DNA of 64,000 bases from NCBI GenBank assembly GCA_029861535.1, contig JAOTZC010000011.1, positions 1 to 64,000 of the forward strand. Direction: 5' to 3'. The translations under genes and the position numbers were made by a program. This DNA comes from Gammaproteobacteria bacterium. GTDB lineage: Bacteria; Pseudomonadota; Gammaproteobacteria; Steroidobacterales; Woeseiaceae. The notes beneath the pieces are model-generated. The model was not told the DNA's origin, ran no database searches, and was given only the letters and a program-made list of their open reading frames with translations. The stretch's first letter is position 1, and each line of letters begins with the position of its first letter. Of the stretch, positions 1 through 64,000 are shown piece after piece.

Positions 1-2
1 GC

Positions 3-809
3 GTCGATCCGGGGCCAGCCGCCATACTCGCGGCAGAACTTTACTGCCGGCAGCGGGGTGCGATGCTGATCGTTGATCCACCTGTGGCTGCAGACGATGC
101 CGATGGTGCCGTGAACAGCATTTCCAAGCTCGGTTACGATAGTCCGAATATTGTCAGTTACTTTCCACGCATGCGCTTGCGTCGTGACCATGATCAATCG
201 CCACGCGTTGTCGGCGGCGCACTTGCTGGATTGCTGTGCAAACTCGACCGAACTTATGGGCCGTGGCATAGACTCGATGTCGATGCACTCTGCTTCGATC
301 GCAACATCGAGCCCTGTCATGAGATCAGTGAAAAAGACGTACTGAGTTTGTCGCGCGCTGGCATAAACGCGATCACAACCACGACGGCTGGTCGGTCGCG
401 TCTCTATAGTTCGATAACGATGAGTCGTGGTAGTGAGTCGCATCGCGTTTTTGCCAGCTTGTCGGTACGGAGGTTGTGTCTGCGCGTGATTAATACCATC
501 GATCTTGCGACGCGCTGGACGATGTTCGAAAAAGCGGACAAAAAGCTGACCGAGCGCATTCAGAGACAGGTGCGGCGCTATTTTGCTGATCTGTATGACA
601 TCGGCGCGTTCGCGACGGAACGCTATGTCGTGCAATGCGATGCCGGTCTCGCGAATCGAGAAAATCGCCTGGAGCATGGCGTGACGATACTGTTGGTCTT
701 TCAACCGACCGGTAGTGGCGAGCCAATCTCGTTCACGCTGCACCAAACGGTGCTGGGCTGTCGGGTAGCCACCACAGCATTTGCGCCGGTGGCCCAGGAC
801 TGCGCCTGA
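3..809 (+). CDS. Phage tail sheath-like protein, C-terminal part (5' end outside window)
   Basis: The reading frame is open from the first bases, so the gene starts upstream of the window; an internal ATG at 63 is not the true start. The pattern matches contractile tail sheath proteins: an aspartate-proline segment after a cysteine-containing helix (IVDPP), a tyrosine/phenylalanine-proline segment (SYFPRM), a GALAGL segment followed by a D-x-x-x-G-x-W stretch, SRAGINAI, and a C-terminal domain with a T-x-W-x-x-FE helix. Sheaths polymerise around the tube of phages, tailocins and extracellular injection systems. Which of these is meant cannot be decided because upstream genes are not visible. 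Family assignment is by motif memory only. Confidence 0.6.
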   Translation, partial: VDPGPAAILAAELYCRQRGAMLIVDPPVAADDADGAVNSISKLGYDSPNIVSYFPRMRLRRDHDQSPRVVGGALAGLLCKLDRTYGPWHRLDVDALCFDRNIEPCHEISEKDVLSLSRAGINAITTTTAGRSRLYSSITMSRGSESHRVFASLSVRRLCLRVINTIDLATRWTMFEKADKKLTERIQRQVRRYFADLYDIGAFATERYVVQCDAGLANRENRLEHGVTILLVFQPTGSGEPISFTLHQTVLGCRVATTAFAPVAQDCA

Positions 810-909
810 AACATTTTTATTATGTAAAGTCGCTTGCCGGCGGCAATGTCGCAACCGAAGTCTGTCATATAAGCATCGGTCCTATGCCACCAAGCTTGTG
901 GGAGGGGTC

Positions 910-1434
910 ATGAGAGACGCAGATGCTCTGGAAAATAACCCTGAGATCACGCGCTCGGCACTGGAAGCGATTCACGGCCAGGTATTCGGCTGGGCCCTCT
1001 CCCGCTGTAATTACGATCGGGCAGCAGCGGAGGACATAATGCAGCAGGCTTATGTGGAGCTCTTGAGTGGCAACGCGCTTTTTCGGAAAAAGTCGACCTT
1101 GAAAACCTTTGTGTTCTCGGTCGTGCAAAATCTGGCGCGAAGTCGTTACCGGCGCCTGGCAACGCGACTGCGACTGGTCCGCGAACATGCGGCGAACGCC
1201 GATGACTCGTTCTTGCCGGAAGAGCCGGATCGCAACAGCGACGTGTGGCTGGCCGTCAGACATTTGCCGGTCCGACAGCGAGACATCATAGAACTGGTCT
1301 TTTGCCGCGAGCTGACGATCGAAGAAGCAGCATCGGTCATGGGTATCACCACCGGCACCGGGCGTGTGCATTACGACCGCGCAAAAAAGGCATTGCGAGC
1401 CGCACTCGGATCATTAGCGGACGATATGAAATGA
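910..1434 (+). CDS. ECF-type RNA polymerase sigma-70 factor
   Basis: A 174-residue protein with the two-domain layout of extracytoplasmic-function sigma factors: region 2 near residues 20-80 (AEDIMQQAYVELL, then a Phe-rich helix) and region 4 near 110-170 with a helix-turn-helix (LTIEEAASVMGI, then RAKKALRAAL). The ATG at 910 is chosen over an upstream ATG at 781 because GGAGGGG lies just before it and the upstream residues do not look like a sigma factor. The stop overlaps the start of the next gene (ATGA), a membrane protein that is a likely cognate anti-sigma. It probably directs the following Spy-like and secreted genes (inference). Confidence 0.85.
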   Translation: MRDADALENNPEITRSALEAIHGQVFGWALSRCNYDRAAAEDIMQQAYVELLSGNALFRKKSTLKTFVFSVVQNLARSRYRRLATRLRLVREHAANADDSFLPEEPDRNSDVWLAVRHLPVRQRDIIELVFCRELTIEEAASVMGITTGTGRVHYDRAKKALRAALGSLADDMK

Positions 1435-1826
1435 ATGACGAAAACGGAAACACCAGCAACTGGGAGAAGCGACTTGCAACCGCGCTCAAATCTTCGCTTG
1501 AAAGCAAAGACAAAACGCCGCCGTTCGACGCAGTGTTTGCGGCTGCCGAACGTCGGCGCAGGGACTCAAAACGGCAATATGCCGGACTCGCGGGTGCGGC
1601 CATGGTCGCGGCAGTTGCCGTAGCCGTAGTGTTCATGATTAACGCCGGCGCGCCGACGCCAGATTCCCCCGCTTTGCCGAAATTGTTACAGGTGGCCGAA
1701 CTGATGGACTCAACCGATTGGTCGGCGCCCAGTGACGTGCTGCTACCCACTCACGAATTTGACATATATCAGGAATTGCCGGTGTTGCTCGAGTCAACCA
1801 AACCGGCCGAAGGAGCGTTACTATGA
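1431..1826 (+). CDS. Single-pass membrane protein, probable anti-sigma factor
   Basis: 131 residues: a charged cytoplasmic N-terminus (about 1-48, rich in Arg/Lys/Glu), one hydrophobic segment at about 51-71, and a short periplasmic tail containing Trp and acidic residues. There is no clear zinc-binding anti-sigma motif. Its role is inferred from position: it starts inside the stop of the sigma factor and ends inside the start of the Spy-like gene (both ATGA overlaps), so the three are translationally coupled. Confidence 0.6.
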   Translation: MNDENGNTSNWEKRLATALKSSLESKDKTPPFDAVFAAAERRRRDSKRQYAGLAGAAMVAAVAVAVVFMINAGAPTPDSPALPKLLQVAELMDSTDWSAPSDVLLPTHEFDIYQELPVLLESTKPAEGALL

Positions 1827-2251
1827 AACAGGGACACAGGGTTTTAGGATTAATTTTCACGTTGATAGCGTGTTTCGGCATCGCAACGGCCGCGGTGGCT
1901 CAGAACAAGGATGATGTCTTCAAAGGCAAGCTGTTTCCGCCAAACGTGATCCTCGAGAATCAGGCAGAGCTTGATCTTAGCAAGGAGCAGTTCACGAAAA
2001 TCCGAGCAGCCGTCGTCGAAGTACAGTCAAACGTTGCGGAACACGAATGGGACATGCGTGAGGCTTATCTGAAAATCATGGAAGAATTGGACAAAACGCC
2101 GATTGACGAGGACTCCGTTATCGAGCACGCGAACGCCGCACTACTGGCTGAAAATCAGGTCAAAAAACAGCAAATGGCAATGCTGGTGCGGCTGAAGAAC
2201 CTATTGACGAGCGAACAGATTGCCGTCCTCGAGGCAACTGAAAATAAATAG
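1823..2251 (+). CDS. Periplasmic Spy/CpxP-like protein
   Basis: 142 residues with a signal peptide (hydrophobic 8-25, cleavage after AVA) and a mature helical part carrying an LDLSKEQFTKI-type helix and a second LTSEQIAVLE helix near the end. Two LT/LS-x-x-Q-like helices are the hallmark of the Spy/CpxP/heavy-metal-resistor group of ATP-independent periplasmic chaperones or metal sensors. It is coupled to the upstream anti-sigma-like gene, a common arrangement for envelope-stress or metal-responsive ECF systems. The stimulus is not visible. Confidence 0.65.
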   Translation: MKQGHRVLGLIFTLIACFGIATAAVAQNKDDVFKGKLFPPNVILENQAELDLSKEQFTKIRAAVVEVQSNVAEHEWDMREAYLKIMEELDKTPIDEDSVIEHANAALLAENQVKKQQMAMLVRLKNLLTSEQIAVLEATENK

Positions 2252-2347
2252 AGGAAAAGTGCTACTGAGTACCGGAAGCGGCAGCGCCAGAACGAATAAG
2301 ATCGGCACAACTCGCTTGCTCTCGACGCTCGCAGACGGGACAGGACT

Positions 2348-3994
2348 ATGCGAATACTACGACTGATATCGATCACAGTTTCCTTTGCTCTTACGCTGGC
2401 CGGTTGTGGCGGTGGCGGCGCCGATGCGCCACCACCCGGTCCACCACCCCCGCCACCGCCGCCGCCTGTCATGAAATTAGAGGCATACCAATTCCTGAAC
2501 CAGAGCAGCTTCGGGGCGACCGAAGCTGACGCGCAGGTAGTTATCGACATGGGCATCGAGGCGTGGATCGACGACCAGCTGACGAAGCCGGCGTCGCTAC
2601 AACTGCCGCACTTGCAGGCATTGCCGCGCCCACAATTTTTGTTTCAACTGCAACCCGATCGCGTAGACATTTGGTTTCGAAACGTGCTGCACGGCGAAGA
2701 TCAGCTTCGCCAGCGTGTCGCGTTCGCCTTGTCCGAAATCATGGTCGTGTCACAGCTTGGTGCGCTGACGAACACACCCTACGGGCTCGCCGACTACTAC
2801 GACATGCTGGCAGAGAACGCGTTTGGAAATTATCGAGACTTGATCGAAGAGGTGACGTTGCATCCATCGATGGGCGTGTACCTGAGCATGCTCGGTAACG
2901 AAAAGCCGAATCCGGCGTTGAATATTCGCCCCGACGAAAATTACGCACGCGAACTAATGCAGTTGTTCTCGATCGGTCTGGTTGCTTTGAACAACGACGG
3001 CACACAAGTTCTCGATGCGCAAAATCAGCCGATACCGACCTATGATCAGGCGATCATTGAAGGATTCGCACACGTCTACACCGGCTGGACCTACGCCGGA
3101 TCACCGAGCTTCCAGCAGGCAAGGCAGACGGATTCGAACCAAGTCATTCCAATGCAGCTGTATCCGGCCTTCCACGACACCGGCGCGAAGCAGGTGCTAA
3201 ACGGTGAAATGATCCCGGCAGGGCAGCTCGGTGACCAAGACCTTAGCGACGCGTTGGATAACGTATTTAATCATCCGAACGTCGGACCGTTCATCGCGAT
3301 TCGCCTGATACAGCGACTGACGACCAGCAACCCGTCGCCCGGATACGTCGATCGTGTCGCGAGTGTGTTCAATAACAACGGCACCGGTGTACGTGGCGAC
3401 ATCGGCGCGGTCGTCAAGGCGATTCTGATGGATGCCGAAGCGCGGCCGGCGTTGCACATGGAAATCGACGGTAAGGTGAAAGAGCCGATACTTCGCGTGA
3501 CGCAGCTGTGGCGTTCCTACGATGCGGTATCGATAAGTGGCCGGTATCCGCTGCAAGCAGCGTACATTCTGTTTGGGCAGGGCCCGCTACAGTCACCGTC
3601 CGTATTCAATTTCTTTAGTCCGTTTCATGCGCCGCCCGGTGAGATTCGCAATGCGAGCCTCGTCGCACCGGAACTCCAGATCGCAACGGAGTACCTGAAT
3701 ACTTTGTTTACAAATTTCATGTTCTTCCAGTGTTTCGCATTGAATCAAACGAATACAGACCTTCAGGATGACGATATCTATATCGACTTCGCCGAGGAGA
3801 TGGCGATTGCCGATGACGCTAATGCGTTGATCGACATGGTTGCCGAGAAACTGCTGGCGGGGCAGATATCAGACACGCTGCGAACGGAAATCGCCGGCAT
3901 GCTTGCATTAATTCCACTCGAAGATTCGGCGGTTCGCGCTGCGGAGACGATATATTTTGTCGTCACGTCGCCCGAATTTGCCTATCAAATGTAA
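2348..3994 (+). CDS. DUF1800-family secreted lipoprotein
   Basis: 548 residues. The N-terminus is a lipoprotein signal (hydrophobic run ending LAGC), followed by a low-complexity linker of glycine and then about fifteen prolines (residues about 21-41). The rest matches DUF1800: an early RLSFG-like helix (FLNQSSFGAT), REL/NYARELMQLFSIG with the conserved ENYARELMEL-type motif, a TGWT segment, FHDTGAK, and a late SPSVFNFFSP motif. DUF1800 proteins typically sit next to a DUF1501 protein, as here (24 nt gap). Exact biochemical function is unknown; secretion to the outer face or periplasm is likely. Confidence 0.85.
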   Translation: MRILRLISITVSFALTLAGCGGGGADAPPPGPPPPPPPPPVMKLEAYQFLNQSSFGATEADAQVVIDMGIEAWIDDQLTKPASLQLPHLQALPRPQFLFQLQPDRVDIWFRNVLHGEDQLRQRVAFALSEIMVVSQLGALTNTPYGLADYYDMLAENAFGNYRDLIEEVTLHPSMGVYLSMLGNEKPNPALNIRPDENYARELMQLFSIGLVALNNDGTQVLDAQNQPIPTYDQAIIEGFAHVYTGWTYAGSPSFQQARQTDSNQVIPMQLYPAFHDTGAKQVLNGEMIPAGQLGDQDLSDALDNVFNHPNVGPFIAIRLIQRLTTSNPSPGYVDRVASVFNNNGTGVRGDIGAVVKAILMDAEARPALHMEIDGKVKEPILRVTQLWRSYDAVSISGRYPLQAAYILFGQGPLQSPSVFNFFSPFHAPPGEIRNASLVAPELQIATEYLNTLFTNFMFFQCFALNQTNTDLQDDDIYIDFAEEMAIADDANALIDMVAEKLLAGQISDTLRTEIAGMLALIPLEDSAVRAAETIYFVVTSPEFAYQM

Positions 3995-4017
3995 GCGCTG
4001 CTGCAAGGAGAAAGACG

Positions 4018-5376
4018 ATGAAAAAAATTAATCGACGAGACTTTCTGGTAAAGAGCAGCGCGGCAGCAGCTGCGTTTGCAGCAACTCCGGGCGTAGCTTA
4101 CTCGCAGGTTGTTGGCGGCGGCGGCAACTTCACGGATTACAGAGCACTGGTATGTGTGTTTTTGTTCGGTGGCAATGACTCGTTCAATTTACTTGTTCCG
4201 AGCAGCGACGCTGAATACAACGTCTATGCGCAGGCGCGACAGAATCTCGCGGTGGCGCAAGCCGATCTATTGCCGATTACGCCGGCGGTCCCCGATGTCG
4301 TGGATTTCGGTCTGCATCCGTCTGCAACTGGCATGCAAACGCTGTTTCAAAACGGCGCTGCGGCGTTCGTTGCAAATGTCGGCCCGCTGGTGGAGCCAAC
4401 GACCAAAGATGAATTCTTCCAGGGCTCGGTGACGTTGCCGCCACAGCTCTTTTCGCACAACGATCAACAGGATCAGTGGCAGTCCTTGCGTGGCAATGCC
4501 CCGAGTAGCACCGGCTGGGCAGGGCGCATGGCGGACCTGATTCGAACTAGTGTTGCTGATCAGCAGATGGCGACCAACGCCTCGTTGTTCGGATCCAACC
4601 TGTTCCAGTCGGCGGACGAAACGGTCGCTTATGTGATGGGGCCCGGCGGGCCGATTCAGTTTGAAGGCTTCTCACTGGATCCGAACAATATTCTGTTCCA
4701 GCAGCGCGAAGCATTTCGGCGTGTCGTCGACGCACAATATGATTCGATCTATGAGCGTGGCTTTGCCGACGTGCAGAAGCGTGCGATCGATGCGGCAGAA
4801 ACCGTCACTGCGGCGATCGCGTCGGCGCCGCAGCTCAACACCGTGTTCCCGCAGAGTCAGCTCGGCACACAGCTACGTACAGTCGCACGCTTAATCGCAG
4901 TCCGCGATCAGTTACAAATGCAGCGGCAGATTTTCTTCGTCGCAATGGGCGGATTCGATTCACACGACGATCAAATCCAGAATCAACCGGGCCTGCTCGG
5001 CGGCATCAGTGACGGCATCAAGGCGTTTTACGATGCGACGGTCGAGCTCGGCATATCCGACAGCGTCACCACGTTCACCCAATCTGACTTCGGTCGCACG
5101 CTAACGTCGAACGGCGACGGTACCGACCATGCTTGGGGCGGCAACCAGATCGTTGTCGGCGACGCGGTATTCGGTCAGCGCATGTACGGCAGCTATCCAC
5201 TGCTGCAAATCGATGGTCCAGAAGACGTCGGCGGTGGTCGGATAATTCCGTCTACATCGGCGGATCAGTTTGCCGCCACGCTGGCGAAATGGTTTGGTGT
5301 CGATGATGCAGATCTCGGCGTTGTCGCGCCCAACATCAATAACTTCGCTGCGAGAGACCTCGGCTTTATGGTGTAG
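4018..5376 (+). CDS. DUF1501-family Tat-secreted protein
   Basis: 452 residues. The start has a twin-arginine signal (INRRDFLVKSSAAAAAF, then an AYSQ cleavage region). The body shows the DUF1501 signatures: FLFGGNDSFNLLVP (GGND metal-site-like motif), LHPS, the FFQGS/SHNDQQDQWQ block, GGFDSHDDQ, and a late TQSDFGRT...GTDHAWGGNQ block. The fold is related to alkaline phosphatases/sulfatases but the family has no settled activity. It follows the DUF1800 gene with a ribosome-binding site AAGGAGAAAG, and the pair is presumably one exported unit. Confidence 0.87.
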   Translation: MKKINRRDFLVKSSAAAAAFAATPGVAYSQVVGGGGNFTDYRALVCVFLFGGNDSFNLLVPSSDAEYNVYAQARQNLAVAQADLLPITPAVPDVVDFGLHPSATGMQTLFQNGAAAFVANVGPLVEPTTKDEFFQGSVTLPPQLFSHNDQQDQWQSLRGNAPSSTGWAGRMADLIRTSVADQQMATNASLFGSNLFQSADETVAYVMGPGGPIQFEGFSLDPNNILFQQREAFRRVVDAQYDSIYERGFADVQKRAIDAAETVTAAIASAPQLNTVFPQSQLGTQLRTVARLIAVRDQLQMQRQIFFVAMGGFDSHDDQIQNQPGLLGGISDGIKAFYDATVELGISDSVTTFTQSDFGRTLTSNGDGTDHAWGGNQIVVGDAVFGQRMYGSYPLLQIDGPEDVGGGRIIPSTSADQFAATLAKWFGVDDADLGVVAPNINNFAARDLGFMV

Positions 5377-5427
5377 TCAATCACAGGCTGCTGTCAGCCG
5401 ATTCTACCCAGTAGCGAAATTCTGGCA

Positions 5428-5538
5428 CGACAGCGGTTGTGGGGCTTCTTGACCTCATGGCTCGCTACGCTGCGCTTTACTTCCGATGCGGAGCCTGCCA
5501 GTCACAGCGGTCGAAGCCTCGATCCGTCGCTTCTGTCG
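5428..5538 (+). repeat. Hairpin-loop core element, copy 1 (decayed stem)
   Basis: The conserved 29-nt core is at 5455-5483 (one base different from the other copies, CGCTACG). It sits between imperfect inverted arms, 5428-5454 and 5509-5538, which share CGACAG and GGCTTC/GAAGCC blocks. It lies in the 199-nt gap after the DUF1501 gene. This copy has the weakest stem of the five. Confidence 0.5.
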
Positions 5539-5575
5539 CTGGCCTTGCCGCCTAGAATAATGCAACCTGCTGTCG

Positions 5576-7072
5576 ATGAAATTAGATCGTGTTATTCGAA
5601 TCGCGCTTACGATCGCAATTCTGGTTGTCTTTGTTATTGCGACCGGTGCGCTGCTGTTTGTGACCGAGTCGGCCCTGAACATTTGGGATCGACTTGCCAA
5701 GGGCCCACCGGCGCTGCTGTATGCCTATATCGGCGTAATGTCTGCTATCGTCATCTTGGCGTTAGTGCTGATCTGGCGCCTGGTCATCCGCCGCAAGATC
5801 AAACCATCAAAACCGGCGTCAGCGAAGCCACTGTCACGTGAGGACATCGAGTCGCGGCTGTTGGAGGCCGAATCGGCCGGCATCGACGTCAGCCATGCGC
5901 AGGCCGAATTACAGGAGCTCGCAGGACGCCGTGAAAGCGGTGCAATTCACCTTTGTTTCTTTGGTGAAGTCAGCACCGGGAAAAGCTCGCTGATCAAGGC
6001 ATTGGTTCCCAAGGCCGACGTCAAGATAGACGTCGTCGGCGGGTCAACGGACGACATTCATCACTATCGTTGGCGCAATGAATCCGGAGCCGAAATATTG
6101 CTGACCGACGTTCCGGGTACTGGGGGTCACGACGAGGGTTTCGACGAAATGGCCCTGGAAGAGGCGCGGCGGTCGCATGTCGTGATGTTCGTTTGCGACA
6201 GCGATCTGACGCGCACCGAAACTGATTCCGTAAGACACTTACTCGCACTCGGCAAGCCGATGGTGCTGGTAATGAACAAAGCGGATCGGTTCAATGTCGA
6301 CGAACAGGCAAGTTTGATGCACCGGCTGTTGGCGCGCCTCGAAGATATTGGCGGTACGGTCACGCGAGATCGTGTCGTGGCGGTTTCTGCCGGCGGCGAG
6401 GTTGATGTCGTCGAGCGCAGAGATGATGGTTCCGAAATCCAAACGCGCCGCCAGCGATCGGCGGATATCGGAGTACTAGTCGTCGCAATCAATCATTTAC
6501 TCGAGGACGGCGAACAGCCACTCGACGCGCTTCGCGACCGCGCCGTTTTTCAATTAGCCGCGGATAAACTTGCCGACGCAGAGGCGATCTATCGTAAGCA
6601 GCGATCGGAGCAAATTATTCGAAACTCAACGCGCAAAGCGATCGTCGGGTCGCTGGCGGCGGTTAGCCCTGGAACCGACATACTGATTCAAGGCTACATC
6701 GGTACGACAATGACGCAGGAGCTGTGCAAACTGTACGGGGCCGTGCCCCGCGATTTGGATGTTGAGGAATTCTTGACGCTCAGTCAAAGTCGTGTTGGCC
6801 GTGCATTGCCGCTGTCGCTTGCGGTAGCCGGTAACGGACTCAAAGCGTTCCCGGGCATCGGTACTGTTGCGGGCGGTCTCGTGCACGCGGTTGCGTACGG
6901 GTTGATATTCGATGCACTAGGGCGAAGTTTGGTACTGACACTGACGAAACACGGCGAACTTGTACCGGAGAAAGCGGCACAGGAATTCGAGGAAGGCATT
7001 AATGAACATCTTGAAGCGGGCGTTCGCCATGTTGCCAAAATGGCGTTGGAAGAAAAGCCCAGTCGCGAGTGA
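5576..7072 (+). CDS. Membrane-anchored dynamin-like/DUF697 GTPase
   Basis: 498 residues. Two transmembrane helices come first (about 7-29 and 48-70). A GTPase domain follows with P-loop GEVSTGKSS at about 130-138, G3 DVPG and G4 NKAD. The C-terminal third is hydrophobic and glycine-rich (SRVGRALPLSLAVAGNGLK, then PGIGTVAGG), resembling the DUF697 membrane-inserting region. It is the first of two related GTPases whose genes overlap by about 70 nt, so they probably work together, perhaps in membrane remodelling or stress (inference). No specific gene name is justified. Confidence 0.75.
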   Translation: MKLDRVIRIALTIAILVVFVIATGALLFVTESALNIWDRLAKGPPALLYAYIGVMSAIVILALVLIWRLVIRRKIKPSKPASAKPLSREDIESRLLEAESAGIDVSHAQAELQELAGRRESGAIHLCFFGEVSTGKSSLIKALVPKADVKIDVVGGSTDDIHHYRWRNESGAEILLTDVPGTGGHDEGFDEMALEEARRSHVVMFVCDSDLTRTETDSVRHLLALGKPMVLVMNKADRFNVDEQASLMHRLLARLEDIGGTVTRDRVVAVSAGGEVDVVERRDDGSEIQTRRQRSADIGVLVVAINHLLEDGEQPLDALRDRAVFQLAADKLADAEAIYRKQRSEQIIRNSTRKAIVGSLAAVSPGTDILIQGYIGTTMTQELCKLYGAVPRDLDVEEFLTLSQSRVGRALPLSLAVAGNGLKAFPGIGTVAGGLVHAVAYGLIFDALGRSLVLTLTKHGELVPEKAAQEFEEGINEHLEAGVRHVAKMALEEKPSRE

Positions 7073-8354
7073 CGGCGATGAACCGGATCATCTGACGCTC
7101 GCTCGGGAGTCACTGCGCGAACTGATCAACGACACTCGGTTGCCGGCCGGCGTTCGGGAATCGCTGTCGCACGACTACGACGCTGTTAAGAGCATGCTCG
7201 ACAAGCTCGAGCATGGTCACATTCATTTGTCTGTTTTCGGCCGTGTTAGCACGGGCAAGTCGTCGCTACTGAACGCGCTGATCGGCAAGCAGGCATTTGC
7301 TGTCAGTCCACTGCACGGCGAAACGCGACGTTCGGCGATCGAGCCGTGGGACGAGGTGCAGGCCGGCGGCGTGTACTTGATTGACACGCCCGGCCTCGAT
7401 GAAGCCGGCGGCGAGGAGCGCGAGCGGCTTGCGCGCGAAGTCACGCAACGCTCTGATCTGGTCATCTTCGTTGTTGACGGCGACATTACTGAGACCGAAC
7501 TCGATGCGCTTAAATCACTGTTATCGAAGGGGCGACCCGTCATCGTCGCGTTGAACAAGGTAGACCTGTTTACAGTAGAGGAAACGCGGCGGCTACTCGA
7601 GACACTGCGTCGGCGAACCGATGGAATCGTACAACCAGATCATATTATCGCCGTCGCTGCTGAACCGAGGTCACAAACCGTCATTGAGGTCGATGTCAAT
7701 GGGGCGGAGGAGACCACTGAGCGGCAGCGCACGCCCGACATCGAAGCGCTGCGCATAAAGCTCTGGGACATTCTCGATGCCGAGGGAAAAACGCTGGCGG
7801 CACTAAACGCGAGTTTGTTCGCGTCGGATTTAAGCGATCAAGTCGGCAAGCGAATACTCGCTGCACGACGCGAGATTGGTGACAAGCTTGTTCGGACTTA
7901 CTGCGTCGGCAAAGGAATTGCGGTTGCTTTTAATCCAGTTCCAGTCGCCGATCTGTTCGCCGCCGCATTCATCGATGTTGGCATGGTTGTACATTTGTCA
8001 CGTGTTTACGGTTTACCACTGAGCCAAAGAGAAGCAGGTTCTCTCGTCGGAGTGATTGCGGCCGAGTCCGCGGCGATAATGGCGACTGTGTGGGCGATAC
8101 ATCTGGGTTCGTCAGCACTAAAGCTGGGCACGGCCGGTCTATCGACGGTTGCTACGGCGGCCGCGCAAGGCGCCGTCGCATACTACAGTACGCTAATTGT
8201 TGGTCGAGTTGCCGCGGAGTACCTTTCGAAGGGCAAATCCTGGGGCGAGTCGGGTCCGAAAAAGGTTGTACAACACATTCTCGATAGCCTCGATCGCGAT
8301 ACGGTTTTGAGCGACGCCAAGCGCGAAATTCAGGCGCGGCTGCGTTCGGAGTAA
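7002..8354 (+). CDS. Second dynamin-like/DUF697 GTPase
   Basis: 450 residues from the ATG at 7002, which lies inside the 3' end of the preceding GTPase gene. It has P-loop GRVSTGKSS (about residue 79), G3 DTPG and G4 NKVD, and a C-terminal half with hydrophobic helices (PVPVADLFAAAFIDVG, then AESAAIMATVWAIHLG). Compared with its neighbour it lacks the two N-terminal transmembrane helices. The first GTPase has a membrane anchor and this one mostly a cytosolic start, which fits a heteromeric pair. Confidence 0.75.
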   Translation: MNILKRAFAMLPKWRWKKSPVASDGDEPDHLTLARESLRELINDTRLPAGVRESLSHDYDAVKSMLDKLEHGHIHLSVFGRVSTGKSSLLNALIGKQAFAVSPLHGETRRSAIEPWDEVQAGGVYLIDTPGLDEAGGEERERLAREVTQRSDLVIFVVDGDITETELDALKSLLSKGRPVIVALNKVDLFTVEETRRLLETLRRRTDGIVQPDHIIAVAAEPRSQTVIEVDVNGAEETTERQRTPDIEALRIKLWDILDAEGKTLAALNASLFASDLSDQVGKRILAARREIGDKLVRTYCVGKGIAVAFNPVPVADLFAAAFIDVGMVVHLSRVYGLPLSQREAGSLVGVIAAESAAIMATVWAIHLGSSALKLGTAGLSTVATAAAQGAVAYYSTLIVGRVAAEYLSKGKSWGESGPKKVVQHILDSLDRDTVLSDAKREIQARLRSE

Positions 8355-8358
8355 GCGT

Positions 8359-8718
8359 TTGGATTCGTCTACTCGTATGCAGCGTATTCGTGAGACAGTT
8401 TGCGAAATCCCGAAGGGTCGAGTGGCGAGCTACGGTCAAATCGCCGAAATCGCGGGCATTCATCGTGGCGCGCGACAAGTGGGCTACACATTAAGGCACT
8501 TGCCGAAAGGGCACGCAGTACCATGGCACCGGGTCGTGCAGTCATCAGGACGGATTGCGTTCGACAAGAACGGCCCGCAATTTGAACGACAGCAGAACCG
8601 CCTTATCATAGAGGGCGTGACAGTCTCCGCCGGCCGCATCGACATGAACAGGTACCGCTGGCAGCCGGATCTCGACGAATTGCTGTGGAAGCCCACGTCA
8701 GCATGGGATGAATCTTGA
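8359..8718 (+). CDS. Alkyltransferase-like (ATL) DNA lesion-binding protein
   Basis: 119 residues (TTG start at 8359; an ATG at 8377 is an alternative) matching the DNA-binding domain of O6-methylguanine-DNA methyltransferase: IPKGRVASYGQIAEIAG, then GARQVGYTLRHLP. The active-site motif reads PWHRVV, with tryptophan in place of the catalytic cysteine of PCHRV. That substitution defines ATL proteins, which bind O6-alkylguanine and channel it to nucleotide excision repair instead of dealkylating it. It is 4 nt downstream of the second GTPase and overlaps the next gene (TTGA). Confidence 0.88.
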   Translation: MDSSTRMQRIRETVCEIPKGRVASYGQIAEIAGIHRGARQVGYTLRHLPKGHAVPWHRVVQSSGRIAFDKNGPQFERQQNRLIIEGVTVSAGRIDMNRYRWQPDLDELLWKPTSAWDES

Positions 8719-10052
8719 GCTTCAAAAATAAACTACGCTCATTTGTCCTAAATTTGGTCTTTAGCAATGCGTATCTAAACGTTCGACGCTGGCTGACCGA
8801 GCTGCGTCGCAAGCTTGGCGGGCGCCCCCATACAGTGTCGATATTCATCGAGCTCGATGACCCATATTCGTATCTATTGTGCAGCTATCTGCATGAATTC
8901 AAAGATCACTACAATGTCGAGTTGCAGCTGTTCTTGACCGAAGCTATCAAGGATGGGTTTCGCCCGGCACCACAGCTCTATCCGGAGTATGCGTTGCTCG
9001 ATAGTCGGCGGCTGGCGCGCGAGCTCGGCATCCCGTTCTTGGATCGTGGCGGCAGCCCTCCGGTCGAGCATCGACGTGCATTACTCGACGCGCTCGCGTC
9101 ACGGCAATCAAGCGACGATCTCGATGAAGAACTGATACAGGCCATAACGGCATATTGGCGTGGGGATTCGGAGGCCGTCGCGAGGCGATCCGAAGAAGCG
9201 ACTGGCACTGGTGGCGCCGACGAAATGCTGAAAAGAAATCAGCAACGCTTAGTCCGACTGGGGCACTACAACACGGCAATGATGCATTACGGCGGTGAGT
9301 GGTATTGGGGCGTGGATCGATTGCATTATCTGGCCGATCGACTCGATAGCCTCGGTGCGGCGCGAGAGCCTGGGCTCGCACCACGGATCGCGTCGATTCG
9401 CCAAGTGATGCAAGCCAACCTCCCGGTTAAACCACTGGCAGCGGCCAGGGAGCTCCCGCCGCTCGAATTATTTTATTCGTTTCGAAGCCCGTACTCGTAT
9501 CTTTCGCTGACCCGCACGTTTGAGATTGCAGATGCGTTCGGCGTTACGATCAAGATTCGGCCCGTTATGCCGATGGTGATGCGCGGCATGCAAGTACCGC
9601 GGTCCAAGCTGCTTTACATCGCAACGGACGCAAGCCGCGAGGCGCATCGCCGCGGCATTCCGTTCGGCAAAATGTCGGACCCGGTCGGCCCTGGCATCGA
9701 ACGATTGATGGCAGTCTTTGATTACGCTAAGGCGGAGCGTCGCGAACGCGAATTCGTGCTGCACGCCGGCATAGCGATCTGGAGCAAGGCGATGGATGTC
9801 ACGACTGATGAGGGATTGCGCAAAATCACGGGACGAGTCGGCCTTTTCTGGCCGGAAGTATTGGCGTCGCTGGAAAATGACAGCTGGCGGCAGCGTGCCG
9901 AGAAAAATCGTGCGGCGATGATGGGTTCGGGTTCTTGGGGTGTGCCGACGGTACGTATCGGCGACTGGGTTTGTTGGGGCCAGGATCGCGACTGGCTAAT
10001 CGCAAGACATCTCGAGGAATTGTGTGACAGTGGAGACGGGATATTGATATGA
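8715..10052 (+). CDS. Double DsbA-fold (HCCA isomerase-like) protein
   Basis: 445 residues containing two copies of a DsbA-like thioredoxin fold of the 2-hydroxychromene-2-carboxylate isomerase type. Each begins with a beta strand and the S/D-P-Y-SYL signature: IELDDPYSYL near residue 47 and YSFRSPYSYLSL near residue 255. Each ends with a cis-proline-like loop (the second is WGVPTVRIGDWVCWGQDR). Neither copy has a CxxC pair, so a glutathione-dependent isomerase/transferase-type activity is likelier than disulfide exchange. The TTG start overlaps the ATL stop. Confidence 0.75.
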   Translation: MSFKNKLRSFVLNLVFSNAYLNVRRWLTELRRKLGGRPHTVSIFIELDDPYSYLLCSYLHEFKDHYNVELQLFLTEAIKDGFRPAPQLYPEYALLDSRRLARELGIPFLDRGGSPPVEHRRALLDALASRQSSDDLDEELIQAITAYWRGDSEAVARRSEEATGTGGADEMLKRNQQRLVRLGHYNTAMMHYGGEWYWGVDRLHYLADRLDSLGAAREPGLAPRIASIRQVMQANLPVKPLAAARELPPLELFYSFRSPYSYLSLTRTFEIADAFGVTIKIRPVMPMVMRGMQVPRSKLLYIATDASREAHRRGIPFGKMSDPVGPGIERLMAVFDYAKAERREREFVLHAGIAIWSKAMDVTTDEGLRKITGRVGLFWPEVLASLENDSWRQRAEKNRAAMMGSGSWGVPTVRIGDWVCWGQDRDWLIARHLEELCDSGDGILI

Positions 10053-10076
10053 CGGAATTGATAGGACGACACTGAT

Positions 10077-10577
10077 ATGACCACCGTCTTGTTTTCTCAT
10101 GGCCAGGAGAGTGGCCCGTGGGGCACGAAAATCCGTGCGATGGCAGATCTTGTCAAATCGAGAGGCTGCGCGGCCGACAGTATCGACTACCAGGGCATCG
10201 CTGATCCAACCGAGCGCGTCAACAAACTGCTTGCCGTGGCGGCGGATATCGACGACCCGTTGATACTCGTGGGATCTAGTATGGGCGGATATGTCGCGAC
10301 GGCGGCAGCCGAGGCATTGGGTGCAGCAGGGCTGTTCGTGCTGGCGCCAGCCTACTATATGCCCGGATTTGAGGCGCTGACGCCGGAGCCGCCCAGCATG
10401 CCAATTTGCATTGTGCACGGCTGGCGTGATGATATTGTGCCGGTTGAAAACAGTATTCGTTTCGCTAGAAACTGTCGGGCCGAATTGCACCTGATCGACG
10501 GCGACCACCGGTTAACGTCGAATATTGAAGAAATCAGTGGCTACCTGACGGCATTTGTCGAGCGCATATCAAGATGA
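10077..10577 (+). CDS. Small alpha/beta hydrolase (YqiA/RBBP9-like)
   Basis: 166 residues with a complete small serine-hydrolase core: SHGQESG at the N-terminus, nucleophile elbow GSSMGG, acid-bearing HGWRDDIVP and C-terminal GDHRL histidine. Length and motif order match the YqiA/UPF0227 group of cytosolic esterases. It is 24 nt after the double DsbA-fold gene, probably in the same transcription unit. Confidence 0.8.
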   Translation: MTTVLFSHGQESGPWGTKIRAMADLVKSRGCAADSIDYQGIADPTERVNKLLAVAADIDDPLILVGSSMGGYVATAAAEALGAAGLFVLAPAYYMPGFEALTPEPPSMPICIVHGWRDDIVPVENSIRFARNCRAELHLIDGDHRLTSNIEEISGYLTAFVERISR

Positions 10578-10642
10578 GCAAGACAAAATAACAACGCGAC
10601 AGACGGCCTGGCGAGTCCATCGAAGAAATTGGGAGGAAAACT

Positions 10643-10972
10643 ATGAGGTATCTATTTTTAGCCATTTGCTTGGCGTTTGTAGGCTGTGGAGGGTCATCCG
10701 ACGACGCCACGGGGTCGGACGTTGCTGACAAAATGGACGACGCGGCCGATGCGGCAGTTGAAGCTGCCGGCGATGCTACGGACGCGGCTGGCGATGCTAT
10801 GGAGGCCGCCGGCGACGCAGCTGGTGATGCTATGGATGCGGCTGGCGACATGGTCAAGGACGGCGAAGATGCGCTCGGCGATGCCTATCATGACGCGCTG
10901 GATAAGGCAGAAGACGCCGAAGATCAGATCATGGACAAGAAAGACGAGCTCGACGACGCGCTCGACAACTAG
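10643..10972 (+). CDS. Alanine/aspartate-repeat lipoprotein
   Basis: 109 residues. A lipobox (AFVGC) is followed by an almost pure Ala/Asp/Gly/Met/Glu sequence of imperfect AAGDA-type 7-11-residue repeats (about residues 30-75) and then charged helix. The mature protein should be one long, highly acidic amphipathic helix, like entericidin- or LEA-type small lipoproteins. A ribosome-binding site GGGAGGAAAA precedes the ATG. No specific function can be given. Confidence 0.7.
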   Translation: MRYLFLAICLAFVGCGGSSDDATGSDVADKMDDAADAAVEAAGDATDAAGDAMEAAGDAAGDAMDAAGDMVKDGEDALGDAYHDALDKAEDAEDQIMDKKDELDDALDN

Positions 10973-11015
10973 ATCTGTCCGATCACGCCCATATTTTTGG
11001 GTAGACTGACTCGCC

Positions 11016-13496
11016 ATGAACATTGCGGGTCTCATTGCCCGTCCGCTGTACTGGCTGGCGGGCAAAATCTTTTCGATATGGGCCCGGCCGGCGATCCAAC
11101 CCGATTCCCCGGCCGATCTCTACACATTCTCGGATGCCGCAGTTTGCTACGTGTTGGAGACTGGCGGACTTGCTGACCACCTGGCGCTGGAGCGTGCCTG
11201 CTCGCGTGCAGGCATGCCATCGCCGACAAGCTCACTGCATTACGGCGACATTCGGGAGTCGAAAAGTGTCGTTACCTTGCGGCACAAAGAGGGATTTTTC
11301 GCGCGTCGTCCGTCGCGCACGGGATCGCGGCGCCTGCGCCGCTTGATCGACGCTTCCGGCGGCGAAAACCAACAGGAACTGCTACTAATCCCGGTTGCGA
11401 TCTATTGGGGTCGCTCGCCTGACAAAGAGCGTTCGGTATTCAAGCTGTTGTTTTCGGAAAACTGGGAAGTCGTCGGCCGTACGCGCAAATTTTTCACGAC
11501 GATATTTCAGGGCCGCAATACACTGTTGCGATTTAGCCATGCGTTGCCGATTAGTTCGATCGTATCCGATGGGCTTGAACCATCGGTCGCATTTCGCAAA
11601 GTGTCGCGCATACTGCGGGTTCACTTCAGGCAGCGACGTGCGGCAACGCTCGGCCCCGATCTCTCGCATCGACGCACACTAGTCAACCAAGTGTTGATGG
11701 CGCCAGCCGTGCAGAAAGTCATTGCAGCTGAGGGAGGCGGTGACGCCGAAGCACTGGAAAAATCGCAGCGGCAGGCGCGTAAGTATGCGCTTGAAATCGC
11801 CGCAGATATTTCCTATCCGACAATTCGAATCGTAGAGCGGTTTCTGAAGTGGTTGTGGAATCGAATTTACGATGGTATCGAACTCAGTCATGTTGAACGC
11901 GTGCACGAAGTCGCAAAGAACAAGGAGGTTATTTACGTACCGTGTCATCGCAGCCACTTTGACTACCTGTTGCTTGGTTACATCGTCTATGAAGAGGGGC
12001 TGCACATTCCACACGTTGCGGCCGGTATTAATCTGAATATGCCGATTGTTGGGCCAATACTGCGGCGCGGTGGCGCATTCTTTCTGCGCCGAAGCTTCAA
12101 AGGTAACCGTCTTTACGCTGCGGTTTTCGATGCCTATCTGCAAAAAATTTTGGCACGCGGTTATTCAATCGAGTATTTCGTCGAAGGCGGCCGCAGTCGT
12201 ACCGGTCGCCTGCTGTCGCCGAAAGGCGGCATGCTGGTAATGACCGTCAACTCATATATCGAAGAACCGAAACGCCCCGTCGTATTCGTGCCGATTTACT
12301 TCGGCTATGAAAAGCTGATTGAAGGCGACTCGTTTATCAGCGAGTTAGGAGGTGCAAAAAAACAGAAGGAATCGCTATTCGGCCTCATTCGTTCGATTAA
12401 GTCCCTGCGCGAGAATTTTGGCAAGGTTTACGTGAACATTGGCAAGCCCATCGAGCTTGAAGCGATGCTAGATGCGTCGCAGCCGGATTGGCGTGATGCC
12501 GCTAACGGTGGCGGCGAACGGCCGGATTGGATCGGCGGTATCATCGACAAGCTGGGCGTCGAGATCATGAACGGCATCAATGCGGCGGCTGCCGTTACAC
12601 CGATTAGCTTGCTGGCCTATGCGTTGCTTGCGACGCCGAAGCAAAAGATCGGCCTTGACGAGCTTCGTCGACAACTTCAGCTTAGTGTCGACCTGCTAAC
12701 GCGGTTCCGCTATTCGGATTCGGTAACGATTCCAGACATGACACCGGATGAAATCATCGCGCATGGTGAGCGCCTGGACGTCATCGGCCGCTCGTCACAC
12801 CCGATGGGCGAGGTCATTAACATGACCGAACACACAGCCGTGTTGATGACGTATTTCAGAAACAATATCTTGCACTTGCTGGCGGTGCCGGCGTCAGTCG
12901 CCTGTTGTTTCATCCAGGGCCGACAACTCGAACATGCGGAACTGCAGCGGTTGATTCGTTTGATTTACCCGTTCATGAGAAAAGAGCTGTGCCTGAAGTG
13001 GGATTACTCACATATTGATGACGTAACAACGGAAGCAATTGAAGCGTTAATTGACTTGGGCATACTGACTCGCGGCCGCAACAAGAAAATGCTCGAACGA
13101 CCACCCGCTGGATCTGAGAAGGCGTATCAGTTGCTGATGCTTGGGCAGTCGATGGTACCGATGCTGCAGCGCTTCTACCTGGTTGTCGCGCTGTTGATTC
13201 GAAACGGCTCGGGCACACTGTCACGTGCGCGCCTCGAGACGCTTTGCCAACAAAGTGCCGAACGGCTATCAATAATCTACGGCTTGCATTCGCCGGACTT
13301 TTTCAACAAGGCGTTGTTTCATGACTTCATTCGCAAATTGCAGGAACAAGAAGTTCTACGCAGAAACGCTGACGGCAAACTGGAGTTTGATCAAGACGTC
13401 GTAGGTATCGGTGCAGATGCCCGTCTGGTGCTGGGTGAGGAGATCCGTCATTCGATCTTGTCACTGACAGTCGTCGAGGGTCGTGGTGACGCATGA
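11016..13496 (+). CDS. plsB: Glycerol-3-phosphate 1-O-acyltransferase
   Basis: 826 residues, the normal length of PlsB. It shows the acyltransferase blocks in order: CHRSHFD near residue 310 (catalytic His/Asp), the GGAFFLRRSFKGN block, FVEGGRSRTGR near 390, and PVVFVPIYFGYE. PlsB is an inner-membrane enzyme that acylates sn-glycerol-3-phosphate at position 1, the first step of phospholipid synthesis. It ends in an ATGA overlap with trhO. Confidence 0.96.
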   Translation: MNIAGLIARPLYWLAGKIFSIWARPAIQPDSPADLYTFSDAAVCYVLETGGLADHLALERACSRAGMPSPTSSLHYGDIRESKSVVTLRHKEGFFARRPSRTGSRRLRRLIDASGGENQQELLLIPVAIYWGRSPDKERSVFKLLFSENWEVVGRTRKFFTTIFQGRNTLLRFSHALPISSIVSDGLEPSVAFRKVSRILRVHFRQRRAATLGPDLSHRRTLVNQVLMAPAVQKVIAAEGGGDAEALEKSQRQARKYALEIAADISYPTIRIVERFLKWLWNRIYDGIELSHVERVHEVAKNKEVIYVPCHRSHFDYLLLGYIVYEEGLHIPHVAAGINLNMPIVGPILRRGGAFFLRRSFKGNRLYAAVFDAYLQKILARGYSIEYFVEGGRSRTGRLLSPKGGMLVMTVNSYIEEPKRPVVFVPIYFGYEKLIEGDSFISELGGAKKQKESLFGLIRSIKSLRENFGKVYVNIGKPIELEAMLDASQPDWRDAANGGGERPDWIGGIIDKLGVEIMNGINAAAAVTPISLLAYALLATPKQKIGLDELRRQLQLSVDLLTRFRYSDSVTIPDMTPDEIIAHGERLDVIGRSSHPMGEVINMTEHTAVLMTYFRNNILHLLAVPASVACCFIQGRQLEHAELQRLIRLIYPFMRKELCLKWDYSHIDDVTTEAIEALIDLGILTRGRNKKMLERPPAGSEKAYQLLMLGQSMVPMLQRFYLVVALLIRNGSGTLSRARLETLCQQSAERLSIIYGLHSPDFFNKALFHDFIRKLQEQEVLRRNADGKLEFDQDVVGIGADARLVLGEEIRHSILSLTVVEGRGDA

Positions 13497-14425
13497 AGGT
13501 CGTCGCGTTCTACCGATTTCTCGATCTCGAGGATATTGATTCCTTTCGCGTTGATTTGCTCGCCGAATGTAGAAAACGATCGCTGCTTGGCACGATACTG
13601 ATCGCCACCGAGGGCTTTAACGGCACGCTCGCCGGCCGTGAGGGCGCAATATCTGATGTTTTGATGTGGATCGAGAAACGCCTGTCGCTCGACAAACCTA
13701 TAGACGCACGCTGGACGAACGCCGAACGGGCGCCGTTTCGGCGCATGCGTGTGCCGTTGAAAAAAGAAATTGTCACATTGGGGCGGCCTGATATCCGCCC
13801 GCAGGAAAAGTCCGGCTCATACGTCGAGCCCGAAGATTGGAATAGGTTTATCGACGATCCTGATGTATTAGTTATCGACACGCGTAATCACTACGAAGTC
13901 GAGGTTGGTACATTTCCTCGTGCGATCGACCCGGGCACTGACAGTTTTCGGCAATTTGCGAATTTCGCGGAAAAGCTCGCTGACGATCTTGCCAACGAGC
14001 TCGGCGAGTCCTCGAAAGATAAACGCATTGCAATGTTTTGCACCGGCGGCATTCGTTGTGAGAAGGCTACCGCGTTGATGCTCGAACTGGGATTCAATGA
14101 TGTGCATCATTTGCATGGGGGAATTCTAAAATACCTGCAAAACGTGCCGGAGGAACACAATCGCTGGGACGGCGAATGCTTTGTCTTCGACACACGGGTC
14201 GCCGTTGATCGCGATCTGGCGGAAGGCGGCTACGTGCAATGTCATGCGTGCCGCCGACCATTATCCAGTGAAGACTTGCTCTCGCCGAACTACCGCGAAG
14301 GAGTCTCATGTCCGCAGTGCATCAACGAACTGGACCCGGAGCGTGCCAAGCGCTTGGAAGAACGGCGTAAGCAAGTGGCGCTGGCCGCCGAGCGTGGCGA
14401 TAAACATATTGGACCACAGGATTAA
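13493..14425 (+). CDS. trhO: tRNA uridine(34) hydroxylase, rhodanese family
   Basis: 310 residues: N-terminal YceA-type domain (VAFYRF, then GTILIATEGFNGTLAG), a central rhodanese domain with catalytic loop FCTGGIRCEKA near residue 180, and a C-terminal cysteine-rich tail with CHACRRPL and CPQC pairs. TrhO (YceA) makes 5-hydroxyuridine at tRNA position 34 using oxygen. The gene is coupled to plsB and converges on copB, overlapping its 3' end by 4 nt. Confidence 0.93.
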   Translation: MKVVAFYRFLDLEDIDSFRVDLLAECRKRSLLGTILIATEGFNGTLAGREGAISDVLMWIEKRLSLDKPIDARWTNAERAPFRRMRVPLKKEIVTLGRPDIRPQEKSGSYVEPEDWNRFIDDPDVLVIDTRNHYEVEVGTFPRAIDPGTDSFRQFANFAEKLADDLANELGESSKDKRIAMFCTGGIRCEKATALMLELGFNDVHHLHGGILKYLQNVPEEHNRWDGECFVFDTRVAVDRDLAEGGYVQCHACRRPLSSEDLLSPNYREGVSCPQCINELDPERAKRLEERRKQVALAAERGDKHIGPQD

Positions 14426-15102
14426 AACCAGAATCTGACGCCGGCTATCAATGTTGTGTCGCTGGTATCCTGTCCCAGCGCACGAATAATGTCCGCTGTG
14501 TCTCCGAAACTTCGCTGCCACTCAGCGCCAAGGTACGGCGCGAACCTTCGCGAAAATTCGTAACGCAAGCGCAAGCCAATCGCAAGTTCGGTAAGACCAC
14601 TGCCGACACGAATTTCCGGTACGTCCTGAAAGGCAACGTTGATCTCCGCGCGCGGCTGCAGAATCAGTTGCTCGTTCAGCAAGAAATCACGTTCAAACTC
14701 CCCCCGGAACGACAAATCACCATCGTCCGATAGAAACGCGGTGGCTTCCATTTCAACGCGGTAAGGCGCCATTCCCTGAATTCCGGCAACGGCCGCCGCA
14801 ACGTCGCTATCGTCGAAATCAGCAAGTCGAATGCCAAACTGTAAATCGAAATAGGCGGTCCATGCGCGATTATAGAGAAGCTGTAGCTCCGCACGCTCCG
14901 CGGCGCCGCCGTCGAGCTCACCTTCGGTTTTTAGGCGAAACGCATGGTAGTCGCCGCCGTACCCGGTCTGCACGTCCCACAGCGTGTTATTCGAATCGTC
15001 GCGGTATTCGAGTCGCTCAACCTGCACAAAGCCGTATCGGGTCTCTGCCGATACGCTTGAGTAAATGGCAACACCGATCAGTGCCACCAAAACTCGGTTC
15101 AT
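14422..15102 (-). CDS. copB: Outer-membrane copper resistance protein B
   Basis: 226 residues: signal peptide (cleavage near VSA), a short mature start (YGFVQVERLEYR) and repeated amphipathic strands ending in aromatic GVRFWF, typical of an outer-membrane barrel. The blocks WDVQTGYGGDYHAF and TEGELDGG match CopB. It usually works with CopA in periplasmic copper sequestration or detoxification. It starts within the end of copA, so the order is copA-copB on the minus strand. The long Met/His-rich linker of many CopB proteins is absent here. Confidence 0.9.
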   Translation of the reverse strand: MNRVLVALIGVAIYSSVSAETRYGFVQVERLEYRDDSNNTLWDVQTGYGGDYHAFRLKTEGELDGGAAERAELQLLYNRAWTAYFDLQFGIRLADFDDSDVAAAVAGIQGMAPYRVEMEATAFLSDDGDLSFRGEFERDFLLNEQLILQPRAEINVAFQDVPEIRVGSGLTELAIGLRLRYEFSRRFAPYLGAEWQRSFGDTADIIRALGQDTSDTTLIAGVRFWF

Positions 15103-16745
15103 GCTGCGTTACCGCCAGGCGCGACGCGCACCGCACGCATCATGCCAGCTTTCATGTGATATAAGAGGTGACAGTGAAACGCCCACAAACCCGGTTCATC
15201 CGCAGTGATATCAACCATGAGTCGCTCAGCTGGTTTCAAGACGACAGTATGCTTACGTGGATTGAACGCGCCATTACCGGTCACAAGCTCGACGTACATG
15301 CCGTGCAAGTGTATGGGGTGAGACATCATCGTATCGTTGACCAAGACCATGCGCAGGCGTTCGCCGTAGTCGAATTCGATCGGGCCTTTAACTTCAGAAA
15401 ACTTGATACCGTCAAACGACCACATATAGCGGTGCATATTGCCAGTCAGGTGCAATTCCATCGTGCGGCCCGGATTGCGTGGGTCTTTATTCCGGCTGGT
15501 ACTTTTTAGGTCGGCATAACGCAAGGTTTTGTGCGCGACATTTTCGAGACCAATGCCTGGATGATTTAGCCGATTCATCGGCATCTCGGCGATATTGGCA
15601 ACGCCGGGTCCGCGACGATGATTGTGTTCGACCTTCGGCATGTGACGCGCGTGGTCAGCCATCTCACCGTGATTCATGCCCATGTCCATCATCGTTAGTT
15701 GTGGCGGCTCACGCAGAGACGGCACGTCGGCCTGCAAGCCTGGCCGGGTTGTCAGCGTGCCGCGCACATAGCCGCTGCGATCCATCGATTCAGCCATGAT
15801 CGTGTATGCGCCGTCGCCAGGCATTACGACAACATCGTAGGTCTCGGCCGTACCAATTTGGAATTCGTCGACGTCGATGGGTTCTACGTATTGGCCGTCA
15901 GCTTGAACAACCGTCATTGTGAGCCCGGGAATGCGTACATTGTAGAACGACATCGCAGAGCCATTGATAAAGCGCAGGCGAATGCGTTCACCAGCCTTGA
16001 ATAATCCGGTCCAGTTGCCGTCCGAATTGCGGCCGTTCATCAGATACGTATAGGTTGCACCAGTGACATCCGCGATATCAGTTTTTGACATGCGCACCTG
16101 CGCCCATTCGTCGAGCACACCTTGGCCTGCGTGACGATTAAGATTGTAATAATCTTCGCCCACTTTTAGATTTGCCAGGACCCGATGTGGATCCTCAAAC
16201 GTCCAGTCGGATAACAGCACAACAAATTCACGGTCGAAATCGACGGGATCCTTATCGGCCGGATCGATAATCAATGGCCCGTAGACGCCGGTTTGTTCCT
16301 GCAAGTCCGAATGGCTGTGATACCAATAAGTACCGTTTTGGCGAACGTCAAATTCGTACCGGTACGTAGTTCCAGCTCGGATACCGTCAAAACTCAGGCC
16401 TGGCACGCCGTCCATGTTGGTTGGAAGTAACAATCCGTGCCAGTGAATCGAGGAACTTTCTGCGAGTTTGTTGGTGACATTTAGTACGACTCGTTGCCCT
16501 TCTCTTAGGCGAACGAGTGGCCCAGGCACTGAGCCGTTAATGCCAGTGGCCGTTGCTCGTCGATCGCCCAGTATGATGGGCGTGTTGCCGATCGTTAGGT
16601 CCCAGATGTCACGAACGACATCGTCGTGTCCGAGGCTGGCGCCTTGCAATGCCCACGTCGGTAACGGCAGGGTGGCGCAAAGGCCACCGGCGCTTGCAAT
16701 CTTAAAAGTCTGTGCAATGAACTCGCGACGGGACTTACGCATCAA
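15099..16745 (-). CDS. copA: Multicopper oxidase, copper resistance protein A
   Basis: 548 residues. A twin-arginine signal (SRREFIAQTFK) is followed by three cupredoxin domains. Copper ligands are visible as HWHG, WYHSHS, HPIHLHG and HCHLLYH. A Met/His-rich stretch (MGMNHGEMADHARHMP, about residue 355) is the CopA copper-binding insert. It is a periplasmic Cu(I) oxidase. The start at 16745 overlaps the end of the DUF465 gene; a second ATG at 16742 is equally possible. Confidence 0.95.
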   Translation of the reverse strand: MMRKSRREFIAQTFKIASAGGLCATLPLPTWALQGASLGHDDVVRDIWDLTIGNTPIILGDRRATATGINGSVPGPLVRLREGQRVVLNVTNKLAESSSIHWHGLLLPTNMDGVPGLSFDGIRAGTTYRYEFDVRQNGTYWYHSHSDLQEQTGVYGPLIIDPADKDPVDFDREFVVLLSDWTFEDPHRVLANLKVGEDYYNLNRHAGQGVLDEWAQVRMSKTDIADVTGATYTYLMNGRNSDGNWTGLFKAGERIRLRFINGSAMSFYNVRIPGLTMTVVQADGQYVEPIDVDEFQIGTAETYDVVVMPGDGAYTIMAESMDRSGYVRGTLTTRPGLQADVPSLREPPQLTMMDMGMNHGEMADHARHMPKVEHNHRRGPGVANIAEMPMNRLNHPGIGLENVAHKTLRYADLKSTSRNKDPRNPGRTMELHLTGNMHRYMWSFDGIKFSEVKGPIEFDYGERLRMVLVNDTMMSHPIHLHGMYVELVTGNGAFNPRKHTVVLKPAERLMVDITADEPGLWAFHCHLLYHMKAGMMRAVRVAPGGNAA

Positions 16746-16950
16746 GATCCGGAATCAACTCGCTTTCCAACGAGGCAATCATATCTTTCAACAAGAGTTT
16801 GCGTTTCTTTAGGCGGCGAATGCGTAATTGATCCACCATGGGGTCGTGTTGCAGTCGATCGATAAGGTAGTCGAGGTCTCTGTGACTGACGCGCAACTCT
16901 TTGAGTCGCTCAAGCTGCCTAAACGTATTAGTTTCGACTTTGTCGGTCAT
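16735..16950 (-). CDS. YdcH-like DUF465 protein
   Basis: 71 residues, all helical and charged, with HRDLDYLIDRLQ and RLKKRKLLLKDMIASLE, the DUF465 signature. Members are small cytosolic proteins of unknown role. It lies 12 nt after cysQ on the same strand and overlaps the copA start by 11 nt. Confidence 0.85.
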   Translation of the reverse strand: MTDKVETNTFRQLERLKELRVSHRDLDYLIDRLQHDPMVDQLRIRRLKKRKLLLKDMIASLESELIPDLDA

Positions 16951-16962
16951 ATGCAGGTCATG

Positions 16963-17766
16963 CTACTCGCCGTCGGGCAGCAGCGCCAGCCAATCGCGAT
17001 CGGCGGCGCCGATGACGATAAACCACGGATTTAGAATGTCTTCTTTCTTATTATAGGACAATGGTTTGCCATCAAGTTCGACGACCGAACCGCCGGCTTG
17101 TTCGACAACGGCCTGTGCGGCTGCGGTATCCCACTCGGACGTTAAGCCCAGGCGCGGATAGACATCGGCACCGCCTTCTGCGACAACACAGAATTTCAGC
17201 GAACTGCCCATAGGCACGAGGTCGAATTTTCCGAGATTGTCGAGATAAGCGTCGAGACTCGCGCCGCGATGCGAGCGACTGCCGACAACGCGAGCCGGTT
17301 CGCTTACGGTCTCGGCTACGCGAATTGTTTTAGCCGCGCTTCCATCTTCACGACGTTCGGCGCCATACCCTTCGCAGCCGAGGTAGGTTTTTTTCTGCAC
17401 CGGAACGCGCACAACGCCAAATACCGGTCGGTGGTTTTCGATGAGTGCAATGTTGACCGTAAATTCGCCGTTGCGATTAACGAACTCCTTCGTGCCGTCA
17501 AGCGGATCGATTAACCAGTAACGCCGCCATCGGCGGCGCTCGGCAAAATCGGGCAAGCCTTCTTCTTCGGATATGATTGGAATGAGCGGCGTTAATACCG
17601 CGAGCCCTGCTACGATAATCTTGTGTGATGCAAGATCTGCCTGCGTTAGCGGCGATTCGTCTTCTTTACTTTGAACGTCAAAGTCAGTGGCGTAAACTTC
17701 AAGGATCCTGTCGCCGGCCTCCGAGGCCAGTGCAATTACAGGTTCGATAAGCTCTCGATAATTCAT
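16963..17766 (-). CDS. cysQ: 3'(2'),5'-bisphosphate nucleotidase CysQ
   Basis: 267 residues of the inositol-monophosphatase fold. The metal-binding motifs are SEEE near residue 68, WLIDPLDGTKEF near 86-97 and SEWDTAAAQAV near 215. CysQ hydrolyses 3'-phosphoadenosine 5'-phosphate from sulfate assimilation. It is divergent from the HAD gene at 17808, leaving only 41 nt for both promoters. Confidence 0.94.
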   Translation of the reverse strand: MNYRELIEPVIALASEAGDRILEVYATDFDVQSKEDESPLTQADLASHKIIVAGLAVLTPLIPIISEEEGLPDFAERRRWRRYWLIDPLDGTKEFVNRNGEFTVNIALIENHRPVFGVVRVPVQKKTYLGCEGYGAERREDGSAAKTIRVAETVSEPARVVGSRSHRGASLDAYLDNLGKFDLVPMGSSLKFCVVAEGGADVYPRLGLTSEWDTAAAQAVVEQAGGSVVELDGKPLSYNKKEDILNPWFIVIGAADRDWLALLPDGE

Positions 17767-17807
17767 CCGTTCATCCTATTGGCAGACAGGTCGCGCAGTA
17801 TAAAACA

Positions 17808-18470
17808 GTGAAAATTGATCCCAAAGTAGCCCTCGAGAGTTGCGAGACGCTGATGCTCGATATGGATGGCACCATTCTCGACCTCGCCTTTGACAACTTC
17901 ATGTGGTTGCATCATGTTCCAGAGCGATATGCGGCCGACAATAATATCGAACTCGATGAGGCCCGCACTCGACTGTATTCCAAATTTCGCGAAATGCAGG
18001 GCCAGCTCGAGTGGTACTGCCTGGACCACTGGAGTGACTTTTTGGGTCTCGATATTGCTGGCCTGCACCGCGAACAAAACCACCGTATCGACTACCTGCC
18101 GGGCGCGAAGGGCTTCCTGAGGGCCGTGCAAGAGTACGATATTCGAATATTGATGGTAACCAATTCCCACAAAGATACGCTTGAGATCAAAGACGAGGTG
18201 ACCGGCGTGACCGAGCATTTCGATGGCATCTACAGCTCGCATACGTTCGGTGTGCCGAAGGAAAGCCAGAAATTCTGGGAGGCATTGCAGCAAAAAGAGG
18301 GCTTCGATCCAGCGACCACGCTGTTCATCGACGACACGGCACATGTGCTCGACAGCGCTCACGAATACGGCGTCTCCATGCTTGTCGAGATAACCCACCC
18401 GGATACCTCCGAACCAGAAAGAGAGATCGGCAAATACCCGAGTGTCAAGGGTTTGCGAGAGTTACTCTAG
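17808..18470 (+). CDS. HAD-family GMP/IMP nucleotidase (YrfG-like)
   Basis: 220 residues with HAD motif I DMDGTILD (about 18-25), motif II NS in VTNSHKDTL and motif III/IV FIDDTAHVLD. The helical cap and the WLHHVPERYA block match the YrfG subfamily of purine 5'-nucleotidases. The GTG start at 17808 is used. The stop codon is followed by one base and then the left arm of a hairpin-core element. Confidence 0.88.
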   Translation: MKIDPKVALESCETLMLDMDGTILDLAFDNFMWLHHVPERYAADNNIELDEARTRLYSKFREMQGQLEWYCLDHWSDFLGLDIAGLHREQNHRIDYLPGAKGFLRAVQEYDIRILMVTNSHKDTLEIKDEVTGVTEHFDGIYSSHTFGVPKESQKFWEALQQKEGFDPATTLFIDDTAHVLDSAHEYGVSMLVEITHPDTSEPEREIGKYPSVKGLRELL

Positions 18471-18471
18471 T

Positions 18472-18554
18472 ACGGGCTGCTGGTGAGGCTGCTCATCGTC
18501 ATGGCTCGCTGTGCTGCGCTTTACTTCCGCTGAACAGCCTCACCAGCAGCCCGT
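18472..18554 (+). repeat. Hairpin-loop core element, copy 2
   Basis: Perfect 20-bp inverted arms at 18472-18491 and 18535-18554 enclose the conserved core at 18499-18527. The left arm begins one base after the HAD stop and the right arm ends immediately before the rhlB stop, so the element exactly fills the gap between two convergent genes. It may serve as a bidirectional terminator, though no T-run follows. Confidence 0.8.
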
Positions 18555-19820
18555 CTACGGTTTCCGACGCGATCTCCCGCGCGGTTTTCCACCACCACCG
18601 CCACGCCGTCCTTGCGGCTTCTGCCGTGGTTTATATTTTGGTTTGGCGAGCTCCGGCAAATTCGCCGCATCGTATTTGGCCACCGGAATCTTGTGGCCGA
18701 TGAATTCCTCGATGTCCGGTAACGAGATTGCATAGGTCTCGCAACCGAAACTGATCGCGTCGCCGGACGCACCGGCGCGTGCCGTGCGACCGATTCGATG
18801 AACGTAGTCTTCGGCATCCTGTGGCAGGTCATAGTTCATGACATATTGCACATCCGGGATATGCAGGCCACGGCTCGCAACGTCGGTACCGATCAATACC
18901 GGTAGTTTGCCGCTTTGAAAATCCATCAGCATGCGTAGGCGTTTTTTCTGCGGGACATCGCCCGAGATAGCAGCGGCATTGATGCCGTTGGCCTCGAGGT
19001 AGGCTTGTACTCGCTCCGCTTCGCGCTTCATATTGACGAATACCATGATGCGTGCCTCGCCCATTTCACGAATCAGACCGATCAATAGCGGCATCTTGTC
19101 CTCGTTCGACGGGAAGAATATCGCCTGCCGGACGCGGTCCGCGGTGACTTTGTCGGGCTCGATACGCACAAGATCCGGCTCGTTCATGTGCTCGTAAGCG
19201 AGTTCCATGACGCGGTGCGACAGCGTCGCCGAGAACAACATATTGAGTCGCTTTTCCGGGGGCGGTAGGCGTCTCAGCAAATACCGAATGTCCTTTATGA
19301 AGCCCAGATCAAACATCCGGTCAGCTTCGTCCAGGACGGCGACTTCCACTTGATCGAGCTTGAATACACCCTGCTTGAAATAGTCGATGATGCGTCCGGG
19401 GGTACCGATCAGGATGTCGATTCCAGCAGCAATATGATCGCGCTGCTTGTCGTAGTCGGTGCCGCCGAAGGCCAGGCCTACAACCAGCCCGGTGTGCCTA
19501 CCGAGGTCCTCAGCATCCTTCGCAATCTGTACGGCCAGCTCGCGGGTCGGCGCCAGCATAAAGGCGCGCGGCTGCTTTTTCTGCTCAGACGGCGGCTCCG
19601 ACGCCAGCAGGCGCTGATAGGTTGCAATCAGAAATGCCGCGGTCTTGCCCGTGCCAGTCTGCGCCTGGCCAGCGACATCCCTTTGTTCCAGGGCGATAGG
19701 CAGAGTGCTGGCCTGGATGGGCGTACAGAACTCGAAGCCGGCATCGCGGATTCCGGCCTGTACCCGTTCCTCGATCGCCAGGGCGTCGAATCTGAGGTCG
19801 CTCAGATGGTCTAGAGACAT
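18555..19820 (-). CDS. rhlB: ATP-dependent RNA helicase RhlB
   Basis: 421 residues with the DEAD-box series: Q-motif F-x-x-CTPIQ, [33 protein letters not shown] and [10 protein letters not shown]. The C-terminus is a basic Gly/Arg/Lys tail for RNA or RNase E contact. Placement divergent from trxA-rho and the sequence both match RhlB, the degradosome helicase, over other DEAD proteins. Confidence 0.93.
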
Positions 19821-20103
19821 AAAAAAAGAACCAAAAAATGTGGGCAGAAGACTTGCAAATTGGCTCGCGAAGCGGTCAAATTAGCCTTAATTCGACGCGA
19901 CCGTCGTCGCATCCGCCAGTTTCGCAACAGCCAATTCCAGACTGAATCCAGAAAGAAGCCGGAATGCTTTCGCAATAGAGCTGCGACATATTGCCTGATA
20001 GTTAGGACAGCGTCATCCATTTTGAAATGTTCGTTCATCGGGGGCCGGTAACGAGCATTACCAACATCAATTCAATTCGTGTCTCTGTTGGAGGAAGCAG
20101 CCG

Positions 20104-20430
20104 GTGAGTGACAACATCGTGCACACCAGTGATGGTGGATTTGAAGCGGACGTTTTGCAGTCCGACAAACCAGTCCTTTTGGATTTTTGGGCCGAGTGGT
20201 GCGGCCCGTGCAAGATGATCGCGCCGTTACTTGATGAGGCGGCGGACGAATATGCTGAAAAGATGAATGTGGTCAAAATCAATATTGACGAAAACCCGAA
20301 CACGCCACAGAAGTTCGGCATTCGCAGCATTCCGACGTTGATGATTTTCAAAAACGGTGAACCGCAGGCTCAGAAGCTTGGCGCCATGTCGAAATCTCAA
20401 TTAACTGAATTCTTGGACAGCAATCTGTGA
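20104..20430 (+). CDS. trxA: Thioredoxin
   Basis: 108 residues with the active site [10 protein letters not shown] near residue 33-40, the cis-proline IPTL and the usual fold length. The GTG start at 20104 follows GGAGGAAGC. TrxA reduces cytosolic disulfides. Its stop overlaps the GTG start of rho (GTGA), the conserved gammaproteobacterial trxA-rho pair. Confidence 0.96.
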
Positions 20431-21857
20431 GAGGGTACTTGGGTAATCAAACGAAGAGTCGGCCAACCAAAACCGGCAACAAGAGCAAGGGTAATTCGAA
20501 TCGCCGCCGTCGGCGTCGTCCGCCACAGGATGAGTACCCTGATGATGAGGGAAGTCTCGAGGTAATTCCGCCAGAGCAACTCGAAGCGAGCAAAAGCGTC
20601 ATGAATTTGACCGAGCTTAAGACTCGGCCAGCGACAGCGCTCGTCGAGCTCGGTGAAAAGCTGGGGCTTGAAAACCTCGCGCGATCGCGCAAGCAGGACA
20701 TCATCTTTTCGATCCTAAAGGCGCACGCCAAGAATGGCGAAGACATCTACGGTGAGGGCGTGCTCGAGATACTGCAGGACGGCTTCGGTTTCCTGCGTTC
20801 ATCGGACAGCTCCTATCTGGCTGGCCCGGACGACATCTACGTCAGTCCCAGCCAGATCCGTCGCTTCGCACTGCGTACCGGCGACACCGTTTCCGGCCTG
20901 ATTCGTCCACCGAAAGACGGCGAACGTTACTTTGCACTGCTCAAAGTTGGCCAAATCAACCACGATGCCCCCGAGAATGCGCGCTCGAAGGTCCTGTTTG
21001 AAAACCTGACGCCGCTGTTCCCGAAAGAACGTTTGGTGCTGGAACAGGGCAACGGCAGTACCGAGGATCTGACTGCTCGCATCATCGATATGGTGGCGCC
21101 GATTGGAAAAGGCCAACGTGGATTAATCGTATCGCCGCCGAAGGCCGGTAAGACGATGCTGCTGCAGAACATCGCATCCGCTATCGTAGCCAACGCCCCG
21201 GATGTCGACTTAATGGTTCTGCTCATCGATGAGCGTCCGGAAGAAGTCACCGAAATGGAACGCACCGTTCGTGGCGAAGTCGTGTCGTCAACATTCGACG
21301 AGCCGGCAAGCCGCCACGTCCAGGTTGCTGACATGGTTATCGAGAAGGCCAAACGCCTGGTTGAGCATAAGCGCGATGTCGTGATTCTGCTTGACTCGAT
21401 TACACGTCTTGCGCGCGCCTACAACACGGTTGTGCCGTCGTCGGGCAAAGTTCTGACTGGTGGTGTGGATGCGAATGCCTTACATCGCCCGAAGCGCTTT
21501 TTCGGCGCGGCGCGCAATATTGAGGAAGGCGGCAGCCTGACGATTTTGGCCACGGCGCTCGTGGACACCGGTTCCAAGATGGACGAAGTCATCTACGAAG
21601 AGTTCAAAGGCACCGGTAATATGGAGATTCATTTGGATCGCCGCATCAGTGAGAAGCGAGTATTCCCGTCGATCAATATCAACCGCTCCGGAACTCGCAA
21701 GGAAGAGCTATTAACTCAACCCGATGAGTTGCAGAAAATGTGGGTGTTGCGCAAAGTGCTGCATCCGATGGACGAGCTCGCCGCAATCGAGTTCTTGCTG
21801 AACAAGCTGCAGGATACGAAGACCAACGCGCAGTTCTTCGAGGCAATGAAGCGGTAG
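20427..21857 (+). CDS. rho: Transcription termination factor Rho with basic N-terminal extension
   Basis: From the ATG at 20601 (MNLTELK) onward the protein aligns by eye with canonical Rho: RNA-binding GFGFLR, Walker [33 protein letters not shown] and the Q/R-loop. The frame stays open upstream to a GTG at 20427 that overlaps the trxA stop. This adds 58 residues with a run of six arginines and an acidic patch. The extension is taken as real because it is coupled to trxA and no good ribosome site precedes 20601. Translation from 20601 remains possible. Confidence 0.93.
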
Positions 21858-21925
21858 TGCGTTCTCTCCGATAATGCTATTGATGCGGTAAAGCCGCGCA
21901 ACAGGCTATCGATGCGCCGCCATGC

Positions 21926-22330
21926 TTACGTCACTCGCCGTCGATATTTCGGTAGTTCGTCGTTGATTTCCACCCACGGCAGTTTGTCTTCCAGCCAAAT
22001 GTGCGCCTGTGGAACGACAAATGCGGCGTCTGTGAAGCAGGCGGCTGTAATATCAATTTCGCCCGGCCGGCCCTGATGCGCGTATGTAATCGAAGAACCA
22101 CAGTCGGAGCAGTGTCCGCGGGTAACACCCGGTGACGAGTGATGTTCGGTCAGTTTGCCGCCCGTGACTCGAAAGCTCGCGGTCGGAAAGGTCGTCCACG
22201 TGACGAACGGCGCGCCGCTCGCGCGCTGGCAACTCTCACAGTGACAATGGCAGGCATACGACGGCCATTCGGTCACTTCGAATTGTACGTTGCCGCAAAA
22301 GCAACGGCCGGTGACCGGTAAGGTGCTCAT
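21926..22330 (-). CDS. GFA-family zinc protein (first of three)
   Basis: 134 residues with the GFA (glutathione-dependent formaldehyde-activating enzyme-like) zinc ligands: CFCG near residue 10, CHCESC near 28 and CSDCGS near 94. Most members have unknown substrates. It overlaps the next gene's end by 4 nt on the minus strand and converges on rho. Confidence 0.85.
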   Translation of the reverse strand: MSTLPVTGRCFCGNVQFEVTEWPSYACHCHCESCQRASGAPFVTWTTFPTASFRVTGGKLTEHHSSPGVTRGHCSDCGSSITYAHQGRPGEIDITAACFTDAAFVVPQAHIWLEDKLPWVEINDELPKYRRRVT

Positions 22331-22749
22331 TCCTGCGGCTCCGCGTCGCCAACGACAATGCGCCCGATTTGTGACAGCGGAATCTTGCTGAGATAACTGA
22401 TTGACGGCCGCTTCAACACAATGGCGTGGCCCTCCAGGGTCTTCTCCATCCAGATGACTTCCCAGCGGTCGGTGCCGGCCTCATTCAATGCGGCTTCCAG
22501 TTCCGGGCCGGACATCTTGCCAATCTCGAGGACTCTGTATTGCCAATCACCAATTTTCTTGATGTCGTCGGATGCCCATTGCATCGGATCTTCGAGTTCG
22601 CCCTGGGTTAGATCTTCATATTTGTCTTGCAGGCCTTCGATCGCTTTGTCAGTTGCAGACGGCTCGTCTGTAGTCCCGGAGCAGCCGAACAAGACGAGAA
22701 TTGCAATCGGGATAATCGTTAAGGTCGGGCGAGGTTGGGGTAACATCAT
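22327..22749 (-). CDS. DUF4177-like lipoprotein
   Basis: 140 residues from the ATG at 22749, preceded by GGAG at a good distance. A lipobox (LFGC) follows a hydrophobic start. The mature part contains WQYRVLEIGKMS, then LNEAGTDRWEVIWME, resembling DUF4177 small domains. Function is unknown. It ends inside the start of the GFA gene. Confidence 0.65.
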   Translation of the reverse strand: MMLPQPRPTLTIIPIAILVLFGCSGTTDEPSATDKAIEGLQDKYEDLTQGELEDPMQWASDDIKKIGDWQYRVLEIGKMSGPELEAALNEAGTDRWEVIWMEKTLEGHAIVLKRPSISYLSKIPLSQIGRIVVGDAEPQE

Positions 22750-22780
22750 GACTGATCTCCAGCGGCTTTTGTCGTCATCG

Positions 22781-23239
22781 TTAGTCCGCTGCCGGGACAG
22801 GAAATCGATGCCGAAACGTAAATGCATCTGCGGTCGGGCCGTCGCGCCACAGTTTCTCGAGGCGCTCTTTGGCCTCTTCAACACTTGGCAGGTGACCCGC
22901 GTCAATCCACCACATACAGAATGGTGACTTCGTCGGGCGTTCGAACCAATCGAGGCGCTGCTTAACTGCTTCGATATGCTCGGTCTTATAAACATAGGCC
23001 TCCAGCGCTTCAATCGACTCCCAAACAGTCAGATTAAAGAGAATTCGAGGATTGTTGAACGCCTGAATAGCTGTTGCATCGCCGTCGTCAGTCTGTAACC
23101 GCCAGACAAAACCGGGCATCGAGTCGGCAAGTGCATTGAGTGGCTCGAGCCGCGCGACGAAGCCTTCCATCAGCGGATCGTCGAGTGCTTCCCGGCCCGT
23201 CGCAATGTTAACTTGTGCGAGGTGATGCTTCGTCGTCAT
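22781..23239 (-). CDS. DUF3291-family protein
   Basis: 152 residues with the family pattern HLAQVNIATGREALDDPLM at the start, FVWRLQ, and NLTVWESIEAL, a ferredoxin-like ABM fold related to monooxygenases. The substrate is unknown. It is upstream of the DUF4177-like lipoprotein gene. Confidence 0.85.
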   Translation of the reverse strand: MTTKHHLAQVNIATGREALDDPLMEGFVARLEPLNALADSMPGFVWRLQTDDGDATAIQAFNNPRILFNLTVWESIEALEAYVYKTEHIEAVKQRLDWFERPTKSPFCMWWIDAGHLPSVEEAKERLEKLWRDGPTADAFTFRHRFPVPAAD

Positions 23240-23289
23240 ATCGAAATGAGTATCTGACCGGATGCTCGTCTATGCAAGTCTCCGCAACG

Positions 23290-23321
23290 AAAAAGGGCGA
23301 GACCCGAAGGTCCCGCCCTTT
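23290..23321 (-). terminator. Rho-independent terminator of the csp gene
   Basis: Read on the minus strand, a GC-rich stem (AAGGGCG...CGCCCTT with an inner GACC/GGTC) closed by TTCG is followed by a run of five T. It lies about 25 nt past the cold-shock gene stop. Confidence 0.85.
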
Positions 23322-23345
23322 GTTTTCTAATTCCTGGAAGGAATA

Positions 23346-23552
23346 TTAGAGGGGAACGATATTGCTCGCTTGCGGACCCTTCTGGCCTTGAGTTACTTCG
23401 AACTCAACTTTCTGGCCTTCGGTCAGCGTCTTGAAGCCGTCACCCTGGATTGCGCTGAAATGCGCGAATACATCGGGGCCAGATTCTTGTGCGATAAAAC
23501 CGAATCCCTTGGATTCGTTAAACCATTTAACGGTGCCTGTAATAGTAGACAT
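23346..23552 (-). CDS. Cold-shock protein (CspA family)
   Basis: 68 residues with both RNA-binding motifs, KGFGFI and VFAHFSAI, and the ending [11 protein letters not shown] single cold-shock domain of standard length. It is monocistronic: it has its own terminator and about 290 nt of AT-richer upstream DNA (23553-23843) that presumably holds its promoter and 5' leader. No clear regulatory element was identified there. Confidence 0.95.
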
Positions 23553-23843
23553 TGAGATATTTCCTCGTCATTCAATTGATATTTCGCCTTAATAAGACGA
23601 TGAAGCTGAAGGCATTGCTGTTACTTATGTAGTTCAGGACGAGGTACTAAAATAGACATCGAAATGGTAAGCATAAATACTAGCCGAACGTTCAAGCTGG
23701 CCGGACTATAAAGAAACTAGGCGGGAAAAGCGAGGAAATTGGGCCTGTTATCGCAAGGATTTTGGCGTGCAAATTGAACAAATGGTCAGTTATCTTGGGG
23801 GCAGATTTGGTTCCGTGATCCCAAATTAGAGGGCAAAAGTAGG

Positions 23844-24020
23844 CTACGGATCGCCCGGACCTTTGATACCCAAAAACAGATAGATCGCTCCGGCCGCTGT
23901 AATCAGTAGAGGCATGCCTATCGCGACGAATCCTTGTTCGTCGAAGTATTGAAGGTTGTATGCCAGCCAAGCCCCGCCAACGACTAGCCCGATCAATCCG
24001 CTAAGCGTCTTCTTATTCAT
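23844..24020 (-). CDS. Small two-helix membrane protein
   Basis: 58 residues from the ATG at 24020, preceded by AGGACC. Two hydrophobic segments (about 6-21 and 34-52) are separated by a short acidic turn. No family is recognised. An upstream in-frame extension to 24272 overlaps the neighbouring gene and is not supported. Confidence 0.6.
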   Translation of the reverse strand: MNKKTLSGLIGLVVGGAWLAYNLQYFDEQGFVAIGMPLLITAAGAIYLFLGIKGPGDP

Positions 24021-24048
24021 TATCGGGTCCTTTTTATCTGTCACAGCG

Positions 24049-24444
24049 TCACTGATTCGCAATCGAGACAACAATTGCGAGATCAAGAGAGATTTCGCCG
24101 ATATTCCATTCGTACGCCGTGGGAGAGCCGTACGAGCCGACAAATGACAGGCTTGCGGCGTTGAGCAGATACCATTCACCTTCGGTCTTCTCGTAAATAC
24201 GGAGATTTGCGCGGAATTCATCGGCCGAGGCCTCGGCAATCGCCACGTCGACTCGGTGCCTCTGAAATTCAATCGGAATTGTGCTTCCGTTGCGGACTTT
24301 AACTCTGTTTTGCGCTTCGCTGGTTTCTCCGCCGACCGTGAGCTTCAGATCGAAATTTGTGGCAAAGATTAGCGTCGACTCCGCGACACCCACCGCGGTG
24401 ACAAAAATGCAAGCTATGGTGAGAAATCGCAAAAGAGCGGTCAT
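24049..24444 (-). CDS. Secreted protein of unknown function
   Basis: 131 residues with a signal peptide (cleavage near GVAES) and a mature part rich in beta strands. No cysteine pair or known motif was recognised. It starts 4 nt after the end of the 24448-24975 gene, so the two are probably co-transcribed. Confidence 0.55.
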   Translation of the reverse strand: MTALLRFLTIACIFVTAVGVAESTLIFATNFDLKLTVGGETSEAQNRVKVRNGSTIPIEFQRHRVDVAIAEASADEFRANLRIYEKTEGEWYLLNAASLSFVGSYGSPTAYEWNIGEISLDLAIVVSIANQ

Positions 24445-24447
24445 AAT

Positions 24448-24975
24448 TTAGTCGCTCGTCACCATCTCACTAAACGAGCCTTGATCCCAGTAGTACAAGA
24501 CGCTGGCCTTCTCGAAGTATAAGAGATGAATGCCATGATTAATCATCGTTATCGTCGGAACGGGTGCTCCATCTTCGAACGGAAATCCAGACACCTGACC
24601 TGGCGGTTCAACGACGACGCCGGCGGATATCTCGCCTTGGTCGACGGCCGCAGAAGTAAGGACTTGATGTGAATAGTCGCATTCATCAGAGTAAATTACG
24701 ACCAAATCAAGTCGGCCGTTAGTGTTTCTTAACAGTCCTGCCCAGTCCGTAACATCATCGCCATTGAAGTCCTCGTTGATCGCCCACGGTTCGGGTTGAT
24801 TCTCAGATTTGAAATACTCGCGCATGTAAGACTCGAAATGTGCGCGCGGCAACTCGTATTTTAGATTCGCGGTGTCCAAATAGGCGAGTGCGAACGCAGG
24901 CAATGGAGGGGGCGCGGCCAGAGCGGGCTGAGCAAGCAGTGCCAGAAAAACGAGTGAGCGTCTCTTAGACAGCAT
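24448..24975 (-). CDS. Secreted protein with FG-GAP/EF-hand-like motif
   Basis: 175 residues from the ATG at 24975. A signal peptide ends ALA, followed by a proline-rich start. One segment, NEDFNGDDVTDWAGLL, resembles an FG-GAP or calcium-loop motif (D-x-N-G-D-x-x-x-D). Function is unknown. The start overlaps the end of the VOC gene by 11 nt. Confidence 0.6.
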   Translation of the reverse strand: MLSKRRSLVFLALLAQPALAAPPPLPAFALAYLDTANLKYELPRAHFESYMREYFKSENQPEPWAINEDFNGDDVTDWAGLLRNTNGRLDLVVIYSDECDYSHQVLTSAAVDQGEISAGVVVEPPGQVSGFPFEDGAPVPTITMINHGIHLLYFEKASVLYYWDQGSFSEMVTSD

Positions 24976-25351
24976 CGTCCTCAATTCTCCAGGGCGGGGA
25001 CCTCCTGTTATCGCCGGCATGATAAATGCACAGTTGGTTTCCCGCTGGATCTGAAAGATAAGCTTCTCTCCAGAGCCAGTCCTGGTCGTGTGGCTCCGAA
25101 TCGAACTCAATGCCTTTTTCCTGTAAGGCAAGGACAGTCGCGTCAACATCGTCGACTTCGAAGTACACAACAATATCGGATGTGTCGGTGTCCACGTCTG
25201 CCAAATAGATCGAAAACGTCGTTCCCGGAGTCGTTTCAAACCGGGCATAGCGTGGTGGACTGTTCACGATCTGGCGTAGTCCGAGTTGCCGATAAAACTC
25301 GACGGATGCCTCGTAGTCAGCACAGGGAACAGTAATTTGGTTTAAGTCCAT
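24965..25351 (-). CDS. Glyoxalase/VOC-superfamily protein
   Basis: 128 residues from ATG 25351. It has the VOC repeats: ITVPCADYEASVEFYRQLGL at the start, the FEVDDVDA strand, and the C-terminal DPAGNQLCIY motif carrying a metal or substrate ligand. Such cassette-type VOC proteins act in glyoxalase, dioxygenase or antibiotic-sequestering roles; none can be chosen here. Confidence 0.85.
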   Translation of the reverse strand: MDLNQITVPCADYEASVEFYRQLGLRQIVNSPPRYARFETTPGTTFSIYLADVDTDTSDIVVYFEVDDVDATVLALQEKGIEFDSEPHDQDWLWREAYLSDPAGNQLCIYHAGDNRRSPPWRIEDDAV

Positions 25352-25352
25352 G

Positions 25353-25835
25353 TCACTCGGTGGATTCGAAATCAATCGACTTAACGACAAAGGTCAGTTC
25401 TTGTCCGAGATAACTACCCGTGACCCTCCAGCATCCGACGTGAGGGATATCGATTCCGACTAGCATGTACCATTTGTCACCGTCCATTTCTCCGGCATTG
25501 GTAACTCGTGATACATGCGCCACTTTGGATGAGTCGAATAAATTTTCAACGGTGACGGTAAAGTTGCTTTCCATTCCAGGCTCGTAGCCCGGGCTCCACC
25601 AAAAGCTTTTCACAGCAATCAAAGCACGGTCTGCAGTGATCGGCCAAATACCGTCCTTCGGTACAACGGTTGCGAGAGCCTCGCTTCCGTACCAGATATT
25701 CTCTTCTGGAAATGGATCGCCCAGCATATCGCCGTCCCAAGCAGTGACTTGGCACACGGGTTCGTCTGCGGCTTGAACGTACGATGAAAAAAAGGCCGTT
25801 GAAATTGCCAGAACAGTGAGTATGTCGGCGCGCAT
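25353..25835 (-). CDS. Secreted protein of unknown function
   Basis: 160 residues with a signal peptide ending VQAA and several Trp/Gly-rich strands (ENIWYGSEALATVVP, then KSFWWSPGYEPG, then GCWRVTG). The two cysteines, near residues 28 and 138, could pair. The start is 8 nt from the degenerate attC core at 25843, the same spacing as in clear cassettes, so this gene probably begins an older cassette. Confidence 0.6.
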   Translation of the reverse strand: MRADILTVLAISTAFFSSYVQAADEPVCQVTAWDGDMLGDPFPEENIWYGSEALATVVPKDGIWPITADRALIAVKSFWWSPGYEPGMESNFTVTVENLFDSSKVAHVSRVTNAGEMDGDKWYMLVGIDIPHVGCWRVTGSYLGQELTFVVKSIDFESTE

Positions 25836-25842
25836 ACCTTGC

Positions 25843-25943
25843 CACCATACGGTGCGCTATCGAATATTCAGCTTACGGCGCGGGTGCTGCAGTTGCAAGA
25901 TGTGCGATAAGTGCGGGCAAGCAGTTGAAGCGTATTGTTAGGC
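25843..25943 (-). repeat. attC site 15 (degenerate)
   Basis: An intact GTTAGGC core (plus strand) at 25937-25943 lies next to the stop of the DUF3052-like gene. The inner arm AGCTTACGGCGC and the TGCAAGATGTG loop region are preserved; the other core (25843-25849) is mutated. Confidence 0.65.
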
Positions 25944-25944
25944 G

Positions 25945-26352
25945 TCATTTCCGATGTTCTTTTCGAATCACTAGCTTAAGCCCCGACCAAGTCTCGTCCA
26001 CCGCACAAACTTTGATATCCACCAAACCCAAAGGAAGTGCGATCGTGCGAATCGAGTCCTCGGTCACGCTGGATCGAACACCGGATGATTTTTTTGGCCA
26101 GGACACCCAAATTGCGCCGGTCGGTTGAATCGTTGCCATCATTGCCGGTAGTTTTGACGCGAGCTCCGAGTATGACGTAGTGAAGAAATGCCAAATGTCG
26201 ATTCGTTGTGAAATGCGGCCAGATATCATTACGTCCTTTGGTAATGGACTGACCAAATTGAGATAGTTGGCAGGGGCACCGGAAATTCGAATGCGATGTC
26301 CTTCTTTGATGCCGAGTTTTTTCGCAAGCGGCGTGCCCGAATATCCGACCAC
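25945..26352 (-). CDS. DUF3052-family protein
   Basis: 135 residues from a GTG at 26352 preceded by GGAG. The N-terminal GYSGTPLAKKLGIKEGHRI and later IWVSWPKKSSGV match the DUF3052 family (small proteins of unknown role found in many soil and marine bacteria). It directly follows the GFA gene, and an attC core begins 1 nt past its stop. Confidence 0.8.
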   Translation of the reverse strand: MVGYSGTPLAKKLGIKEGHRIRISGAPANYLNLVSPLPKDVMISGRISQRIDIWHFFTTSYSELASKLPAMMATIQPTGAIWVSWPKKSSGVRSSVTEDSIRTIALPLGLVDIKVCAVDETWSGLKLVIRKEHRK

Positions 26353-26364
26353 TGATATCTCCGA

Positions 26365-26796
26365 TCACTTGTAATCGTCTACGAGCTCACCGTCCGACGA
26401 TGCGTCAAACTGTGGTAATTTATCAACGATGTCGTAAAAGTCCGGTTTTTCGGCGACGAATATATGCCCAATGGTCTCGAGCCCGGTAGGCCCATCAAGC
26501 GCGCCGGCAATAATACCGGTTGCATCCAGGTCGAATGGCTCCCAGAACAAGCTTGAGCCGCATTCACGGCAGAAACCACGCCGTGCGATTTCCGAAGTCT
26601 TGTACCAGCCAAGGCCGTCGTCTTTCGTAATCGTAATGTTCGCTTTTCGAGCTTTGGTATGTGGACCAAAGTTGCCATGTAGGCGCTGGCACATGCTGCA
26701 GTGGCAATTAACCACGTCGCGGAGCGGCCCTCTTACTTCAAATCGGACCTCGCCACAAAGGCAGCCGCCCGTCGTCAATGTCGATTTATTGGCCAT
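26365..26796 (-). CDS. GFA-family zinc protein (second of three)
   Basis: 143 residues with zinc ligands CLCG near residue 13, CHCSMC near 30 and CRECGS near 74, plus the typical FVAEKPDFYDIVDKLPQF ending. It resembles the GFA proteins at 21926 and 30173 but differs through most of its length, so it is not a recent duplicate. No attC separates it from the genes on either side. Confidence 0.87.
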   Translation of the reverse strand: MANKSTLTTGGCLCGEVRFEVRGPLRDVVNCHCSMCQRLHGNFGPHTKARKANITITKDDGLGWYKTSEIARRGFCRECGSSLFWEPFDLDATGIIAGALDGPTGLETIGHIFVAEKPDFYDIVDKLPQFDASSDGELVDDYK

Positions 26797-26871
26797 GATG
26801 GATGTCTCGAAGTACCTATTGTCTATCCAAGCATGATACCGGGCACGGCTGCTGTTTTTATCGTTGGACCA

Positions 26872-27558
26872 TCAAAATGCTCCTGCGATGTAAGTTCGGC
26901 CTGCGATTAGCCCGTCAGGATTAGCGTCGGTGTTGCGGAAATTTGCAGGAATCGATGGACAGTTGTCGCTTCCGGGGAGGCCCGGTAGGGAACCGCAGGG
27001 ATGTAGGGAAAAATGCAAGTGCGGAAGCCCACCCGTGTTGCCAGTATCTCCAGACATACCGATGGTGTCGCCCGCAAGAACTGGCTGACCAATCGTCACA
27101 TGCACACCGTTCAACGTAAGGTGTGAATATAACGCGACTGTATCATCATCATGTTGGATGGTTATCAAGTTAGTTCTCGTTCGATCCCCATCACGGGCGC
27201 CATCCTGCGCATGATCCACGATCCCATCTCTTGCCGCTGTGACGACCGTTCCGATTGGCATTTCAAAATCGTATCCGTATGACCAGAAATCCGAATGACC
27301 AAAGCCCGAGCAGTTGCCCTGGTTGACTCGATACATTTCACCAACGGCGTACGGGAGCACATAGTCAGAATCTTGCCAAATTCCAAAACCGTTGCAGATC
27401 GACGGGGCAGCCCCTGTAGTTTCCGTGGCATTGGTACCGCCGCTCTCGTTACAGGCGCCGACGATAAGTAACGACGCGAGGCTTACTAAGATTCGGATTC
27501 GTAAGTGTTTCTCGTGCAAGAAATGCTGCAGTAACTGGACGAAACGGTGCCGCGTCAT
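26872..27558 (-). CDS. M23-family peptidase lipoprotein
   Basis: 228 residues: a hydrophobic start ending VGAC (lipobox), then a LytM/M23 domain with GHSDFWSYGYDFEMPIGT, HAQDG, and the catalytic GLPHLHFSLH. The usual first zinc motif H-x-x-x-D reads HSDFWSYGYD. Members cut peptidoglycan cross-links or act as amidase activators. The start overlaps the zinc-ribbon gene stop (ATGA). Confidence 0.82.
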   Translation of the reverse strand: MTRHRFVQLLQHFLHEKHLRIRILVSLASLLIVGACNESGGTNATETTGAAPSICNGFGIWQDSDYVLPYAVGEMYRVNQGNCSGFGHSDFWSYGYDFEMPIGTVVTAARDGIVDHAQDGARDGDRTRTNLITIQHDDDTVALYSHLTLNGVHVTIGQPVLAGDTIGMSGDTGNTGGLPHLHFSLHPCGSLPGLPGSDNCPSIPANFRNTDANPDGLIAGRTYIAGAF

Positions 27559-27854
27559 GGCTCCAAATTCCCATGCTTGATTACCAAGGGTGAGAATCTA
27601 GCCTTGACGTAACCAATCGCTCCGATCGGAAAGGAAAACCAGATAATCGCAGCGTAAATACCAAACTGTGATAACACAGCGATCGTGCTGATCAAGGTCA
27701 CTAGGAATATGACAACAAAGAATGCCGTGCCGAAAAACCAGTGCGGCCCGACCAAGTTGCCACAATTTACACACTGGACATTCGATAAAAGCAGGCCAGA
27801 TATCGGAATAGTCGGTTGCGAGCAGGCCGGACAAACTCTGCTATTTTTTAACAT
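27555..27854 (-). CDS. Zinc-ribbon membrane protein
   Basis: 99 residues: an N-terminal C-x-x-C...C-x-x-C zinc ribbon (CPACSQP, then CVNCGNL) followed by two transmembrane helices (about 42-65 and 69-85). This form is common in cassette arrays; function is unknown. It is coupled to the M23 peptidase gene. Confidence 0.7.
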   Translation of the reverse strand: MLKNSRVCPACSQPTIPISGLLLSNVQCVNCGNLVGPHWFFGTAFFVVIFLVTLISTIAVLSQFGIYAAIIWFSFPIGAIGYVKARFSPLVIKHGNLEP

Positions 27855-27922
27855 CTACTTCGACGTTTTCCTCGTTGCAGCTTCAACCGCATTCATTGGG
27901 CGCTTCCATTTGTCGACTGTCG

Positions 27923-28025
27923 GCCCAAGGCCTAAGCTAACTTGTGTCTAGTATCTGGCACGAGCGTCACGGTCGCAAGGTATGTAACATATATGAGCAC
28001 ATGGTAAGTGCAACGACTGCCTAGG
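27923..28025 (-). repeat. attC site 14 (degenerate)
   Basis: The inner block CTAAGCTAACTTG and TAGTATCTGGCAC are preserved. The outer cores are mutated (GCCCAAG and GCCTAGG instead of GCCTAAC and GTTAGGY). The TAG stop of the 28021 gene lies inside the core. Confidence 0.65.
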
Positions 28026-28308
28026 TATCGTTTATTCTATCAGCCGATGGCGTTCTTGAACCGCTATGCTGTGTGGGAAGGCGAAGATCGTGGACATTGT
28101 CGGAGCGAATGAACACGTGAAATGTCTGCTCGGTAGGGTTGTGGCGAATTGATACGTCAGCATCCATCCGAAATTCGGGAATAGTCAGCTTGTCCCCTAG
28201 CCCAATTCCATGTTCCTTGGGCAGTTGAAACACAACGAGAATCTCGTTATGCGATTGAGCACTGCAACTTCGAAGCTGCTCATTCAACCGAATTACGGTT
28301 AATTCCAT
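28021..28308 (-). CDS. Small cassette protein of unknown function
   Basis: 95 residues, soluble, with strands such as NEILVVFQLPKEHG and TFHVFIRSDNVHDL. No family is recognised. It directly follows the 28310 membrane gene, and its stop codon overlaps the attC core, so the two genes share one cassette. Confidence 0.5.
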   Translation of the reverse strand: MELTVIRLNEQLRSCSAQSHNEILVVFQLPKEHGIGLGDKLTIPEFRMDADVSIRHNPTEQTFHVFIRSDNVHDLRLPTQHSGSRTPSADRINDT

Positions 28309-28309
28309 C

Positions 28310-28612
28310 CTAAAACGCCGGAGACGAACGGATGAAAACAGCGATCAAAACCGCAATCAGAACGATTAGAACGGCAGCGTATATGAATCGCCGTTGGCCG
28401 CTAGAAAAGCCGGTGGAACGAACCGCAGCAATGTAGATGCCGCTGACAATCGCGACAAATCCTGAGAGACCCGCAAGCAAGCCGGAGCCCCCGTAAAACA
28501 TGATGCGCTCAGGTTCCTCTTGGATTCCAAAAACGCTTGGATCGGACACCAGTGATAGGCCAATACAAAGCAGGCAAAGGACAGCACTCCCAAAAAATAC
28601 ATTGCGAATCAT
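28310..28612 (-). CDS. Three-helix membrane protein of unknown function
   Basis: 100 residues with three hydrophobic stretches (about 3-22, 42-63 and 78-95) and short polar links. No motif is recognised. It ends 1 nt before the next gene of the same cassette. Confidence 0.55.
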   Translation of the reverse strand: MIRNVFFGSAVLCLLCIGLSLVSDPSVFGIQEEPERIMFYGGSGLLAGLSGFVAIVSGIYIAAVRSTGFSSGQRRFIYAAVLIVLIAVLIAVFIRSSPAF

Positions 28613-28633
28613 GTGTGATGACCTGCTGGCGAA

Positions 28634-28735
28634 AATCGACGCTTACGCTAACAAGATAGCCCGCGTACAGCGCTGTTGTTGCAACCGCCAAAGGCGCAAA
28701 CCAAGCTAGGTGGCGAGTGCAGCGAGCTGTAAGAC
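28634..28735 (-). repeat. attC site 13 (degenerate)
   Basis: The spacing matches the good sites: AATCGAC at 28634 in place of GCCTAAC, then CGCTAAC, TGTTGTTGCAA, GAGTGCAGCGA and GTAAGAC in place of GTTAGGC at 28729-28735. Confidence 0.65.
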
Positions 28736-28742
28736 GGCGGTT

Positions 28743-29204
28743 TCAAAGCCATCGTCTGACACTTCGTTTGTATTCGATGTACGGATCACCAAATGTCTTT
28801 TCCAGGGCCGCTTCTTCATGCCTAATGAACTTGGTTTGAATAATCCAAACGAAAACCGGAACCAGCACGAACGGGCTGGCGGTTCCAAAGAGTGTGGCGA
28901 TACCAAGAAGAATTGTGGTCATACCCAGATACATGGGGTTTCTCGTAATCCGGTACATCCCATCAGTTAATAAATGTGTCGAATCATCGAACGGCTTTAT
29001 CGCCGTTCCCACTTTTCCAAACGCGACAGCAGGCCAAATCATTATGAATAGACCAAGGGCGATTAATACGGCGCCCACATAAGTGACAGGAGCATGCAAA
29101 ATTGTCTTTATGGGAGCGAAGTAGTTGAGGCCGATCATAAATAATGTCGCCGCCAATAAATATACCGGGGGCAGAATTTTGCGGCTTTGATTTACTGAGG
29201 ACAT
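28743..29204 (-). CDS. Isoprenylcysteine methyltransferase-like membrane protein
   Basis: 153 residues with four hydrophobic helices and the ICMT/PEMT C-terminal signature: GMYRITRNPMYLGM, then EEAALEKTFGDPYIEYKRSVRRW. Bacterial members are integral-membrane SAM-dependent methyltransferases of unknown substrate. Cassette-borne. Confidence 0.85.
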   Translation of the reverse strand: MSSVNQSRKILPPVYLLAATLFMIGLNYFAPIKTILHAPVTYVGAVLIALGLFIMIWPAVAFGKVGTAIKPFDDSTHLLTDGMYRITRNPMYLGMTTILLGIATLFGTASPFVLVPVFVWIIQTKFIRHEEAALEKTFGDPYIEYKRSVRRWL

Positions 29205-29216
29205 TGACTGTGCCGG

Positions 29217-29296
29217 TTCATGATCGTCTCACAGAATACGGCGCACATGTCGCTGCTGCAAGCGGCTTGAGGAATCGAGAATTACGAGCGGAGCGG
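29217..29296 (-). repeat. attC remnant
   Basis: GAATACGGCGCACATGTCGC and GCTGCAAGCG keep the inner pattern of the array's attC sites, and GATAGCTAGC stands where GTTAGGC is expected. Outer cores are lost. Confidence 0.4.
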
Positions 29297-29300
29297 ATAG

Positions 29301-29726
29301 CTAGCTAATGGCACGCGTTGAGTTTTTTTTAAATGGCCGTGGACGAACCCAATACCAGCTAACAATGACAATGGCGGCGAAAACGGTATAGCAAACGGTA
29401 AATACCCATGCAGGAGCTCGATAATACAAGAGGGCCTCAAGCCAGTGTGAAATAAAGGACCCAGAGTATGCGACTTCACCGGCACGTTCCCGGAGTGCCA
29501 TTTCCCACGTCGTGAGTGGGCAAATAACGCCGATCCAGGACTGCAATACGACAATTCCAATCGCTGCTAGGTGTGCGATTCGAAACCATGGATTTCGCAC
29601 CCAGTCCCAGTCGCGGAATTTGCCAACAAAAATCAGTACCAAGCCGAAGACGACGAATGCGACGAATGACACATGGCCGAATAGAAGCAAATCGGCAGCA
29701 AGAAGAAATGCGAAGTCGTGCTCCAT
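29301..29726 (-). CDS. DUF2784 membrane protein
   Basis: 141 residues with four transmembrane helices and the DUF2784 pattern: LHxxFVxFVV-type first helix (LLFGHVSFVAFVVFG), RIAHL, and CPLTTWE (here ICPLTTWEMALRERAG). Function is unknown. The start is 9 nt from an intact GCCCAAC core at 29735. Confidence 0.85.
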   Translation of the reverse strand: MEHDFAFLLAADLLLFGHVSFVAFVVFGLVLIFVGKFRDWDWVRNPWFRIAHLAAIGIVVLQSWIGVICPLTTWEMALRERAGEVAYSGSFISHWLEALLYYRAPAWVFTVCYTVFAAIVIVSWYWVRPRPFKKNSTRAIS

Positions 29727-29734
29727 GTGTGCCG

Positions 29735-29790
29735 CCCAACGTCAAACAAAGCGATATCGAAACCTAAGCGCAATCCTCGGATGGATGTAT
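29735..29790 (-). repeat. attC remnant (one core only)
   Basis: GCCCAACGTCAAACAAAGC matches the start of the good sites (GCCTAACGTCTAAGCTAAC) at the right distance from the DUF2784 start. The palindrome and the second core are missing before the DUF4404 stop at 29797. Confidence 0.45.
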
Positions 29791-29796
29791 CTTTCT

Positions 29797-30060
29797 TCAA
29801 ATTCCCATGCGGGCAAGCGCCTCGATAACCTCTCTCATAAAGCGCTCGGCGGTTGGGTGTTCCGTCGCGAAGTTCGCCTCCAGCGACTTGGCTCGTTTCA
29901 AGATGGATTCTGCCTCCGACTCCTCGTCACTTGAGTCCAGCAAATCGTGAATGTCAGAATCAAGTTCCCGAACCAAGGATTGTGTGTCGTCGTCCAACTC
30001 TGTTTTTTTGATCTCGTCTTGTAGTTTGGCCAGGAGTTGTCGAATTTGTTTATTGCTCAT
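29797..30060 (-). CDS. DUF4404-family protein
   Basis: 87 residues from ATG 30060 (MSNKQIRQLLAKL). It is wholly helical and acidic, with a DLLD core and the ERFMREVIEALARMGI ending typical of DUF4404. Function is unknown. An in-frame upstream ATG at 30111 adds 17 residues that do not fit the family. Confidence 0.75.
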   Translation of the reverse strand: MSNKQIRQLLAKLQDEIKKTELDDDTQSLVRELDSDIHDLLDSSDEESEAESILKRAKSLEANFATEHPTAERFMREVIEALARMGI

Positions 30061-30091
30061 TATCCTATTATCGCTGAAAAACCCAAATGCG

Positions 30092-30166
30092 CCTACTAAC
30101 GTCGAAACCATTTATCGCGAAAGCGTCAAAGGTCGCAAAATCATTCGAGTCAGCGACTTGATAGAC
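30092..30166 (-). repeat. attC remnant
   Basis: CCTACTAACGTCGAA at one end and CAGCGACTTGATAGACGG at the other resemble the two attC ends of this array (compare CAGCGACTTGTTAGG at 33664), but the site is shortened to about 75 nt. Confidence 0.45.
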
Positions 30167-30172
30167 GGCATC

Positions 30173-30592
30173 TCAAAAGGACTCAGGCCCGAAGCCCGGT
30201 GGCCATTTGTCGAATTGCGGGAGACGGTCTGTTATTTCATGCCATGGCGCTTTTGAGCCCACAAAAATATGTGCATTGGGACGTAATCCTGGATCACCTG
30301 TGACCGTGCCGAGCGTAACCCAACCCAATTTTCCACCTTCGCTGACAGCCCCCAAAGGAGATCCGCATTGACGGCAAAAACAGCGAAAGCCGCCAGGTGA
30401 CGATTCATAAGTAGTAATGAGATCCTCACCAGACAGCCATCTGAACTCGTCTTTATCAACGCGCGCATAGGTACCAAACGCAGCGCCGTGCGTTCGACGA
30501 CACATGGAACAATGGCAGTTTCCGGCGTCATGCAGCGTACCGAGAACCTCGTATTGAATGCCGCCACACAGACAGCCACCTTTGATTGTCAT
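30173..30592 (-). CDS. GFA-family zinc protein (third of three)
   Basis: 139 residues with CLCGG near residue 7, CHCSMC near 26 and CRQCGS near 73, and the HIFVGSKAPWHEITDRLPQF ending. A single-gene cassette: attC site 12 begins 9 nt from its start and a remnant follows its stop. Confidence 0.88.
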   Translation of the reverse strand: MTIKGGCLCGGIQYEVLGTLHDAGNCHCSMCRRTHGAAFGTYARVDKDEFRWLSGEDLITTYESSPGGFRCFCRQCGSPLGAVSEGGKLGWVTLGTVTGDPGLRPNAHIFVGSKAPWHEITDRLPQFDKWPPGFGPESF

Positions 30593-30600
30593 AATTACAT

Positions 30601-30714
30601 CCCTAACTAGTTCTAATCGTCCGCGCTAACGAGATGACCAGCTTACGGTTCGAAGGGTGCCTCATACAAGCATTTCGACAGTAGCCGGTTCTCTTGTGCA
30701 GCACATTGTTAGGT
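30601..30714 (-). repeat. attC site 12
   Basis: Outer cores CCCTAAC (30601-30607) and GTTAGGT (30708-30714), inner CGCTAAC and CCAGCTTACGG, then GTGCAGCACATT. The TAA stop of the 30709 gene is the TTA within the GTTAGGT core. Confidence 0.8.
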
Positions 30715-30945
30715 GGCATTTACGTCATCCTTGATTCGTTGCGCGTCCGCTTCTGCGCGCATCAACAGATCATCTTGGTCAGTCCCCGATAGACTAATAG
30801 TGCGTCCCCAAGGATCCGTGCCGTAAATCGACCAGGCACCTGCAGAAGTTTCTTCGAGCCGAAAGAACCAACCCGTAGTCTTTCCCCTAATCGGGTATGT
30901 CTTTAGCAGTTCTTCGTCGGGTTTACGCGAGACTTCCTGCGCCAA
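30709..30945 (-). CDS. Small cassette protein of unknown function
   Basis: 78 residues, soluble and charged, with a WFFRLEETSAGAWSIYG segment and a helical acidic C-terminus. Its stop codon lies in the attC core. The segment between its start and the divergent permease gene (30946-31116) has no attC. Confidence 0.55.
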   Translation of the reverse strand: MAQEVSRKPDEELLKTYPIRGKTTGWFFRLEETSAGAWSIYGTDPWGRTISLSGTDQDDLLMRAEADAQRIKDDVNAT

Positions 30946-31072
30946 TTTTTCGTGCCCCCTATCTATTAGTCGTTACCCAAAAATCACGAGTAGCCGTTGA
31001 AAAAGCAGGATAACATGAGTTTCAGTTAACGAGGGGATTGAAAATACGGGCCTTCACGAAAGCCATATTGAA

Positions 31073-31078
31073 TATAAT
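31073..31078 (+). promoter_or_regulatory. Possible -10 box for the fetB-like gene
   Basis: A perfect TATAAT lies 39 nt before the TTG start in an AT-rich stretch. No convincing -35 hexamer is at the right distance, so the call is weak. The gene opposes the array and would need its own promoter. Confidence 0.35.
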
Positions 31079-31116
31079 AAAGTTCATTTTATTGAAGCCA
31101 AGCGCCAGGATCAGTT

Positions 31117-31812
31117 TTGACGGAAATTAGCTTTCAAGGCCTTTCTCTGGCGTTCTTGCCCACAGTCGTTGTTTTTACAATCATGTACTTCTGGGCGGCA
31201 GATATTGGCACGGGCATCTACGCAACGATTCGCATGCTCGTGCAGCTTCTGCTGATTGGCTACGTTCTTATATTCATCTTTGAGACCAATCAGCCATTGG
31301 TTATTGCCGCGGTCTTGCTGGTCATGTTGCTTGTTTCTAGTGGCATCGCGATACGACCGATCGCGAACAAGTCGATGCGTACGTACTATCGGGCGCTGAT
31401 CGCGATAACTCTGAGTAGCTTGATTGTGCTAGGACTCGTTACTCAGGCGGTTATTGGCGTAGAACCGTGGTTCAGTCCACGTTACGTGGTGCCGCTGGCC
31501 GGCATGATTATCGCCGGTTCAATGAATGCAGTTAGCCTTGCCGGTGAGCGCATGCAGGTCGAACTTAGTCGTGGCGAGCCATACATTGTCGCGCGACGAA
31601 CCGCATTCAAGGCGTCGATGATCCCAATCATCAATTCACTGCTCGCGGTCGGTCTGGTTTCATTGCCGGGCATGATGACGGGGCAGATTCTGAGCGGCGT
31701 GTCGCCGCTGATTGCAGCGAAGTATCAGATCGTCGTCATGAACATGCTGTTTGGCGCAATAGGCATGTCTTCGGCGCTGTACCTACTCCTCAGCCGGCCG
31801 AGTTCGAAGTAA
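31117..31812 (+). CDS. FetB/UPF0014-family ABC transporter permease
   Basis: 231 residues with about seven transmembrane helices. The family signatures are TIRMLVQLLLIGYVL, VPLAGMIIAGSMNAVSLAGERM, SRGEPYIVARRTAFKASMIP and LPGMMTGQILSGVSPL. FetB pairs with ATPase FetA in iron export; no FetA gene is adjacent. It is the only plus-strand gene in the array and starts with TTG. Its 3' end runs into half of an attC site. Confidence 0.9.
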   Translation: MTEISFQGLSLAFLPTVVVFTIMYFWAADIGTGIYATIRMLVQLLLIGYVLIFIFETNQPLVIAAVLLVMLLVSSGIAIRPIANKSMRTYYRALIAITLSSLIVLGLVTQAVIGVEPWFSPRYVVPLAGMIIAGSMNAVSLAGERMQVELSRGEPYIVARRTAFKASMIPIINSLLAVGLVSLPGMMTGQILSGVSPLIAAKYQIVVMNMLFGAIGMSSALYLLLSRPSSK

Positions 31813-31815
31813 CAA

Positions 31816-31887
31816 TACCGCGGTTGTTGCGGCTGAAAGGCGAGTAACAGATATAATCCAAGCGGCAAGTGCAACGTACTATTAGTG
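31816..31887 (-). repeat. Half attC site beside fetB-like gene
   Basis: The right half is clear (TTGTTGCGGCTG, AACAGATATA, GGCAAGTGCAACG, core ATTAGTG at 31881-31887). The left half (GCCTAAC to TATCTGG) is missing and replaced by the end of the permease gene. The stop of the 31882 gene is in the core. Confidence 0.65.
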
Positions 31888-32421
31888 TGACTTTCGGCGT
31901 AGGTAGGTGAGAATTACATCACGAGAGTTATGGCCAGCTAGCCAGTCGTTCAACTCAACGACTTTCTCGTAGTCGGAGCCCAACAGCGTTTTCAGTCGCT
32001 CTCGTTTCATTTTCTCCAAAGACTCGTTTACGATTTTTCGTTGCCACGGTTGTGTCAATATTGTATTTAAATGATCGGACCCTGCCAGCGCTTCCACTAG
32101 ATTCCATTCTCCTTCATCCAGCCAAATGTCTTCGCAACTAGCACAGTAGTCGATACGATTGGGAGAGTCGGCCGATATTCGGTATTTTGTCATTAACGCG
32201 CGGCACTTGCCGCAGGCGATGGCATCTTTGGAGTCGTCAACTGACACATTGGTGGGGGGCTGGTCGGGTTCCTGGGACGGATGGCTGGTCTCTCGCCATC
32301 GTCGATACGCGACTAGGCTAACTAACAGCCCCTCACAGTTTGGGCACATATGCACGGGCAGAGTCTCGGAAATGAGCGTGTGTTTTAGCCCGGTGTGGGA
32401 ACAAGATGGACAAGTAGCCAC
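31882..32421 (-). CDS. Double zinc-finger (zf-TFIIB-type) protein
   Basis: 179 residues with two TFIIB-like zinc ribbons: CPSCSHTG...CPNCEGL near residues 4-32 and CGKCRALM...CASCEDIWLDEGEW near 70-105. The second contains the family's WLDEGE motif. The C-terminal part is helical and basic. Function is unknown; members are often small cytosolic or membrane-associated proteins. Confidence 0.8.
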   Translation of the reverse strand: MATCPSCSHTGLKHTLISETLPVHMCPNCEGLLVSLVAYRRWRETSHPSQEPDQPPTNVSVDDSKDAIACGKCRALMTKYRISADSPNRIDYCASCEDIWLDEGEWNLVEALAGSDHLNTILTQPWQRKIVNESLEKMKRERLKTLLGSDYEKVVELNDWLAGHNSRDVILTYLRRKSH

Positions 32422-32433
32422 TTCAACTCCTCA

Positions 32434-32536
32434 CGCTAAGGTCTAAGCTAGCTTTGTGCACAGCGTAGGGCGCGATCGTTGTAATTGCAAGATCTGTGAA
32501 TCCAGCACGGCATGCGAGTGCAACGCAAAGTTAAGT
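32434..32536 (-). repeat. attC site 11
   Basis: Cores CGCTAAG (32434) and GTTAAGT (32530-32536), inner GTCTAAGCTAGC and GAGTGCAACGCA. The core TTA provides the TAA stop of the 45-residue reading frame. Confidence 0.75.
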
Positions 32537-32668
32537 CTTCCCTCCCTCATATTTGTCTAACATTTCAAGCATCAGGTCATCATCATCCGCGAGATCGTTG
32601 ATCAAGTAAAATTTCGTATCGTTTTTGATGTATCCTCTTTTGCGTATCGTCAAGTGGCACTTGTGCAT
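32531..32668 (-). CDS. Small 45-residue cassette protein
   Basis: A short frame (MHKCHLTIRKRGYIK..., ending KYEGGKT) fills the 117 nt between the upstream membrane gene and attC site 11. Its start overlaps that gene's end by 19 nt and its TAA is the TTA of the attC core, exactly as for neighbouring cassette genes. The N-terminus is basic and the C-terminus strongly acidic (four consecutive Asp). No family is recognised and no ribosome site is obvious, so expression is inferred from layout only. Confidence 0.45.
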   Translation of the reverse strand: MHKCHLTIRKRGYIKNDTKFYLINDLADDDDLMLEMLDKYEGGKT

Positions 32669-33066
32669 TGAGCAAGTTCATGCTGGTAGAACCACTTGCC
32701 AATCAATGCGCCAGATATCGCTGCAATTATCATCAGAATTAACCCGGTTATTCCGTCCGCCGCAACTTTTGCGAAACTGATATCAGTTGCGGCGCGTGCA
32801 ATATCGTAAAGAATGTAAGTGACAATACCCCACATCACAACTGCAATTAAAACTGCTGGGCCGATGAAGTTTCGCCGCGCCACTACAGCACCGACAGCGA
32901 CGGCGAAAAAATATCTGATTGCTGAGTTGATTTGCGCCCAAAGAGCAACTTGATCGAAGTTGCTCAGCTCCGCGTCTAGCCGAGGAGAATAGGGGTTGAG
33001 AAGGGCTCCTATGCCCAAAACAATCAAGATAGCGGCAATGAGGCGTTTGGTTTCACTCACGATCAT
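32650..33066 (-). CDS. Membrane protein of unknown function
   Basis: 138 residues from ATG 33066 (MIVSETKRLI), 8 nt from the attC core at 33074. An in-frame ATG at 33129 lies inside the attC and is rejected. Four hydrophobic helices are visible, with a two-Arg loop (VVARRNF) in the middle. No family is recognised. Confidence 0.6.
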   Translation of the reverse strand: MIVSETKRLIAAILIVLGIGALLNPYSPRLDAELSNFDQVALWAQINSAIRYFFAVAVGAVVARRNFIGPAVLIAVVMWGIVTYILYDIARAATDISFAKVAADGITGLILMIIAAISGALIGKWFYQHELAQCTSAT

Positions 33067-33073
33067 TCCTACC

Positions 33074-33177
33074 ACCCAATATCCAAGCCAGCTTGCACCT
33101 AGTATCTGGTACCAGAGTTGCGGCTGCAAGGCGAGCGACAGATACGCCCGGATTGCAAGCGCAGCGCATAGTTAGGG
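33074..33177 (-). repeat. attC site 10
   Basis: Cores ACCCAAT (33074-33080, one mismatch) and GTTAGGG (33171-33177), with TAGTATCTGG paired to GACAGATACG and GAGTTGCGGCTGCAAGG in the loop region. Confidence 0.8.
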
Positions 33178-33201
33178 TCCATCTTGTGCCCGACACTCAA
33201 C

Positions 33202-33573
33202 CTACTCATTGCGCGCTCGCATATTGGCATAAAGTTCTTCATGTAATGACATCGCGTGCTTTTGAACTCCAGCACGATTTGCATTCGAAGCGTCACAAAA
33301 CATCTCACAATAGGATAAGAAAATGGACGCTACGCAGTCGCGTGTTTCGCCTACCTCGTGCCTGATCTTGATAATCTGGTTTGCTTGGGCCACAAGACGA
33401 TTTGTTGTCTCGTCAGTCCGACCCTCTAACTCCCGCCAAGGATTATATTCTTCCGCAAGAAAGAACTGACTGTGCTTATTGCCAATCGCGGCGACCGTTG
33501 CTGCATTGAGCGATGACGAGAATTCGAGTTCGAGCAGTCGTAGCAATTCTCGTTGTTTATCGTGTCTAGACAT
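33202..33573 (-). CDS. Helical cassette protein of unknown function
   Basis: 123 residues from ATG 33573 (MSRHDKQRELL). It is nearly all helix and charged, with one FLSYCEMFCD segment. No family is recognised. A start 12 nt upstream (33585) is also in frame but lies within the attC. Confidence 0.55.
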   Translation of the reverse strand: MSRHDKQRELLRLLELEFSSSLNAATVAAIGNKHSQFFLAEEYNPWRELEGRTDETTNRLVAQANQIIKIRHEVGETRDCVASIFLSYCEMFCDASNANRAGVQKHAMSLHEELYANMRARNE

Positions 33574-33575
33574 GG

Positions 33576-33678
33576 AACTCAGCATCTAAGCTAACTTGAA
33601 TTTAGCTTACGACGCGGAAGTTTCGCTTGCAAGATTTGTGACGAAAGCCAGAGCTACAAGAGCAGCGACTTGTTAGGT
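33576..33678 (-). repeat. attC site 9
   Basis: Inner ATCTAAGCTAACTTGAA and TAGCTTACGACGC pair with GTGACGAAAGCC. The core GTTAGGT is at 33672-33678 and its TTA is the HAD gene's stop. The other core is mutated (GAACTC). Confidence 0.8.
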
Positions 33679-34284
33679 AACACTTGCTACGGAGAACGAC
33701 TCTAAGCCGCCGAGCTTTGGGCCGACAGGTATGAAGCCCCAGCCCAGTGCGTTGCAAGCATCTCGATCCCATGGTCCATCACCGTAGTATGTGACTGAAT
33801 CAAATGACGTTCCAAGGTGGGAAAGGGCAGTTAACATGATACGTGTTCGATCGTATTCGGCGTCCGATGTCGCGATTGGGATACAGGACGTATCAAACCC
33901 CGCCGATCTGAGTTTGAGCTCTGCCGTGACTCGCCATCCGCCTGTCGCGATCGCCACTGTGTGATCATTGGAACTACGAAGCGACTTCAGCAGATTTCTG
34001 GCGCCTGGAATTTCGATAAATGGCCCATTCTTGAGTATGTGCCCTTCCAATGCTTGAACGAAGTGCTTTTTGATTGAGTCCGTCGGGTCCGAATCAATGG
34101 AAATGTCGTTATCTTCGAGGATTTGGGAGAGGATTCCGGAGTCTGATACGTACTCATAATCAGTTAACGACGGACGAAATCGAACCGGGCCGAGAATATA
34201 GCTTACTGATTGTCGATACAGTTGATCGTCAACTTCGGCAGAATGAACAAGCGTGCCGTCAATGTCGAAAATTACGGCATGCAT
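33673..34284 (-). CDS. HAD-superfamily phosphatase
   Basis: 203 residues with HAD motif I FDIDGTLVHS (about 6-15), motif II ATGGW, the motif III lysine region, and motif IV YYGDGPWD. The helical cap after motif I indicates a small-molecule phosphatase of the phosphoglycolate type; substrate unknown. Single-gene cassette. Confidence 0.87.
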   Translation of the reverse strand: MHAVIFDIDGTLVHSAEVDDQLYRQSVSYILGPVRFRPSLTDYEYVSDSGILSQILEDNDISIDSDPTDSIKKHFVQALEGHILKNGPFIEIPGARNLLKSLRSSNDHTVAIATGGWRVTAELKLRSAGFDTSCIPIATSDAEYDRTRIMLTALSHLGTSFDSVTYYGDGPWDRDACNALGWGFIPVGPKLGGLESFSVASVT

Positions 34285-34291
34285 CTGTGTT

Positions 34292-34392
34292 ACCTAACGT
34301 CTAAGCTAACTTGAACTCAGCTTACGACGCACTTGTTGCTGTTGCAAGAAGTGTGACGAAAGCCAAGTTGCAAGTGCAGCGCATTGTTATAC
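34292..34392 (-). repeat. attC site 8
   Basis: Near-perfect: cores ACCTAAC (34292-34298) and GTTATAC (34386-34392), CAGCTTACGACGC paired with GTGACGAAAGCC, loop TTGTTGCTGTTGCAAG. Confidence 0.9.
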
Positions 34393-34415
34393 GGCGCTTC
34401 GACTACCTGGATTGA

Positions 34416-34820
34416 TTAACCGGCCTTGAGACACCCTTTCATGTCAATGTATGCAGTATCGATTAGCTTCCATAGAGCTGCAGCGTCAACCTCACCTTCT
34501 GGCCTGAGCTTCACATGACGCATGAACTTGCCAGTGCCTTCCAGCAGACCGTTCGGATCGTTAAGCTCGGCTCCACGGAAGAACCCGACATTGACGTGAG
34601 CTTTGAAGGCGTTTACGTAGGCGAATGCCGCGTCAGCTACGCAGGCGGTCGGATGGCCGTCATGCAATAGCTCTCTAACATCGTCTCCGCAGTCGCGCAT
34701 GACATCAAACCAATACTTCGCGATTGCACCCAACTCGTCCGAGTGCTCATTCATCCAAGCCTCGATGTCAGGATCTCGCTTGACTGAACTGGGGAAACGC
34801 ATGAGCCGAATCATAGGCAT
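34416..34820 (-). CDS. DUF1801-family protein
   Basis: 134 residues from ATG 34820 (a GTG at 34841 is also possible). The C-terminal part, AYVNAFKAHVNVGFFRGAELNDPNG followed by KFMRHVKLRP, is the DUF1801 YdhG-like signature. Members adopt an SCP-like fold of unknown function and are frequent in cassettes and phage-like islands. Confidence 0.82.
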   Translation of the reverse strand: MPMIRLMRFPSSVKRDPDIEAWMNEHSDELGAIAKYWFDVMRDCGDDVRELLHDGHPTACVADAAFAYVNAFKAHVNVGFFRGAELNDPNGLLEGTGKFMRHVKLRPEGEVDAAALWKLIDTAYIDMKGCLKAG

Positions 34821-34873
34821 AATGTGTCCAAGCGGCGCCACGACGCTCGAATATCTAGCCGTGGACCTCAGGC

Positions 34874-34979
34874 GCCTTAAATCGTCAATGATAACTTGAG
34901 GACCAGCTTACGGTGGGGTTCTTGCCACTGCAAAAACCGTGACGGAAGCCGGTCATGCAAGTGCAGCGCATTGTTAGGC
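34874..34979 (-). repeat. attC site 7
   Basis: Core GTTAGGC at 34973-34979 and mutated GCCTTAA at 34874-34880, CCAGCTTACGG paired with TGACGGAAGCCGG, and CAAGTGCAGCGCATT intact. Confidence 0.8.
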
Positions 34980-35102
34980 GGCTGATACCCGAAAACCATA
35001 CGGAGACCGACTACAGCCATGACGTTCAGTTAACTCCTCCGTACGAATACGCTTAGCGTAAAAAATCCTGCTTTCGCCCCGCGCGATCTTATGACAGCCG
35101 AT

Positions 35103-35819
35103 TTACTGCCTGGCCAACTCCTGATCGAGCAAAGCCACGACGTCCTCGGCTTCCTGCAGTAATAGTTCGAGCTCGCGAGCTGCCTCGGCGGCATATCCTC
35201 CGACCGGACTCAGGTAACCGATGACCTCTGTATCCCAGATCAGCGTGATACTACTCGCTCCGCATTTTTCAAGCATCGGGTTTGCCCAGCATGCTTCATC
35301 CATATCTTGAATGGGCGAGATATCGACATTTTTCACCAATGCCGCGTGCAGCATGGGGCCCCATTGAGTACGGAGCAACTGCTCATTTTCCGTAGCATCT
35401 ACCACCAATCGAGGCCAGTGGGCCAGTGCTTCTCGTATGCGTGAATTGCTGATGTAGCGCAGCTCTCCGGATTGCAGGATGGCATCCAGAGCACCAGTTT
35501 GTGGGTCGGTCGATCTATTTTGAATCACTTGCGCTAGCTGCGCGGTATCGAAGGTAAATGTGCCGCCGGGTCCGGCAGCCTTCATCGCATCGTTGAGCGC
35601 CTTTGCGTAGTGGACAGATCGCCGATGCGCCTCAATGAAATTAGGAAAGTACGCCACGTTGGCCTGAAACTCGGTTCTGAGCGATTCGAGAATCCGACGT
35701 TCTTCAACGCGGTTCTGGCGTTCTTCCCACCAAGCATCGATGGCGAACGCCACCAAAATACTCGCAACGATTAATATGCCCTCGGCGAGCAGGTTCTGGG
35801 ATCGCTCATTCATGTGCAT
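35103..35819 (-). CDS. Membrane-anchored coiled protein (DUF6090-like)
   Basis: 238 residues. A hydrophobic helix (GILIVASILVAFAIDAWWEERQ, about 13-31) is followed by a long charged helix (VEERRILESLRTEF) and a helical body. The AFAIDAWW-E-R block at the end of the membrane helix is typical of a widespread family often listed as DUF6090. The topology suggests one N-terminal anchor with a soluble domain. Between its stop and attC site 7 about 120 nt (34980-35102) hold no clear gene. Confidence 0.65.
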   Translation of the reverse strand: MHMNERSQNLLAEGILIVASILVAFAIDAWWEERQNRVEERRILESLRTEFQANVAYFPNFIEAHRRSVHYAKALNDAMKAAGPGGTFTFDTAQLAQVIQNRSTDPQTGALDAILQSGELRYISNSRIREALAHWPRLVVDATENEQLLRTQWGPMLHAALVKNVDISPIQDMDEACWANPMLEKCGASSITLIWDTEVIGYLSPVGGYAAEAARELELLLQEAEDVVALLDQELARQ

Positions 35820-35844
35820 GGCGGAGGATTAGCATTGGATAGCC

Positions 35845-35948
35845 GCGTAACGTCTAAGCTAATTTGCGCTCAGTATCTGGCGCAAAGCTTGCTTGATGCA
35901 AGCTTTGTGACAGATAGAGAAGGCGGCAAGTGCGGCGCATTGTTAGGT
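35845..35948 (-). repeat. attC site 6
   Basis: Cores GCGTAAC (35845) and GTTAGGT (35942-35948); CAGTATCTGGCGC pairs with GTGACAGATA; loop AAGCTTGCTTGATGCAAGCTT. Confidence 0.88.
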
Positions 35949-35950
35949 TT

Positions 35951-36304
35951 CTAGTGGTACGGACCGAAAAGTGAGGACTGAAACGGCGCCGGCAGCTTCC
36001 GGACTTTTTGCTCCGGTTGTTCTCGCAACACTCTTAGACGACGGTTTGCCTCGCGGCACTGGGCTATAACTGCGACTTCAGCTCCCGCTAGTATGGATCC
36101 AACCAGGACTACGAAGATTGACCGCGCTGCGCCGAAGGGAAAGTAGCCGTCCGAGATCGATTGAATTATCGCCGTCACTGCAGTCATGACGTACACAAGG
36201 CCGGCGACTGCGAACGGAAACAAGATAACCGCCAACGTCACGTAAATCGTTCGGGATTGTCTAAGCGACGAATCAAGTTCTATCGTTTCGGCGGTGCTAC
36301 GCAT
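35951..36304 (-). CDS. Two-helix membrane protein of unknown function
   Basis: 117 residues with two membrane helices (about 20-45 and 62-82) and a basic C-terminal tail. No family is recognised. Its stop is 2 nt from the attC core and its start about 20 nt from the next. Confidence 0.55.
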   Translation of the reverse strand: MRSTAETIELDSSLRQSRTIYVTLAVILFPFAVAGLVYVMTAVTAIIQSISDGYFPFGAARSIFVVLVGSILAGAEVAVIAQCREANRRLRVLREQPEQKVRKLPAPFQSSLFGPYH

Positions 36305-36325
36305 TGCGGCACTTTTTCTACTGCA

Positions 36326-36429
36326 ACCTAACGTCTAAGCTAACGGGTAGCCAAGTATCTGGCGCACATGTTGCGATTGCAAGATGTGTGACAGATAGGC
36401 AAGAGGGCAAGTGCAGCGCATTGTTAGGC
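36326..36429 (-). repeat. attC site 5
   Basis: Both cores are perfect (ACCTAAC at 36326, GTTAGGC at 36423-36429). AAGTATCTGGCGC pairs with GTGACAGATAGG. Confidence 0.9.
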
Positions 36430-36447
36430 AGCGCCTTTTTCATACGT

Positions 36448-36978
36448 TCAGTCTGCAATACATTCAAAGATAATTGAAACAACAGCGTCATTGTCATCGA
36501 CGTCAAAAGTAACATCGGCCCGATAGACATGAACTCGATTAAGCCGTATCAACTCCTCTGAGACTTCCAATACTTGCGCGTACTTTTTGACGCTGTCGCC
36601 GAACTTGACGCCTTGGGCCAGTTCGGAAGGTTCAGATATTTTCAATCGGCGAAGCCACGTTGAAGGTCCGTAGAACGAGAAAAAAGTAAATGAAGTTAGC
36701 GAAAACCCGGGGAACTGCCAGGTCATTATGTGATTGGTTACTCTGGGTTCCTTGTGATCCAATTCCTCCGACTTTCGCATCGTTCCCTTGGCGTAATCGA
36801 ACTTAATCAATGCCTCATTTGGATCGAATTCCTCTCGACACGTCGACGTTCTGGTATGAATCTCCAGCGTTTCCCTCACAAAATTGTCGATTGGACTATC
36901 GGCTAGCGCTATTTGTCCCGACGCAGGCAACGGTAAAGCCGCCGCTAGGATCGGCAGAAAAAGACTGAAATCTCTCAT
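36448..36978 (-). CDS. Secreted protein of unknown function
   Basis: 176 residues with a signal peptide (hydrophobic 4-20, ending ASGQ). The mature protein contains strands and two cysteines (about 47 and 173). No family is recognised. Single-gene cassette; the start is 12 nt from attC site 4. Confidence 0.6.
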   Translation of the reverse strand: MRDFSLFLPILAAALPLPASGQIALADSPIDNFVRETLEIHTRTSTCREEFDPNEALIKFDYAKGTMRKSEELDHKEPRVTNHIMTWQFPGFSLTSFTFFSFYGPSTWLRRLKISEPSELAQGVKFGDSVKKYAQVLEVSEELIRLNRVHVYRADVTFDVDDNDAVVSIIFECIAD

Positions 36979-36990
36979 TGTCCGTGCGTT

Positions 36991-37093
36991 GCCTAACGTC
37001 TAAGGTAACGAGACACCGAGCGTACGGCACGCATGTTGCCCGATGCAAGATGCGTGACGGTCGCGGGCGTGCTAGCGCAGCGCATTGTTAGAG
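36991..37093 (-). repeat. attC site 4
   Basis: Core GCCTAAC at 36991-36997 and GTTAGAG at 37087-37093, whose TTA is the stop of the TPR gene. GCGCAGCGCATT is conserved; the inner stem differs from its neighbours (CGTACGGCACGC with GCGTGACGGTCGCG). Confidence 0.88.
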
Positions 37094-37723
37094 TGCAGTT
37101 TCGCCGACGCAAACATCGCGATACTCAATCGGAACGAAATTTGCAGATACTCCCTCGTTCTCTGACTTAAGCAACTTGGCGCGATTCGATTCAGCAGACG
37201 CCGCATCAGTTCTTCCAAGTCGTCTAAGTGCGTCCGAGTATCCCTCGAGGAAATACGCGTACCCGACCGGATCGTCCCGTAGAATGCCGAGTTGCTCCAC
37301 TACTGGAACTGCTTCGCTGTAGTAGTTCGCCGATTGTTCAAATTTCTCGAGATCGAATGAAAGACGCGCAAGCTCAGACAATCGTTTCGCAATGTTGACT
37401 GGATCGGGCGTCTCTAGGGCCCGCTCGGTAGCGAGAGCTTCCATTAACAACTGCTCCGCAGATTCAAAATCACAGGTATAGCCATGCATCCGACCAAGGT
37501 TATAGAGGACTGCGGAAATGTAACTAGGCGGTGCGCCCGCTAAATCGGCATTAATTAGGGCTCGATTGAAGGCCTCGCGCGCACGAGCGTAATTGCCCGA
37601 GAATTCGTTCTCAAGGCCAATTTCGTAGTAACGATCAGCATTGTACCGATTAATTGGTGCCGCACAGCTCGCGAGAAATATAAGTGCAGAAAATATGCCG
37701 ATGTGTCTCAGAACTGCGGTCAT
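37088..37723 (-). CDS. TPR-repeat lipoprotein
   Basis: 211 residues: lipobox LASC, then TPR-type helix pairs (YYEIGLENEFSGNYARAREAFNRAL, then SAVLYNLGRMHGYTCDFESAEQLLMEAL, then ARLSFDLEKFEQSANYYSEAV), about four units. Likely a periplasm-facing scaffold. Single-gene cassette with its stop in the attC core. Confidence 0.78.
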   Translation of the reverse strand: MTAVLRHIGIFSALIFLASCAAPINRYNADRYYEIGLENEFSGNYARAREAFNRALINADLAGAPPSYISAVLYNLGRMHGYTCDFESAEQLLMEALATERALETPDPVNIAKRLSELARLSFDLEKFEQSANYYSEAVPVVEQLGILRDDPVGYAYFLEGYSDALRRLGRTDAASAESNRAKLLKSENEGVSANFVPIEYRDVCVGETAL

Positions 37724-37733
37724 GATTCCTGCG

Positions 37734-37854
37734 CTCTAATGTCTAAGCTAACTTGCGCCCAGTATCTGGCGCGGTTGTTGCGAAAGCAAATGTGAGGAGA
37801 TTGCAAGAGCCGTGACAGATACGATAAGGCGGCAAGTGCAGCACATTGTTAGGT
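37734..37854 (-). repeat. attC site 3 (long variant)
   Basis: At 121 nt it is longer than the rest because of a 20-nt insertion in the loop (AATGTGAGGAGATTG). Cores are CTCTAAT (mutated) and GTTAGGT (37848-37854), with CAGTATCTGGCGC pairing to GTGACAGATACG. The TTA of GTTAGGT is the cupin stop. Confidence 0.82.
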
Positions 37855-38181
37855 TGCAGATTGGTTCTTGGCTTCAAACCAAAATTCTATTTCCGAAGTA
37901 TCGATTTGAAACCTCGCTGAATGCCTTTGTCCGCGTAACAAATGGTACCAATCGCCTGGGCCGTAGCGTTTCTCCGTACCGTCAACAGTAAGGAGAAGCT
38001 CACCCTGCGTAATTACGCCACAGTTTTCCGTCGGGTGGGTATGTGTATCAATTTCGGTCCCCGCAGGGTAAGAAGCGAACAAAACCTCGCAGTTAGATGC
38101 GTTGAGTTGGTAGGCGTCAAATGGACCAGCGAAGGGCGGTAGTGACTTGATTAGGTCAGGGAAGTGGTCGGTTTCAGCCAT
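37849..38181 (-). CDS. Cupin-domain protein
   Basis: 110 residues, one cupin barrel: motif 1 G-T-E-I-D-T-HTHPTE-N with metal-binding histidines, motif 2 YGPGDWYHLLRGQRH. Possibly a small isomerase, dioxygenase or sugar-binding protein; substrate unknown. Single-gene cassette. Confidence 0.87.
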   Translation of the reverse strand: MAETDHFPDLIKSLPPFAGPFDAYQLNASNCEVLFASYPAGTEIDTHTHPTENCGVITQGELLLTVDGTEKRYGPGDWYHLLRGQRHSARFQIDTSEIEFWFEAKNQSAT

Positions 38182-38194
38182 TGTTTCTCCTGTC

Positions 38195-38296
38195 GCCTAT
38201 CGCTATAGCTCACTTGCAGCCGGTATCCGGCGCGAAGCTTGCCTAAGCAAACTCCGTGACAGAGACGCAAGCGCCAAGTGCAGCGATTTGTTAGAC
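38195..38296 (-). repeat. attC site 2
   Basis: Cores GCCTATC (38195-38201) and GTTAGAC (38290-38296). CGGTATCCGGCGC pairs with GTGACAGAGACG; GCCAAGTGCAGCG is conserved. Confidence 0.85.
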
Positions 38297-38303
38297 GGCG
38301 GCC

Positions 38304-38993
38304 TTAGCACCGCTTTGCCACAAGCACTTCGGATGGTACTCCGAAAGCCACCACCTTCGAGTGGTGCTGCAGTTGCCATTCCGAGTCCTGTATAAACGGC
38401 AGAAGATCGACTGGACGGCAACCGCCGACCAAAGAGGGACGATGAGCTTGAATCCAGCCCACCACTGCCGCCACGATCCGCGATGTAAGACCAAATCCGC
38501 TGGATAGCCCCGACAAGCAGAGCAAACCGCCCGGGCTAAGCATTCGGTGGGCTTCGCGAAGCACAGCCCGAATATCCTCATGGGAAAGTAGATCGAAGAC
38601 GTAGTTTGACACGAAGCGATCATAGAACTCAGCGGATTCATCAACTGGTGGACCGCCTTCAGTAAGGATTACCTCCGCCCGCGACGAGTATGACGCGAGG
38701 TGTGTCTCGGCCAGTTGAACCATCTTTGGGCTAACGTCTACCCCTCGGTAACGCGCCGTATTGGGCAAATAGTCCTCGAACAGCCGCCGCGCGAAGCGGC
38801 CTGTTCCACAGCCGAACTCGAAGACGGACACCGCGGAGGCGAAATTTCCATGCAGCAGAACTAAAGCAGTGGCACGATCCTCGTAAAAGCACTGCGAGTC
38901 TTGGAGCGAACCGATTCGATTATACGTTTGCCTCGCTTCTTGGTGGGACAGCGTACTCAATTTCACTCCTAGCCCTGCGAGTACATTCTGCAT
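38304..38993 (-). CDS. Class I SAM-dependent methyltransferase
   Basis: 229 residues with motif I VFEFGCGTGRFA near residue 57-68, the acidic strand VDVSPKMVQLAE near 85, and motif post-I FVSNYVFDLL and LSPGGLLCLSG. Substrate unknown. First cassette after moeA; its start lies only 4 nt from the attC core. Confidence 0.88.
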   Translation of the reverse strand: MQNVLAGLGVKLSTLSHQEARQTYNRIGSLQDSQCFYEDRATALVLLHGNFASAVSVFEFGCGTGRFARRLFEDYLPNTARYRGVDVSPKMVQLAETHLASYSSRAEVILTEGGPPVDESAEFYDRFVSNYVFDLLSHEDIRAVLREAHRMLSPGGLLCLSGLSSGFGLTSRIVAAVVGWIQAHRPSLVGGCRPVDLLPFIQDSEWQLQHHSKVVAFGVPSEVLVAKRC

Positions 38994-38997
38994 TGCT

Positions 38998-39099
38998 GCC
39001 TAACATCTAAGCTAACTTGAACTCAGCTTACGGCGCGCTTGTTGCGACTGCAAGAAGTGTGACGAAAGCCAGCGGTACAAGTGCAGCGCATTGTTAGGC
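38998..39099 (-). repeat. attC site 1, directly after moeA
   Basis: Both cores are perfect (GCCTAAC 38998-39004, GTTAGGC 39093-39099). CAGCTTACGGCGC pairs with GTGACGAAAGCC; loop TTGTTGCGACTGCAAG. It begins 11 nt past the moeA stop with no attI-like or integrase sequence in between. Confidence 0.92.
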
Positions 39100-39110
39100 G
39101 GAGGTCGTTC

Positions 39111-40313
39111 TTACTGCCTCCATCGATGCAGCGGTACTGTCGTTCCCGACGTGAATTCTGTTTGTTCATGCGCGAGTTCGACGTAGCCGTCGGTACCCGA
39201 TAACGATGCAAAATCGCCAGACGTGTTCGTGTGCACGGGCATGGCCAAGACTTGGCCGGCCGCATTCGACAGCAATCGGACTGGAAGGAAGTTGGTTAAT
39301 GGCGGGTTGAATGAAATATCCTGGGTTAGGGATGCGAACTGCGGAGCAGCGGCGTTCATGCCTGACATGTGATGCAGCGCTGGGATGACATACTGCCGGC
39401 AACACACCAGTGTCGATACCGGATTGCCGGGCAGAGCGAAGACCGCCTGAGCATCCGGGCCCATGCCAAACCACATCGGCTTGCCGGGTCGCTGACTGAT
39501 TTTGTGAAAATTCACGGTGACGCCGAGATCGCTCAGCACTTCCGGCACGTAGTCGGCTTTGCCCATCGATACGCCGCCGCTCAGGATAAGAACGTCCGAT
39601 TTGCTTAGGTGTGCTGTGAGCTTGTCTCTAAGGAGCGCCGGTTCATCGATAATGTGCTCGTGCGCCGAATCGGTGTACCCGTGACTCTCGAGCATGGCGA
39701 TAACGGCCGGGCCGTTTGACAATCGAACCTGATGCGCTTCGATCGGCTCACCGGCGGCAACGAGTTCGTTACCCGTTGAAATGACGCTGATTGCCGGTTG
39801 CTTGGCGACGGTTACTTCCGGCAATCCGCACGACGCGATAATCGCGATGTCCATCGGTGTGACACGTGTGCCTGGCTTGAGCAACTCGGTATCTTTCTTG
39901 TGATCCGACCCACGCGGATGAATGAACTGATTAACTTCAGTTGCGTAGTTCGCCTCAACATGTGCGCCGGCTTCATTTATTGTGACGCGCTCGATTGGAA
40001 TGATGCAGTCCGCGCCGATTGGCAGCGACGCGCCGGTCATGATTTCGATTGCTTTGCCGGCATCCAGTTGTAGTGCTTCATCGCCGGCGGCCTGCATCGC
40101 CTGAATCTCAAATGTGCGCTGGCCCGTTGCGAACTCGGCGTGAGCGATTGCGATGCCGTCCATCATGACGCGATCGAACGGTGGTTGATCGCGCTCGGCG
40201 TTAACGGATTCTTGCAGTATCCGGCCGATGCCGTTCTCCATTGAAACGGTTTCAGAACCGAGCGGTTGCACCGCGGCCAGAATGCGTTGCGTCGCCTCGG
40301 CCGTCGTTATCAT
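39111..40313 (-). CDS. moeA: Molybdopterin molybdotransferase
   Basis: 400 residues from ATG 40313, 5 nt after the purD stop. MoeA domains: PFDRVMMDGIAI near 45, GADCIIPIE, the MPT-binding ISTGNEL, LSGGVSMGKADYVPEVL near 255, RPGKPMWFG and LPGNPVS. It inserts molybdate into adenylylated molybdopterin. Its 3' end is joined to the cassette array through attC site 1. Confidence 0.94.
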   Translation of the reverse strand: MITTAEATQRILAAVQPLGSETVSMENGIGRILQESVNAERDQPPFDRVMMDGIAIAHAEFATGQRTFEIQAMQAAGDEALQLDAGKAIEIMTGASLPIGADCIIPIERVTINEAGAHVEANYATEVNQFIHPRGSDHKKDTELLKPGTRVTPMDIAIIASCGLPEVTVAKQPAISVISTGNELVAAGEPIEAHQVRLSNGPAVIAMLESHGYTDSAHEHIIDEPALLRDKLTAHLSKSDVLILSGGVSMGKADYVPEVLSDLGVTVNFHKISQRPGKPMWFGMGPDAQAVFALPGNPVSTLVCCRQYVIPALHHMSGMNAAAPQFASLTQDISFNPPLTNFLPVRLLSNAAGQVLAMPVHTNTSGDFASLSGTDGYVELAHEQTEFTSGTTVPLHRWRQ

Positions 40314-40318
40314 TGTCT

Positions 40319-41599
40319 TTAGGCCTGTTCGCGAGCGATGGCGCGGTGGCCGATGTCGCGGCGGAAGTAGATGTCGTCCCAGCAAATCCTGTCGGCCGAG
40401 TCGTAGGCCTGGATGGCCGCCGCCGCGACGCTGTCACCGAGCCCGACGACGCACAAGACTCGGCCGCCACTGGTCAATACGTCGTCACCGCTCCTTGACG
40501 TGCCAGCGTGAAAGACTTTTCGCGTGTCACCGTCGGCAATGTCGAGTCCCTCGATCCGTTTTCCTTTTGCGTAAGCTTCCGGGTAACCGCCGGCGGCTAG
40601 AACGACGCCCAGCGCCGCTCTCTGGTCCCACTCAACGTTCACGTCGGCAAGCGAACCATCGAGTGTCGCTTTGCAGATTTCGGCCAGGTCCGATCTTAGT
40701 CGTGCCATGATCGGCTGCGTCTCGGGGTCACCCATACGGCAGTTAAATTCGATCACCTTCGGCGTGCCATCTGCCATGATCATTAATCCAGCGTACAAAA
40801 AACCAAGATACGGCGCGCCATCCTTGCGCATGCCTTCAAGCGTCGGGCGAATGACGCGTTCCATGATGCGCTGTTCGATGTCGGGTGTGACAACCGGGGC
40901 TGGTGAGTACGCGCCCATGCCGCCGGTGTTTGGCCCAACGTCGCCTTCGTCACGCGCCTTGTGATCTTGCGACGTCGCTAACGGCAAAATCGTCGTGCCG
41001 TCGGTAATTACAATAAAACTGGCTTCCTCGCCGTCGAGAAACTCTTCGACGACAATCCGTGCCCCGGCGTCGCCAAATTTATTGCCCGCAAGCATGTCCA
41101 TTGCGGCTTGTTCGGCTGCGTCGAGCGTCATTGCAACGATCACGCCCTTGCCGGCTGCTAGGCCGTCCGCTTTGATGACGATAGGCGCGCCCTTATCGCG
41201 AATGTAGGCAAGCGCCGGTTCGAGCTCGCTGAAGTTCTGATAGTCGGCCGTCGGTATATCGTGTCGTGCCAAGAAGTCTTTTGTAAACGCCTTTGAGCCT
41301 TCGAGCTGCGCCGCGGCGGCGGTCGGGCCGAAGCAGGGCAGACCGGCACCGGAAAAACGATCGACGATGCCGGCGACCAGTGGCGCCTCGGGCCCAACGA
41401 TCGTTAAGTCCATGTTCTCAGTCTTGGCCAGGTCGAGCAACGCATCAATATCGTCGGCATCGACGGCCACGTTGCGAACGTTCGACTCGCGCGCGGTACC
41501 GGCATTTCCTGGCGCAACAATGACATCATGCCCCGACTGGGCACACTTCCAAGCGAGAGCGTGCTCTCTACCGCCGGAACCGATAATTAATACGCGCAT
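40319..41599 (-). CDS. purD: Phosphoribosylamine-glycine ligase
   Basis: 426 residues of normal length with GSGGREHALAWK at the N-terminus, KADGLAAGKGV near 145, the ATP-grasp EEFLDGEEAS block and FNCRMGDPETQ near 290. Second step of purine synthesis. Between purH and purD lies hairpin-core element copy 3. Confidence 0.96.
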   Translation of the reverse strand: MRVLIIGSGGREHALAWKCAQSGHDVIVAPGNAGTARESNVRNVAVDADDIDALLDLAKTENMDLTIVGPEAPLVAGIVDRFSGAGLPCFGPTAAAAQLEGSKAFTKDFLARHDIPTADYQNFSELEPALAYIRDKGAPIVIKADGLAAGKGVIVAMTLDAAEQAAMDMLAGNKFGDAGARIVVEEFLDGEEASFIVITDGTTILPLATSQDHKARDEGDVGPNTGGMGAYSPAPVVTPDIEQRIMERVIRPTLEGMRKDGAPYLGFLYAGLMIMADGTPKVIEFNCRMGDPETQPIMARLRSDLAEICKATLDGSLADVNVEWDQRAALGVVLAAGGYPEAYAKGKRIEGLDIADGDTRKVFHAGTSRSGDDVLTSGGRVLCVVGLGDSVAAAAIQAYDSADRICWDDIYFRRDIGHRAIAREQA

Positions 41600-41645
41600 T
41601 GATAAAGCTCTCAGTCTAAGGTCTGTCTTATTGTGTGCTTTCAGT

Positions 41646-41720
41646 GGCGTACGTGGGCGTCTTCATCGGAAGTAAAGCGCAGCGAAGCGAGCCATGACGA
41701 TGAGGATGCCCACGTACGCC
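41646..41720 (-). repeat. Hairpin-loop core element, copy 3 (inverted)
   Basis: Arms GGCGTACGTGGGC (41646-41658) and GCCCACGTACGCC (41708-41720) are perfect and extend inward with few mismatches to CATCG/CGATG. The core at 41669-41697 is on the minus strand. It lies between the purH stop and the purD start. Confidence 0.8.
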
Positions 41721-41762
41721 GCCTACAAGGCCACCAACGAGCAATCGTTCCGGAAGCTTATA

Positions 41763-43307
41763 TCAATGCCGGAAGTGCCGCATGTTGGTGAACACCATCG
41801 CCAGGCCGTGCTCGTTCGCGGCCTGAATTACTTCGTCATCGCGTATTGAGCCACCTGGCTGAATGATCGCCACAATCCCTGTTTCTGCCGCCGCATCGAT
41901 GCCATCGCGAAATGGAAAGAACGCATCGGATGCCAGCACCGAACCCTCAACATCCAGGCCTTCGTCAGCGGCTTTGATCGCTGCGATCTTGGTGCTGTAA
42001 ACGCGGCTCATCTGGCCTGCACCGACGCCGACAGTCATTTTGTCCTTACAGAAAACAATGGCATTTGACTTGACGTATTTGACAACCGTCCATGCGAAGA
42101 GCAGGTCTTCGATCTGTGCCGATGTGGGTGTCTTTTCGGAAACTATTTGGAGGTCCCCGCTCAATTTACCGACGTCAATGTGCTGCACTAACAAACCACC
42201 GCTGACTTTCTTAAAGTCGAAACCTGTTGGCGAAGATTCCCAATCGCCGGTCTCAAGCACTCGAACATTTTTCTTTGCAGCAGTTGTCGTTGCTGCATCA
42301 GCATCAATTTTCGGTGCGACGATCACTTCGACGAACTGCTTGTCGATAATAGACTTCGCCGTCTTTGCGTCCAGAGGCCTATTGAACGCGATGATGCCGC
42401 CGAACGCCGAAGTCGGGTCCGTCTTGAAGGCCTTTTCGTACGCCGTAAGAATGTCGCTGGCCACCGCGACGCCACACGGATTCGCGTGTTTAACGATTAC
42501 GCAGGCGGGAGCCTCGAATTGCCTGACGCACTCGAGCGCAGCGTCGCTGTCAGCAATATTGTTGTAGGACAAGGCCTTACCTTGCAGTTGATTCGCGGTC
42601 GCGAGCGACCCGGCGGGCGCTTGTTGGTCGATATAGAACGCCGCGTCCTGGTGCGGATTCTCGCCATAACGCATTTTCTCGACTAGCGATCCCGCATACA
42701 GAAAGCGTTCGCCGAGGGGTTCATCGCTCACGGCGCCTGACAAATATTTCGTGATCGCCGTATCGTAGGCTGCGGTGTGTGCATAGGCTTTCGCAGCAAG
42801 TCGGCGGCGCTCGTCGAGACTGAGTTCGTCGGCCTCGAGTTTTGCAAGAACATTATCGTAGTCGCTGGGATCGACGATGACGGCAACGTCTTCGTGGTTC
42901 TTCGACGCCGCCCGAATCATCGCTGGGCCACCGATATCGATGTTTTCAATTGCGTCTGCGATTGCTGCGTCACGGCGTGCAATCGTTTGTTCAAACGGAT
43001 ACAGGTTGACCACCAATAAATCGATTGGCTCGATGCCGTGCTCGTCCATGACAGTTTCGTCCGTGCCGCGTCGACCGAGCAGCCCACCGTGAATTTTCGG
43101 ATGCAGCGTCTTGACCCGACCATCCATGATCTCAGGAAATCCTGTTTTGTCAGAGACGTCGATTGCGTCAATGCCGGCATCACGCAGCTGCTTCGCGGTG
43201 CCGCCAGTCGAGATAATTTCGACACCGCACTTGGCGAGTCCGGCAACAAAAGGAATAAGAGCGCTCTTGTCAGAAACACTGACGAGTGCGCGACGCACTG
43301 TGAACAT
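41763..43307 (-). CDS. purH: Bifunctional AICAR transformylase/IMP cyclohydrolase
   Basis: 514 residues. The N-terminal MGS-like cyclohydrolase domain ([11 protein letters not shown], then [14 protein letters not shown]) and the C-terminal transformylase domain ([13 protein letters not shown], then [10 protein letters not shown], then [12 protein letters not shown]) are intact. Last two steps to IMP. Starts 9 nt after fis. Confidence 0.97.
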
Positions 43308-43316
43308 GTGTGTCCT

Positions 43317-43598
43317 CTAACGAATCAGGGAGTATGTCTTCAGTTTCTTGCGCAACGTGCCTCGGTTGATGCCGAGGATACCGGCGGCCTGGCTTTGGTT
43401 GCCGTCCGTGAAGTCCATGACCGCTTTGAACAATGGGCGTTCGACTTCGCCCATGACGAGTTCGTAAAGATCGCCGGGTCGGTCGCCATTCAAGCAGGCG
43501 AAATAATTATGCAGTGCATCTTCAGTATGTCTACAGAGCGGTTTCTTGCTCTTGGAGGCTTTTAATTCTGAGCCGTGATAACTGTTTTTTTGGGCCAC
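43317..43598 (-). CDS. fis: DNA-binding protein Fis
   Basis: The C-terminus is unmistakable Fis: LYELVMGEVERPLFKAVM, GNQSQAA and GINRGTLRKKLK. The GTG at 43598 gives 93 residues, close to the usual 98, with AGGA about 11 nt upstream. The frame is open further upstream, and an ATG at 43652 also starts after the dusB stop. The start is therefore uncertain. Fis is a nucleoid protein and activator of rRNA promoters. Confidence 0.93.
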   Translation of the reverse strand: MAQKNSYHGSELKASKSKKPLCRHTEDALHNYFACLNGDRPGDLYELVMGEVERPLFKAVMDFTDGNQSQAAGILGINRGTLRKKLKTYSLIR

Positions 43599-43665
43599 GT
43601 CCGTCAATCCTAAAGCGAAAGCGCAACAAGTCCTTGCGAGCCAGTCTCCCATCGCTTCCGCCAAA

Positions 43666-44667
43666 CTACGCCGCCATGGATATTCCCCCGTCAGGACGAT
43701 CGAAGTATTCCCGCGTAAGGCAAATTTGTTCAGAAGCACTGTCGACGCGCACCACCTGATAACGAAATTCGTCTGCGCTTGCGAGGTTGTCGCAATACCA
43801 GGTTAAGTGCTTGCGTGCCACCCGAACGCCCGTTTGATCCCCATAAAACCGGTGTAGTTCGTTCAAGTGGGCCAGCATAGTATCACGCAATTCTATCTTT
43901 GCCACCGGCACTATCTTGCCGCCATCATGTAAAATTTGTTTAAGTTCGCGAAAAATCCAGGGGCGCCCCTGCGCGCCACGACCGATCATCAAGCCATCAG
44001 CATTAGTTAGGCGCAATACTTCATGCGACTTCTCTAATGTCGTGATATCGCCATTTGCGAAAACAGGGATGTCGATGCTTTCTTTAATGCGCGAAATCGT
44101 CTCGAATTCCGCATCGCCGCGGTAACGGCACGCGCGGGTTCGACCGTGAACAGCCAAAGACATGATGCCGGCATCCTCGGCAATTCGGGCGATGGCTGCA
44201 CCGTTTCGGTGCTGTGGGTCCCAGCCGGTACGCATTTTTAGCGTGACCGGGACGTCAACTGCCGCAACGACAGTGCAAAGAATTTTTTCGACCAGATGTG
44301 TGTCTTTCAACAGAGCTGACCCGGCCAGACTACGACACACTCGTTTTGCCGGGCAACCCATGTTGATATCAATGATTTGTGCACCGCGAGCGACGCAAGC
44401 GCGCGCGGCAATAGCGAGCTGCTCGGGATCCGAGCCGGCGATCTGCACGGCGACCGGTTCAGCATCGAGGTCGAGATCTAGCCGCCGGCGTGATTTCGTG
44501 GTTTGCCACAAGCTTGTATCGGCGGTCGTCATTTCGGAGGTCGTCATGCCGGCACCAAAGCGCCGGCACAAAGCCCGAAACGGTTTGTCGCTGACGCCGG
44601 CCATCGGGGCGAGCACAAACGGACTGGACAGGACATAGGGGCCGATCTGGGGGGCGGGGCGCTGCAT
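43666..44667 (-). CDS. dusB: tRNA-dihydrouridine synthase B
   Basis: 333 residues from ATG 44667. Flavin TIM barrel with LAPMAGVSDKPFR at the start, INMGCPAKRV carrying the catalytic cysteine, KMRTGWD, HGRTR, NGDI and the GRGAQGRPWIF block. The open frame continues upstream through the hairpin-core element but that part is not coding. In an operon with fis, as is usual. Confidence 0.94.
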   Translation of the reverse strand: MQRPAPQIGPYVLSSPFVLAPMAGVSDKPFRALCRRFGAGMTTSEMTTADTSLWQTTKSRRRLDLDLDAEPVAVQIAGSDPEQLAIAARACVARGAQIIDINMGCPAKRVCRSLAGSALLKDTHLVEKILCTVVAAVDVPVTLKMRTGWDPQHRNGAAIARIAEDAGIMSLAVHGRTRACRYRGDAEFETISRIKESIDIPVFANGDITTLEKSHEVLRLTNADGLMIGRGAQGRPWIFRELKQILHDGGKIVPVAKIELRDTMLAHLNELHRFYGDQTGVRVARKHLTWYCDNLASADEFRYQVVRVDSASEQICLTREYFDRPDGGISMAA

Positions 44668-44701
44668 TGCGCGATTGTACCTGTAAGCGGACGAGATAAT
44701 C

Positions 44702-44784
44702 TGGCTGCGGCTGGAAGGTTTCTCAGCCTCATGGCTCGCTGCGCTGCGCTTTACTTCGGCTGAAAATCCTTCCAGCCGCAGCCA
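44702..44784 (+). repeat. Hairpin-loop core element, copy 4
   Basis: Perfect 17-bp arms at 44702-44718 and 44768-44784 (TGGCTGCGGCTGGAAGG and its complement) surround the core at 44729-44757. Next to the core the inner pair is CAGCC/GGCTG instead of CATCG/CGATG, a compensated change. It lies 11 nt past the DUF3426 gene stop. Confidence 0.8.
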
Positions 44785-44795
44785 AGAAAGTGGAC

Positions 44796-47318
44796 TTACT
44801 TGAAATCCTCGATCGCGCAACGCAACCGCCCGCCCGTTTGCCGATAGCACACATTTAACTTGAACCCAGTGGCATCGGCCGACGGCGTTTCGATCGCTAT
44901 TGCCGCATTGAACGTAGTGCCTGGCGGCACAAGTTGCGCGACATCAAAACTGCCGGATAGGTAATCGCTGGGTTCGAGCACTTTGCTGCCGATGGTTTCT
45001 TCGAAGCGATCCGTCAGTGACACGCTAATCAAAGGATATGGCAATGGCTGCGATGACTTGTTGCCAAGACGTGAGAATATCGTAAGAACTTCCGGCTCGG
45101 GCGGCGTCTTCGCCGATTCGGCGATGTCCTCGACCTCGGCAAGCAGGTCTTCGGTAACTTCGTCGCCAACAGCGGCACTGGGCACGCCCAGCTCTTCAGC
45201 CAGTTCGCCGCCGCTCGTACTGCCGCGAGTCACCTCGAATCGCCATCCCGTGACGTCCCATTCGGGTGTTATTGGCGCGCCAACGGCCCTGTAAACGGGT
45301 CCAATGACAGTGTTTACGGCTGGAATGGTCGCGAGCTCGGCGCGTGACTGATGCACAAACTGTCCGATGAGGAGCAATGCCAGGACGACGAGGCCGGCAG
45401 TCATTCCAGTATTAAACGAGCGGGGAGAGTCAGCACCCGGCATATGTCCCCGAAAGGTTTTCTTGGCGGTTGCGATGAAGCCGACTTGGGCGTCGTCCGT
45501 GTCGTCTACATCGATCGCTACGTTTTTCGCACTTGCCTCAAGCGCTTCCTGTTCTAATGCCGTGCGAACAAATTCACCTTCCATGATGATCGTTTCGACG
45601 CCAGTACTATCATCGAAATCTGCAAAGGCATCGTTTTCAGCGTCCGCGTCGTCCACGCCCTTCGATTCTGTGCCGTTTGTTGGGCCATTGCCCTGCAGCA
45701 CCATTGTCGACGTCACACCTTCATCGTCTTCGATCGCCAGGCGCAAAAGATCCTGGTCGATCATGCGGTTGATCGTCTGCTCTTCCTCAGACTCGGGCAT
45801 TGCGAGCGTTTCGGTGTCAATTCCCTCATAGTCTGCTACGGCATTTTCGGCTTCGTCAATTTCCGGTTCGTCGAGTACAAGCTGATCATCGGCCGGTTCG
45901 GTTTCGAATGAATCGCTCTCCCGCGAATCAAGTTTCTCGTCATGCAGTTGCTGCGCTCTCGCTAGTTCGGCCTCCAACTTGCTGGTCGAGTCCGGGAAAT
46001 ACTCGATATCCTCTTTTACTGCTTCTACTGCTTCTACTGCTTCTACTGCTTCTACTGCTTCTACTGCTTCTACTGCTTCAACTACCTCGTCTGGCTCGTC
46101 GGGTTCTGTGACGTCCTCGCCTCGCTCGGGTTCTTCGCGGTCGGCGTCCTCATCGACGTCTTCGTCGATTTCAGCGTTTTCGTTGAGCGAAAGCGCCAGA
46201 TTCCGTGCTGACGCCTCTGCGGCCGCTTCGGCCGCTTGTTCTGCTTCAAATGCGGCAGCAATGAGATCGTTGTCGAGCGACGTGTGTTCGCCGGTCGGCG
46301 TGAAGACCTCCGTAGGCTCTTCATCCGGTACTTCGTCTTCGTCCGTCGTATTTCGCATCCCACTCAAGTCGATACCCAGTGCCTCGGCCTGTAAGTTGAA
46401 CTGCGTATCAATATCGGGTGGAGTGTCGACGTCGTGCTCGTCTTGGTCCTCGTGCTCGTCGTCCGGTAACGCCTCGAGTTCTTCGGCAAACGTCAGCCCG
46501 GTCGCCTCATCTCGGTCTTCGGTCGTTACTGGGGCGATGACGGCCGCGCTCAAGTCGGCGACTCCTTCCTCCGCGTCGACTTCTTCGAGCAATTCTCCCC
46601 ACTCATCCGGATCGCCGAACGCAAGATCGACTTGCGATTCTTCAATATGTCTTGCAGCAGGCTGCTCCAGTTTGGGAACAGGTTCCGGCATGGAGGCCGA
46701 TGGCCGCGGTACGGAATCATCCGAATCGAAGTCATCCGGCAGGCCAGTATCGTCGTCGAAGCGCAGCTCATCGTCCGGTGTGATCTTGGTTTCTTCAAAG
46801 ACTTCCGAGGATTCAATTTCGGTTGGTGCGTCAGTCAGAATCTCATCGACGTACGTTGCGTTGTCGTCAAGCAACTCGTCAATTCGTGAGTCACCAGCGT
46901 TGGCGGAAAGCTCCGCATCGACGTGCGTAGTAACATCAGCGAATACGCTTGACACCTCGTCATCTTCGAACTCATCGCCGCCATCGGGAAGCAAGCGCCA
47001 TTCGATGCCGGTGTCCTCAAGGCGAATATCAGAACCCGCGAGGTCGTCGAGCGTCTTCAAGAGCGCGGCACTTTGCTCAGCGGTAATTGGCTGCGGTGCT
47101 GCGGCTCCCGTGTTTTCGTCCGTCAATTCCGGCGCGAGCTTTGGCGCCGCCTCTTCAGTGTCGGCGCCCACCAGCTCCACCGGTTTGGTTTCGGATAAAT
47201 AGGCCAGTGCGTCGAACGCGTTACCGCAGCCGCCGCAACGCACCTTACCCGAGGCCTGCTTTAGGACGTCGGCAGTGACTCGAAACGCTGTTGCACAATC
47301 TGGACACTGTGTGTACAT
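44796..47318 (-). CDS. Zinc-ribbon/DUF3426 protein with giant acidic insert
   Basis: 840 residues. The N-terminal MJ0042-type zinc ribbon (CPDCATAFRV, then VRCGGCGNAF) is followed by about 590 residues that are very acidic and low-complexity (Glu/Asp/Ala). Then come one transmembrane helix (about residue 650) and a C-terminal DUF3426 domain ending GGRLRCAIEDF. Family members are usually 250-400 residues; the excess is all in the acidic linker, which includes a seven-unit EAV repeat. Role unknown; it commonly sits between prmA and dusB as here. Confidence 0.85.
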   Translation of the reverse strand: MYTQCPDCATAFRVTADVLKQASGKVRCGGCGNAFDALAYLSETKPVELVGADTEEAAPKLAPELTDENTGAAAPQPITAEQSAALLKTLDDLAGSDIRLEDTGIEWRLLPDGGDEFEDDEVSSVFADVTTHVDAELSANAGDSRIDELLDDNATYVDEILTDAPTEIESSEVFEETKITPDDELRFDDDTGLPDDFDSDDSVPRPSASMPEPVPKLEQPAARHIEESQVDLAFGDPDEWGELLEEVDAEEGVADLSAAVIAPVTTEDRDEATGLTFAEELEALPDDEHEDQDEHDVDTPPDIDTQFNLQAEALGIDLSGMRNTTDEDEVPDEEPTEVFTPTGEHTSLDNDLIAAAFEAEQAAEAAAEASARNLALSLNENAEIDEDVDEDADREEPERGEDVTEPDEPDEVVEAVEAVEAVEAVEAVEAVEAVKEDIEYFPDSTSKLEAELARAQQLHDEKLDSRESDSFETEPADDQLVLDEPEIDEAENAVADYEGIDTETLAMPESEEEQTINRMIDQDLLRLAIEDDEGVTSTMVLQGNGPTNGTESKGVDDADAENDAFADFDDSTGVETIIMEGEFVRTALEQEALEASAKNVAIDVDDTDDAQVGFIATAKKTFRGHMPGADSPRSFNTGMTAGLVVLALLLIGQFVHQSRAELATIPAVNTVIGPVYRAVGAPITPEWDVTGWRFEVTRGSTSGGELAEELGVPSAAVGDEVTEDLLAEVEDIAESAKTPPEPEVLTIFSRLGNKSSQPLPYPLISVSLTDRFEETIGSKVLEPSDYLSGSFDVAQLVPPGTTFNAAIAIETPSADATGFKLNVCYRQTGGRLRCAIEDFK
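46018..46080 (-). repeat. Seven-unit 9-bp tandem repeat (EAV)n in the DUF3426 gene
   Basis: Units of ACTGCTTCT on the plus strand repeat seven times without a gap (the last has one change). They encode EAV repeats in frame. Near-identical units suggest recent slippage; unit gain or loss would keep the frame. Confidence 0.93.
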
Positions 47319-47321
47319 GAA

Positions 47322-48215
47322 CTAGCTGTCTCTTCGATTTCCACTCAAGAGCGCCCAGGTCTGGTCGCCCTGAGATCGGTACACGGGCGCGTCAAGCTCA
47401 ATCCAGGGGCCGTAGGCCGCTTGTATTTTGTTAACTTGGTCCGAGAGTATGCCTGACAGCGCCAATTCACCACCGGAACTGAGTCGCATTGAGATGGATT
47501 CGGCCAGCTCGATCAGTGGACCGGCCAGGATATTGGCCACAACGATGTCGTAGTGGCCCGTGATCGTGGCATCGTCTGCAAGAACCTGTATCGAATTCGC
47601 GACCCCATTATGAGCGGCATTGGCAAGCGTGGCTGTGACTGCCTGCGGGTCGATGTCCATGGCTGTTGCCGAGCGACAACCGAGCTTTGTTGCGGCGATC
47701 GCCAATACTCCTGAGCCGCAGCCATAGTCGAGCACAGTTCGCCCGTCGAGATCTCGGCCATCCAGCCAGTCGAGGCACAGCGCCGTTGTCGGGTGCGTTC
47801 CCGTGCCAAACGCAAGCCCCGGGTCCAAGTGCACAACTACCGAATCATCCGGCGCCGTCGTATCGCCCGGACAAATCCACAGACGATTGCCGAACCGCAT
47901 CGGCGCAAAATCCTTCAGCCATTCCCGTTCCCATGCGCGGTCCGCGAGGATTTTGATGCGATGCGGCGGCAGCCGACGAACACCGAGAGTTGCGACAAGG
48001 TCATCAGTGACCGCGACAAGATCAGCGTCCGCCGAAAAAAGCGCCGTGATGCGCGTATCGCTCCAAAGCGGCGTCTCACCAGCGGCGGGTTCGAGGACCG
48101 GATTATCTGCCGCGTCAGTAAGTGTCACCGAAAAAGCGCCGTGGCGCGCGAAAATTTCTTCGACGTGCTCTGCATTTAGACTTTTCAGGTCCATGACGAA
48201 TTGTTGCCAGTCCAT
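47322..48215 (-). CDS. prmA: Ribosomal protein L11 methyltransferase
   Basis: 297 residues from ATG 48215, preceded by AGGA (an ATG two codons upstream is possible). It has the PrmA N-terminal domain, PGLAFGTGTHPTT near 165-177, SAM motif I VLDYGCGSGVLAI and the NILAGPL motif. Trimethylates L11. Gammaproteobacterial order accC-prmA is kept. Confidence 0.94.
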   Translation of the reverse strand: MDWQQFVMDLKSLNAEHVEEIFARHGAFSVTLTDAADNPVLEPAAGETPLWSDTRITALFSADADLVAVTDDLVATLGVRRLPPHRIKILADRAWEREWLKDFAPMRFGNRLWICPGDTTAPDDSVVVHLDPGLAFGTGTHPTTALCLDWLDGRDLDGRTVLDYGCGSGVLAIAATKLGCRSATAMDIDPQAVTATLANAAHNGVANSIQVLADDATITGHYDIVVANILAGPLIELAESISMRLSSGGELALSGILSDQVNKIQAAYGPWIELDAPVYRSQGDQTWALLSGNRRDS

Positions 48216-48310
48216 CGTCATCCTAAGGTGTTCTATTCGCACAAGAGTCGTCGACGACGCGACTCTTTAGAAAAATCTGACTATGACAAATCTAACTAGG
48301 ACAAATAGGC

Positions 48311-49654
48311 TTAGGCCAGTCCCAGCCGCTTCTCCAGGTAATGAATATCCGTGCCGCCAGCCTGAAAGGCTGCGTGCTGGAAAATTTCTTGATGCAGTGG
48401 CACGTTGGTCTTGATGCCTTCAATGACGATTTCAGTCAGTGCTGTGCGCATCCGTCCAAACGCTGCGTCACGATCGCGACCGTGTGCAATTAACTTTCCA
48501 ATCATTGAGTCATAAAACGGCGGTACGTTATAACCAGTGTAAAGGTGCGAGTCGACGCGAATGCCGGGACCGCCGGGCTGATGCGCGAGTGTGATGATTC
48601 CCGGTGACGGCATAAACGTCTTAGGGTCTTCCGCATTGATGCGACATTCGATCGCGTGGCCCCGGATCTTTATGTCTTCTTGTTTGAACTCGAGAGTCTC
48701 ACCTGCGGCGATGTTCAACTGTTCGCGAACGATATCGACGCCTGTAATTAGTTCAGTTACCGGGTGCTCGACTTGCAGACGCGTGTTCATTTCGATGAAA
48801 TAAAACTCGCCATCTTCATACAGGAACTCGAATGTACCGGCACTACGATAACCGATTTCAAGGCAAGCGTTGACACACCGTTCGCCAATGCGATTACGTT
48901 GCTCTTCTGTAATGCCTGGTGCGGGCGCTTCCTCAATGACTTTCTGATGGCGCCTCTGCATTGAGCAATCGCGCTCGCCGAGATGAATTGCGTTGCCTTG
49001 TCCATCCGCAAGCACTTGGAACTCGACGTGGCGCGGATGCTCGAGAAATTTTTCCATATAGACTGTGTCGTTGCCGAAGGCCGCTCGTGCTTCGGCCTTA
49101 GTCACTGTGATCGCTGCCGTCAGTGAGGCTTCGGCGTGGACAGCCCGCATACCACGGCCACCGCCGCCGCCTGACGCCTTGATAATGATCGGGTAGCCGA
49201 TTTCGCGAGCGAGTCGAATATTTTCGTCCCCGTCCTCGCCGAGCGGGCCGTCCGATCCGGGCACACACGGCACTCCCGCGGCTTTCATTGCACGAATGGC
49301 CGAGACTTTGTCGCCCATGAGCCTGATCGCATCGGCTTTCGGGCCGATAAACGTAAATCCGGACGTCTCGACGCGTTCGGCAAAGTCAGCGTTTTCGGAC
49401 AGGAAACCGTAACCTGGATGAATGCCGACGGCGTCCGTGACTTCCGCCGCACTGATGATTGCAGGCATGTCGAGATAACTTTCGGCCGACGCCGGCGGCC
49501 CAATACAGACGGTTTCGTCGGCGAGCAGGACATGTTTCAGATTGGAGTCAGCGGTCGAATGCACGGCGACCGTTTTGATGCCCATTTCACGACATGCGCG
49601 CAATATTCGAAGCGCGATTTCACCGCGATTGGCAATGACTATTTTTTCGAGCAT
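48311..49654 (-). CDS. accC: Biotin carboxylase subunit of acetyl-CoA carboxylase
   Basis: 447 residues of normal length: [52 protein letters not shown] and the C-terminal B/C domain. ATP-dependent carboxylation of biotin on AccB, the first step of fatty-acid synthesis. Starts 16 nt after accB. Confidence 0.97.
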
Positions 49655-49669
49655 CGTTAATCCGCCGGA

Positions 49670-50149
49670 TCAACCTTCACGCTGATCGATAACGAACAGG
49701 GTCTGGCCATATTCAACGGCCTCGCCATTTTGCACTCGGATCGATTTGACAACACCGGATATATCCGACTCGATTTGGTTCATCATCTTCATGGCTTCGA
49801 TAATGCACAAGGTGTCGCCTTCATTAACGCGGTCGCCAACCTGGACGTAAGGTGCCGCGCCCGGTGATGACGAAGCATAAAAGGTGCCAACCATTGGAGC
49901 CGTGATATCGAAGCCATCTTCGTCAGCTGCGGTTGGAGCGGCAGGTGCGGCTGGAGGCGCCGCCTCAGGCGCAGCTGGCGCCACGGCCGGCAAAGGCGCA
50001 GCAACTTGGGTAGGTGCCGCCTGTACAGCCGGGCCACCTGGCGCATATCGGCTGATCCTCACGGCTTCTTCACCTTCGGTAATCTCGATCTCGGCAATGC
50101 CGGACTCATCGAGCAGCTCGATTAGTTTTTTTACTTTTCGGATGTCCAT
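49670..50149 (-). CDS. accB: Biotin carboxyl carrier protein
   Basis: 159 residues from ATG 50149. N-terminal [18 protein letters not shown] and a Pro/Ala-rich linker (about 55-85) precede a biotinyl domain with the EAMKMMN biotinylation site near residue 123. The ATG overlaps the TAA of the shortened aroQ by one base (TAATG), so translation is coupled. Confidence 0.97.
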
Positions 50150-50442
50150 TATTGTCCCTCTTGTGCCGCCATATGCTGGTTCGCGACAGGCAACGCGAGT
50201 TCGTAGCCGTAAGCTCCGAAACCAAACAGGCAACTTTGTGCGATGTCGCTGCAGTGGCTTGAATGCGGGAATTCTTCGCGGGCAAACGTGTTGTTTAGAT
50301 GTAGCTCAATTAAGGGAATCTCCGCCGCAATCGTTTTCGAGCTTGCTTCTATATCGTCAAGATACGTGCCGCCGTAAACGTCCGGCTCGTGGGAGCCGAG
50401 AAGATTCAGGTCGGACCCGTTGATCAGCAAAAACGCAGCCAT
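50149..50442 (-). pseudogene. aroQ: Internally deleted type II 3-dehydroquinate dehydratase
   Basis: 97 residues against about 145 in the family. The N-terminus (LLINGSDLNLLGSHEPDVYGGTYL) and C-terminus ([14 protein letters not shown], then [11 protein letters not shown]) are clearly AroQ. About 50 central residues, including the N-P-G/A-A-Y-THTS substrate loop, are missing in frame. The catalytic arginine in G-x-REP is histidine (SHEP). The tyrosine (VYGG) and the histidine in x-LH-x-N are kept. It should be inactive as a dehydratase; the intact frame may persist to keep accB translation coupled (inference). Confidence 0.8.
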
Positions 50443-50524
50443 TTCTGATAGTTCTTAGCCAGATCGCCGAAGATGGCAGCAATTCTAACCCTTTTCGACC
50501 ACGTTGGTGCAAATTTCCGTAGGA

Positions 50525-51127
50525 TTACAGCTGATCCAGGGCCTTTTTCGCGGACTCGACGTCGGTGTCGCCGTTGTCGAGGTGCGTCAGGATATCGCGA
50601 ATGTCGTCCAACTGACTGCGGTGCAATTCGCCCAGGTAGGCGTTCAGGAACTCTCCGTCTTTCGACACGATCATCGTGAATGGCATCGCGATGAAATCGA
50701 GGCCGGAGGATTCCGCGACGGCCATCGCGTCTTCCTGGCCAATCAGAATCGGATAATTGAATTCAGCAGCTTTCGCGTACACGGCAACATCTTCAGCAAA
50801 ATCGACGGCGATACCCATAACAAGAATGCCGTCATCACCCTGTTCTTCCTGGAATTCTTTCAGTAGCGGAATCTCGCGGCGGCAGGGTGCACACCAAGTG
50901 GCCCAGAAATTTAGCAGGCGGTGGCGGCCATGCCATTCGGAAAAATCGCGGTCAACACCGTCCAGGTCTTTTAGCGTAAACGCCGGATACTGAACGATAT
51001 CGAAAGCTTCGACCGCCATTGGTTCCGGCGCTGATTCGTTCTCAACAGGGATGCGCGCCGCATAGAAAAGCGCCCCGGCCATAAGCGAAAGAAATGCAAA
51101 CGTAAAAATAATGAATGAGCGTTGCAC
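50525..51127 (-). CDS. TlpA/ResA-like periplasmic thiol-disulfide protein
   Basis: 200 residues: an N-terminal signal anchor (about 5-22) and a thioredoxin domain with active site FWATWCAPCRREIP near residue 77-90 and the cis-Pro AMPFTMIV. Probably receives electrons from the adjacent DsbD and reduces periplasmic disulfides such as those of apocytochrome c (inference; the window has 30 c-type heme sites to mature). Separated from dsbD by hairpin-core copy 5. Confidence 0.87.
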   Translation of the reverse strand: MQRSFIIFTFAFLSLMAGALFYAARIPVENESAPEPMAVEAFDIVQYPAFTLKDLDGVDRDFSEWHGRHRLLNFWATWCAPCRREIPLLKEFQEEQGDDGILVMGIAVDFAEDVAVYAKAAEFNYPILIGQEDAMAVAESSGLDFIAMPFTMIVSKDGEFLNAYLGELHRSQLDDIRDILTHLDNGDTDVESAKKALDQL

Positions 51128-51149
51128 GAATTAACCCATCGTTAGACTG

Positions 51150-51238
51150 TATAGGCGGCGAACGAAACACAGCTCATCGTCATGGCTCGCTGCGCTGCGC
51201 TTTACTTCCGATGAACTATATTTCGTTCGCCGCCTATA
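51150..51238 (+). repeat. Hairpin-loop core element, copy 5
   Basis: Perfect 18-bp arms at 51150-51167 and 51221-51238 (TATAGGCGGCGAACGAAA and its complement) surround the core at 51180-51208, with CATCG/CGATG next to the core. The right arm contains the dsbD stop codon (51234-51236). Confidence 0.82.
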
Positions 51239-53483
51239 ATGCGGTAACGGGTGATGATACTTGAAAAGCCCTGCGAATATGGTTAGCGAAGTCTTCCGCT
51301 TTCATGAAGCCAACGACATCGTAGCCATCACGTTGTTGGCCATCGGGGCCGAAGAAGACGATCGTCGGAGGTCCAAAGGAACCGAAACGTTTCAGCAGCG
51401 CGCGATCCTCGTCATCCGCCCTTGTAACGTCGGCCTGTAACGTGACCGTATTCGCAAGCGCAGCTTGTACCACGGGCGTGATAAACGTGTACTCCTCCAT
51501 CTCAATGCAGGAGATACACCAATCGGCGTAAAAATCGAGCATCACGGATTTGCCGGCCTGGACCGCTGCGGCGAGTTCGCGATCAAAGTCGTCGACGGTC
51601 TTTATTCGTGTGAACTCGAGGTGCTTTTCGTCACTGGCCGAAATCCCGCCGCCCATTGTGATGCTGGCAAGCGGCTTCAGTGGGTTGGTGCCGCCGGAGA
51701 AAGCGCCGAGAAAAAGAACGAGACCGTAAAGTATCGCAAGCAGGCCGAAACCTTTGCCAAGTTTCCGCGCAACGGACGAATCGGCACTCAATGTTGTCAG
51801 GCCGCCCATAAATACGCCGCACATAAAAATCAGTGCTGCCCACATTGCCAGTGTGACACTGCCGGGCAACATGCGCGATAGCATCCAGATCGCAAGACCC
51901 AGCATCATAAAGCCGAACGCGCCTTTGATGGCGACCATCCACGGGCCTACCTTCGGCAACAGTTGTCCTTGAGCGGCACCGACTAACAACAACGGCGCAC
52001 CCATGCCGAGGCTCATTGCAAACAACGCGAACCCGCCGCGCAACATGTCGCCGGATTGTGCCATGACAGTAAGTGCAGCGATCAATGCCGGCGCGACACA
52101 GGCGGTAACAACCAGCGCAGACAATGCGCCCATGACGAATGCACCAATCATCGTGCCGCTCTTTTGATTACCGCTAACGTTTGCAAGTTTGCTTTGAATG
52201 CTGGAAGGCATCTGCAGGTCATAGGCGCCGAACATACCAAGCGCCAACAGCACGAAGAGTCCAGAAAACAGTATCAGTATCCACGGCTGGTTAAACGTCG
52301 CCTGCAACTGCATACCAGCTGCCGCTGCGGCAACGCCTGCAGCCGTGTATATCAATGCCATGCCCATGACATACGAAAGCGCGAGCGTGAAGCCGCGCAT
52401 TGGACTGACGCCATCACCTTCGCCAGCAATGATGCCGGACAGGATCGGTATCATCGGCAGGACGCAGGGCGTAAACGCGAGGCCAAGGCCTGCGAGAAAG
52501 AAAACCCCGGCCGCAACCCAAATGCTCGATTCCGTGATAATGCTGGCGAGGCGTGCCTGCTCAGAAACGGGCGCAGCGCTAGTCACGTGATCGGGCAGCG
52601 ACGACAGATCCATGATCGACGTGGCTTCGGGCAGGCTGACAGTGAAAACTTTGGTTTGCGGCAGATAGCACAGCCCGCCATCGGCACAACCCTGGTAAGC
52701 AACTTCAAGCTCGACGTCCATGGCCGCAGGCGTAGCACGTGCGATCGCAACACGTCCTACGACCTCATCGTAATAAACCTCTTGTTCTCCAAAGAATTCG
52801 TCGGTTTTAATTTTGCCTTTCGGCAGGTCGAGTTGACCAGTGCGTGCGTTGTCGCCGAGCACCGTGACCGAGATCTTGTGTTTGTAAAGATAAAAACCGG
52901 GAATTACGCGAATGATCAGTTCAACGGTGTTGCCATCGATTGCTTGCACATCGGGAAAGAAAACTTCATCCGGCGGTGGAAAATCTTGTTGGCCGCTACT
53001 GGCCAGCGATCCGAAATCCAATTTCGGTTTGGATGATTTTGGCTTTTGGAGATCGACCGTCTCGATCCACGTCTGCGGCATGTAGCAAAAGCCCTCGTCG
53101 AGGCAGCCGCGGCTCTCGATCGTTAATGCTAACGCGTCCGGTTTGTCGCCACTGACTGTGTACGGGATACGAACGAAAAAATTTCCTCGATAAATAACTT
53201 GCTCGCCCAGGAACTCGTCGGTGTATACCTTGCCTTCCGGCAATTCGGCATCCCCCAACACGACTGTCGGATCACCGCTTACGAAGCCAAACGCATCGCG
53301 GTACATGTAAGCGCCGTCGTCGACGGCCCAATCAATCTCGAGCGCATCGCCGGCATCAAAGATGACGTAGCGAAAGATTTCTTCGGGCGGCGGCGGCTGA
53401 CCTTGTTGCGCAAGCGCCGGCGCAAGCGACCAGAACGTTAGAAGCACGCAGGCAAAGCAGTTTGAGATTCGAATCATCGTCAC
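51234..53483 (-). CDS. dsbD: Thiol:disulfide interchange protein DsbD with two alpha domains
   Basis: 749 residues, longer than the usual about 570-600. A signal peptide is followed by two DsbD-alpha immunoglobulin-like domains: the first has TDEFLGEQ and RGCLDEGFCYMP, the second TDEFFGEQ and QGCADGGLCYLP. The eight-helix membrane domain carries FTPCVLPMIP and VVTACVAPAL with its two cysteines. The C-terminal thioredoxin domain has FYADWCISCIEME. It carries electrons from cytosolic thioredoxin to the periplasm. Located beside groES as in related genomes. Confidence 0.93.
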   Translation of the reverse strand: MTMIRISNCFACVLLTFWSLAPALAQQGQPPPPEEIFRYVIFDAGDALEIDWAVDDGAYMYRDAFGFVSGDPTVVLGDAELPEGKVYTDEFLGEQVIYRGNFFVRIPYTVSGDKPDALALTIESRGCLDEGFCYMPQTWIETVDLQKPKSSKPKLDFGSLASSGQQDFPPPDEVFFPDVQAIDGNTVELIIRVIPGFYLYKHKISVTVLGDNARTGQLDLPKGKIKTDEFFGEQEVYYDEVVGRVAIARATPAAMDVELEVAYQGCADGGLCYLPQTKVFTVSLPEATSIMDLSSLPDHVTSAAPVSEQARLASIITESSIWVAAGVFFLAGLGLAFTPCVLPMIPILSGIIAGEGDGVSPMRGFTLALSYVMGMALIYTAAGVAAAAAGMQLQATFNQPWILILFSGLFVLLALGMFGAYDLQMPSSIQSKLANVSGNQKSGTMIGAFVMGALSALVVTACVAPALIAALTVMAQSGDMLRGGFALFAMSLGMGAPLLLVGAAQGQLLPKVGPWMVAIKGAFGFMMLGLAIWMLSRMLPGSVTLAMWAALIFMCGVFMGGLTTLSADSSVARKLGKGFGLLAILYGLVLFLGAFSGGTNPLKPLASITMGGGISASDEKHLEFTRIKTVDDFDRELAAAVQAGKSVMLDFYADWCISCIEMEEYTFITPVVQAALANTVTLQADVTRADDEDRALLKRFGSFGPPTIVFFGPDGQQRDGYDVVGFMKAEDFANHIRRAFQVSSPVTAL

Positions 53484-53612
53484 CGTTAATTAGCTGAATT
53501 CGTTGGCGCTACAGGAACATGTAGACCCCGAAGCGAGGGCGATTGTTACCCGGAACCCGACCGATGTCATCGACTCAGGTCCAGTTTTTTGCGATCGCCA
53601 CCACCTCAGGTG

Positions 53613-53639
53613 CTTGAAATTTAACGCTTGATGCCCATA
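53613..53639 (+). promoter_or_regulatory. Sigma-32-like heat-shock promoter for groES-groEL
   Basis: CTTGAAA at 53613-53619 and, 13 nt later, GCCCATA, close to the sigma-32 consensus CTTGAAA/CCCCAT. It lies immediately upstream of the CIRCE operator. Confidence 0.6.
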
Positions 53640-53640
53640 A

Positions 53641-53667
53641 TTAGCACTCCCTAAGGCCGAGTGCTAA
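53641..53667. promoter_or_regulatory. CIRCE operator (HrcA-binding site)
   Basis: Perfect inverted repeat TTAGCACTC, a 9-nt spacer, then GAGTGCTAA, 65 nt before the groES start. CIRCE is bound by the repressor HrcA; hrcA is not in the window. Confidence 0.97.
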
Positions 53668-53731
53668 CAATTCGGTCGATAGACGTAACAGAATTTATTT
53701 ATAATTCAATCAATTAGAGGAGAAATGAACC

Positions 53732-54022
53732 ATGAAGATTCGACCGCTTCATGATCGGGTCATCGTCAAGCGCATGGAAGAAGAGCGCACATCGCCAGGT
53801 GGGATCGTCATCCCCGACGCTGCGACGGAAAAGCCGATCAAAGGTGAAATTGTCGCCGCCGGCAACGGCAAGATTCAGGAGAGTGGCGACGTTCGTGCCC
53901 TCGACGTCAAGGTTGGTGACAAGGTGCTGTTCGGCAAGTATGCCGGCACCGAAGTGAAGGTCGACGGCGAAGAACTCTTAGTCATGAAGGAAGACGACAT
54001 CATGGCTGTGATCGAAGGCTGA
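53732..54022 (+). CDS. groES: Co-chaperonin GroES
   Basis: 96 residues with [12 protein letters not shown] at the start, a mobile loop ([15 protein letters not shown]) and the ending DDIMAVIEG. Caps the GroEL cage. A strong ribosome site (GAGGAGAAA) precedes the ATG. Expression is probably under both CIRCE/HrcA and sigma-32-like control. Confidence 0.98.
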
Positions 54023-54071
54023 TTGCCCGTCACGCAAATGAACTCACTTATTAATATTTTGGCTGCGGTGA

Positions 54072-55745
<1,674 letters not shown>

Positions 55746-55775
55746 TGCCTCTCGCGTTTTCGTCGCAAGAACAAG

Positions 55776-55804
55776 GCCCGGCGAGCTATCGCCGGGCTTT
55801 TTTT
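55776..55804 (+). terminator. Rho-independent terminator of groES-groEL
   Basis: A 9-bp stem GCCCGGCGA/TCGCCGGGC with a GCTA loop and a run of eight T, 30 nt past the groEL stop. Confidence 0.95.
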
Positions 55805-55841
55805 ATGGCCGGCTATGCGATTAGTTTTCGACAACGTTCGT

Positions 55842-56393
55842 CTATAGCGACGACCAGTCGGCGTATTCACCCTCTGACATTGCGTAAATCGGCGATCGAT
55901 GTTCGAGGTTTGTTACGAACGCACTGAGTTTGCTCGCCGATGCTATGCGGCGTAATTGGCTCCGAGTAATCTTGGCGCCAAAAGTCTCGTAAGATTCGAC
56001 GTCGAGATCGAATGGTTCAGACGAAGCAATATCCGACCAATTCACGATATCGAATGTCATTGGGACATCATCGACGACGAGCACGATCGCGTTGATGTTC
56101 GGTAGCGGTGCGCCGGTCAAACGGCGGTCAAGCGTACTGCCGAAGCCGAACCAAAGGTAGTTCTGAGGCACACCCAGACCGGCGACCGATACGGGCGCAA
56201 CGAACAAGTAATCCTTGCCGACGCGCGATAATGCTGGCCGCGGCGCGAGCATTCGTAACGGTTCTCTCGAACGCGTAAATGACTCGCCTGACGTATCGTC
56301 AACCGAATGCACGAACGGCGTTGGCGGTTGCGAACCACACGCCGCTATCAGCATCGTCAGTGAACTTAAGAGTAATAGAAGTACGGGGCGCAT
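55842..56393 (-). CDS. Lipoprotein of the multiheme operon
   Basis: 183 residues from ATG 56393: lipobox ending IAAC, then a soluble domain of alternating strands with no cysteines or heme motifs. No family is recognised. It is the last gene of the cytochrome operon, 2 nt after the barrel gene, suggesting an accessory role at the outer membrane. Confidence 0.7.
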   Translation of the reverse strand: MRPVLLLLLSSLTMLIAACGSQPPTPFVHSVDDTSGESFTRSREPLRMLAPRPALSRVGKDYLFVAPVSVAGLGVPQNYLWFGFGSTLDRRLTGAPLPNINAIVLVVDDVPMTFDIVNWSDIASSEPFDLDVESYETFGAKITRSQLRRIASASKLSAFVTNLEHRSPIYAMSEGEYADWSSL

Positions 56394-56395
56394 GG

Positions 56396-58990
56396 TCAAA
56401 ACTCCCAGCGGTAGCCAATGTTCACAAACCCGCCGAGCAACTCTTCCGTGCCGTCCGGGGTAAACAAGTCGAGTTCGCCGGCTGGTAGATCGCGATTCGA
56501 CCAACGCGCGCCGGCTTCGATGTCCAATAGAATATCTTTGTAGCGAAATAGTATGCGTAACGCCGGTGAGACAATCGTTTGCGTACTTGTGCTCGTTAGC
56601 ATGTCATGGTGGGTTACGGTCACACGTGGGTTGATGCGCAGGTATCGGGATAGCGGTAAGCGTGAGTCGAGCATGACGTATGCGGTGTCACGTGACTGCA
56701 GCGCGTCGTAGCGTAAGGAAATCAACATCAAGTCATTGTCGCGGAACAGGCTGGTCGCGGCCAACGTCGCGTTTAAAAAGACCTCATTGCCAGTGTCCGG
56801 CCGTGCCACAACGCCCGCGGACGCAACGGTTTCGTCGGCTTGTCGCATCGTTGCATCCAGCGACAAATCGAAGCGCTCGCCGAGCGGCGCAGATACGCCA
56901 AGCGAAACGGTCGTGGACTGGGCTGTGCGATCTCGAGCTATCGTTCGTATTTGTCCCTCGCTAAAACTGTTGAGTAATGCATCGACGGTGGTGACAGACT
57001 GACCCGCCAAGGCGTTTCGCGTCGTTAAGTAAGGTTGGGCACCGAAATCCACGCGACCACTAACGGACCAGCCGTTTTCCAGACGCCACGTCGCATTGAC
57101 AAGCGCGGTGTTCAATACTTCATAAGAAACATCGAAATCCAATAACGCGAAAACAGAAACGGCGTCGCCGCGATAAAGCGCCTCGCTACCGATGGCCTGT
57201 CGATCCCAAATGCCGTCAACGGTTTGTTGGTGTGTATAGGCGTTTGCGGAAAGACGACCGTCCAGGAGATTTTCTACGCTGGCGCTGGCCGCAAAGAAAA
57301 ACCGATCGCTGTCGCTTATGTAGCGGGGCGAGTCGACAGGAAGTCCGCTGCTGACACTGAAGGAAATATCGGGCCGCCACTGATAGCGAAGTCCAATGCC
57401 ATCGAAGTGTCCGAGCACCCCGTCTGATCGCCGTTTCTGCCGGCCGATTCGACCTTGCAACCCAAGTTGATGATCGAGGACGTCGACAAAAGCATCAGAA
57501 ACCCAGCCGACATCACCGGTACGATCATAATCGACTAAATTGAGCTGGTAGGCGCCATTAAAGCGCGCCAGAACATCAAATCGTTCGCCGCGGCGGCTGG
57601 CACTAATGTCACCGAGCGCCAATACGCCGGAGGAATTCACCAGATAGTTGCCGTCGTGAACAAGCTGTTCCTGGTTGCGCCAGTAGTAGTTCGACAGGCC
57701 ACCGTGGATTTGCCAGCCGGCCGATGTCTGCTGCTCGACCGATGCTTGCTGGAACATGGTGGAAGGCGGAGTAGAGGCCGTCTCGAGTGCAATCAAGCGC
57801 TCGCTAACGCGCGCAACACCTAGGTTTTCAGGAAACTCGTCGTTAAAGGCTCGGTACTCGGCGATCGCGTTTTCAATACGGCCGCCACGTTCGAATGCGA
57901 TGCCGAGCATCTCCCGAGCCTCGGCGCGGTGGCGGTGCTCCGGGATCTGAAGTACTCGCGTATAAAGGCGAATTGCGTCCGCATATTGTCGCTCGAGCAA
58001 GGCGCGTCGACCATCCGACATCAGCGCTGTCAATTGCTCATCGGTCATTTTGCTATCTGTTTGCACGCCGACGGCAACAACGGTATCGGCAGTTATGGAG
58101 CGTAAGTCGCCGCTCGCGCGCGCAACGCTGGCCTCATCTGGGTCGACGTACCGTACCCAGGCATCGGGAAAGTTGTGTCGAAGTGAACCAGCAACCTGTT
58201 CTGCCGCAGCCTCGGTATCGAAAAAGCCGAGTTGCAGTCCATGCCAGGTACGGCCGTTTACGAGAAGTTCCGTGCGATACGCAAAATGCTTTGTAGCGCT
58301 TCCCATCAATGTACGCTCTGCGCGGCTTGCGTCTTCAAAGACCCCGAGCTGAACGACGAAGTCACCGCTTGATGACGGCGGTACATTGACGCGAGTTGTG
58401 GGTTGCACGGCACTGCTCGGTGCTGGTCTGCGCGTAGGTCTGGACGATTGTGGCAAGGACGATCGTGGCACGGAGGATCGTGGCAAAGACGATTGTGGCG
58501 TAAATTCATCGGGCGTCGTTGCACCGGGTAATGGCTTCGCACTGGCCGACGGCACCGTGGCTGAGTCAACGTTAGTGTCAACGTACACTTCTATCCAACC
58601 CACCGTGTGCTGGCGTACTTCGAAGGTCTGCGGTTCACTAAAGCGCAAAGTGATAAAAATATCTCTCGGGTTCAGCTGATCAAAGACCACTTCGTCGACG
58701 TTGGCCAAATGCAAGCTCGGCGGCGCATAACGTTCAGAGACGACTTCACCGAGTATTTCGTCACAGTCAGGTCCGACACTTACCCGAATGCGAACTTCGA
58801 TGCCCGAGCTAAACGGCGAGTGATCGACATAACGCATGCGACACGCCGGCCATATCTGCACGGTCGAGATGCCGTTTACTTTTGACAATAGAATATTGTC
58901 GAGAGCGACATTCGCGGCCGCGAAAATTGTGCCAGGCCATGCTGCGAGCACCAACACGAAAAGGACAAGAGTTCGGCAGCGAGATAGCAT
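56396..58990 (-). CDS. SPOR-TPR-beta-barrel outer-membrane protein
   Basis: 864 residues from ATG 58990 (overlapping the upstream stop as TAATG). Order: signal peptide (to about 24); an AMIN-like beta domain (about 30-140); a Ser/Pro/Arg linker with SSLPRSS repeats (about 165-210); a SPOR domain (DFVVQLGVFEDASRAERTL, about 218-290); TPR helices (YADAIRLYTRVLQ, then RIENAIAEYRAFNDEFP, about 320-410); then about 430 residues of amphipathic strands ending in GYRWEF with terminal phenylalanine, as in outer-membrane barrels. SPOR domains bind denuded peptidoglycan. TPR-barrel proteins include exopolysaccharide exporters, an alternative to an electron-conduit porin. Confidence 0.75.
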   Translation of the reverse strand: MLSRCRTLVLFVLVLAAWPGTIFAAANVALDNILLSKVNGISTVQIWPACRMRYVDHSPFSSGIEVRIRVSVGPDCDEILGEVVSERYAPPSLHLANVDEVVFDQLNPRDIFITLRFSEPQTFEVRQHTVGWIEVYVDTNVDSATVPSASAKPLPGATTPDEFTPQSSLPRSSVPRSSLPQSSRPTRRPAPSSAVQPTTRVNVPPSSSGDFVVQLGVFEDASRAERTLMGSATKHFAYRTELLVNGRTWHGLQLGFFDTEAAAEQVAGSLRHNFPDAWVRYVDPDEASVARASGDLRSITADTVVAVGVQTDSKMTDEQLTALMSDGRRALLERQYADAIRLYTRVLQIPEHRHRAEAREMLGIAFERGGRIENAIAEYRAFNDEFPENLGVARVSERLIALETASTPPSTMFQQASVEQQTSAGWQIHGGLSNYYWRNQEQLVHDGNYLVNSSGVLALGDISASRRGERFDVLARFNGAYQLNLVDYDRTGDVGWVSDAFVDVLDHQLGLQGRIGRQKRRSDGVLGHFDGIGLRYQWRPDISFSVSSGLPVDSPRYISDSDRFFFAASASVENLLDGRLSANAYTHQQTVDGIWDRQAIGSEALYRGDAVSVFALLDFDVSYEVLNTALVNATWRLENGWSVSGRVDFGAQPYLTTRNALAGQSVTTVDALLNSFSEGQIRTIARDRTAQSTTVSLGVSAPLGERFDLSLDATMRQADETVASAGVVARPDTGNEVFLNATLAATSLFRDNDLMLISLRYDALQSRDTAYVMLDSRLPLSRYLRINPRVTVTHHDMLTSTSTQTIVSPALRILFRYKDILLDIEAGARWSNRDLPAGELDLFTPDGTEELLGGFVNIGYRWEF

Positions 58991-59733
58991 TAGAACGCCG
59001 TCGTGTTGTGGCAGGCGTCGCACTCTAACACCGTCGGAATATGGTCAGCATCCTTGCCGCGCGCGATAACGCCGTTGTGGCAACTCGAGCAAGTGCCGAT
59101 CGCCTGCGTGTGATCGAACATGACGCCGGTCCACGTGTTCACCCGATGACAATCTTCACAAAGATTGCTTGTTGGTATGTGGTTTGCTGGTTTTCCCTGC
59201 GCGGTGACGCCGTCATGACAGCCAACGCAGTTCGATGTGATGCCGGTATGGTCAAAGCGCAATACCGGAGAAAACGCAACGGTGAGATGGCAATTGTCAC
59301 ATTGATCGCCCGCGGGCGGATGATCGACCGGTTTTCCGATCGCTGTATTGTTGTCGTGACAACTGACACAGTCACCGTACACTTCGTTATGATCCATGCG
59401 TTCAAGCGGAACAAAGCTTCGCGTGGCATGACAGGAATCACAGCGTTGTGTGGCCTGAATATGGCGGGCCGGTTTGGCGGTTGCCGTGACTATCCCACCC
59501 TGCGTATGGCAGTCCTCACATTCGCGCAGCGTACTTGCGAAGTTGCCGCGCCGGTGACAGTCACCGCAGCCCGTCGTGAGGTGCCCGCCGTCGAGGCGGA
59601 AGCTAGTTGAATCATGGTCAAAATCGGATCGGATCGCAGTTTGTGAGTTAACGCTGCCGGACCACAGAATCGCGACGACCATTAGTCCGCATACTAACGA
59701 GAGCGGCAGACCACGTGTTGGACGCTCTGTCAT
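58990..59733 (-). CDS. Periplasmic nonaheme cytochrome c
   Basis: 247 residues with a signal peptide and nine CxxCH heme-binding motifs evenly spaced from about residue 56 to 243 (CGDCH, CEDCH, CDSCH, CVSCH, CDNCH, CVGCH, CEDCH, CSSCH, CDACH). FDHT/FDHD and GKPxxH repeats supply distal histidines, so most hemes are probably bis-histidine. Coupled to the 21-heme gene (ATGA) and to the barrel gene. Confidence 0.92.
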   Translation of the reverse strand: MTERPTRGLPLSLVCGLMVVAILWSGSVNSQTAIRSDFDHDSTSFRLDGGHLTTGCGDCHRRGNFASTLRECEDCHTQGGIVTATAKPARHIQATQRCDSCHATRSFVPLERMDHNEVYGDCVSCHDNNTAIGKPVDHPPAGDQCDNCHLTVAFSPVLRFDHTGITSNCVGCHDGVTAQGKPANHIPTSNLCEDCHRVNTWTGVMFDHTQAIGTCSSCHNGVIARGKDADHIPTVLECDACHNTTAF

Positions 59734-61319
59734 GGCATCTGTCCCGACAAGGATTCAACACCATCAAACGAAGTCGTCGAATGACATTGATCACATTGAG
59801 CGCCGAACTGTCCTACGTGAACATCGTCGGTTACATGGCAACCGCCACAAGTTGACGGCACGTCGGCAGCAACCGAAGACGCGTCGCGGTGGCAGGCAAC
59901 GCAATTTAAGTTCGCATGTCCTCCATCAAGTGGAAAACTGGTGTGGGTGTCATGGTCAAACACAGTCTGCGCCCAATCGTTGCTGTTGTGGCAGTTGCCA
60001 CAACTATCCCCGAGCGCGCCTTTGTGCGTGTCGTCCTTGCGATGACAGGAAACACAATCGGTTCCAGCGTCATGGTAGCGATTGCTTTCGTGGCATGCGC
60101 CGCAGGCGACGGTGGCGTGTAGACCGGTAAGAGGAAAAGTCGACAGATCGTGATCAAAACGTATCGATTCGGTCCAGCTGGCTTGCGCGTGGCAAGATTC
60201 GCATTCCTGTCCGAGCTGCCCGGCGTGCGAATCATCTATCGCGTGACACTCTCCGCAGCTCGCGGGAACTGCTTCCATCGTTGACGCTTTGTGACAGGCC
60301 GAACAGTTCAGATCTGCATGTGATTCGACTAATGGAAACGCCGTATCGGCGTGATCGAATTCTGTGTCAGACCATACCGTCGGTTTATGACAGTTGTCGC
60401 ATTGTTCGCCATTGCGTCCCTGGTGATCATCTTCAACGCGATGACAGCCGGCACAGCCATTTGCAAATGTATCTTTGAAATCATCACGTCTGTGACAGTC
60501 TTTGCACTGCAAATCGTCATGTGCGTCGATTAGCGGAAAGCCTGTCGTGGCGTGGTCGAATAGAATGCCACTCCAAGATGTCGTCGAATGGCAATCATGA
60601 CAGGCGTTGCCGTTTTCACCCGCGTGTACATCATCAATGTTGTGACATGCGGCACATCGTCTCGGCGTTGTTTCAAAATTGTTATTTCGGTGACAGTCGT
60701 TACATTCGACTTTCGCGTGTCGGCCCGTTAGTGAATAACCAGTCACGTCATGATCAAATTCCGCCTTTTGCCACGCAGATGTCGAATGACAGCTGTCGCA
60801 ATTCGGGCCGAGTCCGCCGTCATGGGTATCGTCTTTCTTGTGACATCCAACGCAACTCAACGGCGTTACACGATACCTTTCGTCCGCGTCGTGGCAATCG
60901 CCACAAGCAACGCTTATGTGCGCGCCGTCCAATATGAAATCGGTCCAGCGGTGATCAAACAGGCCTGAGTTCATCGCGACGATATCCGCATTGCGGCCCT
61001 CATGATCGGTGTGGCAGACAACACATTCGTTGCGCTGCGACGCCGGAAAGCGGCCATGAAAACCACCCTTCGATTCCCGGTCGGCGCCAATGTCTTCGTG
61101 GCAACTAATGCACAGCGATGCGATAGCGCGGTCAGAGTCGACGTCATGACAGGCTTTGCAATCGTCTTCGATATCGGCGTGACCCTCGATAACTCGTCCG
61201 GGCATCAGCAGTTTCTCGAGACCCGCCGATAACGCTAAGTTGCTGCTGAGTGATAGCAGGATGACACAAGCGGCCTGTAGAACTCGAAGCACATTTGGAC
61301 TTTTGCCGGCACATTTCAT
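59730..61319 (-). CDS. 21-heme modular cytochrome c
   Basis: 529 residues from ATG 61319 with a signal peptide and 21 CxxCH motifs. After an N-terminal three-heme part, a three-heme module recurs about five to six times: FDHD...FPLxGxHxxxxCxxCH, then CxxCH, then DDxHxGxxGxxCxxCH. The conserved FDH and G-x-H histidines are candidate distal ligands. About one heme per 25 residues implies a continuous electron wire. The start overlaps the stop of the membrane-protein gene. Confidence 0.92.
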   Translation of the reverse strand: MKCAGKSPNVLRVLQAACVILLSLSSNLALSAGLEKLLMPGRVIEGHADIEDDCKACHDVDSDRAIASLCISCHEDIGADRESKGGFHGRFPASQRNECVVCHTDHEGRNADIVAMNSGLFDHRWTDFILDGAHISVACGDCHDADERYRVTPLSCVGCHKKDDTHDGGLGPNCDSCHSTSAWQKAEFDHDVTGYSLTGRHAKVECNDCHRNNNFETTPRRCAACHNIDDVHAGENGNACHDCHSTTSWSGILFDHATTGFPLIDAHDDLQCKDCHRRDDFKDTFANGCAGCHRVEDDHQGRNGEQCDNCHKPTVWSDTEFDHADTAFPLVESHADLNCSACHKASTMEAVPASCGECHAIDDSHAGQLGQECESCHAQASWTESIRFDHDLSTFPLTGLHATVACGACHESNRYHDAGTDCVSCHRKDDTHKGALGDSCGNCHNSNDWAQTVFDHDTHTSFPLDGGHANLNCVACHRDASSVAADVPSTCGGCHVTDDVHVGQFGAQCDQCHSTTSFDGVESLSGQMP

Positions 61320-62308
61320 ATCGAATAGGAATGCACAGCAACCACGTGAACGATCGCCGTTACGAGCAACAAGTAGAAAAAGGGTAAATGTATTTTGTGC
61401 CACAGCGCGAATAAGCGTTCGTAGGCGACGAAATTCGCGACGCGGCGTACCCTATTCAGGTGTTCTTTTACAAATGCCGACGTGAGTTCGACCAGTCGAT
61501 CGCGATGTTGGACAACCACCGGAGACGTACGCGCCTGCATATCCAGCTGTGCGCCAATCTGTCGAACTATTCGTTTATATCCGCTTCTGGTTTTGAACGA
61601 GAGACGAATCGGAAGCGTCATGCACTGCAGCAGAGTTGGCGGAGGTTTGAGAACCTGGCGATCGTACTCAGACAGTATCTTCAGTAGATTAGGTACGAAT
61701 TGCGCGGCACCACCAGCGCCTGCGGTGGTCAGCTTGACTCTGGCCAGCAGCTCTTTGAGATTCGCTTTTCGGCCATACAAGCCATGATGTATCTTCTGAT
61801 AAAGAAAGCGTCCGACCAGCCCACTGCCTGAAACCAGCAGCATTGCTACCAGCGCCGCAGTAGAATTTATAGAACCAAACGCGAAGTTTGCGTGGTACAG
61901 AACAGCGATCGGTCCAACAACACCCAGAATCATGTGCACACGGAACCAGTTGCGCACGTGTCCGAGAACCTTCAGGAATCTAAATTTCTTCCTTAGTGGG
62001 TACAGCAGGAGTGTAAGTATCAGCAGGCTACCGATTATGCCCAATGCATAGCCAAGTCCGTGTTCCGCAAACAACCGGCGCGAATCGCGTCCTTGGTAAC
62101 CGATATAAACGACAACGGCGGCGAGCATCAGACCTGCGAGACCACCCCAGTCCTTATAGAGTTGCCTCCAAAACGGCAACGGTTTCTTTTTGCGTCCTGC
62201 TCGTTGATCGTTCGCTGCAATCAGCTCGCGAAACCTGCCCTGCGCGTTCACGTCTTTTGGGTTTGCAACCATCTCGAATTCGGCCAAGCTAGAACTGCGG
62301 CCCATCAT
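61316..62308 (-). CDS. Di-heme-b-like inner-membrane protein
   Basis: 330 residues from ATG 62308 (62305 and 62272 are alternatives). Five hydrophobic helices (about 56-73, 83-105, 124-143, 149-169 and 305-327) with a basic soluble loop between the fourth and fifth. Helices 3 and 5 each carry a H-x13-H pair (H125/H139 and H307/H321), the spacing of bis-histidine ligation of two b hemes, as in ferric-reductase and cytochrome b proteins. Its place ahead of two multiheme cytochromes suggests it passes electrons out of the membrane. No family name can be assigned from memory. Confidence 0.7.
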   Translation of the reverse strand: MMGRSSSLAEFEMVANPKDVNAQGRFRELIAANDQRAGRKKKPLPFWRQLYKDWGGLAGLMLAAVVVYIGYQGRDSRRLFAEHGLGYALGIIGSLLILTLLLYPLRKKFRFLKVLGHVRNWFRVHMILGVVGPIAVLYHANFAFGSINSTAALVAMLLVSGSGLVGRFLYQKIHHGLYGRKANLKELLARVKLTTAGAGGAAQFVPNLLKILSEYDRQVLKPPPTLLQCMTLPIRLSFKTRSGYKRIVRQIGAQLDMQARTSPVVVQHRDRLVELTSAFVKEHLNRVRRVANFVAYERLFALWHKIHLPFFYLLLVTAIVHVVAVHSYSI

Positions 62309-62699
62309 GCGCGTCAATAATTTGTCGCTCGAGTTGCTCGGCATCGGCACCAAGTTCGACTGCCTTCATCTTGGCGCGCCGTGCGTCACTCATTTGCCCT
62401 ACATACGCATACGATGTGGCGAGCAGTGTCCAACCTTTGAGATCATTTGGATTCGCCGCAAGACGCTGTTCGAGGCCAGCGATCATGTCGGCAACCGGAG
62501 GCTGCGACGACGATTGCGCGTGCAGGTCATTGGTCATTTGCGAGTCGGACTGCGAGGGTGACTGTGTTGCCGCCCATTCACCGACAATATCGGTGTTCGC
62601 TTCCACACTTTCAGGTTCTTCTGCTGATGCGCTGGGAGACGACGCGTCACACGCCGCCAGGATCCACAGCGTCGAAACCCCCAATAATATTTTGTACAT
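62289..62699 (-). CDS. TPR lipoprotein, CcmH/CycH-like
   Basis: 136 residues: lipobox LAAC, a Ser/Glu/Gln-rich linker (about 20-65), then one to two TPR units (GLEQRLAANPNDLKGWTLLATSYAYVGQMSDA) resembling the C-terminal TPR of cytochrome c maturation proteins CcmI/CycH. It could help present apocytochromes for heme attachment (inference). First gene of the operon. Confidence 0.68.
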   Translation of the reverse strand: MYKILLGVSTLWILAACDASSPSASAEEPESVEANTDIVGEWAATQSPSQSDSQMTNDLHAQSSSQPPVADMIAGLEQRLAANPNDLKGWTLLATSYAYVGQMSDARRAKMKAVELGADAEQLERQIIDAHDGPQF

Positions 62700-62956
62700 A
62701 CCGATCGCCTCTCTGATACTTCGCTACGCACCGCATGGACACGCTCCATTTGCTTCTCCGGCTAAGCGCCGCTCTAAGCGACATGCCAGATTGTCGGGCA
62801 AGGTCCCGACTCCCATCGTCCATGGGGGCTAGAAAGACTCTATCGGAGGGCCCGGTCGATTCCCGTGATCAGTGTCACATTAAGTTTAGTGCCATTCGCT
62901 ACACTGGCGATTGGCGCGGATTCGCCCGTCGCGGGCGTGGGTTTTTCGGAATCTGA

Positions 62957-64000
62957 ATGGTCAAAAATAGGCTCAATATTCTCGTTGGTGTTACAGCTGT
63001 GTCTGTGGTCTGGTTCATGTCAATGTCGCCTGCGAATGCGCAGGTATCCGATGATGCGCTGGATGCACTGCGTCTCAAGAATTTTGCGGCTGCCGCACAG
63101 TCACTTGACCAGCGTGGAGCGAGCGGCGATAAGGACGCGCTTTATCGCCTGGCGGGCTTATATCGTCGCGGTCTCGGTGTAAACGAGGACCGCGACAAAG
63201 CAAACGACATCTATCGGCAGCTCGCCCTCGAAGGCGATAAGCGAGCGACACTCGCGTTGGCAGGACGCATTGACGATCACTGGTGGTTTTCGCCGCAACA
63301 TGTTGATCTCATTGCGGCGCTGCATTGGTCCTCGCAACGGGGGTTTCAAGACATCGTCTCTGACCTATTGCAGATGAATGTACCGGTGGATTCACCGCTT
63401 ACATTCGGCCGCACAGCGCTCATTGAAGCGGCCGAAGGTGATCAGCCGCAAATCGTAAAACAGCTTGTCGACGCAGGCGCTGATCCGGATCGTAGCGACA
63501 ACTGGGGCGATACCGCATTGATCCTGGCTGCGAAGCGAGGCAACGAGGCGGCGGCGAAATCTTTAATTACAGCAGGTGCAAACGTTAACGCCGCGGGATT
63601 TGGCGGCGCTACTCCGTTGATCGTGGCAGTGCAAAAGAATTTCGGTAACATTGTGTCGGTATTGCTCGAGGCTGGTGCGGAGGTTAACGCGACTAATGAA
63701 CTCGGACAATCCGCGCTGGGCATTGCAGAAGTGCGTGGGCATAAACGAGTCGCAGCGCGATTAAGGTCTCGCGGCGGCACCATTCAGGGCTTCGAGTCGC
63801 AACGGCGCTCCTCGCTGAGCGGGCTGCGGCTAAATGCCGGAAACAGCAACGGCAGGTCTATCTGGTTTATCGCCGCGGAACGGGGCATTGCTAATGCTGT
63901 TTCGGCATTGATTGCAGGTGGCGCAAACCCAGATCAACGTGACAGCACTTCTATGACGGCGCTAATGATTACGGCGGAACGTGGATCGTTGGGGGCGGTC
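62957..64000 (+). CDS. Secreted Sel1/ankyrin-repeat protein (3' end outside window)
   Basis: 348 residues are visible from ATG 62957 and the frame is open at the window edge. Signal peptide ending ANAQ, a Sel1-like unit (ALYRLAGLYRRGLGVNED, then ANDIYRQLALEG), then ankyrin repeats (GRTALIEAAEGDQPQIVKQL, then GDTALILAAKRGNEAAAKSL, then TPLIVAVQKN) and more after an insert. A periplasmic or surface protein-binding scaffold is likely. It is divergent from the cytochrome operon across 257 nt. Confidence 0.82.
   Translation, partial: MVKNRLNILVGVTAVSVVWFMSMSPANAQVSDDALDALRLKNFAAAAQSLDQRGASGDKDALYRLAGLYRRGLGVNEDRDKANDIYRQLALEGDKRATLALAGRIDDHWWFSPQHVDLIAALHWSSQRGFQDIVSDLLQMNVPVDSPLTFGRTALIEAAEGDQPQIVKQLVDAGADPDRSDNWGDTALILAAKRGNEAAAKSLITAGANVNAAGFGGATPLIVAVQKNFGNIVSVLLEAGAEVNATNELGQSALGIAEVRGHKRVAARLRSRGGTIQGFESQRRSSLSGLRLNAGNSNGRSIWFIAAERGIANAVSALIAGGANPDQRDSTSMTALMITAERGSLGAV

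Follow-up and report, generated by a model that had tools for sequence, protein, structure and literature searches.

An integron cassette array without an adjoining integrase gene between moeA and rho in a Woeseiaceae bacterium

Clusters of attC sites that lack an integrase gene, known as CALINs, have been counted nearly as often as complete integrons or slightly more often (2961 versus 2760) and carry almost six attC sites on average; the accessible part of the survey that gives these figures (PMC9024848) takes at least two clustered attC sites with no adjoining IntI as its working definition. The sedentary integrons of Xanthomonas occupy a single ancestral site in the genus, the ilvD locus, where intI has been inactivated repeatedly and the arrays have been kept, and positional decay of attC is not discussed in the accessible text of that study (PMC12444791). 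In Treponema phagedenis, attC sites and cassettes persist as an integron remnant after the loss of intI, as described in the accessible part of PMC3607928.

Here we describe a new example of this already known kind, found in a window of 64,000 nucleotides (the whole stretch of DNA that was analysed) from a bacterium of the Woeseiaceae. Like a CALIN, it pairs a cluster of attC sites with short cassette genes in a single orientation and has no adjoining intI, but it is larger than the average, combines a fresh with a decayed part and holds a tentative attI-like stretch inside. It shares with the Xanthomonas integrons an old genus site with repeated intI inactivation and retained arrays, whereas lineage and locus (moeA-rho) are different; unlike in T. 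phagedenis, open, broken and absent intI occur here within one genus. The feature is wider than first described, and is accompanied by a second array in the same genome and by relatives that indicate how the integrase was probably lost. Its main points of interest are a gradient of ageing along the array and an interval that may be a graveyard of former cassettes.

The array and its attC sites

Because Rfam at gathering score had no match in the window, we modelled attC anew, with a covariance model (R1) trained on 13 of the 16 window sites. It finds 16 minus-strand attC sites above background, all of one polarity, plus one truncated site, in an array that spans about 21.9-39.1 kb; the 16 score 22-112 bits within 25845-39099. 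The earlier note had asked whether most attC model scores would fall below threshold; with R1, 16 sites reach at least 22 bits, against 9.7 bits for the best match outside the array in the whole window. R1 also recovers S14, S15 and S17, which lay outside its training set (E 8.5e-5, 1.1e-5 and 3.1e-8), and 11 untrained matches on a different contig of this bacterium. Several of the palindromes match R1 more weakly on the opposite strand (up to 26.2 bits). The array placed earlier at 25843..39099 is thus real, but its left edge is not, since it runs on to rho; our recount comes close to the former 15 attC sites and four remnants without being identical. The GCCTAAC...GTTAGGC cores ascribed to the sites occur as a perfect pair in S1 only, many right-hand cores being eroded. 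When both cores were required in canonical form, which is too strict for decayed sites, the search returned no more than S1, S5 and a pair at 29734-29858 that R1 did not support.

The proximal end is marked by the conserved chromosomal gene moeA (39111..40316; Pfam MoeA_N, MoCF_biosynth and MoeA_C), which like all features below is on the minus strand unless stated otherwise; gene families are those of Pfam. Eleven nt past its stop lies the best-preserved site, S1 (38998..39099; 112.3 bits, fold z -3.37, box score 33.2). There follow a methyltransferase cassette gene (38304..38993; 78% identity to a gene in the G077 array locus), S2 (38195..38296; 80.8 bits, box 29.6, fold z -0.94), a cupin gene (37849..38181) with homologues at the moeA loci of G027 and G015, S3 (37734..37854; 95.6 bits, fold z -4.03, box only 19.6), a TPR-protein gene (37088..37723) and S4 (36991..37093; 93.1 bits, fold z -2.66, box 29.1). 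Three cassette genes to which the Pfam search assigned no family (36448..36978, 35951..36304 and 35103..35819) precede, respectively, S5 (36326..36429; 99.2 bits, fold z -3.58, box 33.8; 89% identical to two sites on contig C67), S6 (35845..35948; 96.4 bits, fold z -4.44, box 28.5) and S7, with an eroded right core (34877..34979; 92.6 bits, fold z -2.88). A DUF1801 gene (34416..34841), S8 (34292..34392; 108.8 bits, fold z -3.69, box 26.8) and a HAD-type hydrolase gene (33673..34284), with homologues at the array loci of G032, G027, G014, G028 and G070, come next.

Towards rho the sites are worn. S9 has largely lost its folding (33577..33678; 89.8 bits, fold z -0.33), and S10 (33074..33177; 85.6 bits, fold z 0.01; overlapping an ORF at 32650-33129) and S11 (32434..32537; 70.6 bits, fold z -0.38) are decayed. 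Beyond a zinc-ribbon gene (31882..32421; 51% identity to a gene in the second array locus of G015), the truncated S12 (about 31820..31888; 10.8 bits, E 0.49) adjoins a UPF0014 (FetB-like) gene (31117..31812, plus strand), the sole plus-strand ORF taken as a gene in the array. Past the tentative attI-like remnant (30955..31020) lie the decayed sites S13 (30612..30714; 70.1 bits, fold z -0.57) and S16 (27923..28026; 70.5 bits, fold z 0.76) and the remnants S14 (29203..29306; 22.1 bits), S15 (28634..28735; 24.8 bits, fold z 0.10) and S17 (25845..25943; 32.4 bits, fold z 0.71). An old distal part with GFA, DUF3291, cold-shock, glyoxalase-family and unknown genes (21926..25835), where no attC was detected, leads to the conserved chromosomal gene rho at the distal end (20427..21857, plus strand).

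An independent test used box matrices built on 20 attC sites that lie upstream of intI at nine other loci, whose IntI are 50-54% identical to the genus query; these foreign sites, which vary considerably in full length, were sought in 37 of 80 loci, giving pairs in nine and none in 28, and one L139 pair was dropped. Against 20 Markov-simulated windows read on both strands (best score 24.5), S1, S2, S4, S5, S6 and S8 scored 26.8-33.8, above every simulated window. S7, with a shifted right box (24.2), and S16 (22.7, where 0.25 matches at 22 or more are expected per simulated window) were borderline; S3 (19.6), S11 (19.1) and the remaining sites were not separable from simulation. Folded as the bottom strand, seven of 15 sites (S1 and S3-S8) stand clearly above their shuffled versions, no more than 3 of 200 of which do as well, and S2, S9-S11, S13 and S15-S17 do not. 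The hairpin folding named by the earlier note as a check thus fails for eight of the 15, in an ordered way: apart from S2, the failures all lie towards rho.

With 16 sites of at least 22 bits in 13.3 kb and no neighbouring IntI, the earlier classification as a CALIN stands. The array is flanked by chromosomal genes, moeA and rho, in an order shared with relatives, rather than by those of a transposon or plasmid, and none of the 30 array proteins matches a transposase family in Pfam. The moeA-rho locus is fixed and common to relatives, as in sedentary chromosomal integrons; a functional intI-attI platform is not present, as intI is absent and the window holds a weak attI-like remnant. Eleven of the 30 array proteins lack a Pfam match at E <= 0.01, in agreement with the former statement that many cassette genes are of unknown function.

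Probable loss of the integrase

A tblastn search of the window and the C67 array stretch with the IntI of four relatives gave nothing better than E = 0.11. Across the assembled genome, which is 76% complete, no IntI appeared at 1e-30 and an IntI model found nothing above its cut-off (best 82.9 and 69.7 versus 265 bits). In two genomes of the same genus, intI stands directly after moeA, as an open frame of 319 aa in G075 and broken in G032; other genomes of the genus have arrays after moeA without intI. Sites of the attC type follow moeA in six of 20 relatives' loci (one a partial match), and in 12 of the 20 a distance of 0.8-14 kb separates rho from moeA. On the purD/purH side G032, G027 and G015 have the same gene order as the window, and on the rho flank G015 does. 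Nine of 61 genus genomes, the studied one included, have at least three attC sites without an IntI match at 1e-30. The likeliest account is a local loss of intI from what had been a sedentary chromosomal integron.

We therefore regard the array, with high confidence, as a degraded sedentary chromosomal integron at the old genus locus moeA-rho, from which intI was later deleted and whose distal attC sites eroded most. IntI would once have added cassettes at an attI beside moeA, shifting older ones towards rho. A later deletion would have taken intI together with the proximal attI and probably the gene of the first cassette, so that S1 now directly follows moeA. Cassettes could then no longer be gained or excised at the locus unless IntI acted from elsewhere, and mutation would have worn down the attC sites, the distal and oldest most, while many cassette genes stayed open as fixed genes. 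The decayed sites are probably inactive.

That IntI does act from elsewhere, with an integrase encoded in the unsequenced part serving the attI on C67 and the well-folded sites S1 and S3-S8, seems unlikely to us, although several observations favour it. Contig C67 of the same genome bears a second array that keeps its attI, with an intact GTTAGGC core and 31 bits to a profile built without it, and attC sites up to 89% identical to S5; the assembly lacks roughly a quarter of the genome. However, neither this attI nor the attI-like stretch in the window has an adjoining intI in the available sequence, and the distal window sites have lost their folding. Copying of genes between the two arrays was considered and rejected, as no more than two protein matches, short or weak, connect them. 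At 76% completeness, the genome leaves room for an IntI elsewhere.

The attI-like stretch itself is 71% identical to the C67 attI over 62 nt, with an alignment score of 26 where 2324 slices of the window elsewhere give at most 15; against four attI of other genomes it scores 7-13, under background. A profile of seven IntI-adjacent attI sites did not pick it up at E <= 10, and we keep it as tentative because adding three more sites gives 7.9 bits, E 2.3. It may mark an older platform. The module S1-S12 lies on its moeA side, an arrangement that simple insertion at attI fails to explain. The neighbouring UPF0014 gene has homologues in 40 of 61 genus genomes, the studied one included, and none at 20 relatives' moeA loci; arrival with its own upstream region was rejected, as a comparison with the sequence around the copies in 19 relatives showed no resemblance.

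It is rather improbable that intI was never here and that an IntI from elsewhere put cassettes at secondary sites by moeA. Such off-target insertion is a proposed origin of CALINs (PMC8618304, in its accessible part), and the genome holds, besides its second array, a lone weak attC-like site on contig C26 (31.3 bits), while G070 has an attI-headed attC array on its contig C29 in addition to the integron on C27; yet intI sits exactly at the moeA locus in two relatives, and the array is long, one-way and graded by age. A mis-joined metagenome contig that created the array or the absence of intI is very improbable: assemblies often break at arrays, and in seven of 11 regions the contig stops no more than about 1.2 kb from where intI starts, but both flanks are collinear with G015 and the sites decay in an orderly way along the contig. 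That the palindromes belong to another intergenic family is barely conceivable, for although folding in eight of 15 sites is not clearly above shuffles, the boxes of six resemble those of attC in unrelated integrons more closely than any simulated window does, and similar sites follow IntI in G032, G075 and G070.

Decay with position and a possible fate of old cassettes

In the array of the window, attC score falls with distance from the moeA end (correlation rho -0.79, 16 sites). We pooled the window with arrays from 11 further genus genomes and the second array of the studied genome, leaving out opposite-strand duplicates, partial matches at contig ends, S12 and the four-site L086; sites under 85 nt carry no folding values. 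The decay holds across 15 arrays and 147 sites (rho -0.61, p 2e-4) and with the window excluded (rho -0.59, 14 arrays, 131 sites), and folding energy per base rises with distance (+0.57; 14 arrays, 136 sites). Two of 16 arrays show no fall in score (L085 0.00, L090 +0.10), and folding measures are reversed in a few (in L037, energy -0.40 and core pairing +0.80). The C67 array shows little decay (rho -0.27); an integrase may therefore have been active recently, which weighs against our reading. A literature search of titles and abstract openings, which covered few subscription papers, returned nothing on an attC decay gradient or on Woeseiaceae integrons.

Complete moeA-rho intervals are available for 12 relatives, and 11 of these were compared (L031, a cassette supplier, was omitted): 13 stretches, several of them weak, match cassette genes inside the interval at places where attC was undetected, and none do so outside, the outside regions being mostly housekeeping genes and thus an imperfect control. 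Three stretches in the distal part of the window (21926..25835) match relatives' array proteins at 34-52% identity. We tentatively raise a wider possibility, which we think somewhat less likely to be right than wrong: integrons may be one-way gene ratchets with an age axis, in which attC sites decay outwards from attI, distal cassettes can no longer be excised and become permanent even with IntI, the loss of intI freezes the array, and the moeA-rho interval of the genus is a graveyard that gradually filled with cryptic former cassettes.

The origin of individual CALINs is often open, and the finding of open, broken and missing intI at one spot in relatives reveals a likely route. If valid in closed genomes, positional attC decay would serve as a relative clock of cassette age. 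The array also encodes a group of small proteins, most of them untested. The share of ordinary genes that entered genomes as cassettes becomes testable and, if the ratchet reading is true, cryptic former cassettes may make up some of the ordinary accessory genome of a species.

The attC array between moeA and rho

The array lies on contig C18 of a genome (G000) of 2.57 Mb in 71 contigs that is 76% complete. Pfam matches place moeA (39111-40316, minus strand) on one flank and rho (20427-21857, plus strand) on the other, and the stretch between them is filled with small genes, all but one on the minus strand, with attC sites interspersed on that same strand (S1-S17, numbered from moeA toward rho). 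Three GFA-family genes occur in the array (21926-22330, 26365-26796 and 30173-30592); GFA-like genes recur in arrays and moeA–rho intervals of the genus.

A genus covariance model, trained on 13 of these sites (S14, S15 and S17 stood outside the training set), scored 16 minus-strand matches between 25845 and 39099 at 22-112 bits, picked up several of these palindromes more weakly from the opposite strand (≤26.2 bits) and reached no more than 9.7 bits outside the array; the truncated S12 scored 10.8 bits. As an independent test, we turned to nine loci that encode an integron integrase, IntI, with 50-54% identity to the genus query, and built box matrices on the 20 attC sites lying upstream of it. 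Because the box scores of six sites (S5, S1, S2, S4, S6 and S8; 26.8-33.8) exceed the maximum of 24.5 on both strands of 20 Markov-simulated windows, the core of the array is attC by an outside standard. S7 (24.2, right box shifted) and S16 (22.7) were borderline, S3 (19.6), S11 (19.1) and the remaining sites fell inside the simulated range (about 3 per window at ≥18), and sites beyond the core rest on the genus model. All are predicted recombination sites. When 15 sites were folded as the bottom DNA strand, each against 200 shuffles, seven (S1 and S3-S8) were equalled by at most 3 shuffles. Folding did not rise clearly above shuffles for S2 (32/200 folded as well), S9 (70/200), S10 (99/200), S11 (68/200), S13 (62/200), S15 (103/200), S16 (157/200) and S17 (159/200); S2 excepted, these all lie toward rho.

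Integrase search and attI platforms

The genome has two Phage_integrase matches, which are XerC and XerD, judged from their neighbours (DUF484 and HslV; DsbC). With the IntI model these XerC/XerD-type genes reached 82.9 and 69.7 bits, below its 265-bit cut-off. The IntI of G075, a genome of the same genus, had no match at 1e-30 in the 76%-complete genome, and IntI proteins from four relatives found nothing better than E = 0.11 in the window and the analysed stretch of a second array.

This second array (contig C67, 106720-112189; locus L066, 13721-19190) has ten full attC sites and one partial, reaching near the contig end, and adjoins ThiF-family (moeB-like) and endonuclease/exonuclease/phosphatase-family genes. 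At its head is an attI (31 bits, E 1.3e-7, by a profile of seven IntI-adjacent attI sites) without intI, since the gap between the attI match and the preceding gene is only ~65 bases. Among 150 aligned sites, those of C67 are nearest to window S5 (89%) and S3 (84%), suggesting that the two arrays shared an integrase. One isolated, weak attC-like site, away from any array, scores 31.3 bits on contig C26 of this genome (L067 2966-3061). Another genome, G070, has an IntI-bearing integron on C27 and a second attI-headed array on C29 (L095 8470-8546), as though a single integrase had served two platforms.

Within the window, 30955-31020 resembles the C67 attI (71% over 62 nt; alignment score 26, against ≤15 elsewhere in 2,324 window slices). 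Against four attI of other genomes it scored 7-13, below background; the seven-site profile did not find it, and a second attI profile gave 7.9 bits. A UPF0014 (FetB-like) gene (31117-31812, plus strand) adjoins it, placed and oriented as intI would be; 40 of the 61 genus genomes (window's genome counted) have this gene, and it is absent from all 20 relatives' moeA loci. Because of this attI-like remnant and the gene in intI's place, we tentatively read the array as two putative modules, fresh (S1-S12) and old (S13 to rho), a reading that leaves the fresh module's place on the moeA side unexplained.

The locus across the genus

Directly after moeA, and convergent with it, G075 carries an IntI with an open frame of 319 aa and G032 a broken one, and in both genomes attI and attC sites come next. 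At moeA, G015 too has an attI (30.8 bits), with no intI there. G032, G027 and G015 keep the window's gene order through purD, purH and the genes further out. At E ≤ 0.01, attC matches occur in 6 of 20 moeA-downstream loci, one of them partial.

Twelve of the 20 loci contain both moeA and rho, with 0.8-14 kb between them. Searching 155 proteins from genus arrays against 11 of these (L031 left out; E ≤ 1e-6) yielded 13 matched stretches within 86 kb of interval, spread over eight loci; the roughly 128 kb outside gave no match, a contrast biased by the housekeeping genes there. Twelve of the 13 run in cassette direction; six are only 22-35% identical, three of which match one GFA-family protein. 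No attC was found at E ≤ 0.01 in 10 of the 11 intervals, and the other has a partial match. This pattern fits interval genes being former cassettes that lost their attC sites.

Counting the window's own, 21 of 61 genus genomes have attC matches (E ≤ 1e-5) and nine have IntI matches (E ≤ 1e-30); nine have at least three attC without IntI at 1e-30, one of which, G015, keeps an IntI remnant of 100 bits. Among the 25 genomes that are ≥90% complete with ≤5% contamination, seven have attC and one has IntI (the broken copy of G032), all open-IntI genomes falling outside this filter. Contigs that carry IntI often break off next to the gene (in 7 of 11 regions, no more than about 1.2 kb away), and passages of PMC9024848 note that draft assemblies inflate counts of arrays without intI. 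From these counts, intI looks to have been lost repeatedly with arrays retained, subject to that inflation. The genus has another favoured site for integrons, at glmS, which adjoins intI in G028 and G016 and an attC array in G014 (L011, L014 and L083).

attC decay and origin of the array

Ranked from the moeA side, attC scores in the window drop with rank (rank correlation -0.79). The pooled correlation is -0.61 over 15 arrays and 147 sites (both G000 arrays and 11 further genomes) and -0.59 without the window (14 arrays, 131 sites), with p = 2e-4 either way by within-array permutation, the minimum possible from 5,000 permutations. Model-free measures (14 arrays, 136 sites) follow rank too: core complementarity falls (-0.40), as does core pairing probability (-0.42), and folding energy per base rises (+0.57). 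Of the 16 arrays, two have no score drop (L085, 0.00; L090, +0.10), the C67 array is almost flat (-0.27), and folding measures are reversed in a few, most clearly L037. Because the G070 array adjoining an open IntI also declines (score -0.41, energy +0.78), attC ageing proceeds even while the integrase gene is present.

The window array belongs to an already known kind: passages of PMC12444791 describe arrays kept without an integrase at an ancestral locus of the Xanthomonas chromosome, and passages of PMC3607928 integron remnants in Treponema. Our search of open-licence papers met neither ordered attC decay nor the putative graveyard interval of lost-site cassettes between moeA and rho. Off-target insertion, intI loss and rearrangement are the origins proposed, in passages of PMC8618304, for CALINs (attC clusters lacking IntI). 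Rearrangement may lie behind the two-module structure. Of the three, our data favour intI loss at moeA–rho, where intI would most likely have been deleted from an old integron.
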